From Pocillopora verrucosa (lineage: Eukaryota; Cnidaria; Anthozoa; Scleractinia; Pocilloporidae), in contig NC_089315.1 of assembly GCF_036669915.1 (NCBI RefSeq), forward strand, positions 23,007,936 to 23,071,935: a stretch of 64,000 bases of DNA. Direction: 5' to 3'. The position numbers and the translations under genes were made by a program. Under the pieces are notes generated by a model, which ran no database searches, had not been told where the DNA came from, and was given only the letters and a program-made list of their open reading frames with translations. Each line of letters starts with the position of its first letter. Positions within the stretch are counted from its first letter, which is position 1. Below are positions 1-64,000 of this stretch, one piece after another.

Positions 1-124
1 TGACTATCAAAATTTCAAACGCTATGATAGTGAGGAGAGATACGAATCTTTAAGTTTAGGTGGAAATTAGCCTCTGATTGTACTACTGAAACCAACAAAC
101 AACTATTATTACTAACATAGAGGC

Positions 125-230
125 GAGACAGCGTGGCTGAGTGGTTAAAGCGCTGGGTTTAAGCCCTCAACCCCTGCTACTCACTGGGATTGTTCTCGGT
201 TGTCCTGAGTTCATCTCCTTGGCTGCGCTT
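125..230 (+). repeat. tRNA-derived SINE fragment
   Basis: A polymerase III A-box-like sequence (TGGCTGAGTGG) lies near 134-144, followed about 65 bases later by a degenerate B box (GAGTTCATCTCC). The start resembles a tRNA-Ser or tRNA-Leu 5' half, but the rest does not fold as a functional tRNA. It is best read as the head of a tRNA-derived retroposon. Confidence 0.4.
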
Positions 231-300
231 TGTATATGGCCAAATGGTCTGCCTCCTGTCAGTTGGAGTTTTTATACACTATTTATTTATTCATAATGTG

Positions 301-570
301 GATCAATATTTGTATCTGGGCAACCGAACTCGATATCGATCTGTCGCACTCGATTACCATTCCTGCTCGATAAGCAAACGACGTTGGATCAATATTTGTT
401 TCTGGGCAACCGAGCTCGATATCGATTTGTCGTACTCGATTACCATTCCTGCTCGATAAGCAAACGACGTTTGATAATCGAGCTCGATAACTACAAGTCG
501 AGCTCGATCGCTAATCGGGTACGGGATCAATATTTGTTTCTGGGCAACCGAGCTCGATATCGATTTGGCT
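301..570. repeat. 86-bp tandem repeat, about 2.5 copies
   Basis: A unit starting GATCAATATTTGT and containing CGAGCTCGATATCGAT begins at 301, again at 387, and partly at 525. The first two copies differ by a few substitutions. The short overlapping ORFs through it are repeat artefacts. Confidence 0.8.
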
Positions 571-1254
571 CTCGATCATGAGACACGGACCTCGTTGCGT
601 TCGGTCCGTACGTCATGACTTCGAGCCAAATATTTTCCCGTCCCACCATAATACTGATTTAGTTTTCGATTTTGGAGGCACGAATGGATGTGTCCTATGG
701 TTTCCATGGTGACAATTTTTTCTTTTTTTTGTTTACTTTATTTTCTACACGGTTCCACAAGCTTGCAGCTTTAAACCTCACCATGTTTGAATATGGTTTA
801 TTGTGGTGCACATGCATTGTATTGTAAATTATCTGGGGGAAAGTGATGTTATGGTGTTTCTTTTATTTATGTGCTGAATTTTATACTAGTAGTATAGTTT
901 ACTACTATACTTATTACGAAGAGCCAAACTGTTTTGAGAAATAATTTGAAGAACTTTTCTCGAAAAAGAGCAATCTGTTTTGAGCTATCTTAAAATGAAA
1001 CGCTGTAAACTCCGTTAAGAGAAAAATTTATTTAAAAAAAACCTGTTAAAATACCTTAACCTTTTCAGGGAGTTTGACACACGAATCGGTCCCTGAAGAT
1101 TAATATTGTTCACACTTTAACACTGACAAGAGCTAACCCCTTTTTTTTTTTTTTTTTTTTTTACTGAACAGTGTTTTCAGTAAATCGGGCACCTGATACC
1201 TGGAGCTATGGCGGGTGTTCTGTCCTGAATCACCGAGCTAAATTTATTCTGGTA
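571..1254. other. No gene seen; poly-T tract at about 1138-1162
   Basis: Low-complexity AT-rich sequence with no ORF showing recognisable motifs. A 20-plus T run near 1138-1162 may mark the tail of an old retroposon on the minus strand. Confidence 0.5.
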
Positions 1255-1437
1255 ATTTTGCGTTAACAACTGAGTTGAAAACGTAAATTGGTCACCGTAA
1301 AGGGTAAAAAAAATAACGTTTCGAGCGTTAGCCCTTCGTCAGAGCGAGGGGCGAAGGGCTAACGCTCGAAACGTCAGCTTTTTTACCCTTTACGGTGGCT
1401 AATTTACGTTTTCAACTCAGTTGTTAACACTAAATTA
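1255..1437. repeat. Inverted repeat of Penelope-like element termini
   Basis: The left arm (TTAACAACTGAGTTGAAAAC, the CGTAAATTGG region, then TTTCGAGCGTTAGCCCTTCG) is mirrored by a right arm ending in CAACTCAGTTGTTAACAC. The same sequence recurs around 13318-13410 and 14020-14104, where it flanks a GIY-YIG ORF. I therefore assign it to the terminal repeat of a Penelope-like retroelement, here reduced to a solo palindrome. Confidence 0.65.
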
Positions 1438-2686
1438 CCTGTTTTACTCTCCCACCGACGCAGCACCACAATTTCTCTAAAGACTTACTCCCTTTATAAC
1501 TTTATTCTGGTTTCTGTAAGAGATGTCTGAGCTCGCAAGGAAAGCCTCCTACTTGAAATCTTATAGAGCGTTACCACTCACGTTGCATTCAAATTTATTG
1601 GAACTAAAGAAAGTGTTCACTGAAGAAAAAAGAGACATGTTATCATCAACGGGTTTTTGGACTGGAAAAGTACTTTTACAAACTCATGCGGAACCTGTAG
1701 CAAGAGACGTTTCATGAAATGACAAACAAGTTCAGAAACTTTGATGTTAAAGCGTTTTCTTGTAAAATAATCCTTTCTTCTGTGCAAATTTTCTCATATT
1801 TGTGATCTTGGCTAAATTTGAGCATACACCTGTCTGAAAAAAATGACTTATTAAATCTGCTTCAGGAGCTCTGCGCGTATTTGAAATCATGTTGTTTTTA
1901 AGAATAGTGTGCCTTAAAACCAATAACGTTATATTGGTATAGCTTTGGGGCACTTCAGGGTTGTCCAGTGATCTTTGAATTGACCGTATATCAATTTATT
2001 GTAGTCGAGTGTAAATCTTCAAAGGGCCGCTACTTTCGGGGGGGAGGGGGGACGGTTACTTTCGGGGTTCAATAGAGAGGTAAAAAATTAACGTTACTTC
2101 GGGGAACAGTTATTTTCGGGGAGGGCGTTTCTTTTGGAATTCCGCGGTATCTTCGATTCATATGCAACTCGTTTTTGGAGTTCCTCCTACGGCCGTCCAT
2201 CGAGGAGCAGCGCCTTGGATATGACCTTCTGTAAACGTACATGGGGGCTACGTTTGGTTTTTTAGATTTTATTAAACATGGATTAGTCGTAAGTAAATCA
2301 TTTAACAGTTACCGCTGGATCACTGGATATCATGATTGAGTTATGCGAAAATTGCTTTTTGAGTGACCATGAAAATCAAATTTATTAGTTTGCGAAAACT
2401 TAAAAACGTAAATGAACAAACACAGTCTTTTGTAATATGATTTGACATTTTTCTTTCCCATTGGTCACTTTTGCAAATTTTGCAAATTTTAGCGATTATA
2501 ACTTTTGGAAAACGTTGAATTGAAAAAATCCGCTTCTGTTTTGCTGATCGTTTTCATATAAAATCATCTGTCTAAACACGACATCCATAAACTTCCACCA
2601 GTCTGCTATGTCTGTAAAATTTGAGCTCAGTCGCATCGAAAGTAGCCAAGATATAAAAGTTTTGAAAGATGTAGCAAAAGAAAAAT
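1438..2686. other. No gene seen
   Basis: Unannotated sequence. A short G-rich stretch with imperfect repeats of TACTTTCGGGG lies at about 2028-2130. The small ORFs at 1523-1717 (+) and 1747-1953 (-) have no recognisable motif. Confidence 0.5.
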
Positions 2687-2828
2687 GGGATCAATATCAG
2701 TATCTGAGCAACTGCCCACGTACCCCTCCCTTCACCCAACATTAACCCTGACTTGTTATCAATTGACTGTTGTTGAGTTAGGGGAGGGGTAGGTGGGCAG
2801 TTGCCCAGATGCTGGTATTGATCCGAAA
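2687..2828. repeat. Palindromic MITE-like element
   Basis: The left half begins GGATCAATATCAGTATCTGA and runs through CAACTGCCCAC and ACCCCTCCC. The right half is its inverse, ending GTTGCCCAGATGCTGGTATT then GATCC. The central loop is about 25 bases around TTGTTATCAATTGACTG. No coding capacity is present, so it is probably a non-autonomous, fold-back DNA element. Confidence 0.7.
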
Positions 2829-2888
2829 AATGTTACCTTGCGAATTTATTCAAGGCCAAGTGATTCCCGTGGCCTTAAAACGAACAAA

Positions 2889-3362
2889 TTAAATTGCTGC
2901 GTTGGTAAATGCATACAAAGAGGGCAACATTGCCAGAAAATTTTGCATAATTTGCCTGTAAGGCCCCCCTCTCCATTGACACCACATCTGTTCGTCGAGG
3001 TATGATTGAAGATCTTCTTTTTTCATACCCCTTCGTATTTTTTGCCCTAACTTAAGATTATTCCAGCAGGACTCTACCTCCTGTGTGTGGACACCAGTAA
3101 CAGGATCAACAAAGTGTCGAGCATGCACGACGATTCGGTGCACGGCGACGTTATTTATACGGTGTTCCATGCCTCTGTATGAAGCCCAGTCATCGGTGTA
3201 GACTTCTGTTCCTGGTCGGATACACTTCGAGATTATGGGATCAAGTGTCGCGTTATCCCGTCTCTCTACAACTTGGAAGTAACCCCGTGCTGGACTAAAC
3301 TCGGTAGTGACTATACCAAATACCCATGCGTCTCTGGATGCTCTTCTTCCTCGGTTGAACTA
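2889..3362 (-). pseudogene. Merlin/IS1595-type (ISXO2-like) transposase remnant
   Basis: One minus-strand frame stays open from 3360 to 2889. It reads the ISXO2-like transposase core: RGRR then WVFGIV near the start, VYTDDWASY with a catalytic Asp in the middle, then [21 protein letters not shown], which contains the catalytic Glu, and SYLDEQMW at the end. This block order is that of Merlin-superfamily DNA transposases, eukaryotic relatives of bacterial IS1595. The zinc-ribbon N-terminus and first Asp are not in this frame. A TAG lies immediately 5' within TCTTTTTTAG, which could equally be a splice acceptor. No terminal inverted repeats were found, so I treat it as a decayed fragment. Confidence 0.7.
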
Positions 3363-3914
3363 AAAAAGAGACGTACGGAGTTGTTACTGCACGTCTTTTT
3401 CCGTGACCAGAATGAACCTACTGCGGCAAAAATTTTTAGGTAAACATGAGAATAATTTATAGCTGAACATCCTCCTTTACCGTTGTGGTAAATGAAAATG
3501 GGGTTAGCTTTACTTTGCGTTTGATTCAATTGGCCCATCAGCCTAGCAGTTAAACAACCCGGAGTACTTTTACTCCCACTGGAAGGAATGTTAGCCTATC
3601 GCAGTAGACCCTTGCCATTCACTGCTACTCTTTCATAAACTAATAGAAATAGACACTATTTGAGTCCAGATATTTTCGTTTAACAATGATCTCTTTGCCG
3701 ATTACTTGAGGTAATAATTTAACTCGCTTACTTTGCCTCGTTTTAATAAGTACGCGTCCTTGGTATGCTAGTTTCATTTGGTTGCTTGCTTTCTTGCAAA
3801 TCTGGATTCTTTAGTAGGTTTTGGGTCATCAGTTCGAAACTTTTTAATGTCACATTAACCTCAACGGTTAAGGAGGCTCCAAAGTGTTTTCAGCCGCGCG
3901 CGCCATTCTGCTTG

Positions 3915-4166
3915 TCAAGCCCCGTCCAAACGAGAAATGTTTGGCGATCAAACATTGCTCGGTGGCCAAACTTTTTCCCGTTTCGACACCTTTGTTTGAT
4001 TGAATTTGATAAAATTTAAATGACGACAAGCATTTGATCAAATATTGTAAAACATTTGGCTTGTTCAAACATGTTTGACACCGTCAGGCCACTAAACACA
4101 GTATCAAAATGTTTGGTAACCAAACGACGTTTGATCGTGTTTGGTCGCCAAACATCTCCCGGCCTA
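3915..4166. repeat. TGTTTGG-rich inverted-repeat element
   Basis: Motifs such as ATGTTTGGCGATCAAAC at the left and GTTTGGTCGCCAAACATCTC at the right form imperfect terminal inverted repeats, with further TTTGG/CCAAA copies between. It looks like a non-autonomous DNA transposon. Termini are approximate. Confidence 0.45.
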
Positions 4167-5589
4167 ATAGATTAGGATCAAATCTGCATTATAAAGTGCG
4201 TGCGCTACATATGAAATCTTGCGCATGCAGTCGACGTGCACTGACGCAAATGATAATCTAATCATGCCGAACGTTCTGAGTTTTGCTATGTTAGAATATT
4301 TTCGCTTCCGCTCGTTAGGTATTCTAAATTTTTGGTGAAAATCAAAGTCAGTTGGCACATTTTTTAACTACTGTAGGTAAGGAAAAATGAGAAAGCCGTA
4401 GCCGTAGTTGGTCATACAGCTTTCTGTTGACAAAGGCCAGACCAGTTCCTTCTATGACAGAATAATTTGTTACTCTTTATCTACTTCTTATACTTTCAAG
4501 AAGGGAAATTAATTTGCTGTCTTGTTCAAGGCAGTTTGGTGGACGACGTCATGTGTCTCATGGGATAGCAAGAACTTGAGCTTCAGCATTTCTTCTCTTT
4601 CCTTCCTCTTTGAGCTTCTTCTCATAGGACTGCTTGAAAGTCCGAACCATTCTTTCCTTCAAGGTGTGAATCTGTGGCCTTGAAGTGCTCAATGGCTTTT
4701 GAATTTTCCATTTTCACTAAATAATAGTAATTGCAATTTTCTCTTTTCCTTACTGCTGTTGAGGAATTCTACAAATGGATATTTGCAATAAACACAACAG
4801 CCAATACAATGTTTTGCTACAAGACAGAGCCCAGCTTACTGATTTATTAGAAGGTAGCAGGCATTGTATACAAACTATGGTGCATACACCATTTTCTGCA
4901 CATCCTGGCTCCAGGTTTTTTGGGATTTTGAAGCAAAAGCAGAATGATGCCAGCTTGTCGACTATTAACTTAAAAAGTGACTTGTACTGAATTACACATT
5001 ACCTTGCTGATTATGGCATGCACGCCTGCGAAAAGTCTATAATCTTACCCACCAGCACATTGTATGATTTAAGTCCTAGCAAAATAAGTAAGAAATAGGT
5101 TGTTAATTAATATATGAGGTTATGCTACCCTTTATACAACACTTGGAGGATAGGCATGCTAACAGGTCCCTCATTGGTATGTGTCATGTATTCGTGTAAT
5201 GTTTAAATATAATGACATGTTAGCTTAAAAAAAGGTTCATGTTTTACATTTCAATAAGTTTGGTCATGCTTTAATATAAATTATTGAGGAGTATTATTTG
5301 GGAACATGTAAGTTTAGAGAAGCAATTCCACTAACAATGAGTCTCACAACCATAAAAAAATCAAGTTAAGTAATGGTCTTGTTTTCATTTCAATTATTGA
5401 GGAACACCATTTGGGAACATGTAAAGTGTACACAATTATGAGGACATGTTACTTAATGCAATAGGGATAGGTTGACATCCCTTGTTTCCTGACTAAGAGA
5501 ATAACATAAATTCCCCTCACCAATACTTGGGGTAGAAAGACAAATCCACTTATTCCCAGTCTCCTTGTGAACATTAACAGTTGAAATGA
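4167..5589. other. No gene seen
   Basis: AT-rich sequence with several short ORFs but no domain motif and no convincing exon. Two related stretches containing TTGGGAACATGTAA (about 5300 and 5410) hint at an old local duplication. Confidence 0.45.
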
Positions 5590-6115
5590 ACAGACACAAC
5601 CCTTGGGGGTAAACGGTCAACCACACCCCTTGGGAGGAGGCTCTTCACAAGCATCCACACATGGGGTAGACAAAAGTGCCCCTTGGAACGAGCCTCTTTG
5701 TGAGCATTGACACTTGGGGTAGACAGAAAAGCTCCTCAGGATGTGGCTCTTCATGAGTATTGACACTTGGGGAAGACAGAAAGGCCCCTTGGGACGAGGC
5801 TCTGTTAGCCGCGACACTTGGGGTAAACAGAAAAGCTCCTTGGGACGAGGCTCTTTGTTAGCCTCGACACTTGGGGTAGACAGAAAAGCTCCTTGGGACC
5901 AGGCTCTTTGTTAGCCTCGACACTTGGGGTAGACATAAAAGCTCACTGGGACGAGGCACTTTGTTAGCCACAACACTTTGGGTAGAAAGGAAAGCTCCTT
6001 GAGATGAGGCTCTTTGTTAGCCGCGACACTTAGGGTAGACAGAAAAGCTCCTTGGGACAAGGGTCTTCGTGAGCATTGACACTTGGGGTAGACAGACATG
6101 CCTCCCTCTTCACAA
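5590..6115. repeat. 53-bp minisatellite, about 9-10 copies
   Basis: The unit contains CACTTGGGGTAGACAGAAAA and GGGACGAGGCTCTTTG. CACTTGG anchors fall at 5711, 5764, 5815, 5868, 5921, 5974, 6027 and 6080, a steady 53-bp period with one 51-bp step. Since 53 is not a multiple of three, the ORFs crossing it are not conserved coding repeats. Confidence 0.85.
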
Positions 6116-8354
6116 GCATTGACACAAACAATGTCACTTGTTCTATTGTTTAAGCAATTCCATGGATAGTAGCAGTCAGTTTTACTGTATAAAGTGTATG
6201 AAGTGTTTTAAAATTTGTAAATTTAATCAATGAAGGATGGTGTGATGCTCAAAGGAACAATGTGTATTTTAATTATGATAGTTACGCAGGACTCCTTTGA
6301 GCAGCACACTTCCCTTCCCTTGTTTTACTTGCAGGTGTCCTTCTTTGGGAATTTTCCTGCCAACAACAACCTTTCTGCAACTGTAGCAGGTAAGAAAACC
6401 TTGATTTTCATTAACCTGTAAAAGAAATAGCATTCTTGGTCCACCAAAGAAAATGCTTGTAGAACGATTACCACCCCCTGGTGATACATAGTTCATGATA
6501 TGACAGTGGCCCACAAAATATTAATTTTTTTTTGAATAATAAAAAACTCAGGGTTTCAGCTAAACATAAAAATTGTGAACAAGAAACACATAGAACCAAG
6601 TAACTCAACATTTTCTGTATGATCATAGATGAAAGCCAAGCTGTGGGAGATGCAGAGAAAGAAGAAGGGACTAAGGAAGAAGATCAAGAAGAAAAGCAGG
6701 AAAAAGAAAAGGAAGGAGAAAAAGGAGTAAGTAATGAAGAGGAAACATTGGAAAATGGAGATAAAGGAGGGAATGGAGGAATACTAGCTGGAGTAGTAGA
6801 AAAAGAATATGAGGAAATGAAAGGAGAGAGAGAAATTAAAGAAAAATAACAAGGAACAAAGAAAAGAAGGAGGGACAGGAGGACAACAGCCAAAAGAAAG
6901 AAAGCAAAAAAGGACCATTCAACATAAGAGAAATTTGGTAAGATTATGAGTATGCAGTGTGCAAAAGTGTGATACAGATAAATGCTGCAGCAATTAACAC
7001 AAATTTAAACTCTTAATGTAATGCGTGGAACAGTGAAAAGCTTTCAATCAAAAGCCTGTCAAGGAAAAACAAGAATATCAAAAATGGATTATGTACATAG
7101 GCTACTAACAGTTGGCTTTTGTTCCTGAAATCAACATGCTGACAAGAGATTTACAATTATAATTAGCAGAACAATGTTATGATTTGTAAATACATTGATT
7201 TTGTTTTTGAAGGATTGTGACGGCACCTGGAATTGAGAACGACGAAAATGGCAGACTTCATATTAGTTAATTTATTATTCACCTCCGCAACTTGTATTAA
7301 TTTCATGAACAGGTCATAAAATGTTCAATTCAGTTAAAAAAAAAAAGTGAACTAGCATTTTTATAATGTCTAATTGTACAGCCCAAAATGTCTTCCTTGT
7401 GTTTTTTTGTCATGACTGCCAATTAAAGATATGGCTTTTGCAGTCTATAAAGAGGGCTAGGTCAGGTCGTTTAAAAACCAGGGTTAGATCAACAAGCATT
7501 GATTATTTTGTTAAAAGTGAACTGTTGCAGTTGTTTAATGGCTTTTTGGTGGATCTATTAACACATTAATAACTGGATTGAACATTTAAAGACCTGTTAA
7601 TAATGGAAACCTGCTCTCAACTATCAAGCCAATTCCTGAAAATTACTCACTTTTCACAAAATTGGCAAATCTGTCTTCATCTAGCTAACATTTAATCAAT
7701 CTGGATTCAAAAATACATTTCTCTCACTGGTATCAATAATATCGCAGTGTGATTGTGTTATGTAATATCTGAATAGAATGAATGAAACAAACACAGCTTG
7801 AACTGTATGTTTATTTTATATTTAAAAATTTAGATTCTTTTAATAATTACAGTAGCCCGCCACACTTTCTTAATTTCGTGAAATGTTGTCAATCAACCGT
7901 GGTCTCTGATAATGCATATGTTCAGTATAGTTAATATTATTCTTCTTAATATTTGATTGCAAGGGATGAACATACATTACTTTTCAGACTTTTTTGTCAT
8001 ATTCTCCAAAAGATTTTCATATTTCATTAGAGTTCTGTTCCTTTTCCTAGTTACAAACGACCAATTAAAATAGAAACACGAAAGTGTATTGAGCTTATAT
8101 AATAAAAATAGGTTATCACTATTATTATTACTATCTATTCTTATCAGGTTATGAGTACGACTTGCATTCTGTATTGTATATATGTACCGACCCGATTTGA
8201 ATTAATTACTTCAGACATCAGGTATCAAAAAAACTCTGAGATAAAAAAATAATAAAAGTTCGCAGGTAAAAATGTTTCTAGGGCGTATGTCAGTTCATTT
8301 ATATCGCAATATCATTCAATAAATTTTACTTATTCTTCTCTTCGCAAACCATCG
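6116..8354. other. No supported gene; purine-rich tract at 6619-6900
   Basis: The stretch 6619-6849 reads as a Glu/Lys-rich ORF on the plus strand. Its bias is explained by a purine-rich (GA) tract, and no flanking exons can be linked to it. The rest is AT-rich and featureless to my reading. Confidence 0.4.
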
Positions 8355-8360
8355 TTTATT
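8355..8360 (-). promoter_or_regulatory. Candidate polyadenylation signal of gene C
   Basis: AATAAA on the minus strand, about 170 bases downstream of the inferred gene C stop codon at 8532-8534. Position is plausible, but such hexamers are common in AT-rich DNA. Confidence 0.35.
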
Positions 8361-8466
8361 TGCTGTAATCAGTGTAGCGTTTTGAAGTATCCTGCTTTGC
8401 ATCATATCACAAAAATCTGACAAATTAAACAAAAGGAAAACGTCTCAGCTAACATTAAATGTACCA

Positions 8467-8498
8467 ATTATAAATATATATATATATATATATATAAA
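8467..8498. repeat. (TA)n microsatellite
   Basis: An uninterrupted run of TA dinucleotides of about 26 bases lies within the probable 3' UTR of gene C. Confidence 0.85.
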
Positions 8499-8531
8499 TT
8501 CGGGTTCATCGGTGCACTAGCTATTTACAAC

Positions 8532-8710
8532 TTACCAAGGACAGTATCCCCATTTTCTGTCGAGCTCAAACACTTTAGTCACCGAACACCATTTCTTGTC
8601 TGCATTTTGATTTGTACATCTCCAATAAACCGCACCATCGTAAATAAAAGGAAAATTACAGCAGGCTCCTTTGGCGTTTCCTCCGAATGTAATGGCACCA
8701 TTTTTGCAAT
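8532..8710 (-). CDS. Gene C exon 17: third FN2 domain and stop
   Basis: Encodes about 58 residues with the FN2 signature: CCNFPFIYDG, then RCT, WCSVT and WGYCPW. Its acceptor and phase match exon 16. The TAA at 8534-8532 overlaps a perfect donor (GTAAGT), so read-through splicing to a further exon is possible, but no further exon is visible downstream. Confidence 0.8.
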
Positions 8711-11700
8711 CTGGAGATAGAATTTAGCAGTTCAAAATCAAAGGTATCTACAGTGAAGAAAGAATCTTAATTTGCTTATTATGTTGACGCAGCTTAGTTT
8801 TCGCGCACAATTGCTTTGAGAACGTCCGATCACAGTGCGAAAAAGATCTGCCCATTTTTGCTATACAGCTGAAGACCACACAAATTTATCTCCTAAGGGA
8901 GTTTTACGCCTGACATTGCACAATGTTCATTTGCATTCAAATCATTTCGAAGAGAGTGATGAATAGAACCTTTACACTAATTAATTCTTAATTTATTCCA
9001 AAAAAGGGCTGTTCATCTAACCTAAGCTAAAACTTTGATTATTTTCGGCTTCCCTAACCAAAGACCTCTACTCGTAATTACCGCTGACGAAGTCTCTCAC
9101 GGCCATGAGAAAGCCAGAAGCCGGAAGTACGAATACAGTAATTTCTTCGCGTTCGTGGACATAGTTGATACCTTCACCTAGCTGAGTAATCATAGTTACT
9201 TCGCGAAGATTTTTTTTTTGGGGGGGGGGGGTTCTTTCAAAACACAAAATGTTGTTTACCCTGGGCGGTGTTTCTCCACTTTTGCTGATTGATGTTTCCA
9301 TTTTTCTGTCTTTTACAGCATTCGGTAGGACAGGCGTTTGTGCAAATCTTGTTACATACTTTTGGACAAAGTAACGTCGAACGGATCACAATCGGCGACG
9401 CTGAAGGTGTTTGGAAGCTCATAGAGGGGGATATACCCTCCCCTTGAATCCTTTGATAGAAACCAACACCCTTGTTGTTCACAGCAGAGTGAAGTAAAGA
9501 ACTAGTTCCCTTTTGCGCTGCCTTGCAGCATTGCTGTGGGCAGTTGCCATGACATGTAGGGTAGCAGTTAGTAGGGCATGGTAGTTTAAGAGTGTAAGAT
9601 AACGTGTTACGGCTTACGCCTTGCTGTGGGTTGTTACAACAGTCTGTTGGACAGTAACTAACACATGTGTTGAAGCAGATCGGAGGGCAGTTCGTAGGTC
9701 TTTGAGGAGGACTTGCCATGTAAGGCGAAGGCGGAAGGAAATTACAACAACGAACGGGGCAGTCTGGTGCGCATGTCTCGGTGCAGATGGCTGGACAAGA
9801 CTGCGAGGTCTGCTGAACCAGAGGGACCTGCTCGACCTGCTGATAAGGAAAAGTGAACACGCTGATAAAGTGTTTCAGCTCAATGTGTGTTACTGCATAT
9901 TTCTCCTAGGAATACGGCCGACCGTGAAGTTTGAGCAAATGATTCTGACTTTGAATTCAGGGAACTCCTGGAACTGGCGCAGATAATTTTGTTATGTTTT
10001 CCATGCGTGGAATGGTAAATACTAATCCTTAGTGCACCGTCTCCTTTAATAAACGAATTACCTGAGGGGGTGGGGGTGTTACTGGAGCTGGTTGTTCCTG
10101 CGTACTTATCATGCCCTTTACACAGCAGTAGTCGGGACACGTGTCCACGCATTTACCATCACAACCAGCAGAACATGGTGCGTAGGCAATTTTGGGCTGG
10201 GAAACTGAGCCGGGCGCGTCACCTGTCGATATTATAAATGATTCACATTAGAAGTGCAACACGAACATTTTAAATGACACTTTGTAGCGAATTGTCATTT
10301 TTGTTGTGCTTAGTTTCCATATTGAACAAATAAATAGTTCTACTTACGTAACATGTGACAATTTCGTACTCACCAGTTCTTAGATTTAGATTAAATTACA
10401 TAATTTCAAATGACATTTACCGTTCCAATACTATATTTGACACGCCTGCTATCCTTTCAATAGTTGCTCTAACGGGTATTGTTATCAAATTGACTATTGT
10501 AATAGTACTTGTAATTTGATTGTTAACGTAGTTTTAATGTAGCGTGTAAAACAATACAACAAAGTGATGATGGCACGATTCATGCCAAAACGAGCATAAT
10601 CGGGAGTTTCAAATTCATTTGGATTCAATTATTTTATTGCAAACACAGCTATCACCCAAAAAAATACTGAAGTAAGCTTCGGGCGAGCAAACAAAAACAA
10701 ACAAAAAAAAAATCATCGCTAACCTCCACAATAGCCCCACTGTTTATCCACATCATAGTTGTACGTGGTGGCACACCACGGCTTAGTTGAATCCTGGGTG
10801 GTACAGGTCGTGTACATTTTACCATCATACACGAAAGGAAAATGACAGCAGTTGCCATTTGAACTACCTCCGTAACAGAGAAAACATGCCGCACAAAATC
10901 CCCATTCTTTATCCTTGTCATAATTATTGGTTGTTGAGCACCAGCGGTAACCTCGCTCAGCCCTTGTACAGCGGTGCTGCGGGTTTCCTCGGTAGATGAA
11001 TGGGAAAACGCAACAGGCGCCTTTTGAAGTTCCTCCATGGGTGGACATACAACCTGTTTGTTTGGTCGCGAATTACAAATGACTTCAATGCTAAATTATA
11101 TGGAATATTTGATCCTTTCATTTTGTCGTGGTTGAAGAAATTGGATTTCAGCTGGGCTGAGATCTACCTTGGTATAAAGTTAAGCGTCCTGCCTACCTTG
11201 TATTATCACTGATGCTGAAACCTCTACGAAAGATGAAAATAGCGTTTTAGAAATTATCTTTCCTTGTACCAGTTTTAAAAGACCTTTGGTTCTCAGAGTC
11301 TTTCATATAGATATATCGGTATGTGTTCTGATAAAACGTCTGATATACTTAACGACTATTCACCGGAGTGGAGGTGGCACCGAAGGGAGTGATTGTTTTA
11401 ACATCAACCACAAGAACTAAAAAAATGTATTTAGTTTTTGGTCAGTATACCGAAAATGGTCGAAAACCGACTGCCATCTTGTCTCTTTGCCTGTTCACGT
11501 CCGAGTTGAATAGCAGTTGCTTATCACTTCAGCTTTTGCCAAATAGGGAGGCCGAAAAGCAGACTTCACTTGTCTGGTATATAATGAATGAAAATGTTAC
11601 TGCTTCGCTGTTAGCAAAAAGATTACTCACCGGGAACAGGAGAAAGGGAAGGTGCGGGGGGTAACGTTGGTAAGGTGACTGATGGGAATGGTTTGAAGCA

Positions 11701-14700
11701 TAGTGGTGACCCAGCGGAACATGGAGAAATGACAAATGTGCTATTGATTGGCTTGCATTGAGGAGAACCAGCAGGTGGAGGACTAGCGTTTGGTGTGCAG
11801 GGAGGTATTGTTTTAGGTGGAGTCTTAGTAGTAGGTGTTGTTACTATGGAGCATGGACGACTTGTGGTCGTTGATACACCCGGGTTGCAAGGTGTAGTTT
11901 TAGTAGTTGGAGGGGTTGGCGGAGAAGGAGTGGAGGGTGGCGGTGGTGCTTCTGTTGGCTTCGTTGATGGAGGTGTTAGTATTGGTGGAGGAGGAGGAGG
12001 TGGGTGAGTCGGCTTGGGAGGTGGCGGGAAATGCGGGGGGTGGAAATGAACGTGGATATGAGGTATGCGTGGAGGAGGTGGGGGTGGTGGAGGAGGTGGT
12101 GGGGGCAGCTTAGTTGTGGCAGGTCGCGGGGTTTGAGTTGTAGGTTTGACTGTCGTTGTTCGTGTTGTTGGTTTAGTCGTCGAAGGACCTGTAATAATGA
12201 AAAAAAGGAAACAGGAACTATTTTAGTCTGAAAAGCATGGAAAACTTGTTCGATGAAACGCAATATTTAAGTCTCCTACGACAAACAAAAATCATTCCAC
12301 TTTCCCATCACTTTTGTAACTTTGTTCATTTGCTATTTTTGGGACAAAATGATTCTTTAAGTAATCGATAAAGTGGGATAGGATGGAAAAACTCATTAAC
12401 ATGTAAAGCGCCTTGTATACCTCAATACATATCCTTAACAAAATAAATACAATAATATTTTTATTTTTAATGTAAATATATGAAAATCACACCTGTGAAC
12501 CGCGGCTTAAGAAACGAATTTCAAAACAATCTTCGTAGTAATGAACACTACTCAAGCAGTAGTGAAAGTAAGGCCTGAAATGTTTTTCGGACCTCATATT
12601 CACTACTGCTTAAGTAGTGTTCATTACTGCGAAGATCACCTTCCATTTCGTTGTGTTTGTATTATCTACGTACTATGTTTTGGCCTTGATGTGACTTTCA
12701 CTTCTATGTAGTGCCAGCAGTGCAGTCCAGGAATCGCATAAATTATTTTCTTCCCATCAAGAAGAATTTCGCGTTTCCCTTCTGGATCTTTGGCCCAGAA
12801 AGACACAATCTGTCCGGCTGCGATTTTGGGTTTGTCCAGGAACAACTGCTGAGTATCGGTCAATTCATCCATAACCTGAAGACAAATCACAGATATTAAT
12901 TATGCCCTCGGAATAAGATAATGAAGGCAATCTGATCCTGAAGGCGCCGGATCAGATTAGTAAAGATTTTTAGTTACATTATCAACGAAGTATCATAGCG
13001 TATGACCACTGGAACCATAGGCTAGGGGTTGCATCACTAGGTCACAGCGCTTAATAACGTCAGTGACCAACAAAACAGATCATTGACCAAATAATATGAA
13101 TAAACCTATCTATTAATATTAAATTCGCGCACGTCCTTCGAAAGTCACTTGTTCTATGAGAGTGGCCCATTTACACTTTCAACGCCTAATAGCACTTTCC
13201 ATTAGGCTAAATATATTTGTTCAGCACAACCAAGTAAGCTTTAATGATGTAGAATGAATAAAAGGGGTATGTTTGTAAAGAAACTGTGGTGCTGCGTCGG
13301 TGGTAGAGTATAGCAGGTAATTTACGTTTTACAACTAAGTTGAAAACGTAAATTGGCTACCGTAAAGAGTAAAAAAGCTGACGTTTCGAGCGTTAGCCAT
13401 TCGTCAGAGCGATTGGAGGAATTGTGGGTTGTATGTTTGTTTATATTCAGAAAGTGGAGCAACGCTATTGGTGGAAGTTTGATGACGAGAAAACAGGAAT
13501 AAATTAGTTGAATGAAAAGCGCTCGTTAATACCGTGGGGATTGAGAGTACCGATTTGGAATATAAATTTTTGTTCTAGTGTTTTCTAATGGGTCCATTAA
13601 GATCACTGATCACTTTACGAGTACCTCCGCCAATGTCATTTACTGCATAACTTGCACTTCTTGCAATAAGTTATACATTGGCGAAACAGGAAGACGACTA
13701 AGTGACCGATTCCGAGAACACCTTCGCAACGTGGAAAGAAATGATAAGGACGCACCCAAACCTGTCGCTAGACACTTTAATCTCCCTAATCATTCAAAAC
13801 AACATATGGCAGTTTGCGGTCTTTCCTTACATCTAGGCAGTTCGGAAAGCCGCAAACACTAGAACAAAATTTTTTCTTCCAAATCGGCACTCTGAATCCC
13901 CACGGTATCAACGATATCATTGTTATTTTTTTCGTCACCATATTCCCACCAATAGCGTAGCTCCATTTTCTGCATATAAACCCACACATAATCCACAATT
14001 CCTACAATCGCTCTGATAAAAGGCTAACACTCGAAACGTCAGCTTTTTTGCTCTTTACTGCGGCCAATTTACGTTATCAACTCAGTTGTCAACACGAAAT
14101 TACCCTTTCATAATATAGGCCCACCTCAGATAAAACTTCTCCATCTTGGTTTGGAACGTTAGTTCTTTTCACATGAAGAACCTTCAAATCGATTACTTTT
14201 TGATCGCGAATAACGTAGTGAAGGTGTAGCTTGGGTCCAGTGACTAAATACCCTTCTGGTTTGAGACTGGAGTAAAGGATGAAAGGCACCCCAGCTGTAT
14301 TCCAAAACGTGAAGTTCACGCAGGGTTCTGGAGGGTAGACGGGAAATTTATATCTTATTTATCAAATTCTTGCATGAGGCTTATATTCATGAGAAATGTA
14401 TCAACCGATATCAATATATCCGTTAAGGTTAGATTTTGCATTGAAATGACCAATCAAATCATTCCGTCAACGTTTCGAGTGTTTAACTGATTTTTTTTTC
14501 ACGTAAAGTAGTTGGGATCATTATATAAATGTTTTCTGAACCTCGAACAATATACAACAATTTCTCCAGGTTTGAAAAAATGGTAATAGATTTAGACTCC
14601 TACACGGTTGGAATTTGTTCATGAGTCGGTGGTACACTGCCTAACTCTCAATCAGCTCAAGTTATCCCGTTAGAGTGCGACTTTAAAAAAAATCATGCAA

Positions 14701-16459
14701 TGACCTCACTCTTCTTCTAAGCAGACTTATAGTAGTAATGTGTGTTTCCCTTATTTGAATGATACACATGAAATGTGTCAACGGGAGAGACTAGTAAGGG
14801 TAAACTTCTGATTATGCATGACGAGCTGGAGACGTAGCCAAACTTTAATTGTCCCTTATGTAATAATTTGCCAATTTTTTTATTGTTTTTGGTGGTTGCT
14901 CTGGTGACAGGCAATTTTTGAATAAGACCCAAATTTTAGCAATTATCTTTGTTCTACAATTAAAGACAATGATTATCATTACCGTAGTCCTTGTGTGGTG
15001 TGGTTGGAACAGTTGTAGGACGGGTGGTTCTAATTGTTGTTTTGTTTGTAAGTGGTGGTTTTGTGTCGGTAGAAGCAACACTAGGTGGTTTAGATGGTTC
15101 AATCGTATCGTAGCAGTTCATCAGAGGATTCTCGTTGGCTGCAAGAGGCCTTAGAGCGAACGAGCAACGCTTTAGCCATTCGGATGATGCCATGTTGTAG
15201 TCTGTAACCACCTCCGTGCGATGATAGTTTCGATTTATGCTTCTGCAAATGTACCATCCCTTTCGCATGAGGCTAAACTGGAATGCACCAGGAAGTGAAA
15301 ATACTTGAAAGAAGGCTGAACTTGCATCATAATCTGGTGTTTAAAAAGAATAATTGAAAACTTATACTTTTCCCCTATTTAAACCGAGGCAAGGTGGACA
15401 GCGTGTTAAATAATTAAACTCAAGGTGCTTCTCCCCACCCTGAAGTGACAGAGTCCCAAAGCATCGGCGCATCTCTAGGACTTTTGCGGATTCACTCTTG
15501 AAACCATAGCAACACTAAGCGATTACAGCGCAATCTTTGAAAAATTGACAAGCGGCGAAGTTTTCCTTCCTGGTTAAGACACAGGCAAGGAGTTCAAGCT
15601 TAAAACTTAAGCTACAGACTCCTTGAACAGGGGTTTGAAATGTCGTTTGCACACCATAGTGTCGTCTTTGTATACTTGCTGAAATGTGGCTGCAAACTGT
15701 TGTATTTCGCATGCATAGCATCGATACGCGTACTGGGCGATACTCAGTCTGTTGAAATTTGCTGCATAGCAGTCTTAATCGATAAAGGTTTATTAGTTAG
15801 TATTTCAAAATATTTAAAATCCCCGCCATATTAACTAATATATACGGTTGCTATGGACTTATAGACATATTCGTGACACGCGCAGACTTTTGTTAGCTTT
15901 TTTCCCAGCCGTATAAATGGATGTGTCAGGGAAACTTGATAAATAGCGCGAGGGCTACTTGCAGTGGACCAGCATCCTGACCACGAGGATTAGAAACATT
16001 AATAATCGCTTTTTCCTGACGCTAACGATATTGCGTTATTGGCTCGTGGAAAATGACCTACGCCCTACCTAAATATCTCTTGTCACCTTCAAATTATGAT
16101 GAATCATTGACATATGCAAAAATTGCAAACGCAGGTATTGCAGTGTGTTATGATTGAAACTTTGTTAGAATCATTGATATTGCTATATTTGCCCTATACC
16201 AAATTTTGTATCTCCTTGGTGCCCCAAAACGAATCTGTAGTTCTTCTGTCGAATGTAGTGACCAGGTAAACACATGGACTCAAAGGAGATGGTTTGGTGT
16301 TCTCCGGTCCCTTTGTCGAATCCTGGAATCTTGATGGCAAATGCCTACAGATTTTTTTAAAAAAATAGAAGTCCAGGTTCACAATTTTAAGTAAGTAGTC
16401 ACTGAAAACACGTTTCTCAAGTAAAATAGTCTGTAATAAGAGTGGCAATGAAAATAATA

Positions 16460-16496
<37 letters not shown>

Positions 16497-19400
16497 TGAT
16501 AATAATAATGATGATAAAGTTGCTTTCAGAGGGGCCTTTTAGATTTATCAAATAAATGTTTAATAATGAATAAGAGGGTCCCAATGGGGTTAACCGTTAG
16601 CCGTAAAACGGCCAAAATATTTAGCCGTTGGACGTAAAAATTGACAAATTTTAACCGTTAGTCGTAAAAAAAGTTAACCGTAAAAAATATCTCTGGTGGA
16701 AACAATGGAAAGGTGTTAACCGTTAGCCAGAAATTGGCCAAAATTTTAACCGATAGCCGTAAAAGCCATCACCCCACTGAGACCCTCGAATAAATAATGA
16801 ATAAGTAACAATTTGAGAAAATTAAAGAGGAAATAAAGATTAGGAATTAGAAAAACAAGCTTAAACACTCTTTTTTATAAACGTCACGTTAATCCTTGTC
16901 AATGTGAATATAATGGTGCGAAACCCGTCGGTGTCGATAATTACTGTATATAAGTAAATTTCATTTAACCCTACCTGACAGTTTTGAGTCAGCTCTAACT
17001 TTCCATTAGTGATTCGCCAGCAAAGATTGTAGATAGGATTCTGACTCGCGGGAACATCCAAAGAATGAATTACGTATAGCGCTCCGTTGACGACTATAAA
17101 AGCGGGAGAAGCACAATCCAAATGTTAAGAGGGCTTTACTATTTTGTTAAGGTCCACAAAGAAAAACCGTGACTACATTATTTGTGATATTAGAAATCAG
17201 AAAGATATTTGAGGTATTCAAAATTTAATTATCCTTAAGGGAAGGAATCGGGCTAGCACTAATCCATGTGCACTGCAAACGAAGCGTGCACAGAATCATA
17301 CTTTGATGAATGGCATTGGGTGAATTTTTATACTTACGAACTCTGGAAAGCCCTCGTGATTCCAGATACACCATTTTTCTTGCAATGATATGAGAATTTT
17401 CGCCAGGAGAGGGAATGTAATATGGTTTTTCTCGATTGTATACATAAGCGCCATGAAAAACTCCCGAGTGACCTGCTGCAGCAGCGTTTGTTGCCCCTTG
17501 CGTTCCCGCTGTTATGGTAGCACTGATTGATCCTCCGACCCCGCCTTCACCTGGTTGACTCGTCTGACCTGTTAGACCTGTTTGGTTTATTTGACTAGTT
17601 TGACTTCCCGCCACAGCACTTGCAGTTCCAATTCCAATTGACCCAGTGGTGCCTGTTGTCTGTCCAGATGAAGACACTGATCCTGGCGTCAACGGTATCA
17701 CGCTACCGTTTGCTGCATAAATATTAAATGTCTGAAAAAGTTGAAGTGATAAAGAAGTTCGTAAGAGGGAAGCGTAATGAAAGAAGCTACCAAAACGATA
17801 TGTGGTAGAGTGTTGCATATTCGCATTTGTAATGCACAAAGGTTTTTTATTTGGAATGAAGATCTTATGAACTTTCGTCGTAAGCGCGAGTCAAAGAAAA
17901 ACAATCAGAATCCACGTTGATGATTTAAGTATGTAACCTCAAGAAAATAAAAGTCTGTTGGATGCTCACCCACAGAGTCATAGACATCTCGTGGAACTTC
18001 GAACATTAACTTCGCTCAAATACCTTTAGGCTTCTTTATCTTAATTTTCAAAATGCAAAAACTGTTCCGGGCACCGTCGAATACCCACTGGTTTTTGAAA
18101 TGTACCCAGTTTGGAAAGGGCCTCCTTCAGTGTTTTCGTGGCTACTTCAGTTGCTGCTTTTCGTGCTGCCTCTGCTCCTGCTTGGGCTCCAGCCCTTGTG
18201 CCCGCTTCAGCACCGGCTAATGCACCCGCCTTTGCACCACTCTTCAGGGCTTCATTCACTCCAAGGGTGGCACCTGCTCTAGCTCCCGCTTTAGCTGCTA
18301 TCTTCACAAGATAGAAGGAGGAGGCACTGTCGTTGACTGAAAGTGCAGTTGTCAAATGTGATTAACAAATTAAGAAACGGTAGCTCTAAAAGGAGAACTT
18401 TTTTTATTTTTTGAAATTGATCCCTCAACACACCATGCGACTATGCTCAATTTAGCAATGAGTGTTCAAAATTTGCCCTTTAATCCAATTATAACAAATT
18501 TTGAACCCCAATAGTTTTTTTGGATTTCTTCGCTTCGGGCACTGGTTTTTTTAATTTAATCATTGCGAGTCTCTTAGATGGACGAGTTTATCCTTCTTTG
18601 AATTTCTATTCATGTCTGCCTATCCTTTTGTCTTTCAGAATGATTAATTATTTATGTTTGTCTTAATTCATCCTCTTGTCTATCTGCCTGTCTCTTTCAA
18701 AAGGGCTCTATCTACCGTTGATCATACCGTGCGGCTTGGGAGGCGGCAGCGTCCACAAATAATCTGAAGGAATCGGCGCAAGAAATTCAAAATCAGGTGT
18801 CATTACGGCTACTGCCAGGGAGTCGTTCCCGTATTGTTCTTTATGAAGGGCTTCGATGTAGTAATAGGAGCCATTTTTCATGTTTATTGGATATGATTGT
18901 TGTTCAGGATATCTGCAGAAATGATAAGGAAATAATATATTGGTAACAAGCACTATGTTGCAGTTTCCTGGATAATCCAACTTTCATATCCTTTGTCCCT
19001 TAAGATTCTGGCTTAACGGATGAGAGCTTTGTCGTCTTCCTCCAGCCCATTTTTCCTCTCTAAATGACTCTTTCCATAATACGTCGAGATGAACTGCAGG
19101 CATTTTGTAGTGCCAATGCAATTCGTAGTTATGAATTAAAATAAAGCTCTTACTTTCTGAATTGCATGGGAAGAGATTCGTGGTCTTTACCAACTCGAGC
19201 TATCAATATCTTTCCATCCGGGTTATCAGTTACACTGAGGAACAGTTGGCCTCCATTATCACTCGCTGAAATTGTTGCAAATTGTTAGAGTAAGGAAACT
19301 TTAATCTTCAGAGACAATCTGGATATGTAGTTAAACTCTTAAACTCCGGGTTATCAGTTACACTGAGGAACAGTTGGCCTCCATTATCACTCTCTGAAAT

Positions 19401-21978
19401 TGATGCAAACTGTTAGAGTAAGGAAACTTTAATCTTAAGAGACAATCTGGATATGTAGTTAAACTCTTAGGTCCAAAGGTTAACAAAAATCTTTGGCTTC
19501 TATTAAATTTTTATTTTACTAGTCACCATTATGCCCTAATCCAGATCTAGGCTGGATGGTGGTGTTCATGACAGAACACTTTGCTTTCGAAATGCCAGTG
19601 TCTCTTCCGAAAAATATAATTGTAACCAACCACCTTCAGGCAGGGGAAGCAAAAGAAGTATGGCAAGGTAACCTGTAAGTGGACTGACAACCTATCCGAG
19701 GGACCGCTTAGTAGAACGTCTAGTCGCTTCATGTTATTAGCAATGATAGACTCCGGTATAATTTTTTGTTTAGGGATAATGTTTCGCATGTTATGCCTTT
19801 TGTTTTCCAGATTTCGGTTAGAAAGCTACGCTGATGGGTGAGTAAAGTCATTTGATAGATCTGCCTCACTCATGATTTACGCATCTTAAACGTTTAGCCT
19901 GAATTTCAAGTTTAGTCAGAAGGTTTTTATTCTATAATTTTAATGCGCCATAGAAATGTTATGAAAAAGCTCCCTATAATTTTTTTTGTAAAGAGAGGTC
20001 CGTTAAGTGGTGTATTTTTCCCACACCCACAATTTCCTTGGCGTATGCTGATTGTGACATTTTCGATAAATGTGCAACATGTCTCCTTTTAAACGGCTAA
20101 GAATATATGAAAGTCATATATTTCAACTGCGGATTAAGACGTGAATGAAAGTGATCCTCGCAGGAATGTGCACCACTTGAGCAGTAGTGAAAATAAGGCC
20201 TGAAAAAAATTCAGGCCTGTACGGGATTTGAACCCATGACCTCAGCGAATACCGGTGCAGTGCTTTACCAACTGAGCTAACAAGCCAACTGGAAGCTGGT
20301 CATTAAGTTGGTTCCACATTACTGCGAGGATCACTTTTATTCATGTCTCCTTTTCTCACCTATGTAGAACACGTGTTGTCCGCTCTTCTTTGGGACAAAG
20401 TAACCTCTGATCCGAGACCCATAATTGTCCCCCCAATTGACCGGCTCGCTGAATTTCGGTGTATAAGATACATATGTTGGCAGCATGGGAAAACGTGGAT
20501 CCTCTAAAAGTTTTTCGATCAAATATCCATCAATTCCATCCCATCTTTCCAGTACGACTCCTTTTTTCCTATGAATCTCTAGAGAGAAGACGGAGGAACG
20601 CTTTATCTTAACACAATTAGCCTGAATGATCTTTCGTATTGTTGTGTTGGGAGATCTCATGTCAATTACCTTCCAGTTTTTTACTAACTGCACCCAACAA
20701 AATCTTTGGGAATTGTAAGCTTGTACTCATTACGTTGACCATATACAGTTTACATGGTGTAGTGCTAACTCAAAATTTAGGTTTTGATGTTCTAGCAAAT
20801 TGAACAGATCTTTTCTGTTATACAGACCATGGAAAGCAGTTGTTTTCTTGGGAATCTCTTCTCTTGCGGTGGAGTAAACGTTACCATCATGTTTTCCTGT
20901 TAACACAGAAAAGACCCATGAACTAGTAAAGCTTCCCAATTATAAACTTTAATGTTAATTCAGCTTTTGGCCTGATTTATCACTTTTTCAATGTTCTGGC
21001 GGTGATCAAAGCAAAATAAAAATTTCTGCCTACTGAATAGTTATAATAATATTAGAATATGTTAAACAAATCCTACTTTGTTTTAGTCGCTTTTTTTAAA
21101 AATCAGAAAAATAGGATTGTAGGTAACTGAAAAATAAATTAGGGTTGGATAAAAGATATTTGAGCTACCCATATGCTTCCACATTCTATTCTCGTTTGGA
21201 GGATAAACGACGGTCCAGTATTTTACCAATTATTCTGTTTGAAGAAAATTCTGATTTGTTTCGTTGAAATTGGAAGAGTGATCTGTGCTTCGTTAACGAA
21301 TAAAGGACTAAATGATCGATACAGGTATCAAAAACTTTAATGATAACCGTTTTACGTGAGAGAGAAAGCATTTCTATGTCTAAGAATGCTTACCTTTCTG
21401 TAGTGCAAGGACGTTTCTAGACAAAACACACTTGAGCAAATATGCTTTTTTCATACATATAACAAGTACGTGTACTCAAACAAACAGCTGGTTGTTTCTA
21501 TCAAACAACTCAGTCTCACTGCAGGTCTAATGATAGAACGGTTGCTATAACTTTCACGATTACTCTTCTCTACATCATTAACACAAATGCTTTGACCAAC
21601 TGATGAAGTGTTCAGACACAATTTTGTTAAGATGATGCTTTTTCATTAACGGCTTTTAAACAAACGGCTGGTTGTTGTTATGGTTCGTAAACACAGCTTG
21701 GGGCAATCCGAGAATCTTACATTTTAGAAGAACAGGGTTGAGAATGAGAAATAACCCAGGAAATGGCAGTAAAATAAATCAGTTGGCCTGACTGAAGTAG
21801 AACCGTTAGACATGCGTCCGTTGTTACAGGTCAAAAACGTTACCCATTTTCAAGCTTTATTAAATTGATGACAAAAATCAAAGTGCGGCTTACCCATGTG
21901 TTTCTTTGACGTGAAACAGGACGCCGGAGATTCGTACATGAAAATAATTATCCATATCAACAGATGTACACTTCTCAT
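8532..21978 (-). CDS. Gene C: secreted PA14 / AbfB-like / FN2 / minicollagen-Cys multidomain protein
   Basis: Inferred 17-exon gene, 1386 residues: 21978-21894, 20896-20828, 20578-20360, 19265-19154, 18912-18728, 18336-18089, 17731-17338, 17093-16975, 16344-16200, 15333-14983, 14327-14104, 12875-12674, 12188-11631, 11053-10724, 10222-10062, 9839-9260, 8710-8532. All introns are GT-AG and phases join throughout. Order: signal peptide (1-21), PA14-like (about 52-223), short GAKAGA repeats (224-300), Gly/Thr/Ser-rich segment (307-437), AbfB-like trefoil (438-600), Thr/Pro linker, a conserved family domain (643-784), Pro/His-rich region (785-970), two FN2 domains (971-1080), five minicollagen-type Cys modules (1097-1309) and a last FN2 (1328-1386). 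It is the divergent member of the A-E family. It lacks the RQKR-type site of its paralogues and has gained the FN2 and extra Cys modules. A secreted, disulfide-linked extracellular or nematocyst role is inferred. The last exon end and the donors of the exons ending at 20828 and 18089 are the least certain. Confidence 0.8.
9260..9839 (-). CDS. Gene C exon 16: four minicollagen-type Cys modules
   Basis: Four exact C-x3-C-x3-C-x3-C-x3-CC modules: CPAICTETCAPDCPVRCC, CPPICFNTCVSYCPTDCC, CPTNCYPTCHGNCPQQCC and CPKVCNKICTNACPTECC, at protein positions about 1149, 1185, 1222 and 1292. Linkers are Pro/Gln/Ser-rich. In minicollagens and NOWA this module rearranges disulfides to crosslink the capsule wall. 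Here the number and the absence of a Gly-X-Y collagen repeat are unusual. Confidence 0.9.
10062..10222 (-). CDS. Gene C exon 15: first canonical Cys module
   Basis: Encodes CSAGCDGKCVDTCPDYCC (exact C-x3 spacing), then a Gln/Pro tail ending PVTPPPPQ. It enters in phase 1 and leaves in phase 0, joining exon 16 in frame. Confidence 0.85.
10724..11053 (-). CDS. Gene C exon 14: two fibronectin type II domains
   Basis: Two tandem FN2 domains in one exon. The first has CCVFPFIYRG, HRCT, WCSTTNNYD and WGFC; the second CCHFPFVYDG, TTCT, WCATTYNYD and WGYC. FN2 modules bind collagen-like ligands in vertebrates and occur in many secreted cnidarian proteins. Each has the usual four cysteines. Confidence 0.9.
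11631..12188 (-). CDS. Gene C exon 13: Thr/Pro-rich linker with HIHVHFH motif
   Basis: About 186 residues of Thr-Pro repeats and poly-Pro runs, with IPHIHVHFHPPHFPPPP near one third of its length. The alternating His motif corresponds to the HYHYHFH mini-exon of genes A, B and D, here fused into the Pro-rich exon. A few scattered cysteines (CNPG, CTP, CKP) lie near the end. Confidence 0.8.
12525..12650. repeat. Palindromic repeat in gene C intron
   Basis: CACTACTCAAGCAGTAGTGA and a downstream CACTACTGCTTAAGTAGTG form nested hairpins. The sequence matches the non-tRNA part of the SINE-like copies near 20110-20338 and 27150-27430. Confidence 0.6.
12674..12875 (-). CDS. Gene C exon 12: second half of conserved family domain
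   Basis: Reads LFLDKPKIAAGQIVSFWAKD, then a GKREILLDG segment and a VKVTSR end. This aligns with the INRPELHSHVTFTAEDP...LLLN...VIVTS half of exon 9 in genes A, B and D. It restores the domain end that exon 11 lacks. Phase 0 entry matches exon 11. Confidence 0.75.
13318..14104 (+). mobile_element. Penelope-like retroelement fragment
   Basis: Both ends carry the GGTAATTT, CAACTCAGTTG and ACGTTTCGAGCGTTAGCC terminal sequences also seen at 1255-1437. A GIY-YIG endonuclease ORF lies between. The reverse transcriptase is absent, so this is a 5'-truncated, inactive copy. Its right edge coincides with the splice donor of gene C exon 11. Confidence 0.65.
13578..13862 (+). pseudogene. GIY-YIG endonuclease remnant of Penelope-like element
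   Basis: Reads VIYCITCTSCNKLYIGETGR, followed by RLSDRFREHL, the CxxC-linked GIY-YIG core typical of the C-terminus of Penelope-like element proteins. The ORF starts without the reverse transcriptase and ends soon after, so it is a fragment. Confidence 0.75.
14104..14327 (-). CDS. Gene C exon 11: first half of conserved family domain
   Basis: Begins EPCVNFTFWN and contains FILYSSLKPEGYLVTG, matching NFINNFG...ILSSLKHEAYLVTG of exon 9 in A, B and D. It stops about 30 residues earlier than the paralogues, at a donor (GGGTAATTT) inside the end of the Penelope-like element. Confidence 0.75.
14983..15333 (-). CDS. Gene C exon 10: trefoil end and Thr/Pro linker
   Basis: Starts DYDASSAFFQVF and continues with RKGWYICRS, RCSFALRPLAANEN and a Thr/Pro-rich tail. 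It corresponds to exon 8 of A, B and D (DKESSF..., HKDWYIC, RCTFxFHPIAQNENK) but lacks their CIPxC motif. Confidence 0.8.
16200..16344 (-). CDS. Gene C exon 9: AbfB-like motif
   Basis: Encodes ISFESMCLPGHYIRQKNYRF, then VLGHQGDTKFG. This is the AbfB-like lobe (SFES..LPG.Y.RQ.NY...) seen in exon 7 of A, B and D. In gene C an extra phase-0 intron separates it from exon 8. Confidence 0.85.
16453..16515. repeat. (AAT)n microsatellite in gene C intron
   Basis: AATAATAAT repeats with a few interruptions. Poly-Leu readings on the minus strand are artefacts of it. Confidence 0.9.
16580..16785. repeat. TTAACCGTTAGCCGTAAAA-type repeats
   Basis: Several imperfect copies of TTAACCGTTAGCCGTAAAA, in one orientation and interleaved with GGCCAAAAT. 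Non-coding, within a gene C intron. Confidence 0.65.
16975..17093 (-). CDS. Gene C exon 8: first trefoil lobe
   Basis: Encodes LVNGALYVIHSLDVP, then NLCWR and a CQ end, matching LVDKGLYTIHSYDIPYAQEN...FCWR...CQVF in gene A exon 7. It ends in phase 0 at CAG|GTAGGG. Confidence 0.8.
17338..17731 (-). CDS. Gene C exon 7: Gly/Thr/Ser-rich segment
   Basis: Starts TFNIYAANGSVIPLTPGS, equivalent to KFKITLKSGSEVDITGPG in gene A exon 6. A Gly/Thr/Gln/Ala-rich low-complexity tract follows, then YYIPSPGENSHIIARKMVY, equivalent to YIPKPGEDPQTIARHLVW. It is shorter and less Gly-rich than in the paralogues. Confidence 0.8.
18089..18336 (-). CDS. Gene C exon 6: GAKAGA-type helical repeats
   Basis: Encodes VKIAAKAGARAGATLG and SGAKAGALAGAEAGTRAGAQ, then ATKTLKEALSKLG. 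Alternating Ala/Gly with regular Lys/Arg/Glu suggests amphipathic helices. The donor is uncertain: CCA|GTGGGT keeps phase 0 with exon 7, and a nearby CTGG|GTACAT does not. Confidence 0.7.
18728..18912 (-). CDS. Gene C exon 5: PA14-like domain, third part
   Basis: Reads QQSYPINMKNGSYYYIEALH, then a hydrophobic AVAVMTPDFEF strand and IPSDYLW. This is the usual PA14 end (pi.L..G..YYiEa.hkE...D.l.v...P). Phase 2 entry and phase 1 exit are as in all paralogues. Confidence 0.85.
19154..19265 (-). CDS. Gene C exon 4: PA14-like domain, second part
   Basis: Encodes ASDNGGQLFLSVTDNPDGK, the PA14 strand-turn (S.d.g.LfLs.d..p). It is exactly 112 nt, like exon 4 of A, B, D and E. Confidence 0.85.
19218..19473. 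repeat. 128-bp tandem duplication covering part of gene C exon 4
   Basis: CCGGGTTATCAGTTACACTG begins at 19218 and again at 19346. The two 128-bp copies differ at only a few sites. The duplication copies the 5' half of exon 4, its acceptor and adjacent intron. The second copy has no donor, so it should be non-functional. Confidence 0.85.
20110..20338 (-). repeat. tRNA-derived SINE in gene C intron
   Basis: At 20286-20214 (minus) a 73-base tRNA-like unit reads GGCTTGTTAGCTCAGTTGG ... GGGTTCAAATCCC ... ACAGGCC, with paired acceptor and T arms and both polymerase III boxes. The anticodon arm is not well paired, so it is not a working tRNA. Flanks carry the GCAGTAGTG hairpin family. The element ends about 20 bases from the donor of gene C exon 3. 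Confidence 0.75.
20360..20578 (-). CDS. Gene C exon 3: PA14-like domain, first part
   Basis: Reads KKGVVLERWDGIDGYLIEKL, a FSEPVNWGDNYGSRI strand, and GYFVPKKSGQHVFYI. This is the PA14 start with the characteristic YG.R..G...P..tG.y.F. It is the closest to canonical PA14 of the five copies. Confidence 0.85.
20828..20896 (-). CDS. Gene C exon 2: short N-terminal linker
   Basis: Encodes GKHDGNVYSTAREEIPKK and a few more residues. It occupies the position of the propeptide exon of A, B, D and E, but has no R-x-K-R site and no Cys. The donor chosen (CATG|GTCTGT) keeps phase 1; a longer alternative cannot be excluded. Confidence 0.6.
21894..21978 (-). CDS. Gene C exon 1: signal peptide
   Basis: The start ATG at 21978 gives MRSVHLLIWIIIFMYESPAS, a typical signal peptide, then CFTSKKHM. 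The donor GTAAGC follows in phase 1, as in A and B. An upstream out-of-frame ATG lies 8 bases 5'. Confidence 0.8.
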
Positions 21979-24258
21979 ACTGCATCTTTATGAAGTCAAA
22001 ATTAGCTTTGTGGTGGCGGCTGTAAGAGCAACATATTTTAGTTAGGTGTTAAACAGTTTGGGTTTTTTCCTGCTTATTTCTGCTAAGCTATGACATGTAG
22101 GTGTTACTAACCACCTGTTTAGACTGATCGGGTGGTGCTACTCAACCCTCTCTGTTGTTATGATGTAATCCTTAGTCAACAGTTGTAAGTGAAGCAGTTT
22201 TATGAGTAACTAAGGGTTCATAGAAACTTAATGACGGTTGAGTTTGAAAGTCATTTCAAGAAAAATTAAACTCACAGTTCTTGATAATAATGTCATTTAA
22301 AACATCGAAACGTCGAATCACTTTAACTTTCGAGCAAATGTCAAGAAATTTTACTCCTTTTACACGAACGTTGTGAACGAAGGCACTTTTCACAGTGAAC
22401 CACCAGGTTATAGACGCAGAACGCTTCTCACTTAATTTTGTTGTTACTTATTTCTGACCTCATAGCAAAGTGGCATAGCTAATCGATCCTCCCTAGGTGG
22501 TTGAACTTCGATGGTGTTTTAAGAGCAAATTGGTCGAAACTCTTGAGCGAAGAGGATACAAGCAATTTGAATTTCCCTTCAAATGTGGGCCCAAATCAAT
22601 TATTTTAAGTGTAAAATTTACTGTAAAGAAGAAAATCTTCAGAATTTATTGGGAATTGACGGAATTGAATTTAAGGTCAAGTATTTCAGAGAGATTTTAG
22701 TCCTCTTTATTTTCACAAACGATCAGTCCGTCATGCAATTTCTTAACACTACAAAGGATGGATCTAAATGAAAGAGTCTTGACTGAAAAATAAACTCCTC
22801 AGCCAGGTCGATCATGATATATCGTTAAATTCTGAGCTTAAGAAGTGGACTTTATTTAGACCAGTTAGTTAAGTTATAAAATTTTGACCCTGAATTTTGT
22901 TTTTTCTGCTTCACTGATTACTGTCTGTTAATGGTGGACGTAAACTCGTGTAACCTTCTCAACCGATCCGGAAAAATTAAAACCAGTTGAGAGCCTTGAT
23001 TTCGTCTCAATGAACCACGCTTTGGTGCCTCTAAAATAGCAAAAGAATCTCCAGTATTGAGTCTAACGTGAAACCTTCCAAAGAAAACAATTCTTTCTAG
23101 CCGAATTCGAGGTTCTTTCTTTAAGTTTCAGAACGAGGGTTTACTTTCGATACACGGGCGCCAAACGCATGCACGGTCCTAAATGGAGAGGGACAAAACG
23201 GATAAACGCAACTCTCTCAGCAGTCAGACAATACGTGTCTGACTGGTTTGGGAATCGATTTCTTGTCTCGCTGAACGGCTTCAAGAGACCTGAAAGTGCG
23301 TGGAAAGCTGAATACAGATATTAGAAATCACGGCATGGTCGAAATAAAATTCGCTAGCATGTTTTTAACATGCAATTTAAAGAAAGAGAGTGTTAAGTAC
23401 CTTTTTCCCATCAAAGTTAAGATTGACCAGAGTTAGATAACGAGAGATTGTAGAAACAATACCAGACTTAGATTTTAAGGGGCTTTGTAAAAGAGTACCA
23501 CACAGTACATCGTCCTAGAACAGTGCGTGTAGTGACTAAAATGTAATAAACAGCCTACAGATGATGCTCTGTTCCGGTGGAATCAAGTCGAAGTAAACTT
23601 TTGTCTCTAAGAAGCCTGTCAAAATGGGCCTCCGGCCAAGTCTAATAGACAATTGTTAGGAATACGTACAGCCCTTCGAGGTACAAAATTCTTCGACGAA
23701 TGTCAATGCTTTTAACACCCATAACTGTGATGAAGATAAGTTACATTCCGGTATGTAAACGTTTTAATTTTGTTTTAAATCATTGATTTGGATTTACCGA
23801 GGAGACTAACAGAGGAGAAGTAATCACATCCTGAGCTCACCGGGTATGTAATTACCACCATGAAAGCAGTTTGTCGTTCTTTATTATCTACAAGTGTTCT
23901 TTACATATCCCACACGGAGAAAAAATTGTGAATATTTTGAAACACTTACAACACTGTGCACCCTACTAGGGTTTTTCCTATTGCTTAAATAATTGCATAT
24001 TACCATTTCGCTCAGAATCAGGCCCCAGAATGGTGGTCATGCCAACCAAGCAATGTCTCACCCATATGTCTTGTCGACATATACAAGGATGGCACATGAT
24101 TATCAAATCCAGGTAAAGTGATTACAAGTAAATTAGTAGAGGTTAAGCGAAGACGACGCACATCTTTAATTCAGTATTTCATGGAGTTCCTTTCTTCTAT
24201 CCGTAACTAAAATCGTTTTGAAGAGCAAAAAATCGAAACAGTTCAGTTTTGTCCTTTT
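21979..24258. other. Intergenic region between genes C and B
   Basis: About 2.3 kb holding the gene C promoter and the gene B 3' UTR. Two partly similar stretches containing AAACAAACAGCTGGTTGTT (about 21478) and AAACAAACGGCTGGTTGTTG (about 21658) suggest a small duplication. The ORF at 22497-22700 has no recognisable motif. Confidence 0.5.
24164..24169 (-). promoter_or_regulatory. Candidate polyadenylation signal of gene B
   Basis: ATTAAA on the minus strand (TTTAAT on plus), about 90 bases downstream of the gene B stop. It is weak as a single hexamer, but well placed. Confidence 0.3.
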
Positions 24259-24383
24259 TTACGCCACTGTGATATCGTCGTCTCCTTCTTCACCCGATGT
24301 TTCCACAGGTAAGTTTCGTTTGCAGCACTGTGATGGACAAATGGGATGACATTCTCCAGAGGTGAGGCATGTGTTAGGACAGA
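24259..24383 (-). CDS. Gene B exon 12: C-terminal Cys module
   Basis: CPNTCLTSGECHPICPSQCC followed by KR and an acidic tail ending DDDITVA. Spacing is C-x3-C-x5-C-x3-C-x3-CC, one gap longer than canonical minicollagen modules. Stop TAA at 24261-24259. Confidence 0.9.
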
Positions 24384-27300
24384 CTATAAAGAGATGAAAA
24401 AGAGGCAAAGAAGTGTTTAAATCAGTAACATACCCACATCTTCCTGTTATACTGAATTCTAATTCCAAGATTTTAAATTACATGCCTAGGCTTTCGCATC
24501 GTTGAAAGTATCCCTTGTTGCTTAGTAGTATGAAATTGCACTTAAAATATCCTCACAATGTTGTCACATTCCTACCTGTGGGATTGGCTACCCTGTGACC
24601 ATGATAATGGTAGTGATAGTGAACTTCTTTTGACTCTTCCCCTTTATGAAAAAGAACGAAAACGACGCTTCAGTAGGAAAAAATTCTATTCATCGCACTG
24701 TTTCAACTTTCTGGTTGATCTAAATTGATGTCACTTACTTACTGCAGAAGGCATAAAATTAATATCGTCCCCGAAATCAAGTAAACAGGCAAGTGAAGGT
24801 TTTTCGGGTCAACATGCAGTATTACCTTCCTTGGGTGTAGTTACTTGCTGTGCTGAAGGTTTTGAAACTGCTGGGCCCACTGGTGATGGAACGGCAGAAG
24901 GGTGGTGATGATAATGGTATGTACCTTCTGACGTGGGAGGTACGAGAGAAGGCGATGCAGGGGCTGCTGGAGCTGTACCAGAGTGAACTATAAAGTGAGT
25001 TAAAACAAAGTAACGGGAAGGATAAACGCAAATGGTAACTAAAGGATATACCAAGATTAAATAACCAAATAAGACTGTAAAAGTTGCGTGATGAAACCAT
25101 TTAAAACACATTCATGATAATTAATCTTTTTTCTGATCTCTTGGAATAAGTTTGTAAAACTTACTCTAAACTGTAAAGCAAATCAATTCATTTTACTCGC
25201 ATATCGGAATATAGGTTGTTCTAGTAAACGAAATTTGAAAGTCTTTTCCCAACTGCACTAAAGTCACCATTCGAAGCAAAAAGGGAATTGTTAGTAGACA
25301 AATAATGGCTTCACCGCAATATAAAAGAGTTCGTTAAAAGAGAGGTAAATTGTGGTGGAATACAAAAGACATTTTGCATTCGATGTACATTGTGAAACAC
25401 TCAACAGCAACGTGAACTATCTTGATCGTTTAGTGTAAAAGCTAGATACTAGTATCTGGAATTTTTTAGGATTTTTTCAGTCAAACGGAGTTTTTCTAAA
25501 ATTTGAGGCTTTTTAGAACATTTAAGAATTTTTAGACAATAATTTCAAGAAAAAATACAGCCTATTAGTGGCCTTCTGGTTTGTTTGAGAGAGAAATATG
25601 AAAGGAGACGATCCACTTAGATGGTCTAGTAAAAAAAAAATGATCATTTTGAATCAGATGGAAGGTTTTTCCATGCAACTTCACCACAAGAATCTCCCAT
25701 TTTATGCAAAGTATGTGATTATTTCGAAAAAAAAACTGAGATAAATCGGGATTTTAGAAAAAAAAGGGTAGAGATTTTCAGAGATAAAATGAGATTTTCA
25801 GACACTTTTTGGAGAATTTCCAGATAGATTTTTAAGCCATTTCTCGGGCCTTTTTTTTAATCTAGGCCAATAGGTGTGCTCAGAAATCCCTTGTTTCTTC
25901 GTTTGTACCTTGCTCAGCTGTAACTAATACATTCACGAACACAGGACATCCCACCACAGCTGGCTCTGAAATACTTGGTTTCTCGTTCAGGAGGATGTTA
26001 GTCTTTCCATGCGGATCCACAGCATTGAACGTCACGTAGCTGTGGAGTTCAGGTCTCTCTATTATGAGTTTAAGTCTAATTCCTGAACCAGTGACTAGGT
26101 ATCCCTCATGTTTGAGTGAGGAGAAAAGCTTGAACGGTGATCCCATATTGTTTACAAAGTTCACCGCCACACAGGCCTCTGTTGCCAACATGAGAAAGGT
26201 TTTCATTAGCGATGCAGCATAAAAAGTATATGAAATTGGTGAACACTCCAATAATGACTACTTTTACAGTTTTGAATACCGCTGTTCGCTCGATCAGTAT
26301 TACTTCTATCACAATGAAAAACATGAATGCTAGTTAAGCGAAACGGCCTTTAATTCGTCTCGTATCTACGCAAATCGAGATTCAAAATGTGTATCACTCT
26401 GATTCAAAATTTCAAATTCTAAAAAACAATTCAATGAATTAAAAATATTTTCTGCCCCATTAACGTATCAGACTTTGACATTACAAAACGACAAAGTTTT
26501 CGGCAAAGTGAAGGGGTGGTATAAAAAAATTGTTCGAAAAAATTACAGACTAGCACTTACTCTTAACTGTATTAACAGCAGGTCTCGAGGGAAGGCCCAT
26601 ACTCCCAGTTGGTGCAGGAGTTTTATTCGATAGCTTTAAATTTGTTGGTTGTCCTGGTATTGTACCTATAGTGCCTGGTGGACATATCGGTATACAAGAA
26701 GGAAGTGCAGAGGATGAGGCAGGTTTGTTTGAAATCAGGTGAGGGGGGTGCGGTAGAGGTTGTCCACTTATGTGGGGATGTTCCACTGGCCCTAAAACGT
26801 TCTGGCACATTTTGTATTTATTTTCATTTTGAGCTATAGGATGGAATAAAAACGTGCACCGGCTAAGCACATCAGGGTCACCATTGTAAAAGTCCAGCAT
26901 TAGCTCAGAGGTTGAATGTATCGATTTTCGTTCCCCTTTCTCGCAAACATACCAATCTTTATGCATGGACTGCAACATGATATTGCGCGTAAACTTCATC
27001 ACAGAATATGCAGTAAAAGAACTCTCCTTATCTGCAAAAGAACAGCCTTTTTATTGGAAATAATAGAGACGGTAGGTTTTTAGCTCGGTAAAGAAAAAAT
27101 AAAGAAAAATGTTTTTTTTTTCGTCATGTCACGAGCGTGGGACAAAGAAATATGACGTGAATGAAAGTGATCCTCGCAGTAATGTGCACTACTTAAGCAG
27201 TAGTGAAATAAGGCGGGATTTGAACTCATGACCTCTGCGATACCGGTGCAGCGCTCTACCAACTGAGCTAACAAGCCAACTGGGAGCTGGTCATGATGTT

Positions 27301-30300
27301 GGTTCTAAATAAACCCGTGAAGTGATGAAATAAACTGTTAAGAATATATGAAAGTCGTACATTTGAACCGCGGATAAAGACGTGAATGAAAGTGATCCTC
27401 GCAGTAATGTGCACTACTTAGGCAGCAGTGAAAATCTCTATTTCTTTACCGAGTTCAAAACTTACCATCTCTCTTATTTTCTATTTATAAACATAACGCT
27501 ATAGATATTGTTGATCCTAGCAGACGCGGGACGCGTTTCATATGAACTTCTTAACAGATCGTGGAGTCTCCGTGGCTCAATGGTAGAGCATCGGAGCGCG
27601 GAACTCGAAGGTCTGAGGTTCGATTCCTCATGAGGACTCAGAATTTTTTCTTTGTCCCACGCTCGTGACAAGACGAAAAAAACATCTCTCTCTTATTATT
27701 GTTGTAATATGTAGTTTGAGAGGAAGGCGTAGCATGTGATGCAAGAGAGGTACAAATTGTGAACTTCTCCAATAGACTCGAAATTTGGAACAAAAATGTT
27801 CTACTTCTCTAAAGGTGAAAACATAGTGAAAAAAGATAGTTAAAAAGTGTCATTTGTAAGAAGGCATGCGATCAGGTGGTACATTCCGTCAGGCAGCGAG
27901 CCAGAAGTCAATAAGACATGTGTAAAAAGCATTTGTTGAGCCCAGCCAGGAGCTTGTTAACTTTGTTTTTGGACTGATTTAAGTCGTCAGCAATCTTTGC
28001 GAGAGGTCATATCACCCAACATGTTACCTTTCATTTTTTCTTTTCGACAAAAGGACTAGAACTTTACTTCCTGTATCACCCACATAGGTAAAGGAATAAT
28101 GTTTATGGAAACAATAAATAACTTTATACTTGCCAAAAAGGTCTGACCCGTCTCTTTTCTGCAGAATGTAGTGGTAGTTCTTTTGTCTGAGATAGAACCC
28201 TGGCAAGCAGAGTGATTCAAACGACACCGTTTCGTTTCTTTCTTTGATATGTTTGTAAAGCCCTGGGATGTGAGCTTTAAAAACCTGGCAAAAAGGCCCT
28301 AAGCCGAGGTCGCCATCTTTTGCACGCCAGCAGTAGTTGAGTGTACCATTTTCCTGCGAGTATGGAATGTTATATGCATGGATGGTGTATAATCCATGAC
28401 CAACAACTGTGAAAAGAACAACAACGCTTGAAACGTGTTCTCAAAATATTAGAGGTGGTTAACAAGTGTGTGTAAAGAGATACAATACCCAACACCATTT
28501 AACTCATATCAGGCGTTTTTCTAAGTAAAACTTTATTTCTTCAGCCTTAATACTCATACATGTTATGAAAATTAAAACACTATTTACCCCACAATGGATG
28601 AGTGGCCTGAACCTGACTCCAAATTGATTGTCAAAGTAAATCAGCGACAATCATAGGGGGAGAATCAGTCATAGGCTTTGGGGAGTAAAAAGTCTCTTGT
28701 CTTCATAACATTTATATCTCCTTTCTGATTTAAAAAGTTTTGGCCTGTTTTAGATATATTTCATTTCCGTATTCATGTTTTGTTTTCAAGGTTGTTACGA
28801 AATGATAACGTTTTACTTACGTCTGCTTGCACCTCCAACTCTCCAGACTAATTCCCGAGCAACGGCCTGTGGATCTTCGCCCTGTTTTGGAATATAAGTT
28901 ACTTCACGTTGTGTTGTATAACTTTCTTGGCCTGAAATTTGGACACCGCCACTGGCTCCACTAGCAATACCTGCTGCCCCTCTAGCCCCAATGATTATTT
29001 GGGATGATGATCCACCGCCTTTAGCACTCCCGGTAATGGACTGAACTCCAGCACCTCCTGCTCCTGCACCTGCACTTGCCCCTGCCCCTACCCCTGCCCC
29101 TGCCCCACCACCTACGCCTCCTCCAGCAGTACCACTTGCTCCACCTCCCAAGCCTGCCCCTCCACCAAGCCCTCCTCCCATACCTCCTCCACCTACCACC
29201 CCTGCACCCATTCCTCCTCCACCACCTTCCGCTCCTCCTTCTATACCTGCCCCACCTCCAGCTTCACTTCCCATACCTGTTCCACCCCCCACTCCTCCCA
29301 TACCTGCTCGAGCTCCCACTCCCCCTGTTGGTGTGCCGCCAGTACTAGCTCCTCCTCCACCTCCACTCACTCCGGCCCCTACTGCATTGGCTCCACCAGT
29401 GGATCCTGCTGCTTGAGAACCTACCATTCCAGGACCAGTTACATCGATAACACTTCCATTCTTGAGGATTATCTTAAACTTATGCAGGTTGTCACCATGA
29501 AGGGTGTTCAGTGCGTCTTCCAGCATTTTTGTCGTTGTCTCGGCTGCAGCTTTTTCACCTGCACGAGCACCGGCTGATGCTCCAGCTTCCATTCCTGCTA
29601 TTGCACCAGCGTTTGCTCCAGCGTGAGCTCCAGTTTTCATCGCCCATCTTGCTCCAAATGATGAACCAGCTTTAGCACCCGCCTTTGCCGCCACCTTAAG
29701 TATAATTGCCTGATAGGTGGCATTCTGATCTGTTTGGAAATCATAACACTTATTGAGGGGGACGTTACTTTGGAGTTAAATTTAACCATGAATAATTATG
29801 GTCTGGTAGCTAGTAAGAGACTTGACTTTTTGGGATCAAGTTGCAACATTTTCAAGTTTACCTAAAAGCTTAAAAGGCTGTTGAATTATTTGGTTAATTG
29901 ATAGCCTTTAACCGGTTTTTAGAAGTTGCATTGGTGGGTGAATGTATTCATAAAAAAGACATAGTTTACTTACATGCAGATAGACGGTTTGTTGTCCATA
30001 AGAACTGAGCGGGAATCACCTTATAAAACTTTCCATCTGGTGTCTGTAAAGCAACTTCCAAGTGGTCCCATTGATGATCGTCCTTCATGATTGCTTCCAT
30101 GTAGTAGTAAAGACCCTTTTTCAAAGATACCGGCAGGGACTTTTGATTTAAGAATCTGTTAAGACATATCATCATATGTCAATAATTAATTTATCTGGTG
30201 GCCTTTAAAGAAATACCATCGGACGTTCAAAAATCTACCTCACAGTTTTTATATCTGGGAGAAACGTTTGAAGCGTTTTACTTGTTTCTGTGCTTCATCT

Positions 30301-32281
30301 TCACTGACAGTGTGTTTTCCCATTTACCTGTCGTATTCATATTGGTCGCTGGGGAATCCTCCATCTACTTCAACAATCTTAGTTTTACCATCTGGCTTAT
30401 CATTTGTACTTAGAAAAAGTTCACTTCCACCGTTAGAAGCTGGAAATGAAAAAAGGAAAAAAACCGTAGAGGCCCTTAGTAAGATATGAATCTTAGCACA
30501 TGTTATTTTTTAATTTCAGTTTGTGAAACACCCGTTCATGTTGCACACAATTGAGGTCATAATGCATCATGCAGCCAGTAGTTACGTTACTATCAGTCAT
30601 GCCCTCCGATATGAAATTCAGTCAAAATGAGAACTTATGTTCAGGAAAGAACTTTCAGTCGAGTAATTCAGGCAAAAGAAAATTTGGAGAGAGCGCAACG
30701 CTGACAGCTTCTTCGCCAAATTTGCACTAATCATGGAGCTCATCCAGTAAGATTGCGCGGGAGTTGCTTTGGGGTCATTTTATAGACGTTTACAGTTTTT
30801 GTTTATGTATGGAAGACCCCCTTTGCTGAACTTATTTACATATCTCATTAAAAGTATTTCATATTTCGAAAAGCAGTCTACCATTACATATAGAGGCTGG
30901 ACCCTTACACAGAAAGAAGTAATGGTTTCCGGTTTGAAGAGGGACGAAATAAGTTCTTAAACGAGAGCCAAAGAAGTCTCCCCAGTTAGCAGGCTGTTCA
31001 AATGTTGGCACACATGTGGTAAAACTTGGCAGGTTTGGATATCGCGGATCCGCGAGTAGAAACCTGATTCGTTTGTAATCAATTCTATCCCATCTTTCTA
31101 AGTAAACGCCGTTCGTCCCTGAAACAGAATTGATTTTAAAAAAGATGAAGTAATAAAAGTTTGACTTGGTTTAAAGAGGTTACAGAAAAAACCCTTCAGA
31201 TTTGAATCAGAAATGAAGCACGAATAGGCGTCACGTAAAAATATTCTTTTTGGGGAAATAATGTGTGAACACAAAGTTACGGACGAAAGGTCTCCGTTCT
31301 CTAACGTCATTTACTCCAGGCTCTATTTCAAGAGAGAAGATATTTGCTACTCTACAGGTAAAGCACGTCAATTATTTGGAGACAAAAAAGTAAAAAACAT
31401 TGAATTCTCACTTACTGTTACAGGGTGGTGCAGAACTACCAAATGCCCGTTTTATACGAGCAACATCGTGCTCACCTTCTGTTGCGAGGAATGAATAATG
31501 TTTGAAACCGTTATCATGAAAATGTACGTACTTCAATAAGTGATAGCTTCCTATGAAATTTTTTGCATATATTTTCCATAAAAGTATGAAGATTTTAGCA
31601 TCAATTGAAACTGAACCGGAAACGATGTTGATGATTTTGATTCTTCCATGTATAGATCACAACAAACATTCAGTATTACACCACAAAACACATGGCTTTT
31701 GTTCCCTTGCTAAATTAAATGAAAAGAAAATGGAGTTCACTTTATTTAATATGTATTTAAGAGGTGTATTAGATCAAGTATATCGTGATAAAGCGTTTGA
31801 GCTAGGTTATGATCACAGATTCCTTAGATTTTTTACTTAAATGGTGTTGTCAAATCAGATAAACTTCATTCAGGCAAACTGTCTACATCCCGTCTGTGCT
31901 AGATATGATATGTAACAATTACGATTTGAATTTGAAGGAAATTCGGAGATAAAGTTCAACATCTGTAGCGAAACCTATTTTTTAGCATCTAGTAGTAAGT
32001 AACGTAGATGTTGATCTAACTAAGTCATTGCATTCAGTATTTCGCAAGTCTAAAGCTCAAGACTATAGAAAGACAAAGTTTATCAATTCTATTTGATTGA
32101 CTTTGTAGAGGATATTACGGGTTGGAGGAGTAACTAACCTGTCACTTGAAAACAGTGATACGCAGTTTTATTGGAAATTACCTTTAGAGTCTCGGTTCTG
32201 GATTCCAACTTCGTAGCCATGTGAAACGGTGAGTGAAGTCACAGCAAATAATATAAAGCAAACTGTGACTGATCGGCTCAT
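24259..32281 (-). CDS. Gene B: secreted PA14 / silk-like / AbfB-like / Cys-module protein
   Basis: Inferred 12-exon gene, 980 residues: 32281-32182, 31478-31416, 31118-30909, 30439-30328, 30155-29974, 29729-28821, 28406-28134, 27031-26561, 26178-25909, 24987-24826, 24641-24576, 24383-24259. Phases are 1 throughout, except 2 after exon 4, identical to gene A. Order: signal peptide, propeptide with RIKR (34-54), PA14-like (55-222), GAKAGA repeats and Gly-rich silk-like tract (223-525), AbfB-like trefoil (526-680), Pro-rich linker with CIPICP, conserved family domain (774-863), Pro/His-rich tail, and the C-terminal Cys module CPNTCLTSGECHPICPSQCC with an acidic tail. Ten introns are GT-AG; the one after exon 7 starts with GC. 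It lies 877 bases downstream of gene A. A secreted, disulfide-crosslinked structural protein is inferred. Confidence 0.85.
24576..24641 (-). CDS. Gene B exon 11: His-rich mini-exon
   Basis: Encodes GEESKEVHYHYHYHGHRVA and a few more residues. Alternating His/Tyr is conserved in genes A and D, suggesting a metal-binding or crosslinking strand. Confidence 0.8.
24826..24987 (-). CDS. Gene B exon 10: Pro/Ala/Ser-rich linker
   Basis: About 54 residues rich in Pro, Ala and Ser, including a central YHYHHHP stretch that extends the His-rich theme. It is shorter than the matching exons of A and D. Confidence 0.75.
25909..26178 (-). CDS. Gene B exon 9: conserved family domain
   Basis: 90 residues starting EACVAVNFVNNMG, with FSSLKHEGYLVTGSG, IIERPELHSYVTFNAVDP and a VVGCPVF...VLVT end. 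It is 270 nt, like gene A exon 9. The fold is not recognised; a second beta-trefoil-like unit is possible. Confidence 0.85.
26561..27031 (-). CDS. Gene B exon 8: trefoil end and Pro-rich linker
   Basis: Starts DKESSFTAYSVMKFTRNIML, with SMHKDWYVCEK, LDFYNGDPDVLSRCTFLFHP and a Pro-rich tail carrying SCIPICPPG, a half Cys module. Confidence 0.85.
27110..27680. mobile_element. Inverted-repeat element with two nested SINE-like units
   Basis: TCACGAGCGTGGGACAAAGAA at about 27129 is inverted near 27650 (TTCTTTGTCCCACGCTCGTG), giving terminal inverted repeats around 530 bases of sequence. Inside are a minus-strand tRNA-Thr(GGT)-like unit (27277-27213) with A and B boxes, hairpin-family copies at 27150 and 27370, and a plus-strand tRNA-like unit at 27564-27639. 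All lie in one gene B intron. Confidence 0.6.
27564..27639 (+). repeat. tRNA-like SINE head
   Basis: GAGTCTCCGTGGCTCAATGG ... GAGGTTCGATTCCTC ... GAGGACTC carries clear A and B boxes and a near-complete acceptor stem. The anticodon loop lacks T33 and its stem is only three pairs, so I call a tRNA-derived retroposon and not a tRNA gene. Confidence 0.6.
28134..28406 (-). CDS. Gene B exon 7: AbfB-like trefoil lobes
   Basis: Encodes LVGHGLYTIHAYNIPYSQEN, FCQVFKAHIPGLY, then VSFESLCLPGFYLRQKNYHY and LQKRDGSDLFG. The last part matches the AbfB pattern (s..S.n.pg.ylR..n....l...dgs.lF). 273 nt as in A and D. The intron donor is TTTG|GCAAGT, a GC donor. Confidence 0.9.
28821..29729 (-). CDS. Gene B exon 6: silk-like GAKAGA and Gly-rich exon
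   Basis: 303 residues: first QNATYQAIILKVAAKAGAKA and further GANAGAIAGMEAGASAGARA repeats, then KFKIILKNGSVIDVTGPG, a roughly 150-residue Gly/Ala tract (GGAGGG, GAGVGG), and a conserved end with YIPKQGEDPQAVARELVW. The Gly tract evolves fast, while both flanks are conserved. Confidence 0.85.
29974..30155 (-). CDS. Gene B exon 5: PA14-like domain, third part
   Basis: Encodes NQKSLPVSLKKGLYYYMEAI, DDHQWDHLEVALQTPDG and IPAQFLW. 182 nt as in A and D. Confidence 0.9.
30328..30439 (-). CDS. Gene B exon 4: PA14-like domain, second part
   Basis: Encodes NGGSELFLSTNDKPDGK and GGFPSDQYEYDR. 112 nt, leaving in phase 2. Confidence 0.85.
30909..31118 (-). CDS. Gene B exon 3: PA14-like domain, first part
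   Basis: Encodes GVYLERWDRIDYKRIRFLLA, ANWGDFFGSRLRTYFVPL and TGNHYFFL. 210 nt. With exon 2 it creates CNRTNG, a possible N-glycosylation site. Confidence 0.9.
31416..31478 (-). CDS. Gene B exon 2: propeptide with dibasic site
   Basis: Encodes EGEHDVARIKRAFGSSAPPC and N. RIKR fits furin-like cleavage shortly after signal removal, as known for minicollagen-type precursors. Confidence 0.85.
32182..32281 (-). CDS. Gene B exon 1: signal peptide
   Basis: MSRSVTVCFILFAVTSLTVS, then HGYEVGIQNRDSKG. It is 100 nt ending in phase 1, the same size as gene A exon 1, with a shared GIxIxNRDxK motif. Confidence 0.85.
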
Positions 32282-32341
32282 CTCAATAGCGTCTTCAGCT
32301 ACAGAGGCGCCAATGCCAAGCGGAAATCTTTACGAAAGGTC

Positions 32342-32363
32342 ATTTTTTTTATAAATATTGATG
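32342..32363 (-). promoter_or_regulatory. Gene B TATA-like core promoter
   Basis: On the minus strand ATCAATATTTATAAAA lies about 65 bases upstream of the start codon. Gene A has ATCAATATTTAAAAA at the same distance, which supports a shared core promoter. Confidence 0.5.
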
Positions 32364-32364
32364 C

Positions 32365-33158
32365 TAGTTCTCAATAGTCGATGTGTTTTGAATAAACAAA
32401 AGAACACCCGCAGCGAATAGTGAAGTACCATGATACATTTGGCACACTTCTTGTCTCACTTTTATTGTGGCTCTCAGTTAAACAATTGGGCAATTACGCT
32501 AATAAGGCGTTGTAAACGATGTAGGAAGCATACTTTGGTGTGTGCTTTATTTTCGAGTATCGTCAAATTAGACGCAGACTGATTTGATCTAAAGCAGTCA
32601 ATCGTGGCAAACGTAAGTATCACAAGGAACCAACGAAGAAAACCGCGTAACGTACGCCGTGTGCAAGAAAACGGGATTTATTGAGTCGTCATCAACTTTG
32701 GTTTTGTATCAGATTAGTGGATTAGATAGCGAGAACTTCAAAACAAAATCGTATACGAGGTCTCAAACTTAACTTTTTTAAAGTTTGGAGCAGTAGAGTC
32801 TGGGATTATGTTTTTGGGATTAGATACTCGAGACAGGTACTTCATGACACGTACATTTAGTAGTATTCTAAACAGTTTATTTGTAAGTTTTAACTTCTTT
32901 GACAATTTCCATCGCAAGAAATTACAAATCAAAGTGGAGACAGATACATGAGCACTTATTTTAGAGACAACACATGTCTTCTGTTTTTTTCACCAGGCAA
33001 GCGATGCAGGAGTCGCTAGAATAGCCTCGAAAGCCATTTTTTTAAGTTTCCTAAGGTCAGGAGTTATGGTAGCACGCCCATCCGCCATCAATATACAAAT
33101 CAACAATCTTTGTTAATTTTAAACGAGAAAAATAGCGACATGCAATGAATGGACGTTT
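32365..33158. other. Intergenic region between genes A and B
   Basis: Short spacer with the gene A 3' UTR and gene B upstream region. A minus-strand AATAAA at about 32877-32882 is a candidate gene A polyadenylation signal. No ORF with motifs. Confidence 0.45.
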
Positions 33159-33286
33159 TCAAATCACCGTTATATCTTCGTCATCATCGTTGTCTGATAT
33201 TTCCTCATCGAAGTCGCGCTTGCAGCAGTGTGATGGACAAGTAGGATGACATTCTGCAGACTGCGAGCACATGTTGGGACAAAATG
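33159..33286 (-). CDS. Gene A exon 12: C-terminal Cys module
   Basis: CPNMCSQSAECHPTCPSHCC (C-x3-C-x5-C-x3-C-x3-CC), then KRDFDEE and an Asp-rich tail ending EDITVI. Stop TGA at 33161-33159. Confidence 0.9.
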
Positions 33287-36200
33287 CTGAAACAAACATG
33301 TTTAAAAAAATAGTCCGGTTAAATCTTGTCAAGCCTCCAGCTTGTGTGTTTAATGTTATACTTTAGGCATGTTGGCGTACATTATGGCTGTATTAATGTT
33401 GTGTTCTTTGTCTGTTGGTTTGTTTGGTAGAGATCCGGCCAGGTCATCCGAGATCGTTGAATAATCACTAATTATGTCATTAGGTTGTTGTAAGAACAGA
33501 ATCGACGTATATTCTTTGTTCTTAAATTTTACCTGATGTACCTGCCGTTGCTTTCTGACCATGGAAGTGATAGTGATAGTGGAGTGATTGTGGTTCCTGT
33601 TCTGAATGAATTAAATCAAAAAAGGTTAGTTACGCGTTCATAATAACAATTAAGAAAATGTTTAAGTTATCCAGTCCCAATATTTCCAAAGCCCTGGATA
33701 TGATGACTTTGGATTTGTTGTGTGCATGAGATTTTGCTCTATCAATGAAAATATGAACACAGCGATCATCAGTATAACTGCCTCTTGAGTTGCTACCTTA
33801 TTCTGACATAAGTTTGGGATTTAGTTTCACATAAATAACAAAAACGGAATTTCATGAAAGGTAAAGACAGCGGTGCGAAACTGCGAAAGTTACCAAAAAA
33901 ATTTTGAATTTCGCTGAGGATATCAATCCTGGTCAGAAGTGGTAATTCTTCCTCAGTGTGTAAACTTACTTCCGTTTGATACTGAAGCTGAAGAAGGTGG
34001 TGATGATGGCAGGGAGGGTGGAGATGGTGCTGTGACTGGAGAAGAAGGAGGCTTTCGATAATTGTATGGAGGGGACGGAGGTAGAGGTGGAGCTGGAGAT
34101 AAGGCAGGGGGAGAGGGTGGAGCTGGAGATAAGGCAGGGGGAGAGGGTTGAGCTGGAGATAAGGCAGGGGGAGGGGGTGGAGCTGGAGATAAGGCAGGGG
34201 GAGAGGGTGGAGGGAATATTGAAGCCGGTGAGGAAGGTGTTAACGGAAGTGACGGAGGAGCAACATGACTACCGGTCCTGTTTGTTGAGGCGCCTGTGCG
34301 GAGAAAAAAAAGTATCCAAATGTATGTAGATAAGATGATATCTATGTAGAATAACAGTCAAGTAGTAGTATCAATGCTACACTTAAATGAGTCATTTTAA
34401 ACGCTCAGAAACCAAGTCGGCTGTCTTTTTTGGAAGGCTCATTTACCGTGTCGTGGGAATATCATCATGGTCCACCTTGATCATTTGCAATCCTGCTGGT
34501 AAAGGGTAGTTGCTCAGCGATTATCATCAACAGTTTATAGCTCATTTTTACCTTTTTTTGATGTCACTATGACATCTAAATAATCAGGACATCCTTCGAC
34601 CACTGCCTCTGATATATTTGGTTTTTGGTTCAATAGCAATTCCCGATTCCATTTAGGATCTTCAGCGGTGAAAGTCACGTGACTGTGAAGTTCGGGCCGG
34701 TTTATCATAAGCTTCAGCTTAAAGCCAGATCCAGTTACTAGGTATGCCTCGTGTTTAAGGGATGATAAAATTTTGAATTCAGATCCAAAATTGTTTATGA
34801 AGTTCACGGCGACACACGCCTCTGCCGACAAAAAAAAAATCAAGAGGGAGTACTAACGTAAAATAGATTTTTAAAATGATTATACAATACATTACAAACC
34901 ACTCGACTAATTTCGCTCCCCATATCGGATTTTTTCTGTTCAAACTGACTTTAAAGTGTTGACTTTGCATAAAGTTGTTAATTTAACAAAAAAAGGAACG
35001 TAAATTTATTAAAACTTTGACCCCAGGGGAAGTTTGAAGACAGCTCTCCTATGCTTGTTAGATACAGGAGACAAGAGATATCTGTAAAGCAAAACACATT
35101 GAATATATGCATTAAAAGAGTCACCTACTCTTGACATTTGCGACAGAAGGACTCCCAGATGACGTTGGAGGGCCGGGAATGGATGGTTCAAAATTTCCTG
35201 GTTGAGCTGAGGCTCCTTCCCCTTTCCTTGCTGGACATACTGGTATACACGAGGGCAAAGCAGGGGATGGTGATGCATCCGGAACTAAGTGAGGAGGATG
35301 CGGAAGAGGTTGTCCACTTATTTCTGGTTGTGCCACAGGTCCTACTACCCTCTGGCACATCCTGTATTTATTTTCATTTTGAGCGATAGGATGAAAGACA
35401 AACGTGCAGCGAACGAGGACATCAGGGTCACCATTGTAAAAGTCCAACTTTAATTCAGATGCTATATGGATCGACTTCGATTTTTTTTCGCAAATATACC
35501 AATCCTTATGCATAGATTGCAGCATCAGATTCCGAGTGTATTTCATCACAGAGAAAGCCCTGAAGGAGCTCTCTTTATCTGAAATTAAAGGGTCAAATCA
35601 ATAAAGCTGGCAAAGATCTCTGTATAGGAGCATCGTTCTTTTGTCGTGGTATAATTTGAAAAAAGTATATATACATATTTAAAAAAATGGATAATTTACA
35701 TTGGACAGTAGCTACGCAACCAAAGTAAAGAACAGAAATGAAACTGTGAACCAAAGGCATCTTCTACTGTACTCTTGCTGTTGGTTGTTCGGTTTCTAAA
35801 ACATGACGGACGGACCAGAAGTGAGGACCTTCAGCAGCGTTTTATAAATCTTTACATGTACCCATTTACAATCCAACGAAAGAAGACACACAAAGATTGT
35901 GAAATAGTACTTAAAAATGTCAAGCGAAAATTGGTTCAAGGATTGAACTTGCACTTGCCGATTTTGCAGTCCTCTGATGCAATTATAACGATTGAGTATC
36001 CCAAGAAAAGGGGGGAAATGTAATATAGAACGTAACAAGCAAGCATTTGAAATTAATCCTTACCAAAGAGTTCCGATCCGTCCCTTTTTTGAAGAATGAA
36101 ATGGTAGTTTCTTTGCTTGATGTAATGTCCTGGTAAACAGAGTGACTCAAATGAAACTGTGCCGTCACTGTCCTTAACTTTCTTGAAAAGGCCTGGAATA

Positions 36201-39200
36201 TGAGCTCTGAAAACTTGGCAGAAGTGATCCAGCGCAACATCACTGTTTTTGGCACGCCAGCAGAAGTTAAGTGTACTGTTCTCTTGGGCATATGGAATGT
36301 CATATGAATGAATAGTGTATAGTCCTTTGTCCACAACTAAGGAGAGTGGAACGAATAAAATTTCTTTTAATTTGACAGACATCTGTTGTCAGGATTTATA
36401 CAATTAAAGATTAATAGTCTAATTTCAGGCAACTGACAAACTCCAGGTCTCATAGTTGTGCAGCGTCTGAGATTGACTGTTCTATGCGCTCAAGAAAATT
36501 TTCCCTAGTTGATAACAATCTACTAAGTATTCAGAACTTGCACCGCTGCATAATTAAATCAAGCTTAGTAAGTCCCCAGATACTTTCATTGCAGAAAAAT
36601 CGCTCTGGGACTTCGGAATTCTGTTAGACTAGATATTTTATTTCCATACGCTGATAAATATTTACAGGTTTGAAACCACTAGCATTAAAGTTTAAAGTTT
36701 TCGTCTGAAAAGAATCTTGTCCCTATTTTGTGTTCGGAATTCATCTTTTTCAATTGGACGAATTACTTTGTGAAACTTTGATGTTTTTCAGTGAGATATG
36801 AGGGGAATTTTTCACTTACGTTTGCTTGCGCCTCCAACCCTCCAAACTAAATGTCGGGCAATTGTTTGTGGATCCTCTCCCGGTTTTGGAATATACGTGA
36901 CCTCACGTTGTGAAGAGTAGGAAAATTCTCCAGGAGTCCCACCGACAGCACCCCCACCTGCGATTCCTGCAGCGCTAGAGCCTCCAGTAGCCATCCCAGA
37001 AGATGATCCAGCCACTGCAGCTCCTCCTCCTCCTATAGACACACCTCCGCCAGCACTAGCACCACCACCTATGCTTGTACCTGTTCCTCCTGCCGCGCTG
37101 TTGGCACCCCCTACACTCGAAGCCCCACTTGATCCAGCGCCAATAATTCCTCCGCTACTCCCTCCTGCTATTCCGCCACCGCCTCCTCCTCCTCCGCCTC
37201 CGCCTCCGCCTCCGCCTCCTCCTCCTGTACCACCACCTCCCCCTCCTCCTCCTGCACCTCCAGCTGCACCGGCGGTTCCGGCTGATCCAGCCGTTCCAGC
37301 TGATCCAGCCGTTCCAGCTGATCCAGCCGTTCCAGCTGCTCCAGCTGTTGCAGAAGCACCGGCAGTTCCCGCTCCCCCTGCTCCACCGACCCCCGCAGCA
37401 ACGGCAGCTCCGGCAGCACCGGTTCCAGCCCCTCCTATTCCAGGGCCAGTAATATCGACTTCACTTCCGCTTTTGAGAGTGATCTTAAACTTATGAAGTT
37501 CATCACCGTGAAGGGAGTTCATTGCATTTTCTAAAGTCCTTGTCATCGTGTTCGCAGCAGCTTTTTCCCCTGCACTGGCTCCTGCTGATGCTCCAGCCCT
37601 CATTCCTGCCATTGCACCAGCCTTTGCTCCAGCTTTTGCTCCACTTTTCATAGCCCACTTTGCTCCGAATGACGAACCAGCCTTAGCACCAGCTATTGCT
37701 GCTGCTCTGATCAATGTTGCCTGATACGTAGAGTTGTACTCTGGAGAACGTACATTATACGATAAAAATGTACAGTTAATTTTAATTTATGGAATAATAG
37801 TGCAGATATTTCGTTTAATACATTGTGAGAATAACTGAGATTATGTGTGGGGGTGGGGGCTTTTGTAATTGAGTGGGCGAATTTACGAATACAAAGTTAA
37901 GCAAGAAAAAAAAATGAAAGAAATTTTCAAATTGAAGAGCACTGAGCTACTGACCCGAAGATGGGTGGTATATCGTCCACAGGAATTGAGAGGGAATCAC
38001 TTTATAAAACTTTCCATCTGGTGTCTGTAAAGCAACTTCTAAGTGGTCCCATTGATGGTCATCTTTCATGATTGCCTCCATGTAGTAGTACACGCCTTTT
38101 TTTAGGTAAACTGGGAGTGACTTTTGGTTTGTAAACCTGTAACGGTTTTAATATTTATAGCTTATTTAGCTGAGGGCTTTTGCGTGTTGGTCATTTACAA
38201 GTCTAAAACCGAAGCTAAATACAACTTTAATCACCTTTGATATGTTTTAACGTAGTCCTGGAGAACTGGATTGAGTTCAAAAATTACAAATTTCTTCATT
38301 TTCAAAATATATGTTTTTTTAAAAAGAATTCCATTGCACAATTGACTATTTCTCTTGAGTACTTAAAAGAAAGGCTACTCATACTTGAACAGGGTGAACA
38401 TCAGATCGAATGATGTTGGCTCTTTCTGTTTCCTTTCCTTTCCATGGACTATTAAGGTTTCGCCTGCCCTTATAGAATCTTGGTGAAAGTCATATTGAGG
38501 GGCGATGTAGCGAAAATAAATTTTCCCCATTCAACGTATACGCCAATCTAAGATCATTTTTAATTTCACTTTCACCCTCCGCCTCTCCGGTGGAAAATTA
38601 ATCCCAAATTAAACCATAATTTGTTGAAAGTGTACCTGTCATATTCGTAGTGGTTTGTAGGAAATCCTCCATCTACTCCAGTGATCATTGTTTTACCTTT
38701 TGGGTTGGCATTTGTGCTTATGTACAGTTCACTTCCTGCATTAGAAGCTGTATTTCAAAGAAAAGGAGTGCGAAATTGTATCGTAGTTATGTACTATTAA
38801 GTAAAAGAAAACCACAAAAATTGCTTTTGCGTTTTGCCTTTTTTCATTTCAACATCTGTACTAGTTAGAAGTCTTCCCCTTCCGTAGCCAATATCTGAAC
38901 GTTTTTTGCCAATCTTCTCGAACACTAATCGGGTTTTTCGAAGATATGATGATTTTCAAATATTTTTTGTTCATGTGCGATTAGTCAAAACTATCACGTG
39001 ACCGATTATTCATATTCCACACCTAAAAGTGCGAAATATCAGAGAATGCACCCCTGAAGATTTTCCCTAATTTTCAAACCTTACATCCAATACGAAAAGT
39101 ATTCGAGTGATTTCTAGTTTGAGATAAAATAAGATGAGAGAGCATTTTGTTGGTTCATAAAGTCGTACCAGAGAACAAAGGTGAACATCATACGCAGTAA

Positions 39201-41186
39201 ACAATAAGCTGTTCGTAAACATTTTTCCCGCATATTGCAAACTTATCTCAAATAAATAATAAACACAATCGCTCTCACTTGGTGCGAAAATAAGCTCGCA
39301 TATTTGTCCTTGGACATTATCTGTTCCTCAAAGCTCACAGTTTTCCTCGAGCTTGACTCTAGCAAAACTGTTCGCATCTGGAAACAGGTAGTGTACGCGG
39401 ACAGTTATGCGTGCATATTTTCACACCAGATGGAGGCTATTGTTTATCTATGATGATCCTGCAGCCAATAATGTGGTAATGATGAACAGTATATGTTTAA
39501 TGTTCAACAATGCCTGACCCTGAGTTTTACTTGATCTTGTAAGAACTAATTAGGTGAAGTTTCATTATTATGTCAGGATCATCAGGTGATCCTTTGCTCC
39601 CTTTGGTCGTTCTTTTACTACATATTAAGGAAAGCAGGATTCTTACAAATGAAAAAATAATGGTTTCCAGTCTGAAGAGGGACAAAGTAGGTTCTTAATC
39701 GCGAACCAAAGAAGTCCCCCCAGTTTGTTGGCTGCTCAAATGTTGGTAAACATGTTGCAAAACTTGGCAGGTTCGGAAATCGCGGATCCGCCAGCAGAAA
39801 TTTAATGCGCTTGTAATCTATCCTGTCCCACCTTTCCACGTACACGCCACGGGTCACTAAATGAAGGCAAACAAATTGATTCAATATCAGTAGGATTAAT
39901 CATTTTTTTGCAGCAGGTCGAACGTATATTGCTGGAAATGATTACCGCAAGAGTTTTACCCACGACCGAACATTTTTAGCCCCAGAGGTGAATATCGTTT
40001 GAAATCCCCCTCATAATTTCAGTGCATTACAAAGCCAAAACGTGATGGAAATACACAAAATTTTACTGTAGAAGCGTATTATTTTCTAATACCTTTAGCT
40101 TTTGTAACCTGTTAACAAGAAAATGTATGAAAGTTATAGAGGAAATTACAAATCGAGTCTTGAAAATTGAAAACTAGTGTGGGTTATGTAACTATAGAAA
40201 ACTTACAGTTACATGGCGGTTCAACTTTACCAAACGTCCTTTTTTGACGAACAACACCTTGCTCTTTGTCTTCTGCAATGAGGGAAAACTATGCGCAAGT
40301 TAAATGAGTTGTATCAACATCTGCTTTTTATTAGAAGAATCGAGATTATTTAAAGTTGTAATTCTCTCTCTTAATACCCAATGACTAACTCCCATATCTA
40401 GTTCAATGCAGATGTAGAACAGTCAAAGTCACTTATTGAGCCGAAACCAAAACCAGTTCCACAATTCATTGGGATTTTCAATTTCATCGATATTCGGCTG
40501 AACTTACGTTAGTTTACGCTTTTCATTTTTCACAACAAATAAATTTCCCGGGGGTATGATAACAGTACAGGCCCAAATCATAATACTGTTGAACTTGACA
40601 TGTAAGAACCTTTGATTTTTCAGTTACACGGATGTCTGTCAAGCGATAAAGCTGAGCACATTCTTCAAAAGGATTACGAGTGAAAGTAAACGTCTCTATG
40701 TATTGTGTGTAACATATGGTTGTTTATCTGATTGATCAGTAAACCTAGAGGGCAGATATTTGTTGACAACAGTCACGGATATCATCAAAAGTCACGATAC
40801 ATTGGGTGTTAACAAATAAAAGCAAACACAAATTGTCACATTTAAAGGGGATCAAGTCACATTTAGGCATATGTCAGTACCAGATAAGCCTCACAGTATT
40901 CAAATTTATTGTATGCAGCAAAAGGAATTTTACAGAAGAAGACAGAAGTATTAAAATTATTTCCTATTGACACCGACAGAAAGCTTTCGAACCAAGTCCA
41001 GACTGCAGGTTATATGGATTTTAGGTGAATTGTCACTAGTGAATCGGTGCTGCAAGTTTTCATTTAGCAAAAAGAGCTTAGCTTACCTTTCCCGTCACGG
41101 TTCTTGATGTCAATGCCTTTGCTTTGAGAAGCTGATAGTAGAACAAAACCGCATATCAGAGGGAAAATTGTGGCTGATGGCCACAT
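33159..41186 (-). CDS. Gene A: secreted PA14 / silk-like / AbfB-like / Cys-module protein
   Basis: Inferred 12-exon gene, 1034 residues: 41186-41087, 40272-40207, 39856-39647, 38747-38636, 38136-37955, 37740-36820, 36336-36064, 35578-35129, 34821-34552, 34293-33970, 33601-33533, 33286-33159. All introns are GT-AG and all phases close. Order: signal peptide; propeptide with RQKR (34-55); PA14-like domain (56-223); GAKAGA repeats with Gly/Ala silk-like tract (224-530); AbfB-like trefoil (531-690); Pro-rich linker with CIPVCP; conserved family domain (772-861); Pro-rich region (862-969); His-rich mini-exon (970-992); and Cys module CPNMCSQSAECHPTCPSHCC with an acidic tail (993-1034). PA14 and AbfB domains usually bind carbohydrate, the silk-like tract suggests elasticity, and the Cys module suggests disulfide crosslinking. 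A nematocyst or other extracellular structural role is inferred, not shown. Confidence 0.85.
33533..33601 (-). CDS. Gene A exon 11: His-rich mini-exon
   Basis: Encodes QEPQSLHYHYHFHGQKATAG and a few more. Donor CAG|GTAAAA is preferred over an upstream GTACAT; both keep phase 1. Confidence 0.75.
33970..34293 (-). CDS. Gene A exon 10: Pro-rich exon with 30-nt repeats
   Basis: About 108 residues built on PPALSPAPPSPP repeats. The DNA at 34080-34215 has four to five copies of a 30-bp unit containing GTGGAGCTGGAGATAAGGCA. Starts GASTNRTGS. Confidence 0.8.
34552..34821 (-). CDS. Gene A exon 9: conserved family domain
   Basis: Starts EACVAVNFINNFGSEFKILS; includes SLKHEAYLVTGSGFKLKL, RPELHSHVTFTAEDP and VVEGCPDYLDVIVTS. 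270 nt as in gene B. Fold not recognised. Confidence 0.85.
35129..35578 (-). CDS. Gene A exon 8: trefoil end and Pro-rich linker
   Basis: DKESSFRAFSVMKYTRNLML, SMHKDWYICEKK, LDFYNGDPDVLVRCTFVFHP, NENKYRMCQRVVGP, then a Pro-rich tail with SCIPVCP. Confidence 0.85.
36064..36336 (-). CDS. Gene A exon 7: AbfB-like trefoil lobes
   Basis: GLYTIHSYDIPYAQENSTLN, FCQVFRAHIPGLF, VSFESLCLPGHYIKQRNYHF, LQKRDGSELFG. The final motif is the AbfB pattern; four cysteines are conserved across paralogues. Confidence 0.9.
36820..37740 (-). CDS. Gene A exon 6: silk-like GAKAGA and Gly-rich exon
   Basis: 307 residues: YNSTYQATLIRAAAIAGAKA and GAKAGAKAGAMAGMRAGASA repeats; KFKITLKSGSEVDITGPG; a long Gly/Ala tract with an 18-nt repeat (GCTGGAACGGCTGGATCA on the minus strand, 37282-37345) and a run of about 17 Gly; then YIPKPGEDPQTIARHLVW and GGASKRK. 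Confidence 0.85.
37955..38136 (-). CDS. Gene A exon 5: PA14-like domain, third part
   Basis: NQKSLPVYLKKGVYYYMEAI, DDHQWDHLEVALQTPDG, IPSQFLW. 182 nt. Confidence 0.9.
38636..38747 (-). CDS. Gene A exon 4: PA14-like domain, second part
   Basis: NAGSELYISTNANPKGKTMI, then GGFPTNHYEYDR. 112 nt. Confidence 0.85.
39647..39856 (-). CDS. Gene A exon 3: PA14-like domain, first part
   Basis: GVYVERWDRIDYKRIKFLLA, then NWGDFFGSRLRTYFVPLQTG and NHYFF. 210 nt. Confidence 0.9.
40207..40272 (-). CDS. Gene A exon 2: propeptide with RQKR
   Basis: EDKEQGVVRQKRTFGKVEPP then CN. Furin-like site RQKR. Confidence 0.85.
41087..41186 (-). CDS. Gene A exon 1: signal peptide
   Basis: MWPSATIFPLICGFVLLSAS, then QSKGIDIKNRDGK. 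100 nt, phase 1, donor GTAAGC. Confidence 0.85.
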
Positions 41187-41246
41187 TTCCGACGATTTTT
41201 AACGGTGGCGAAAAAAACCCAGGAGGGCAGAAACAAGGTCACTGTT

Positions 41247-41265
41247 GTTTTTAAATATTGATACT
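41247..41265 (-). promoter_or_regulatory. Gene A TATA-like core promoter
   Basis: On the minus strand GTATCAATATTTAAAAACA lies about 65 bases upstream of the ATG and matches the gene B element ATCAATATTTATAAAA. Confidence 0.5.
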
Positions 41266-43425
41266 GGATTTTTCTTTGTTGATTGCCCTGAAAACAAACA
41301 AAAGAACACCTGCAACCTGATATCCAAGAAGCATGACATATTTAGCAATCATTTTTAAACAATCATCGCCGCTCCTACTAAAACGATCAAATTAGACACT
41401 CGAATGGAACATATGGTCAGTTTGTATTTGATCCATGACAAAAACACAAATAACTGGATTTAAGCGATGTCACGTGGAGTACACAAAAGAAATTTCGGAA
41501 GAGAAGGTACTTGTAAAGAATGCGAGGTTTAACACGAATGGCGTGAAATTCAATTTAAAGAGAAACTATTACGAATTATGTCAATATCACAGTTAAGGAA
41601 AAATACCTCGGGGAAAACTTCAATACATTAATGCTCCTATTCGAACAACACTGTCAGTTATGACACTAAATGATTTAAATATGGGGAAATTCAATGCACT
41701 CTTTGCGAGGATATTTGTGAGAGAAACCCATAAGCCACCGGAAAGAGAAGTTATTGAGAAGTCAAACACAAAAGGTGTGGATTTTGTGATCAAGAGAAAA
41801 TGCAACAATTATGTCAACATTGCTCAAGAATTTGGCATGAAGGAAGTCTAAATATGACGTCAAAATAGGACCAAATCATAGTTTAGTTGACATAAGGTGT
41901 TCTAAAGCATTGATCACTACTTCGCTGACGAACCCAATTTTTTCCTTTTTAATCTTTCCTTTTTTTACATTGAATTTTAGAGGATGCGTCAGATTGAGAA
42001 CCTTGCTCAAGAAGTTCTCATGAAATTGAGCACTCGCTTTTGATGCGGCGATACTAGTCAATAGACGATCTGCGGTGCGTCATTTTATCAAAATGGAAGT
42101 TAGGCATTGGTAGTCTACGAGACTTAAAACCCGTGAGTTTATCATTGGTATGATGACCTTCCAACTGGAGAAGTCAAGTGAGAAACGTCATACTGTAAGT
42201 AAGGTAAACACTGAGCTTATATTCTGAATAAAAGAAACTTAGAAAATTCACGATTACGGTCTTCATCAAAAATTTCATGCTATCTGTTACACCAAACTAG
42301 AACCATAAATTTTACAGGTAGTTGTAGTCTCAGTGCAGTGCCCCCTTGATTGGGATATCCACCGGATTTGCGTGTCATGGGCGGCCTCACGCGTGTATGC
42401 CAGCGCGCGTATTGCGGTTGTCATAGGCTAGACTGAAAATCCATCCTTCTATGTCTAAAATGCCTGTAAAAAAAATGTGGTTTACATATGGTCAAAAAGT
42501 ATCAAAGTCTAACTGACAAAAGTTTGATTTGATTATGGTCCTTAATGCGGTTTGAGATGCAGATGCTCCTCGGTCCAAGGTTGGTATTTGAAAAAGTCAC
42601 TTGTATATGCATTATAGTTTAACTTTCTCCACCGAAGTGATACGCTTTGTACCGAGAGGTCTTTAAAGCTTCATTCTAGCTAACCTACCAATGGCTCTCT
42701 TAAAATTCATTCAATAGCCCGGCTAAACGATGAGACGATTTCGTTCAACATCATATCGAAAGGGCATGTTTGACCTATAAGCTTGTTTGCTTTTAATTAA
42801 CCTCCACCCAGTTGACCTCGATCAAAAATTCGTATGGTACAGTCTCCTACACGATAATAAGTTTGATCGTGTGACCGTCGCATGTTATAGGCGTGGCATG
42901 ACGAGCTTTGTGCCGCTTAATCATTTTATGCAGATGAGCTTATGCGAGCTTCAACTTCGGATAAGCTCATTTTCATAGTAGCCAGATATTTCTGATTCAC
43001 ACAGGCGGCCTCCAAAGGCGTGAACACAGATGCGTCTTTTTTCCGGAGGCGTCAATCAACTGTGCTCTTATTTATTAAACCGAATGCGAAAAATCTCACA
43101 AAAGCATTTTCAGAGGATTTCCGCTGAATATCTCCTTTACGTTTTCAAACATACCGTTCGTTCCCAAATGAAACGTTCTATAGAGAAACATTTTCATAAT
43201 CAATTATCAAACAGTATTATAGAAGGAAATACTTTAACTGCTCTATTAAGCTTTGATAGATATTTGTATTCCTTTGTTATAAGTACGGCAAAATGTCATT
43301 GCGTTATTACTTTGGGAAAGTATTTCACTTGTGAACCACTAAATAGGGAATCCCCTTTAAAAAATTTGTTATTATTACCTTTACATGCCCAACCACATAT
43401 TCGGCATGAAGGTGTTTAGTTTTTC
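41266..43425. other. No gene seen upstream of gene A
   Basis: AT-rich sequence with several short ORFs (for example 41660-41851 +, 43030-43419 +). None has a recognisable domain or exon partner. It probably includes gene A upstream regulatory sequence. Confidence 0.45.
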
Positions 43426-43525
43426 TCGTGCTCGATTTGTTTTTCCTCGCGCTCGATTTTTTTTTCTCGCGTTCGATTTTTTTATCGCGACTTTCTTCTT
43501 GACTTTTTCAATTGTTGATCACACA
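43426..43525. repeat. Left inverted-repeat arm of 43.4-48.4 kb island
   Basis: Repeats of CGCGCTCGATTTTTTTT followed by GACTTTTTCAATTGTTGATC. The whole is the reverse complement of the type of sequence at 47738-48355 (TGATCAGCGGTTGAAAAGTC, then CGAGCGCGACAAAAAA repeats). Confidence 0.7.
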
Positions 43526-43799
43526 CATCACAGGATCATTCCTGCTCGAGGGAAATCATGGCCAACTTAATCTGCTGCTCGACGGATCCCGACAAGAATT
43601 CTACCGAAACTGTAAGCTCAGAATTCCTGTCGTTTAAGCAATTTATGAACTGCTTATAAATATGTAATATTTGTTTGTCACAGGCTTTGATCTATATAAT
43701 CCTGATCTGAAACCTCATCTTTAAATCCGAACTTAACGATTTGCTTGCCCGTGCGAACTTCATTTTCTTGTCAACTTGCCGTATTAAGTGTGTAAATAT

Positions 43800-44060
43800 T
43801 TAACTGAGGGGGGCATTGGGATTTTCGGTTTTGCGGTTTTGGCTATTTTTTAGATCGGTTTTTCGGTTTTTGTGCCAAAAAACGTCGGTTTTTCGATTTT
43901 GGTATTCATTGTGGTTTGCCGATTTTCCGTTTTGTAGCATTTGGTTTTCGGTTTTCGCAAAAAATTCTAACGGGTTTTCGGATTTGATATCCGATGCGGT
44001 TTCCGGCTTTTCTTATTTGACCTATTTGGGTTCCGGTTTCTCTTCAATCTTTTAAATGAA
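43800..44060. repeat. TTTTCGGTTTT low-complexity tract
   Basis: Many imperfect copies of TTTTCGGTTTT and related strings over about 250 bases. No coding signal. Confidence 0.65.
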
Positions 44061-44988
44061 AAAGGATACTGGTTTCCTAAAATAACTGGAGAGTTAACTT
44101 TTTTTAATCATACTAAATTTAACTGATTTCCTGTAAAGTAGCTTTACTGAGTGGAATGATGGATCTAATGTAGAAGGATGTACAATTACACATTCATTTC
44201 CTTTATGTTTTAGATGGATGTTTCTGCTGTTCTATCTGCTATCTGAAGGGTATCTTGAGCAGTTAGGACTTTCTAAGGCAGAAAATAGATTGAAGCTAAT
44301 CCCCTTTTGCAAAACCGGAAAAATCACAAGAGAAGAAAAAGGTATTACTTGAACCCTTCCTCTCAAGAAAAAAAATGAAAAAGTCGTCACAAAAAACCAA
44401 GCAGCGCAAAACAAGTCAAGAGAAGAAAGAGTAAATCAAAAGTAAGAAAGTGTATCTTGGCTGGAAGCACTTTTTTCAGTAGCCATACTACTGGACAGCC
44501 ATCCCCAACCACAGGCACATGTATGGACAGTTCTATCCAACCACAGGTATCATGTATCGGGTATTTTTTAAATTTATAGACACCATGCAATCAAAATAGA
44601 CAGTATGCACTCAACTGACAACTCAATTTTGATGTTCTTAGATTTGTATTGTAAAAGAGATTTGCATGATATTAGCATCACCTATGAGAGTATTTTTGGG
44701 GTGCGTTTGAAAATAATTCCGCTTGAAATCAAGAATACAAATGAGAGAAGAGATTTATGTAAAATAATTGTTTCTGCTCTGCCTATTCCTAGAAGACACG
44801 CATTGAAATCTGTCAATAACAGTCACAATGTACTAATGTGTACTGACATCTCATCTAGAGTGCTCCTTGGTGCTTCATACCACAGAGACTAGGTTAAGCT
44901 CCAGCAGCATGGGTCTCCTTGGCCCGTGTGCACCTTCACCTTTGTTATTAATTAATAATTATTTATGTCATGCTTTCTTATTGTGTAG

Positions 44989-45953
44989 ATTCGTCAGAAT
45001 TCGGAGGTTGCAGGTTATATCTGATATGACTGAAGTGCTTAAGGATCCATCAATTATGGCAGCTCAACTAAAAGTCAAAATTGTTAATGCACATGGCCAA
45101 GAAGAAGCCGGAGCAGATGAAAATGAAGTTTTCAGGGACGCACTGTCTGCGTTTTAGACAGCATTTGAGAATTCCTGCACAGTTGGAGAAGATGAACGAA
45201 TACCAGTCATATGACATGACTTTCAAGCTCCAGAGTGGGAGGCCACAGCTAGACTCCTTGTTAAGGAATTTGAGCAACTCAACTTTTTTCCTATTAAGTT
45301 AAATAGGGTATTCCTGATTGCTACACTTTTTGGGGAAACCGAGGTGACACAGCAGGAGCTACTCGTTTCTTTCTTAGCCTATTTGTCAAAGGATGAAAGG
45401 GCTTTGGTTGTGCATGCTTTAAACGGTAGTTTGGAAGATGAACATAGTGACGAGTGGCTTGATTTCTTAGATAGATTTGGATGTAAGCGAATTCCAAAGC
45501 CTGAGCAGTGCAGGGATACAATTTCAGAAATCGCTCACAAGGAGCAAATACAAGCTTGTCAATACATTATTGATTGCTGACATGAACCATTACGTAGTTT
45601 GAAGACAGCTACCCTTAACATCACGGAACTTGTAGATTTATTAAATAGAGCCATTCAAACCAAAAAAGGCGATCGATCTCCTCGAAGTTATCCCACAGCC
45701 GCAAAATAATGCCCAAAGAGATGCCATATCCTATTTTAAACGTTACCTGAGAGGTCTAGATAATGAAAGATTAAAAAAAGTTTTGCGGTTTCTGAAAGGA
45801 GCTAACACCATATGTGTGGACAAAATTAAGATTACTTTCACTCGTCTAGATGGCTTTGAGAGGCGTCCCATTGCTCATACGTGTGCACCATCATTAAAGT
45901 TGCCCTCACCATACCAAAGAGAGATAAGAAATGAACAGCATCATCGACTGTGA
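44989..45953 (+). pseudogene. Decayed HECT-domain (G2E3-like) ubiquitin-ligase pseudogene
   Basis: One frame reads the HECT-like C-terminal half found in G2/M-phase-specific E3 ligase-like repeat families of fish and invertebrates: VRIRRLQVISDMTEVLKDPS, WEATARLLVKEFEQLNFFP, VSFLAYLSKDERALVVHALN, DEWLDFLDRFGCKRIPKP, HKEQIQACQYIIDC. In-frame stops occur at 45155-45157 (TAG), 45212-45214 (TGA) and 45578-45580 (TGA), two of them where Trp (TGG) is expected. A frameshift near 45660 is needed to continue with DAISYFKRYLRGLDNERLKK, KKVLRFLKGANT and RRPIAHTCAPSLKLPSPYQ, the end of the HECT domain with the HTC catalytic-Cys-like motif. The upstream part is not identifiable. It is broken and probably repeat-borne. 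Confidence 0.75.
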
Positions 45954-46834
45954 ATTTTGGGAAATGAACATTTCTTAAAATTACTCTTTACCTATACTTC
46001 TAGTTCGCAGTTAGTTGTTCCAGTTTAAAAAAAATCTTATGTTTGGTCCTAGTAGGACATTCGTACTTTAATGACACTGCTTTTCAGATTCCCTTTCTCG
46101 TTCAAACTATATTTAACAATGAACATATTATTAATCAAAAAAATTGTTCCTTAACGGCAACGTTATGGTATTTGCAAGGTGAGACCACAGGGGAAATTTA
46201 TGTGCTCAAGAAATTATTTTGAATTGCATGAGTTGTGTTAATGGCTTTATATTCATACGGTATATTGCTCACTTTCGGGAAATTTCAGAGTTGGCCAAAA
46301 ATAGTAGTATAAACATGATTTTCGAGCATTTATTATGTCGAACTTTCAGTGATGTAAGATCAGTTCCAGTTACAGTAATTGTTACTCAGTAATAATGTTT
46401 ATCGTAATTTCTGTAACCAGGTAAGTTTCTTACCTAAACAATCATAGTGTTTTTAGAGTACGTATTACAAATAAAGAATAGTTCATTTTTTTTCCTGAAT
46501 TGTTTCGTATTGAAGACTAAAGTGTACGCCTTATATCACTCAAACAGAATTGAAAAAAAATTTTTTTTTTTTACAAAAATTGTGCAACCATTCTGCAAAT
46601 GCACTCAGCCGAGAGTCAACCTGACCTGTTTGAGCCACTGTGTTATCGCCATTCTTCATTATAAGACAAAAGGTTAAGTATTGCTTATCACTGTGTAACT
46701 GTCCTAAAGTTGTTATTGCGGTATATAGTCTAATATTTACTGCTTCATAATATCAAATTTAATGTATCTAGCTTTTCTATTATATGTTCAACGCGTTGAT
46801 GCAAATAAATTTAGCTCCTGCATCAGTTCAATAA

Positions 46835-47672
46835 CACTAATTCCATGTTTATATGTAAAGTTCACCCCGCAACACTTGCATAAAGCAAAGCTTGAGACAC
46901 TCACAATGTATGACATTAGCATCACAAGTCGTATCCACCAATCTATGCGCCCTTTTCTAAGAGTACCCCCACCAGGCCTCAAAACGCTGGTTTGCGCGTA
47001 ATTTACCATACAGAAAACTGTTATCCTCCGATTGGAAAAAATGTTGTATAGCAGCGATATTAACGTTTTCAGTCCCATTATCTGCCCTTGTAATCCTAAG
47101 AGTTCCACCAATTTGTCGAACACAGTCGATGAAATACTGAGCAACTATAAAAGGATCATTATTTGATGGGCCCACCTCCAGCCACGTGATTCGTTTACTA
47201 TAACCATCGATACCTCCATGTATACAGAAGCCAAACGGGTTCAGTTTATTGTATCCATCTGTGTGCCAAAAATGGTTTGGCTTCTACACCGTCTGGGTCA
47301 AGAATTTTTAAGAGGTTCCTGACAGTATCTTTGTCAACACAAAGGCCGTAGACCTGTCAGAGTCTTTGAGCCATTTGTCTATGGCCAATCGTACTTCCGC
47401 AATTCTATCTTTATGCATCCACAAACCTCTTGAAGATCGCTACGATTTTTCCGTCTCCTAAGACCTCGAGACTTCAGAATCCTCTTCAATTGACGCATAC
47501 TAAGGTAAAAACCGTAGGTTAACTCGATAAGCAGCAAGATCTCTTTGTTATTCATTCTCAAATGATAATAACCGTCAATGATATCTCCAAGCTCAGCATT
47601 GCATGCCTTGTTGTAAGATAGGCAGATACGAAGGTAAAACTGCTCGACACTGTGACACATTTCCAGTAACAA
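46835..47672 (-). pseudogene. Decayed integrase-core (DDE) transposase
   Basis: Read on the minus strand: an N-terminal helix-turn-helix-like part (MNNKEILLLIELTYGFYLSM, RQLKRILKSRGLRRRK); KDTVRNLLKILDPDGVE; the catalytic core WHTDGYNK (first Asp), GGIDGYSKRITWLEVGPSNN, RADNGTEN (second Asp) and NQRFEAWW (Glu); then HCECLKLCFMQVLRGELY. The order matches a class of rve-type, integrase-like transposases common in fish and invertebrate repeats. Lesions: TGA where Arg is expected near 47360, a deletion between DGVE and WHTDGY, and stops and frame changes in the C-terminal part. It is inactive. Confidence 0.75.
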
Positions 47673-47737
47673 ATAGAATAGTCATCTTTAAGTCCTTCTA
47701 TTCATTTTCACTACGCGGGAATAAGCATGTAATTTAT

Positions 47738-48355
47738 GATCAGCGGTTGAAAAGTCGAGAAAAAGTCGAGAAAAAAGTCGAGAAAAAAGTCAAGAAAAAA
47801 GTCAAGAAAAAAGTCTAAAAGAAGTCAGGAAAAAGTCAAGAGAAAAATTCGAAAAAAAGGAAAGCGTGAGGAAAAAAAATCGAGCGCGAAAAAAAATATC
47901 GAGCGCGGCAAAAGAAAACCGAGCGCGGCAAAAAAAATCGAGTGGGGCAAAAAAAAGTCAGGCCGCCAAAAAAAGTCAAGCGCGACAAAAAAAAATCGAG
48001 CGCGACAAAAAAAGAGTCGAGTGCGAAGAAAACAAAACCACACGCGACAAAAAAAATCGAGCGCCACAAAGAAAAAAGTCGAACTTGACAAAAAAAGTCA
48101 AGCGCGACACAAAATAGTCGAGGGCGACAAAAAAAAACTCGAGCGCGACAAAAAATAATCGAGCGCAAGAAATAAAAAACCGAGCGTTACAGAGAAAAAA
48201 AGTCGAGAGCGGCAAAATAAAAAAAAGAAGGCGAGCACGACAAAAAAAATCGAGTGCGACAAAAATTGAGCGCGACAAAAAAATCGAGCGCGACAAAAAA
48301 ATCGAGCGCGTGAAAAAAAGTCGAGCCCGTGAAAAAAAAATCGCGCGCGAGTTTT
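47738..48355. repeat. (CGAGCGCGACAAAAAA)n satellite-like tract
   Basis: Starts with GAAAAAGTCGAGAAAAAAGTC units, then about 25-30 degenerate copies of CGAGCGCGACAAAAAA, 16-22 bases each. It is the right arm of an inverted repeat with 43426-43525. Long ORFs on both strands here are artefacts of composition. Confidence 0.85.
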
Positions 48356-49526
48356 GCATGGCACCAACTGTCTCCGTACACTTGCTAATTGATTCCTCTC
48401 GCTTTATAATGACAACTTCATGGATCATCATACGCTTCCCAAGTGAGAATTTTTTTTTCTGACCAAAGCTTGTCATGCGCGATGTTGATTTAAAATGTGT
48501 TGACCATAACTATGGTTTTAACGGTTATTTATCGACCTTCTTAGGTTCTTATGTGCGAATTCACACTTCGCGCTCAACGAACAATGAAACACACTGTAAA
48601 GATAGTGGGCTGTCAGTGAAATCAACCAAAACATGGAGTTTAAACTTCTATTCAACTTGGGTGACAAGTTTCCATGTAAATAGAGGCTCAATTAGGCATT
48701 AAGTTTCCCCTAAGTATCTTTAAAATGACGGTAGAGCAGATCCCAAAAATGTTATATGTTCTTTAGTACCCAACTTTTTTAGCGCTTAAGATAAAACGAA
48801 ATAGTTCTAAAACTACGTTACCCATTATATGAAACAGTATCGCTTATTTTTGCAGGTGGCCAGGTTTTTATGGTTTCCTACATTTTAGCACCTACACATC
48901 CAATTAACTCAAACTTCCTTGTTCGAGTTTTTGACTCATCGATTTAAGTGATCGATTTAAATGCAGTTTCCAAATATTTTTGTTTATTCAATAGTGAACT
49001 TTCATATTTTGACTGCTCTGTCACACAACGGTACCCGAACAGGTGAGGAGACTTTATGCTCTTGAATTAGCAAATGTAACGAATCGCTGTTATTCTTTAA
49101 GTGCTATTTTATCTATTTCCCGTTTAAAAAAACCTACTTGCTTAAAAAAAAAAATTTCTATCCATCACATACGAAGGCCGTTAATCTGGAAGCACAGTCT
49201 ACAATGAATTGGCTTCGTGTTCCTCCAGTGCTAAACTTCTGTGCACCTTTTGTCAATGTTCGTATTTTTCGAGCGTACTAAAACGGTCTTTCTCCTATTA
49301 TCTCCCCATCTCTTTTTTACTTTAATAGTAATGTTTCATCTTTCTATATATCCATTGCCTTCGTAATTTGTAATGACGTATTCGTTCCCTAAAACCCCAA
49401 CCAACCTCCTTAATTCAATTCTATTCTACATCGATCCTTACTGAAAAAATATAGAGAGTTTGGGATAGAAGACATAAGGTAAAGGGCTCACATATACATG
49501 CTTGGTAAATTGTGGAAGTATTTCTG
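48356..49526. other. No gene seen
   Basis: AT-rich sequence between the repeat island and gene D, presumably holding the gene D promoter. No clear TATA match to the gene A/B core promoter was found. Confidence 0.4.
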
Positions 49527-49608
49527 ATGAACATCAACCTCTTTGTTATTTTATTTTCTTGCCTTACCAGATTTTGTTTATTGAATATATCTCAAAAGAC
49601 CAAATTAG
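49527..49608 (+). CDS. Gene D candidate exon 1: signal peptide
   Basis: MNINLFVILFSCLTRFCLLN then ISQKTKL, ending in phase 1 with G as required by exon 2. No sequence match to A1 or B1 beyond hydrophobicity; another upstream exon could be the true start. Confidence 0.35.
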
Positions 49609-52600
49609 GTGTTTCTCCTATGTAACTGCAATTAGAGCAAAGCCTGTAAAACTATCTCCGGCATAGACTGCACGCGGTGTGATCACGTAATGGATTTTTT
49701 TTGGGAGGGGGGAGGGGGGGAAGGAGGGGCTGAATTGAACTGCTGAAAAGAAAAAGAATCTTAACTCGATGCCTCCTTCTTTTCTGTCAATGCAGAGACA
49801 ACATTTGTTCCGGGGACAATCACGTGAATCTTTTTTAATTGTGAAGTTGGAGTTGTTATCAATATTAGATGGGGGCAGAAGAAGACAAAATGGAAATTTT
49901 ATGATGTATAGAGCACCAGTAGGAAATATTAGGAAGACAGCCACTAAACTAACGCCACCCGCATAACGAACCATGTGACATTCGAAACTATGTGCTCTTC
50001 TTTTCTCACATTTCCACAATTTGAGGTTTTAAGCGCTTAATTATCCAACGCAGTTTCGAAAAGATCTTATTTTGTCATCATTGATTACTCTGCATGAACA
50101 ATTATTGACTGTAAAGCGAAAATGTCGAAATCCTTGCGATTGTATGGTGTACGATAAACGCTCGAAGTAACCTTGACAAAGACGACGTCAATAACTTAAT
50201 TTTAAAGGGCCAGGTACACTAAACATTGGATTTATGTGCCCTGGGGCTGGCAAGGTTTTTTTTTTTTTTAATTTTTAATTTTATACGAAAATCATTCTGG
50301 TTCACTCGCTAGTCACTACGACTCCATAATTTCCTTTCTGAAAGGGTATGACCTCGTTAAGGAGGCACCAGATACCAGCGGTCGCTTAAACACGTGACTC
50401 GCGATAAGACCATGTCTTTCTTCTCAGCCATTCAGCCCCCAAACACTATATATCATTGATCAGCATTCTGCAATCATTTAGTCATTGTTTCAATCTACGA
50501 GTAGCTATCAACACCAATCACAGCGATCAATTTTGCAACGTTTCTTATGATCGACAGTACATTTCTTTCTCTTTTTTCATTTTTTTGAAGGAAATGGATA
50601 CCAGACGTTTAGACAGAAACGATCATTTGGCGTCAAAGATGCGACTTGTAACTGTAAGTTACCCTCTGTGTGTAGTGCTTGTATATCATTAGTATGTGTT
50701 CTGAACAATAGATATGTCTCTTATAACTTACACCATTTTACCTCACCGTCTCTGTCTTCATTTCAGTGACCCATGGCGCTTATTTGGAGAGATATGACAG
50801 AATCGATTATAAACGTGTCAAATTTCTGTTGGCTGATCCTCGATACCCAAACCTACCGAGTTTTGCAACATGTGTTCCAACATTCGAACAGCCGTCAAAT
50901 TGGGCAGACTTCTTTGGGTCACGCATAAGAACATATTTCGTTCCGCTACAGACAGGAAACCACTATTTCTATCTTTGTACGATATTCCTTAAACTTTGTT
51001 CATCATAATGTTATACGCGATTCATGTAATTATTTTTACATCAGACTTTTCACTTTAATCCTCATTTCAACATGGCCAATTAATTCAATTGTGAGATGGA
51101 ATTCTTTCACGAGGTAGACAATAACCCATTACACTCTGCCTAGTAGAAGGAAACAATCGATTTTGGGAGGCACACTTTCAAGCCCCTTCCATGGCCCAAA
51201 ATTCTCGATTGCTCTCTCTCTTCAAATATGCTTCATTTGCAGTTCAATATGTGGGTGTTAAAATTTTGCTGTTTGATTTTTTTTTCAGCATCAGACGCCG
51301 GGAGTGAGCTCTACCTCAGCACGAATGAAAAACCAGAAACTAAGTCGTTGATAAATTACGTAAGTGGAGGATTTGCAACCTATCAGTATGAGTACGACAG
51401 GTGAGACCATGAGCACAAATGCAGTTTCAGAGTGTTATATTTATCTCTGTTGCAGTAACGCAAATCTCACAATAATGTAACATAGTTTCCTACAAGTTCA
51501 TCTCGTATTGATAGAGTCGGGTTTTGCCATGTGCATATACAGAACGCAATTGGTTTTGCTTCGATAATTAACAAAACTGTTGCATGGATATTGCCAAATT
51601 ATTTCCCCTCTCAATATATGATACGTTAACCGCGTGCATGTTAAGATAAAAATGTCGTCCTGATAACGGGTATCAAAACGGCGTTTGCGCTTTTAATTTT
51701 TATTAGCAGAAGTGTGATTAGTATAACTGAACAGAAAATTGAACCATCACTTCGAATGAAAGTTATTTGTCTCTCTTGTAAGAATTTGCATCTCTTCTGT
51801 GGTTGTGTCATTACACAAATGAAAATAACTTCAAAATAGAATTGCAGTTTTCTCCTATTAAAAGAGTCGCTTGCTAATTCGCAGTTCTCATCTGTGGAAT
51901 ACCTCTGGCTCTCAAAGTTAAGATTCATATTCCGTCATGGCCTCTTAATATTCCCTATTACTTTAATACAGGCACGTGGTATAACCTTGCTGGTCGTTTA
52001 TGTCAATTTTTTTTTTTGAACGCAGCATCCACTACATCCGCACTTCAGCGTAATGATGTTTTTCCTTTTTGCGCTCTTAGGTTTACAAATCAAAAATCTC
52101 TACCTGTTTACATGAAGAAAGGTAAATTTTACTACATGGAGGCAGTGATGAAAGATGACCACCAGAAAGATCACCTGGAGGCTGCTGTTAAGACACCAGA
52201 CGGACAATTTTACAAAGTTATACCCTCAAAATTCTTGTGGACAACTTTGCCACTACCGCCTGGTTGGTATATTTTCAAATAAATTTTGATAGCTGTATTT
52301 TATCAGTGGCTGGTAAGTGTACCAAAATCTAAAAAGAGCTACTTCGGCATTTTTCGTCACTTAAATGATTTTTGTAAAGAGCCATCACTAAACACTTTCA
52401 CCAACAATATTTGAAATAACAAGACCCTAGGCAAATATTCAAACAGTTCATCACTTTAGTTATTTCCTTATTTTCTACGTATGGTGTAATATAAAGAACA
52501 GGAGCGATTAAAGTATTATCACCCATCATTATTATTTATCAGAGAAAAACTCAACCTATCAAGTAACGTTGCTCAAAGTTGCTGCAAGAGCTGGTGCAAG

Positions 52601-55600
52601 AGCTGGTTTGGCATTTGGAGCTCATTGGGGAAAGAGGAGTGGGGCGAAAGCAGGAGCTAAAGCAGGTGCCTTGGCCGGAATAGAGGTAGGAGCATCCGCC
52701 GGAGCTCGTGTAGGAGAAAAAGCTGCCCTACAAGTGATCACAAAAACAATCGAGGATGGACTCAATAACGTCTATGGACAGAACTCGCACCGATTTAAAA
52801 TTGTTGTAGAGAATGGGAACGTGGTTTCCGTTACTAATCCAACTTCAGGAGGCACTCCTGGAAGTGGGGGATCAGGTGCTGCTGGAGGAACAGGGGGCGC
52901 AGCTGGCGTAGGAGGCAGAGGTGGCACAGGAGGCACAGGAGGAGCAGAGGGCGAGGGCGGTATAGGGTTCGGAGGTACAGGAGGCGCAATGGGGTCGCAA
53001 GCCGCAAAGGGCGAAGCGTATGGAGGGGGAGCAGCAGCATCGATGGCTGTAAAAGGAGGAAGTGGCTCGTCACTTACTGTAGGGGTGAACGGAGGTGGCC
53101 AAGGACAAGTCAGTGCTGGAAGAAGTGAGAGCGCATCAGGACAAGCAGGAAATGGAGCATCAGTTTCTGCTAAAGGTTCACAAGTGACTTCCGGTGAGGG
53201 AGTAGATACTTCTCCTGTTTCTAGTAGCAACAAAGCTAGCTCTCAACCAGATGAATTTTTGGGGTTCCAGGAGGCGTCATATATGTTAAAACCTGGAGAA
53301 GACGCACAAGCAATAGCAAGACTGCTTGTGTGGAAACAAGGGGCTGCAAGCAAACGTAAGTGGATGTCTTAGCTCAGAAAACTCGTAACATTAACACAGC
53401 TATTATTTGAAAATTGTTAATGAGGTGGTATCAACTCTCTGGAAGACCCTTTTTGATTTTCCTAATCCATCTGAAGTCTCAGCTTAAGAATGTTTTGAGC
53501 GAACGCGATCTCAGAACATAGATTCCCTATGATAATTTTTGTTTCCGTGTCAATTTCCTACCAGACCGGGTCCGGTGTAAAAGTGAGAACTAGACGTTTA
53601 GAGGGCTATATTTAACAATAGTAGATTGTACATGAAGTTTCACTAAATTAATTTTTGCATTTTACATGTTTCAGTTGTTCAAGATGGACTTTACACGGTC
53701 CACTCCTGGGATATACCATACCCACAAGAAAATGGCAGCCTTAACTTCTGTTGGCGTTCTTACAATGGAAAAATGGCTCTTAGACCATTCTGTCAAGTGT
53801 TCTCCGTGCGAATTCCTGCATTGCATCAAAAGGTTGAAGCGGGGAAAGAAACCGCTTCGTTTGAATCAGTTTGCCTTCCAGGTTATTTCTTGAGGCAAAA
53901 AAACTATAATTTTATTTTGCAAAAACGTGATGGATCAGAATTGTTTGGTGAGTAACATTGACGCCCACATTTCTTAAGATCTTTAAGTCAATTTTCCTTT
54001 TTGATAGTACAATCTTTTTTTGCCGCGATTTGAACTACTTCACCGAGCAGATTAATTGAACTATTCTCATCGTAGTTAAGTTTTTGTCTAACGTATTTTG
54101 CTGGTTAAAGTTTTATTTGTCTTTTTGTTGGTAAAGAAACGACCTTAGCCTCAACTGAGCACATCAGAGTGTAATTATGAACAATAACATAAACGTGATT
54201 GTTAAAGTGCGTATAACTTATTCTTCCTCAACAGATAAAGAGAGTTCTTTCTACTTAGTTAGAGTGATGAAGTTTAGTCGGAATCTCCTGCTGAAATCAA
54301 TGCACAAGGATTGGTATATTTGCCAAAGTAGAGATCGGCAACGTGATCACATCACACCTTTGGAGCTGGACTTTTATAATGGTGATCCCGACGTCCTCGA
54401 GAGGTGTACATTTTCATTTTGGCCAGTTCCACCATACGAAAACAAGCAAAAGAACTGTCGGAACGTTATTGGACCGGAGAAACCATTAACCATCGTAGGA
54501 CAACCACAACCCCATCCTGCTCATTTGGTTTCAGAGACCAGCGCCCAACCACTCCAACCCTCCTGCATCCCCTTGTGTTCGTCTGGAGGGTTAACACCGG
54601 CGGCACCGGCAATGTTTCAAGGATCAACCATAAATGGTCCTTCGGAGCCTTCTGTCGCAAGTGGAAAAAGTAAATACATGTTTAGTCTGTCATTGCTCTT
54701 TCATGGTACATGTTAATGCATGATTCTTTCTGAATTTGCAGACACCATTTTAATCCTGGTCAAATTTCAGACTCAAGGTATAGGAATTAGTCAGACTTAA
54801 CAAACACAGACCATTGAGTCAATTAGTTTGAAACGATCACGAACTAAACAATTATTATGTCAACAAATGTCTTCGAGTATTCTCCATCACAATCCATAAA
54901 TTATTATTCATTGAAATGCCTTCCAATGATTAACATGTAAAGCTTTCCAATCAATTTAACACTTACTGTTTCCCATTTCGATCCCTCTTTTTTCAGGGAT
55001 GTGCGTTGCATTAAACTTCATAAACAACTTTGGACCTTCATTTAAGCTCCTGTCCTCTCTTAAACATGAAGCGTACCTTGTCACTGGATCAGGATTTAAG
55101 CTTAAACTCATTATAGAACGACCTGAGCTACATAGCCATGTTGCATTCAGCGCTGAGGATCCGACTGGAAAAAGCAAGTTACTTTTGAATGAAGAAACAA
55201 GCATATCAGAATCACCTGTCCCTGGTTGTCCTGTGTTTAAGGATATTTCAGTCACCAGGCAAGGTACGACGCATTAATTATCCTGAGGCATGTATTAAGC
55301 GGTATACCCCTTTCGATTTATCATTCGTCCAGGAAAACATAACAATGTGATGTGTATACAAAATTAAACACTTTTCCTGTGTCAATAGAGCAGGATAATC
55401 AACTTGCATTAAAATTTATTTAGTTTGGTTACCTTTTGAGCCTCACTTTATCAGAAACCATTAGAGAATTCAAGCATTCTGGCTTGCTGGTATGTCGAAA
55501 GAAATTCCCCGCGGTTGAAAATTCATTGCAGCCATATTTCAGTTTCCCTTTAAGTCTCTCTTCCTAGCCAATCAGCTATAGATTTTCGTGGACAATCTTT

Positions 55601-58380
55601 CAGCCTTAAGCATGATCCTCCTCAATCAGTTAATGCCGAACTCAAAGTCAGAAAGTACTGTGCAAAGGTAATGCAAACAATTATCGTCGAATATTGGGTT
55701 TTGTTCTCCCCATATATCAGCGATCTATGTTGCATTTTATAGACACCTCAAAACGATAAATCGACGAGATATCAGAGCTTTCCTGTGGTATCTCGTTCCA
55801 AAGATAAATCGTTGCGGTGATATATCGTTCCGGCGATATATCGACGAGACATCTGAGTTTTCCTGCGATATCTCGTTTCAAAGATATATTGTTCCAGCGA
55901 TTGAATAGTTTAAGCGATATATAGTTGCGGCGATATATTTCTAGCATACATTTATCGTAGAGCGCACAGTACATCATCACGATAATATTATTTGCTCCAG
56001 TGAAATATCGCTCCAGCGATTCATCATGTTAAAAGCAGCAGAATATATTTTTTCGAGACAGACGGAGATGAAGTTTTACAACATTAGGAAACGAGGCAGG
56101 CCTCAAGGGCAATATTTAGATCGAAAATTTCGATTAACTGCGATAGCTTGCGAACAAGTAATTTTATTAAGGCATTGATAACAGCCTCTAATGGTTAAAT
56201 ACGAGCACATGACAAAAAATTTAGGATAGCTAAGCGGTCTAATTTAGGCGCTTTTTTTTCATTTATTCTCAAAAGCTGGCATTTTCCTGTGCTTACTTTA
56301 CATGTGTCCCACATGTGGTTTGTTTCTCCTATAATTAGCACTGATAGGAAAAGACCTCGCAAAAAGTCTTCCTTGTAGATATTCGCGTCTCAAAGCTATT
56401 AACATATCAACGGGATTCGGTTCGTACTCAAACTAGTCGATTCGTACCTGTCCCAATTTTAATGCATTAGAAATATCTCACGCACTCGCGCGTTGTTTCG
56501 ATTGTTTCCTAGGATATTTCGTAAGTTAGTAGAGTCAAGCAAGGTGGTAAGTTTGTAGAGTCAAGCGAGTAAAAAATTCCAATTGGGTGCTGATCATTAT
56601 GTTGGTTCCAAAAAAACTCTCCAAGTGGTAAATAAATGACTATAAATATACGAACATCATACATATGTGATTCGAGTTCGCTGCGTTTGCTATACGTTCG
56701 TTGTTTTAAACATTGTATCCACTACATCAGTAAACCCAGTCAGTCGCTACTAACGTTTAACTTCACTAAATACCTATCTAAATTACAATGACGATACGGC
56801 AAAAAAGTCAGTTCAATACTGTATAGAAGATAAGTAAGGGCAAATTTAAAACTTCTTCATGATGGAAAACCGATAAATTATTACTATTTTTCTGAACTAC
56901 AGGTAGTGATTCACGAGAAAGGCTTGGGAAATATGAGCCTTTCTCCTTGGGCACTCGCGTCTCGACATCAACTTCTCAACCTCATCCTCCACCACCTTTG
57001 TCACTTCTGCGCCCTCCCTCTCCTTCTCCTCCACCTCCACCTCCTCCTCCTCCTTCTTCTCCTCTTCCTCCTTTCCCTCCTCCTCCTCCACCTGCACCTG
57101 CACCTCCTCCTCCTCCTCTTCCTCCTTCACCGTCCCCTCTTCCACCGCCATCATCACTATCACCAGCCTCTTCTGCATCAGTCGTTTCAGCAGTCCCTGC
57201 AGCCTCGGAAATTCCAGGTAAGCCACTTATTAACTTTGTGCAAGCTAACACAATTATTTCATCGCTTTTTTTTTATCTAAAAAGCAAGGTTTTGATGTGG
57301 CTTACATGGTCATCATTTTCTCGAAAAGGATTTGAATATCTGCACTATGAAATGATATCAGCAAATAGAGTGCTTTTTACAAACTAAGATAAACGACAAT
57401 GACGCACCAAAAAAAGGATGAACAATTCGCGTAACAGCAAGTTATAAAACAATAGGAGCAGTAAGGCAAAAACAACTTTTGAGATCAAACTGTAAATAGC
57501 ATTGAAGTTAGCCATGTCCACAGACATATTTTGTAGACAAAAAAGAGAGTTAGGTTATTTCATTTGATAAACACAAACCGACCATTATCATTTGTCATCC
57601 AAGTGACACTTCCTATGTTTCAAAAACGTCAGAGACTAATGCCTTTCAACCATACCCAAGTAAACCTTTTTATGATATCATCCATTAATCTCTCGCTAGA
57701 ACGTTATAACCCTTTAAAGTATATGCGACTTCAGGGGAGTTTGAAAGTTAAAATTATTTTTTTGAAGAAAAAGGGCCTGGATCCATTCATTATCATTACC
57801 ATTACACGAGGACACCCTTCCGTACTCTCGGTAGGTGAAATATTTTCCAAAATACAAATGATCTAAATGATTCATTATAAAGATTAATATAAAAAATACT
57901 GATGTCAATAAAAGATAGATTAAACAGAAGACGTTTAGCGTTTGCGAATGATTTCTTTAATTGGACAAAGAAATAGAAAATAGATTTTTAGTTCATCTTC
58001 TCTTTTCTATCAAAATGCAACATTTGTCCTGCACTTGAAACTGATGGTTTTACAACATTGAATAAAAAAAATTCTTGGCCCTAGTGCGCATTTATGAGTT
58101 TCAACATTTATCAAATCAAATTAACTCAGATCTAACGAGAAAAATAAGTGTAAAAAACTATCGGTATATTTGTCTCCGTAGCGGTTGAATTAAATTGGGA
58201 TCATAAGATTTTTCACAAATTCATAGTTCATCTTGCAAAACAGAAAATTCGGACTGTTGTTTGTTTAGTCGTTTTAATGTAAATATATTTAAACACTTAA
58301 CACCTTTTTTAATAGGTTGTCCAACGAGCTGTTCCTCCACTGGGTGCCCGGTTTCCTGTCCGCCATCCTGTTGTCGGTAA
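49527..58380 (+). CDS. Gene D: secreted PA14 / silk-like / AbfB-like / Cys-module protein
   Basis: Inferred 12-exon gene, 959 residues: tentative exon 1 49527-49608, then 50591-50653, 50767-50976, 51289-51400, 52081-52262, 52543-53355, 53675-53947, 54235-54669, 54997-55263, 56903-57217, 57768-57830, 58316-58380. Exons 2-12 have GT-AG borders and phases identical to A and B. Order: propeptide with RQKR, PA14-like, GARAGA/Gly-rich silk-like exon, AbfB-like trefoil, Pro-rich linker with SCIPLC, conserved family domain, poly-Pro exon, His-rich mini-exon, and a final Cys module CPTSCSSTGCPVSCPPSCCR followed by TAA. It is oriented away from gene A across the repeat island. Exon 1 (MNINLFVILFSCLTRF...) fits by phase and hydrophobicity, but its donor GTGTTT is weak. 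Confidence 0.8.
50591..50653 (+). CDS. Gene D exon 2: propeptide with RQKR
   Basis: GNGYQTFRQKRSFGVKDATC then N, matching gene A exon 2; 63 nt, phase 1 both sides. Confidence 0.85.
50767..50976 (+). CDS. Gene D exon 3: PA14-like domain, first part
   Basis: GAYLERYDRIDYKRVKFLLA, NWADFFGSRIRTYFVPLQTG, HYFYL. 210 nt. Confidence 0.9.
51289..51400 (+). CDS. Gene D exon 4: PA14-like domain, second part
   Basis: SDAGSELYLSTNEKPETKSL, then GGFATYQYEYDR. 112 nt. Confidence 0.85.
52081..52262 (+). CDS. Gene D exon 5: PA14-like domain, third part
   Basis: NQKSLPVYMKKGKFYYMEAV, DHLEAAVKTPDGQFYKVIPS. 182 nt. Confidence 0.9.
52543..53355 (+). CDS. Gene D exon 6: silk-like GARAGA and Gly-rich exon
   Basis: 271 residues: AARAGARAGLAFGAHWG and SGAKAGAKAGALAGIEVGAS repeats, RFKIVVENGNVVSVTNP, a Gly/Ala/Ser tract (GGTGGT, GSGAAGG), then YMLKPGEDAQAIARLLVW. 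Confidence 0.9.
53675..53947 (+). CDS. Gene D exon 7: AbfB-like trefoil lobes
   Basis: DGLYTVHSWDIPYPQENGSL, FCQVFSVRIPAL, ASFESVCLPGYFLRQKNYNF, LQKRDGSELFG. 273 nt. Confidence 0.9.
54235..54669 (+). CDS. Gene D exon 8: trefoil end and Pro-rich linker
   Basis: DKESSFYLVRVMKFSRNLLL, SMHKDWYICQS, LDFYNGDPDVLERCTFSFWP, then a Pro/Gln-rich tail with SCIPLC. Confidence 0.9.
54997..55263 (+). CDS. Gene D exon 9: conserved family domain
   Basis: MCVALNFINNFGPSFKLLSS, LKHEAYLVTGSGFKLKLIIE, RPELHSHVAFSAEDP, VPGCPVF. 267 nt. Confidence 0.85.
55745..55965. repeat. Imperfect tandem repeat in gene D intron
   Basis: About 80-100-bp units rich in GATATATCG and ACGAGATATC/ACGAGACATC repeat twice with drift. 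Confidence 0.6.
56903..57217 (+). CDS. Gene D exon 10: poly-Pro exon
   Basis: Begins GSDSRERLGKYEPFSLG, then about 60 residues of Pro/Ser with PPPPPPP runs, ending VPAASEIP. Phase 1 both ends. Overlapping frames (Leu/His-rich +, Glu/Gly-rich -) are shadows. Confidence 0.8.
57768..57830 (+). CDS. Gene D exon 11: His-rich mini-exon
   Basis: EKGPGSIHYHYHYTRTPFRT then L, between TTGAAG and GTAGGT with phase 1 at both ends. It matches the HYHYHFH mini-exons of A and B and is missed by simple ORF calling. Confidence 0.75.
58316..58380 (+). CDS. Gene D exon 12: C-terminal Cys module
   Basis: CPTSCSSTGCPVSCPPSCCR then TAA. Spacing C-x3-C-x4-C-x3-C-x3-CC; no acidic tail, unlike A and B. Too short for ordinary ORF detection. 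Confidence 0.85.
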
Positions 58381-60623
58381 AATCCTTGTTACGCCGGAGT
58401 GCAGATTGAACGAGGACATAAAATCGTCCTTTTCAATGTGGTTATAAACTGGACGGAAGAAAATCAGTCAAAGGACCTTGCTCTTGCGTCGTTGAAGCCG
58501 CAGTTATTGTGGCTGTGCTGCTTGTCACTTTCCAGATGTAGGAAGCAGGCAGTAGATTCGTAAAATCATGATATGAACAATTTTAACCGGTTTACATGTT
58601 CTGAAAAATCACCAAACAATACTTGCGGGGCATTGCTATTCTCGCTCTCAGCGAGAATCCGTTGACGAAATTCGCTAGTTTACATCAACCTAGCACACGC
58701 GTTGTATAAAACACGTAAACCTAAAACGTTCACGGATTTATATGAAACATGCGTTTTTTTATTAACATTTCTACTTGAGATATAGGATGTTCTTTCCTTA
58801 GGTTAAGGTATTGAAAGCTCAGCATTTTCCATAACATTTGTTGTTCCTGAAAAATATCTTTAACCAAGAGTTACTTTAAGCTAAAAACAAACTTCAATTA
58901 ATAGATTAATAGATAGATGAAGAAACAAATATATTTACAAAGAAGAATACAAATTAAAACTGAAAAATTACAACGTGAGTTGATGGATCCTTATCTGAAC
59001 ATAACAGCATCGGCTTCAAACTAAAACTTGCGTATTATGGTCTAGGTGGCGTTTAAAACTTTTTCAACCACAATTGGCAGTAATGTCGCGATCTGATTGG
59101 CCAATTTGTCGTTGTCAATAAGAGTCGAGATTATGCTGCTGCGCCTCTTGAATCCACAACATTTTAACCACTGTCATGACGAATGTCGTTGTCGATAGGA
59201 GTACAGACCACGCTAAGCCACTTTCGATTTGTTAAATCGACAATTTTTATAATTGAATTGATGATTCCTTTTTTGTTTTTGCAGCGAGTTTCAAGAACGC
59301 TTCACATTAATATTTATCATAAAAACCAAAATGAGTGATATGCATGGTGTCATTTTACTTACTCTGTTCTTGTTTTCCCGTGCAACAAAGAGGATCAATT
59401 AGTGGAGAATCTCTCTCGTCAAATGATGCTGTAGTTCCTAGTGTTATAAGAATCGTAGAAAGGGTCCATACTCGCCTTATATGTGTGTCTTGTTTTGACT
59501 GCATGCGCATGAAAGTTAAAACTTTAAACTCTCTAAAGCTAAACGAATTTTAATGGTGGTGCTGTAGATATAAACACCCTAAGCAAGAATCAATTTACCA
59601 ATTTCAGTTTCTAATAAATACGAAGATACACCCTTACGTATATTTGGGTACTCTTCTCTAACGAAAAAGGTCATTTGTTGTTCTTGACTTAACGAGAGAA
59701 TCCAGGGTGCGACATTCATGTGAATGTCGGTGAATCGATTTTATTAGATAAAATATGTACTTAGGTGAAATCGTTTCTACTAATTGATAACACCACAGGA
59801 CATAATATGTCAGGACGATGAGTCTTTCAGTCAGATTACCCGTTTCGAGCCTTCATTGTTCGCTTTTCACAGCAGGTGGCTTTTCAAATGCAACCATGCA
59901 ATATCTTTGAATGACGAAAATGCCTTAGTTCCAGCGATTTCATTTTGGGCCCCATTCACTTACAATGAATTCCCTGATAGTCGTGTACTTTATGTTATTT
60001 TGCTTCTTCATTGGTCCATTCTCCAAAGTAATCACTACAGTAATGGAAACATCAGGTGGGTTATTCAAGTATTGTAGTAATTAAAGTGAAATTGTGTCAC
60101 TTTTTTGAGAGGGTCAAGTGTAATCTCATACAAAGATTTTCAGATGATTATGGGTCTTTTCAAGCGCAAAGCGTAATAGTTTTCAATATCAGATTTTTCA
60201 GGTCAATTGAATTGCAATTCTAGGGGAGGGAAACTAGTTGAAGTCGAACGTGTTTCAACCTTTTCCCGCCGACACAGGCTGATCATTTCTTTTCTCTGCT
60301 ATATTTTATGTTCGTAAAATTCAATTTCGTTTTAACGAACGTAGAGAAGAATGAAAATAGAAATGCACCTTTCGGTCCTAATTTGAACCAAAATGCGGAT
60401 AAGAGAGAGCAGGCATGATGAATTGGTGAGATCTCTCGAATTTCACTTTTTTTTTTTTTTGTTTGATTCCCTGCACCTGATGTCTTATATGTCTGTTGAG
60501 ATTCACTGACATTTAAATTTACTCAACTCTTTCTCGCTCTAAGTTCTAATCTTCTTTAACAGTGTATTCCTTTCATGAATTATGAAAAAGATATAAACCT
60601 CTTTGTATAACGAAAGTGACAAA
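58381..60623. other. Intergenic region between genes D and E
   Basis: No conserved exon recognised. An ORF near 59331-59550 starts with a hydrophobic stretch (MSDMHGVILLTLFLFSRATK in one frame) behind AATATTTATCATAAAAA, which weakly resembles the A/B core promoter. It could hold a gene E first exon, but no donor of the right phase is present. Confidence 0.35.
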
Positions 60624-61727
60624 ATGATAAAAATTTTCATTCTTCATTTATTGACATCAATAGATAACTATGAGCCCGTCAGGCTGCGACGAGGCTTCGG
60701 CTTTAGAAAAGCAGTTTGTGGATGTAAGTAAATGGCTCTTCATTTTGATTGTACTTGAAGTAATATTTACCTAAGGACTTTCGAAAACCATGGCGATCGT
60801 CAGTTCAGTTCCCAGTCATGATATCGTACTTCTCACTTATTTGTGTATGTTGTTTTCTAGTGAAAAATGGCGTATACCTGGAGAAATGGGACCGAATTGA
60901 TTTTAAACGCGTTAAGTTTCTGTTGGCTGATGAACGATTTCCAAACATGCCAAGTTTTTCAACATGTGTTCCAACGTTTGAACAGCCCTCAAACTGGGGA
61001 GACTTCTTTGGCTCACGTTTAAGGACGTATTTTGTTCCTCTTCAAACTGGAAACCACTACTTCTTTCTTTGTAAGGAATAATGTAGTAATTGATACCTAT
61101 AACTGAATTTGATAGCATCCCAGAAAAGATGACCGAGAAGATTCAGGACTCGACAGGATTCGAACCCGCGCCTCCCAGACACTGCTTCGGCTACTGGCTG
61201 GGCCACGACGTCACATTTTGGAGGGAAGCCATTTCTTTAAATGAAGTACACATGCGAAGATCATATCATCACATGCCTATCATTTAAGTATGAGCAGATT
61301 CCTGCACGGGATTAAATTCGAAGAGCCCACTTTAATTTGCCTCGCCCCAACATTTGTCCTCGTGGCTCAGCTATTAGATGCCCCAAATAGTTTCTGGTGT
61401 CACGATTTACCTCATCTTTTATTTGTTCGCAACAATCAAGTGGTTTTTAACACGCTTCTGAATTGTCTTTTTTTTTTTTTCATATTTTCGTTTTGTTTAG
61501 CCCATTTATTTCTTTATCTAGAGTCTTCAATTGGGAAAGAAGAGCAAAACATACTATACACTGTATTATTTTCATTTGATTGCCACATCTGATTGCTATC
61601 CATTACTTACTCTAGCTTCCAATGCTGGGAGCGAACTGTTTATGAGCACAAACGATAACCCAAAGACCAAGACAATGATTACTTACGTAGATGGAGGATT
61701 TCCCACTGGCCAGTATGAGTATGACAG
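60624..61727 (+). CDS. Gene E: fifth paralogue, 5' part only
   Basis: Three exons are recognisable. 60664-60723 encodes NYEPVRLRRGFGFRKAVCG (propeptide with RLRR); 60861-61070 encodes PA14 part one (GVYLEKWDRIDFKRVKFLLA, NWGDFFGSRLRTYFVPLQTG); 61616-61727 encodes PA14 part two (NAGSELFMSTNDNPKTKTMI, GGFPTGQYEYDR). Sizes are 60, 210 and 112 nt, in the family pattern. The frame of the first is open back to an ATG at 60624 (MIKIFILHLLTSIDNYEP), so exon 2 may be the first coding exon. Alternatively a separate signal exon lies upstream. The last donor is GC (GACAG|GCACGA), a poor site. PA14 part three and all later exons are not found before the window ends, so the gene is either cut by the window or truncated. 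Confidence 0.65.
60861..61070 (+). CDS. Gene E exon: PA14-like domain, first part
   Basis: 210 nt, phase 1 both sides; GVYLEKWDRIDFKRVKFLLA and TYFVPLQTGNHYFFL. No stops or frameshifts. Confidence 0.85.
61141..61215 (-). repeat. tRNA-like SINE fragment
   Basis: On the minus strand GCGGGTTCGAATCCTGTCG provides a good B box with its T arm. The 5' half is only loosely tRNA-like. Lies in the gene E intron. Confidence 0.4.
61616..61727 (+). CDS. Gene E exon: PA14-like domain, second part
   Basis: 112 nt, same length as in all paralogues, acceptor CTCTAG. The donor position reads GGCACGA in place of a GT site. Confidence 0.75.
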
Positions 61728-61975
61728 GCACGATCAGTTAAGATCTTTAACATACCAAAACTATTATAATACAGAAAATATTTTTTTTTCTTTTGGTGAA
61801 AGATTTTAGCTTTTTGGTTGGCCGATTACTACGGTCTTGCTTTTTTTTCCAAAGTTTCCTTTGCTCTTAGGGGTGAGAGTGATTATTGTACTCGTGATTG
61901 ACAAGCTAACTTAACAATAGACTGTCCGACTGATTTGATGGAAGAATAATCAAATGGATTGATAAATGAAGGTCT

Positions 61976-62170
61976 GAGCGACTGACTGACAGACGGACTG
62001 ACTGACTGACTGACTGACTGACTGACTGGCTGGCTGGCTGGCTGGCTTATTGACTGACTGACTGGCAGGCAGGCAGGCTGGCTGGCTGGCTGACTGCCTG
62101 ACTTACTGACTGACTGACTGGCTATCTGACTGACTGATTGACCGACTGACAGACTGGCTGGCTGGTTGAG
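61976..62170. repeat. (GACT)n/(GGCT)n microsatellite
   Basis: Long run of GACT with interspersed GGCT and GGCA units. The Ser/Gln-rich minus-strand ORF over it is an artefact. Confidence 0.9.
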
Positions 62171-64000
62171 TTGGCAAGTCACTAGATCATTGGCTGATTG
62201 AACATCTGTTTGATTCAATGACTGATCAAACGAAAACATGATTTTCTTAACTAATGGATCCATTCTAACGGTGGATCCAGGATTTTTCTTAGGAAGGGGT
62301 GCACCACTCAGGGATGAAGTAAGTGACGAGTGACGTAAACAGAGATAATTCCACGGAAAGCCGCACGAACGATTTTTATTCACTAATTGCGATGTAGCAA
62401 AAAAACGAACGAGTGAGTTTTTTAATGCATCACGACGAGATGTTTCTATTTCATACATACTGAGATTTTTCCTTACTGACCGACACATTTCAAAGATGGA
62501 AAGTTATCTAAATTCAAGAGCAAATTTTATTATAAACACCGCCAAATCCGCAACGTGGCGCGATATTCAATCTCTGTTGACAACTATATATTCCATTTTC
62601 TTATTTGTTTTCAAACTAATTTGCCAAAGGAGTGACTTTACTTTTAAAAGAGAGACAAAGATAATTCATACTTTTAAACTTCAATTTATAAATGGCATCG
62701 CGAATTTGCAGATGTTTGCAATTTTGAAGTTTAAAACTTGCAAAGAAAACGGCACACCCTCGGTTTTGCAAACTTGCGTGTTTTCTTATACGCTAAATCG
62801 TTGATGATACGAGCTTGATAGTTTTTTCTTTTGAGATATCGTTCAAAGCTTGCAATCATCTTCATTTGTAAGGAATGATGTTAACCAGAAATTTGGACTT
62901 ATTCAATAAGTGTTATGATTAAGGCCTTTGCAAGAGCCTCGTCAAGTGAAGTCGAGATTTATCCGGATATAAAAGGTTCGCATTTATTTTAATTGTATCA
63001 TTTTTAAGTTAAACGCGTTTTCCGCTCCTTTCTCACAACGCACACGTCAAACAACTTACATTCCATCACGTACGATGAAGACAACGTTCAAATTCCAATC
63101 AGAACATACCCAATCATTGCACTACATGAACAGTAGACAATTTTATGAGTTTGGTTTGTATTTTACCATTCAAATTCATTCCATTATACCACATTAGACT
63201 TCGCTCCATCACATACCATTTCCTTGTAAACAATCTGCATTTTATCACGTATTCTAACCACATCGTCCAACACCACTGAAAACAATTTACATGAAACTTT
63301 AAGCTACTTATAGTGAATTTTCCACACATTTCCCTGCGTTTTGACTTTTTCCACGAATAAAATTCGCTTTTAACAACCTTGGAATTAACCCAATCGCGTG
63401 TTAATTCAAATGTAAACAAATTGCATTTTATTACGTATTTCACACACAGAGGGCAAAGTCCAGATAGGCAACAACATATCAAGGAGCCCTCTTTTAAATA
63501 TTATCCTTTTCTCATGCTCAGTGTATCTGCCCTTTTACGTGATCGCAATGTATCTTTGGTTAGGGTCTATTGGAGATGCAACAGTTTCAGTTTGCTTTTC
63601 TCAGTAAAAATTACGTGGAATTATATAATTTAGGCGACTAGCTGTTGACGAATAATTTTGATTTTCTTTCTGTTAGAGGAACGGCCGTAAGCGTAGTCTC
63701 TTTTGCAATCGTTTTTTATCTCGTCACGCAATGACTGTCTCTCCGACGGGGAATAGACGAGACCAAACAACGGCGGTGAAGGAGACAGTAAGCGTGTTAG
63801 CGATCCATCTTATTTTTGCTCAGAAATATTTAGGCAATAGAGACAATAGACCACAAAATACCTGTGTGAGTTAAGATAAATTATGTTTTTTCTTCTTTCT
63901 TGAAGTAAAGTAATGAGATATTTCGTTTCTTTTGAAAGTTATGAAAACATCAGGAACACAAAGTGTCCCATCTCGACTTACCCAGCTGAAAAAATATCTC
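62171..64000. other. No gene seen to the window end
   Basis: AT-rich sequence with short ORFs lacking motifs. I looked for the expected gene E PA14 third exon (NQKSLPV..YYYMEA) and did not find it, so it may lie beyond 64000. Confidence 0.4.

Follow-up and report, generated by a model that had tools for sequence, protein, structure and literature searches.

A five-gene cluster in the coral Pocillopora verrucosa encodes candidate disulfide-crosslinked matrix proteins of cnidae

What is made by a cluster of related genes whose predicted products join a PA14 domain, an AbfB-like trefoil and minicollagen-type Cys modules? Such a cluster lies in a stretch of 64,000 nucleotides of the Pocillopora verrucosa genome (the window). 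All-against-all comparison of six-frame open reading frames and spliced models identified five paralogous loci, G1 to G5, at positions 8532–61727, from the final base of the G1 stop codon (8532) to where G5 exon 4 ends (61727). G1-G3 lie on the minus strand, and G4 and G5 on the plus strand. The exon joins are consistent with uncharacterized protein models from Pocillopora, Stylophora, Acropora, Montipora, Oculina and Nematostella; their translations match independently annotated proteins (G5 against P0002, G1 against P0008), and the partner of G3 is Stylophora P0001. The five-paralogue cluster of the original prediction is thus borne out. That prediction also placed all parts in one chain in each of five genes, which holds for most parts in G1-G4, whereas G5 supplies only signal peptide, propeptide and part of the PA14 domain inside the window. 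As to the family being undescribed, we found no description in the main texts of the open literature searched (supplementary tables of the Nematostella matrisome may list the anemone protein), but existing annotation already lists the genes as uncharacterized proteins. The parts of the cnida and matrix literature consulted do not mention the PA14/AbfB/Cys-module architecture, and a whole-word search of the open literature, in which the plural 'nematocysts' does not count, returned no co-occurrence of PA14 and nematocyst.

G1 (8532..21978, minus strand) was modelled as 18 exons encoding 1388 aa, in the order signal peptide, propeptide, PA14, AGA domain, short linker, AbfB, an unknown conserved domain (dom9), Pro/His segment, two FN2 domains, five canonical Cys modules and a further FN2 domain. 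Exons 1 (signal peptide, 21894..21978) and 2 (propeptide, 20828..20896) are modelled exons that both resemble the N-terminus of Oculina P0009. They are followed by PA14 (18728..20578; exons 20360-20578, 19154-19265 and 18728-18912; Pfam 1.1e-08), the AGA domain with Gly at each fourth residue (18089..18336), a linker with 18% Gly (17338..17731), the AbfB trefoil (14983..17093; exons 16975-17093, 16200-16344 and 14983-15333, the last with a Thr/Pro tail; Pfam 2.8e-06) and dom9, assigned by alignment (12674..14327; exons 14125-14327 and 12674-12875). The C-terminal part comprises a Pro/Thr-rich exon with HIHVHFH (11631..12188), a tentative optional exon of 27 bases (11197..11223), two FN2 domains (10724..11053; Pfam 5.3e-36, two stretches), canonical Cys modules 1 (10062..10222) and 2-5 (9260..9839), and the third FN2 domain with the stop codon (8532..8710; Pfam 2.7e-15). 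From exon 3 onward, G1 is identical to P. meandrina P0008, a partial protein that lacks G1 exons 1-2, at 1300 of 1333 aligned residues (97%); the alignment differs by the 9-residue optional exon, skipped in P0008, and two 1-residue gaps.

G2 (24259..32281, minus strand; 12 exons, 980 aa) encodes a signal peptide (32182-32281), a propeptide ending in IKR (31416-31478), PA14 (29974..31118; exons 30909-31118, 30328-30439 and 29974-30155), the AGA domain with a Gly-rich stretch (28821..29729), AbfB (26561..28406; exons 28134-28406, with a GC donor, and 26561-27031; Pfam 2.8e-10), dom9 (25909..26178), Pro-rich and His/Tyr exons (24576..24987; 24826-24987 and 24576-24641, respectively) and a variant Cys module with an acidic tail (24259..24383). 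The same order is found in G3 (33159..41186, minus strand; 12 exons, 1034 aa): signal peptide 41087-41186, propeptide (QKR) 40207-40272, PA14 37955..39856 (exons 39647-39856, 38636-38747 and 37955-38136; Pfam 1.6e-05), AGA domain and Gly-rich stretch 36820..37740, AbfB 35129..36336 (exons 36064-36336 and 35129-35578; Pfam 1.2e-10), dom9 34552-34821, Pro-rich segment 33970-34293, His/Tyr segment 33533-33601 and variant Cys module 33159-33286. G4 (50591..58380, plus strand) has 11 exons, with propeptide (QKR) 50591-50653, PA14 50767..52262 (exons 50767-50976, 51289-51400 and 52081-52262; Pfam 2.3e-06), AGA domain and Gly-rich stretch 52543..53355, AbfB 53675..54669 (exons 53675-53947 and 54235-54669; Pfam 2.5e-10), dom9 54997-55263, Pro-rich segment 56903-57217, His/Tyr segment 57768-57830 and variant Cys module 58316-58380. 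Signal peptides had been predicted throughout; we identified them in G1-G3 and G5, but a search yielded no signal exon for G4. A candidate at 49527 was weak, with a poor donor, and was rejected. G5 (plus strand) is cut by the window end, leaving exons 1-4 (59965..61727) with the signal peptide (59965-60055), a propeptide with LRR (60664-60723) and part of PA14 (60861-61070 and 61616-61727, the latter with a GC donor). These exons are identical to P. verrucosa P0002 at 157 of 157 residues, and G5 beyond exon 4 was read only from P0002, its annotated full-length match.

The predicted PA14 and AbfB-like domains were both recovered by Pfam in G1-G4. All four complete PA14 domains in the window pass the PF07691 cut-off of 24 bits (G1 35.4, G2 24.3, G3 25.2, G4 27.9), G2 only just, and P0002 scores 19.2, under the cut-off. 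As in the Flo/Epa adhesins and bacterial proteins, Pfam PA14 was found in five of five isolated domains scanned, four of them above cut-off; a metagenome PA14 protein is 41% identical over 19% of the query, and PDB matches are weak (best E 0.009). The domain is 159 residues long in 16 of 16 complete sequences. In Flo/Epa lectins the S-D-D loop is a calcium-binding site; unlike these, only one of the 17 family sequences, a set that counts both G5 and P0002 although they are the same protein, has the Asp-Asp pair there (P0012), and in P0004, P0005 and P0010 it lies a few residues further on. For AbfB, the four window domains pass the PF05270 cut-off of 22.8 bits (G1 27.9, G2 40.9, G3 42.0, G4 41.1); in whole-protein scans P0012 and P0013 fall slightly under it and P0011 is unreported. 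Profiles match CBM42/AbfB trefoils (anti-sigma factor RsgI5, E 2.4e-11; AbfB 1wd3, E 2e-06), but the alignment covers part of the domain, the family has six invariant Cys, and the His after Lys/Arg in the two best solved matches is Gln in 11 of 11 aligned family sequences. An acidic residue lies near the DATF position in the aligned sequences. In AbfB the residues at these positions serve sugar binding. Because the PA14 Asp-Asp loop is rare and the AbfB His is replaced by Gln, sugar binding by either domain appears doubtful. We found no hydrolase domain beside the trefoil in the family. Three FN2 domains score above the Pfam cut-off, all in G1; dom9, 88 residues in the G2 type, lacks a match in Pfam (best E 0.07) and, up to E 5, in PDB. 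FN2 and dom9 are absent from the domain list of the original prediction.

GAKAGA segments had been read as silk-like repeats. We reject this reading, because the segment has a constant length (84-85 residues in 16 of 16 sequences), a four-residue register holding 154 of 155 core glycines in these sequences, and a fourth position that is 88% Gly and 12% Ala; it is instead an (A-G-A-x)n domain of fixed length. A Fourier test gives weaker evidence than counting the register, since power at period 2, a harmonic, is similar to that at period 4, and period-4 power lies slightly under the 99.9% shuffle level (shuffles scored at their best period) in 5 of 16 sequences (G1, P0004, P0008, P0009 and P0012). 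The AGA domain is probably a small-residue helix bundle, and may alternatively be a beta-sheet with Ala faces. Glycine-zipper Pfam models give only weak matches to it (best E 0.33-0.69, each in 1-2 of 9 members), the strongest of the weak Pfam matches is a DUF (E 0.0017, 4 of 9 members), and the best PDB match (E 0.25) is unrelated. The candidate silk-like part is the variable Gly-rich stretch behind the AGA domain, with 183-224 residues and 26-39% Gly in nine G2-type sequences, and reduced to 100-132 residues and 12-19% Gly in seven G1-type sequences. The idea of silk-like elasticity is accordingly weakened: neither GxGQQ, the elastic Gly-Gln repeat of cnidoin, nor GAGAGS is present in G1-G5, and a long Gly-rich stretch is found only in the G2 type.

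Cys modules are confined to the C-terminal part of the chains. Eight occur in the six-frame window, all within G1-G4, as against none in 100 residue shuffles of the window frames. G1 has five canonical CX3CX3CX3CX3CC modules. Of the other five coral G1-type proteins, four also have five each and P0012 has two; Nematostella P0013 has 18 canonical and nine variant modules. The proposed minicollagen-type module is canonical only in G1: G2, G3 and G4 have one non-canonical module each, with a longer second loop, and P0002 has none, which makes cross-linking through the known route less certain in the coral duplicates. Three of five G1 modules fit the C-CRD rule (Val/Ile4 and Pro14), as do 16 of the 40 canonical modules when G1 is pooled with P0009-P0013 and the near-copy P0008 is left aside; in the part of the literature consulted, the C-CRD is a multivalent kind of linker described as prevalent among medusozoans. 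In all 17 sequences a [KR][KR] pair precedes PA14 by no more than 35 residues (in P0005 only at -32), a plain count that supports the predicted dibasic propeptide. The sites read IKR, QKR and QKR before AFG/TFG/SFG in G2-G4, RR in G5 and only KK in G1. The expected Pro- and His-rich segments are likewise present, as Pro and His/Tyr exons in G2-G4 and the HIHVHFH exon in G1. Acidic C-terminal tails are found in G2, G3, P0001 and P0002, and are missing from G4, P0003, P0005 and P0006.

Known capsule proteins offer partial parallels. NOWA is a large secreted chain with an array of minicollagen-type Cys modules and a C-type lectin domain. This family likewise places several such modules in one large secreted chain, but Pfam scans of P0001, P0002, P0008, P0009, P0011, P0012 and P0013 detected no C-type lectin domain at E <= 0.01. 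With minicollagens the family shares a propeptide, Pro-rich stretches and the canonical module, the last in G1 and its G1-type relatives and not in G2-G4 or P0002; unlike minicollagens, in which polyproline flanks a short Gly-X-Y helix, it has no collagen helix, the longest strict G-x-y runs being 2, 3, 9 and 2 triplets, without Pro, in G1, G2, G3 and G4, and the best Pro-bearing longest run 6 triplets with 8% Pro (P0002). Cnidoin of Hydra, as far as described in the portion of PMC4321713 consulted, resembles the family in its signal peptide, Lys-Arg propeptide, Gly-rich middle and minicollagen-type Cys module, but carries both N- and C-terminal Cys modules as well as QMQGCGQQXP repeats, and no PA14, AbfB or FN2 is described for it there. 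The cnidoin-type Lys-Arg propeptide end is a predicted site in G2-G4, and GxGQQ counts are 0 in 16 of 17 family sequences and 1 in P0013. By these features the family would be likened to cnidoin and NOWA in its working mode, yet would count as a member of neither.

The shared domains and the stinging-capsule Cys module suggest that these proteins are probably building material of coral stinging or sticky cells. We favour, as the somewhat more probable reading, disulfide-crosslinked secreted matrix proteins of cnidae (stinging or sticky capsules), on the strength of the canonical modules, the Lys-Arg propeptide, the presence of the family in Nematostella and purifying selection. A propeptide ending in Lys-Arg is tied to diverse nematocyst proteins (PMC4321713, in part), and the canonical pattern to capsule cross-linking (PMC4863159, in part). 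Of 12 comparisons across four domains of G2-G4, five were computable, with dN/dS of 0.048-0.184, and dS was saturated in the other seven; pN was below pS in all 12. The chain would enter the secretory path via its signal peptide; the short propeptide would keep it soluble until cut at the dibasic site before PA14, and the growing capsule vesicle would then receive the chain. If the Cys modules act in the vesicle as they were shown to in Hydra proteins, they would reshuffle disulfides and lock the chain into the minicollagen network. G1 might hold on to collagen through its FN2 domains, PA14 and the trefoil might attach to capsule or tubule glycans, and the A-G-A-x domain, probably a small-residue helix bundle, would join chains, with G2-G5 having gained or enlarged a Gly-rich spring as well as Pro-rich and His/Tyr segments. 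The cnidarian origin of the family and the original idea of a secreted, cross-linked protein are supported by sequence to this extent. A bolder version, which we hold only tentatively and think unlikely, is a hexacoral-only matrix class building the spirocyst sticky thread or fibre network, with PA14/trefoil glycan-type heads on a glycine-zipper oligomer and an array of Cys modules (27 in Nematostella) tying into the minicollagen wall.

Ordinary matrix proteins can likewise contain FN2, PA14 and CBM-like domains, and strings such as HYHYHYH, present in the family, resemble metal- or oxidation-crosslinked glues. The proteins could form a gland-cell or epidermal adhesive or mucus matrix, cross-linked by the Cys modules outside the cell and with no role in cnidae. 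A secreted chain built in modules, among them PA14, AbfB-like and FN2 domains, would suit such a matrix, and gland-cell matrix genes are also reported in the anemone matrisome (PMC12549020, in part), but canonical CX3CX3CX3CX3CC is a capsule-protein feature in the portions of the literature consulted, and we regard this alternative as improbable.

Two further readings seem to us very unlikely. Acidic tails that bind calcium would suit skeletal organic matrix proteins organising mineral, and several G2-type paralogues occur in stony corals; yet the tails are missing from G4, P0003, P0005 and P0006, six of the loci are named nowhere in the open literature searched, and the longest family member belongs to Nematostella, an anemone without a skeleton. 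Venom, lectin or immune effectors, whose PA14 and AbfB would bind prey or microbial sugars and expand in an arms race, are suggested by gene duplication and by two domains that are carbohydrate-type by family name, but the strong purifying selection, the constant PA14 length and the altered likely sugar-contact positions all speak against them.

The Nematostella member groups with the G1 side of the tree (support 100/100, midpoint root). G1 is the conserved form, also present in Nematostella, and G2-G5 are coral duplicates without FN2, with more Gly-rich sequence and with one variant Cys module or none each; the family is hexacoral in range, as far as searched. If cnidocyte expression were shown, the family would add a further modular class to minicollagens, NOWA and cnidoin in the cnida parts list, and Nematostella LOC5503106 offers a testable route to what distinguishes hexacoral cnidae. 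The one match to 'PA14 domain' together with cnidaria, in the portions of the literature searched, was a paper on thrombospondins. On the cnida matrix reading, the family would also be a naturally occurring cross-linked material, one of whose modules has glycine at every fourth residue.

Comparing six-frame open reading frames all against all revealed five homologous loci in the window, in agreement with the original prediction of a five-gene paralogue cluster. Hand-spliced models place G1 (21978-8532, 18 exons), G2 (32281-24259, 12 exons) and G3 (41186-33159, 12 exons) on the minus strand, and G4 (50591-58380, 11 exons) and G5 (59965-61727, 4 exons inside the window) on the plus strand. The reading frame is open through all modelled exons; every modelled intron has an AG acceptor and a GT donor, with a single GC exception in G2, and 44 of the 52 are phase 1 (the phase of the first modelled exon of G4 being assumed). 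We looked for a signal exon of G4 and found none. The exon joins held up against cnidarian proteins, matching chains being annotated elsewhere: P0002 (Pocillopora verrucosa) is identical to 157/157 residues of the four in-window exons of G5, with a join where exon 4 ends in GC, and P0008 (P. meandrina) is identical to G1 from exon 3 onward at 1300 of 1333 aligned residues. The window is coral DNA. P0008 is a partial protein that lacks G1 exons 1-2 and skips a 27-base exon modelled in G1; P0009 (Oculina) has residues similar to G1 at all of these exons.

Among the 8000 candidates with the most words in common with it, the G2 query matched at least seven proteins (E <= 1e-3), which belong to Stylophora, P. 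verrucosa, Acropora and Montipora, and region 500-800 of P0001 (Stylophora) recovered the same seven from 1965 candidates. The family had been predicted to be undescribed; we found no description in the open literature, supplementary tables lying outside that search, and the G2 matches are already annotated, each as uncharacterized. The G1 query matched at least 21 proteins (best 7999 candidates scored). Among the 21 listed, six (P0008-P0013) align to the whole architecture; the other 15 (P0014-P0028) have a microbial or metagenome source, and for 14 a PA14 domain is precomputed. The metagenome protein P0014 (precomputed PA14, PKD and DUF1800) aligns with 19% of the G1 query at 41% identity (E 9.7e-94), high for a pair of an animal and a likely microbial protein.

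Isolated segments of G1-G4 scored 27.9-42.0 bits for AbfB (Pfam cut-off 22.8) and 24.3-35.4 bits for PA14 (cut-off 24); the PA14 segment of P0002 scored 19.2 bits, under the cut-off. Whole-protein Pfam scans (E <= 0.01) reported no PA14 in P0001 or P0002 and no AbfB in P0011, while PA14 in P0011 and AbfB in P0012 and P0013 (Nematostella) fell slightly under cut-off. PDB searches returned CBM42-type chains for the AbfB profile (best E 2.4e-11) and, weakly, PA14 and Epa/Flo adhesins for PA14 (best E 0.009). FN2 domains, counted in proteins scanned whole with P0010 left out, number three in each of G1, P0008, P0009, P0011 and P0012, and two in P0013. A further domain with two invariant cysteines, for which Pfam and PDB searches gave no match, spans 88 residues in sequences resembling G2-G5 (G2 type), 114-133 in coral sequences resembling G1 (G1 type) and 241, insert included, in P0013.

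A minicollagen-type Cys module had been predicted in all five paralogues. It is canonical in G1, which has five such modules, as do P0008, P0009, P0010 and P0011; a single variant module is found in each of G2, G3, G4, P0001, P0003-P0006 and P0007, and none in P0002 or the G5 fragment. P0012 has two canonical modules. P0013 (LOC5503106, 1997 aa, 187 Cys) has 27, 18 canonical and nine variant, lying behind its two FN2 domains. All eight module matches in the window lie inside cluster genes, and 100 residue shuffles gave none. According to PMC4863159, Val/Ile at position 4 with Pro at 14 suffices in Hydra modules for the multivalent C-type fold, described there as prevalent in medusozoans. This rule is satisfied by 3/5 modules in each of G1, P0008, P0010 and P0011, 2/5 in P0009, 0/2 in P0012 and 5/18 in P0013; such modules are candidates for the C-type fold.

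The segment originally read as a GAKAGA silk-like repeat proved to be a domain of 84-85 residues in 16/16 sequences from Nematostella to corals (85 in 15, 84 in one), with 154 of 155 core glycines in one register modulo four. That register is 88% G and 12% A, two others are each ~70% A, and the last is chiefly K, R, E or S. Near-fixed length and the modulo-four register count against a drifting silk repeat and in favour of a putative folded element packed by small residues. Between this A-G-A-x domain and AbfB lie 183-224 residues (26-39% Gly) in nine G2-type sequences and 100-132 (12-19% Gly) in seven of G1 type. The Pro-rich exon of G3 contains a 30-bp unit (34086-34212, 4.2 copies, 95% match), probably a recent expansion.

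A tree of 444 columns (PA14, A-G-A-x, AbfB and part of the two-Cys domain) separates the types at 100/100, with Nematostella on the G1 side. G2-type acroporid genes form one clade and G3 pairs with Stylophora (100/100 each); the tree gives no settled order among G4, P0002 (G5), G2+G3 and the acroporids. The midpoint root is for drawing, and the Nematostella branch is long (0.76), with a long-branch warning at that point; if the root lay on Nematostella, both types would be of coral-line origin and the FN2 multi-module form older. Domain dN/dS was 0.048-0.184 in the five of 12 comparisons that could be computed. Acropora millepora has two members with nearby locus numbers (LOC114961605 and LOC114961608) on equally long contigs, which hints that the cluster is conserved.

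The family is probably a Cys-module matrix protein and, by its tested features, is none of minicollagen, cnidoin or NOWA. It resembles capsule proteins in its signal peptides, in propeptides with a dibasic site and in canonical Cys modules; we infer a probable cnidocyst role and putative glycan binding and elasticity. Lectin action is counted against by the trefoil His position, Gln in 11/11 aligned sequences, and by the PA14 Asp pair, present in its loop in 1/17. All 17 compared sequences belong to stony corals, apart from that of one anemone, in a protein search that required shared five-letter words and made no separate search of octocorals or medusozoans. A purely skeletal role is disfavoured because Nematostella has a member. 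The range of the 17 sequences suggests the idea of a spirocyst role, which we consider unlikely as a joint reading. Pocillopora and Oculina are Hexacorallia, as are the remaining source genera. Spirocytes are restricted to hexacorallians in the discussion of one preprint, and to anthozoans in its introduction (PMC13345560). According to PMC12549020, 298 Nematostella matrisome genes are detectable in cnidocytes, and its supplementary lists may include the anemone gene.

Next to the cluster lies an ISXO2/IS1595-like DDE transposase fragment (2889-3359, minus; Pfam DDE_Tnp_IS1595, 4.6e-15). In the interval separating the two divergent gene groups, the stretch 44837-47681 holds a HECT-domain fragment (45645-45953, plus; 1.5e-06), an integrase core rva_4 (46957-47283, minus; 1.8e-19) and an under-cut-off Clr5 match (47379-47681, minus), fragments that look like mobile-element remains. 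Mutually similar tRNA-like stretches in introns of G1 (20140-20310) and G2 (27100-27640), where ARAGORN (bacterial code) made no tRNA call, are probably tRNA-derived SINEs. A 128-bp tandem duplication (19217-19469) takes in the opening part of exon 4 of G1, a PA14 exon; its additional copy seems to be intronic and to lack a donor site. We also detected a satellite at 5626-6096 (53-bp unit, 8.9 copies) and an A-rich minisatellite at 47872-48350 (20-bp unit, 23.9 copies).
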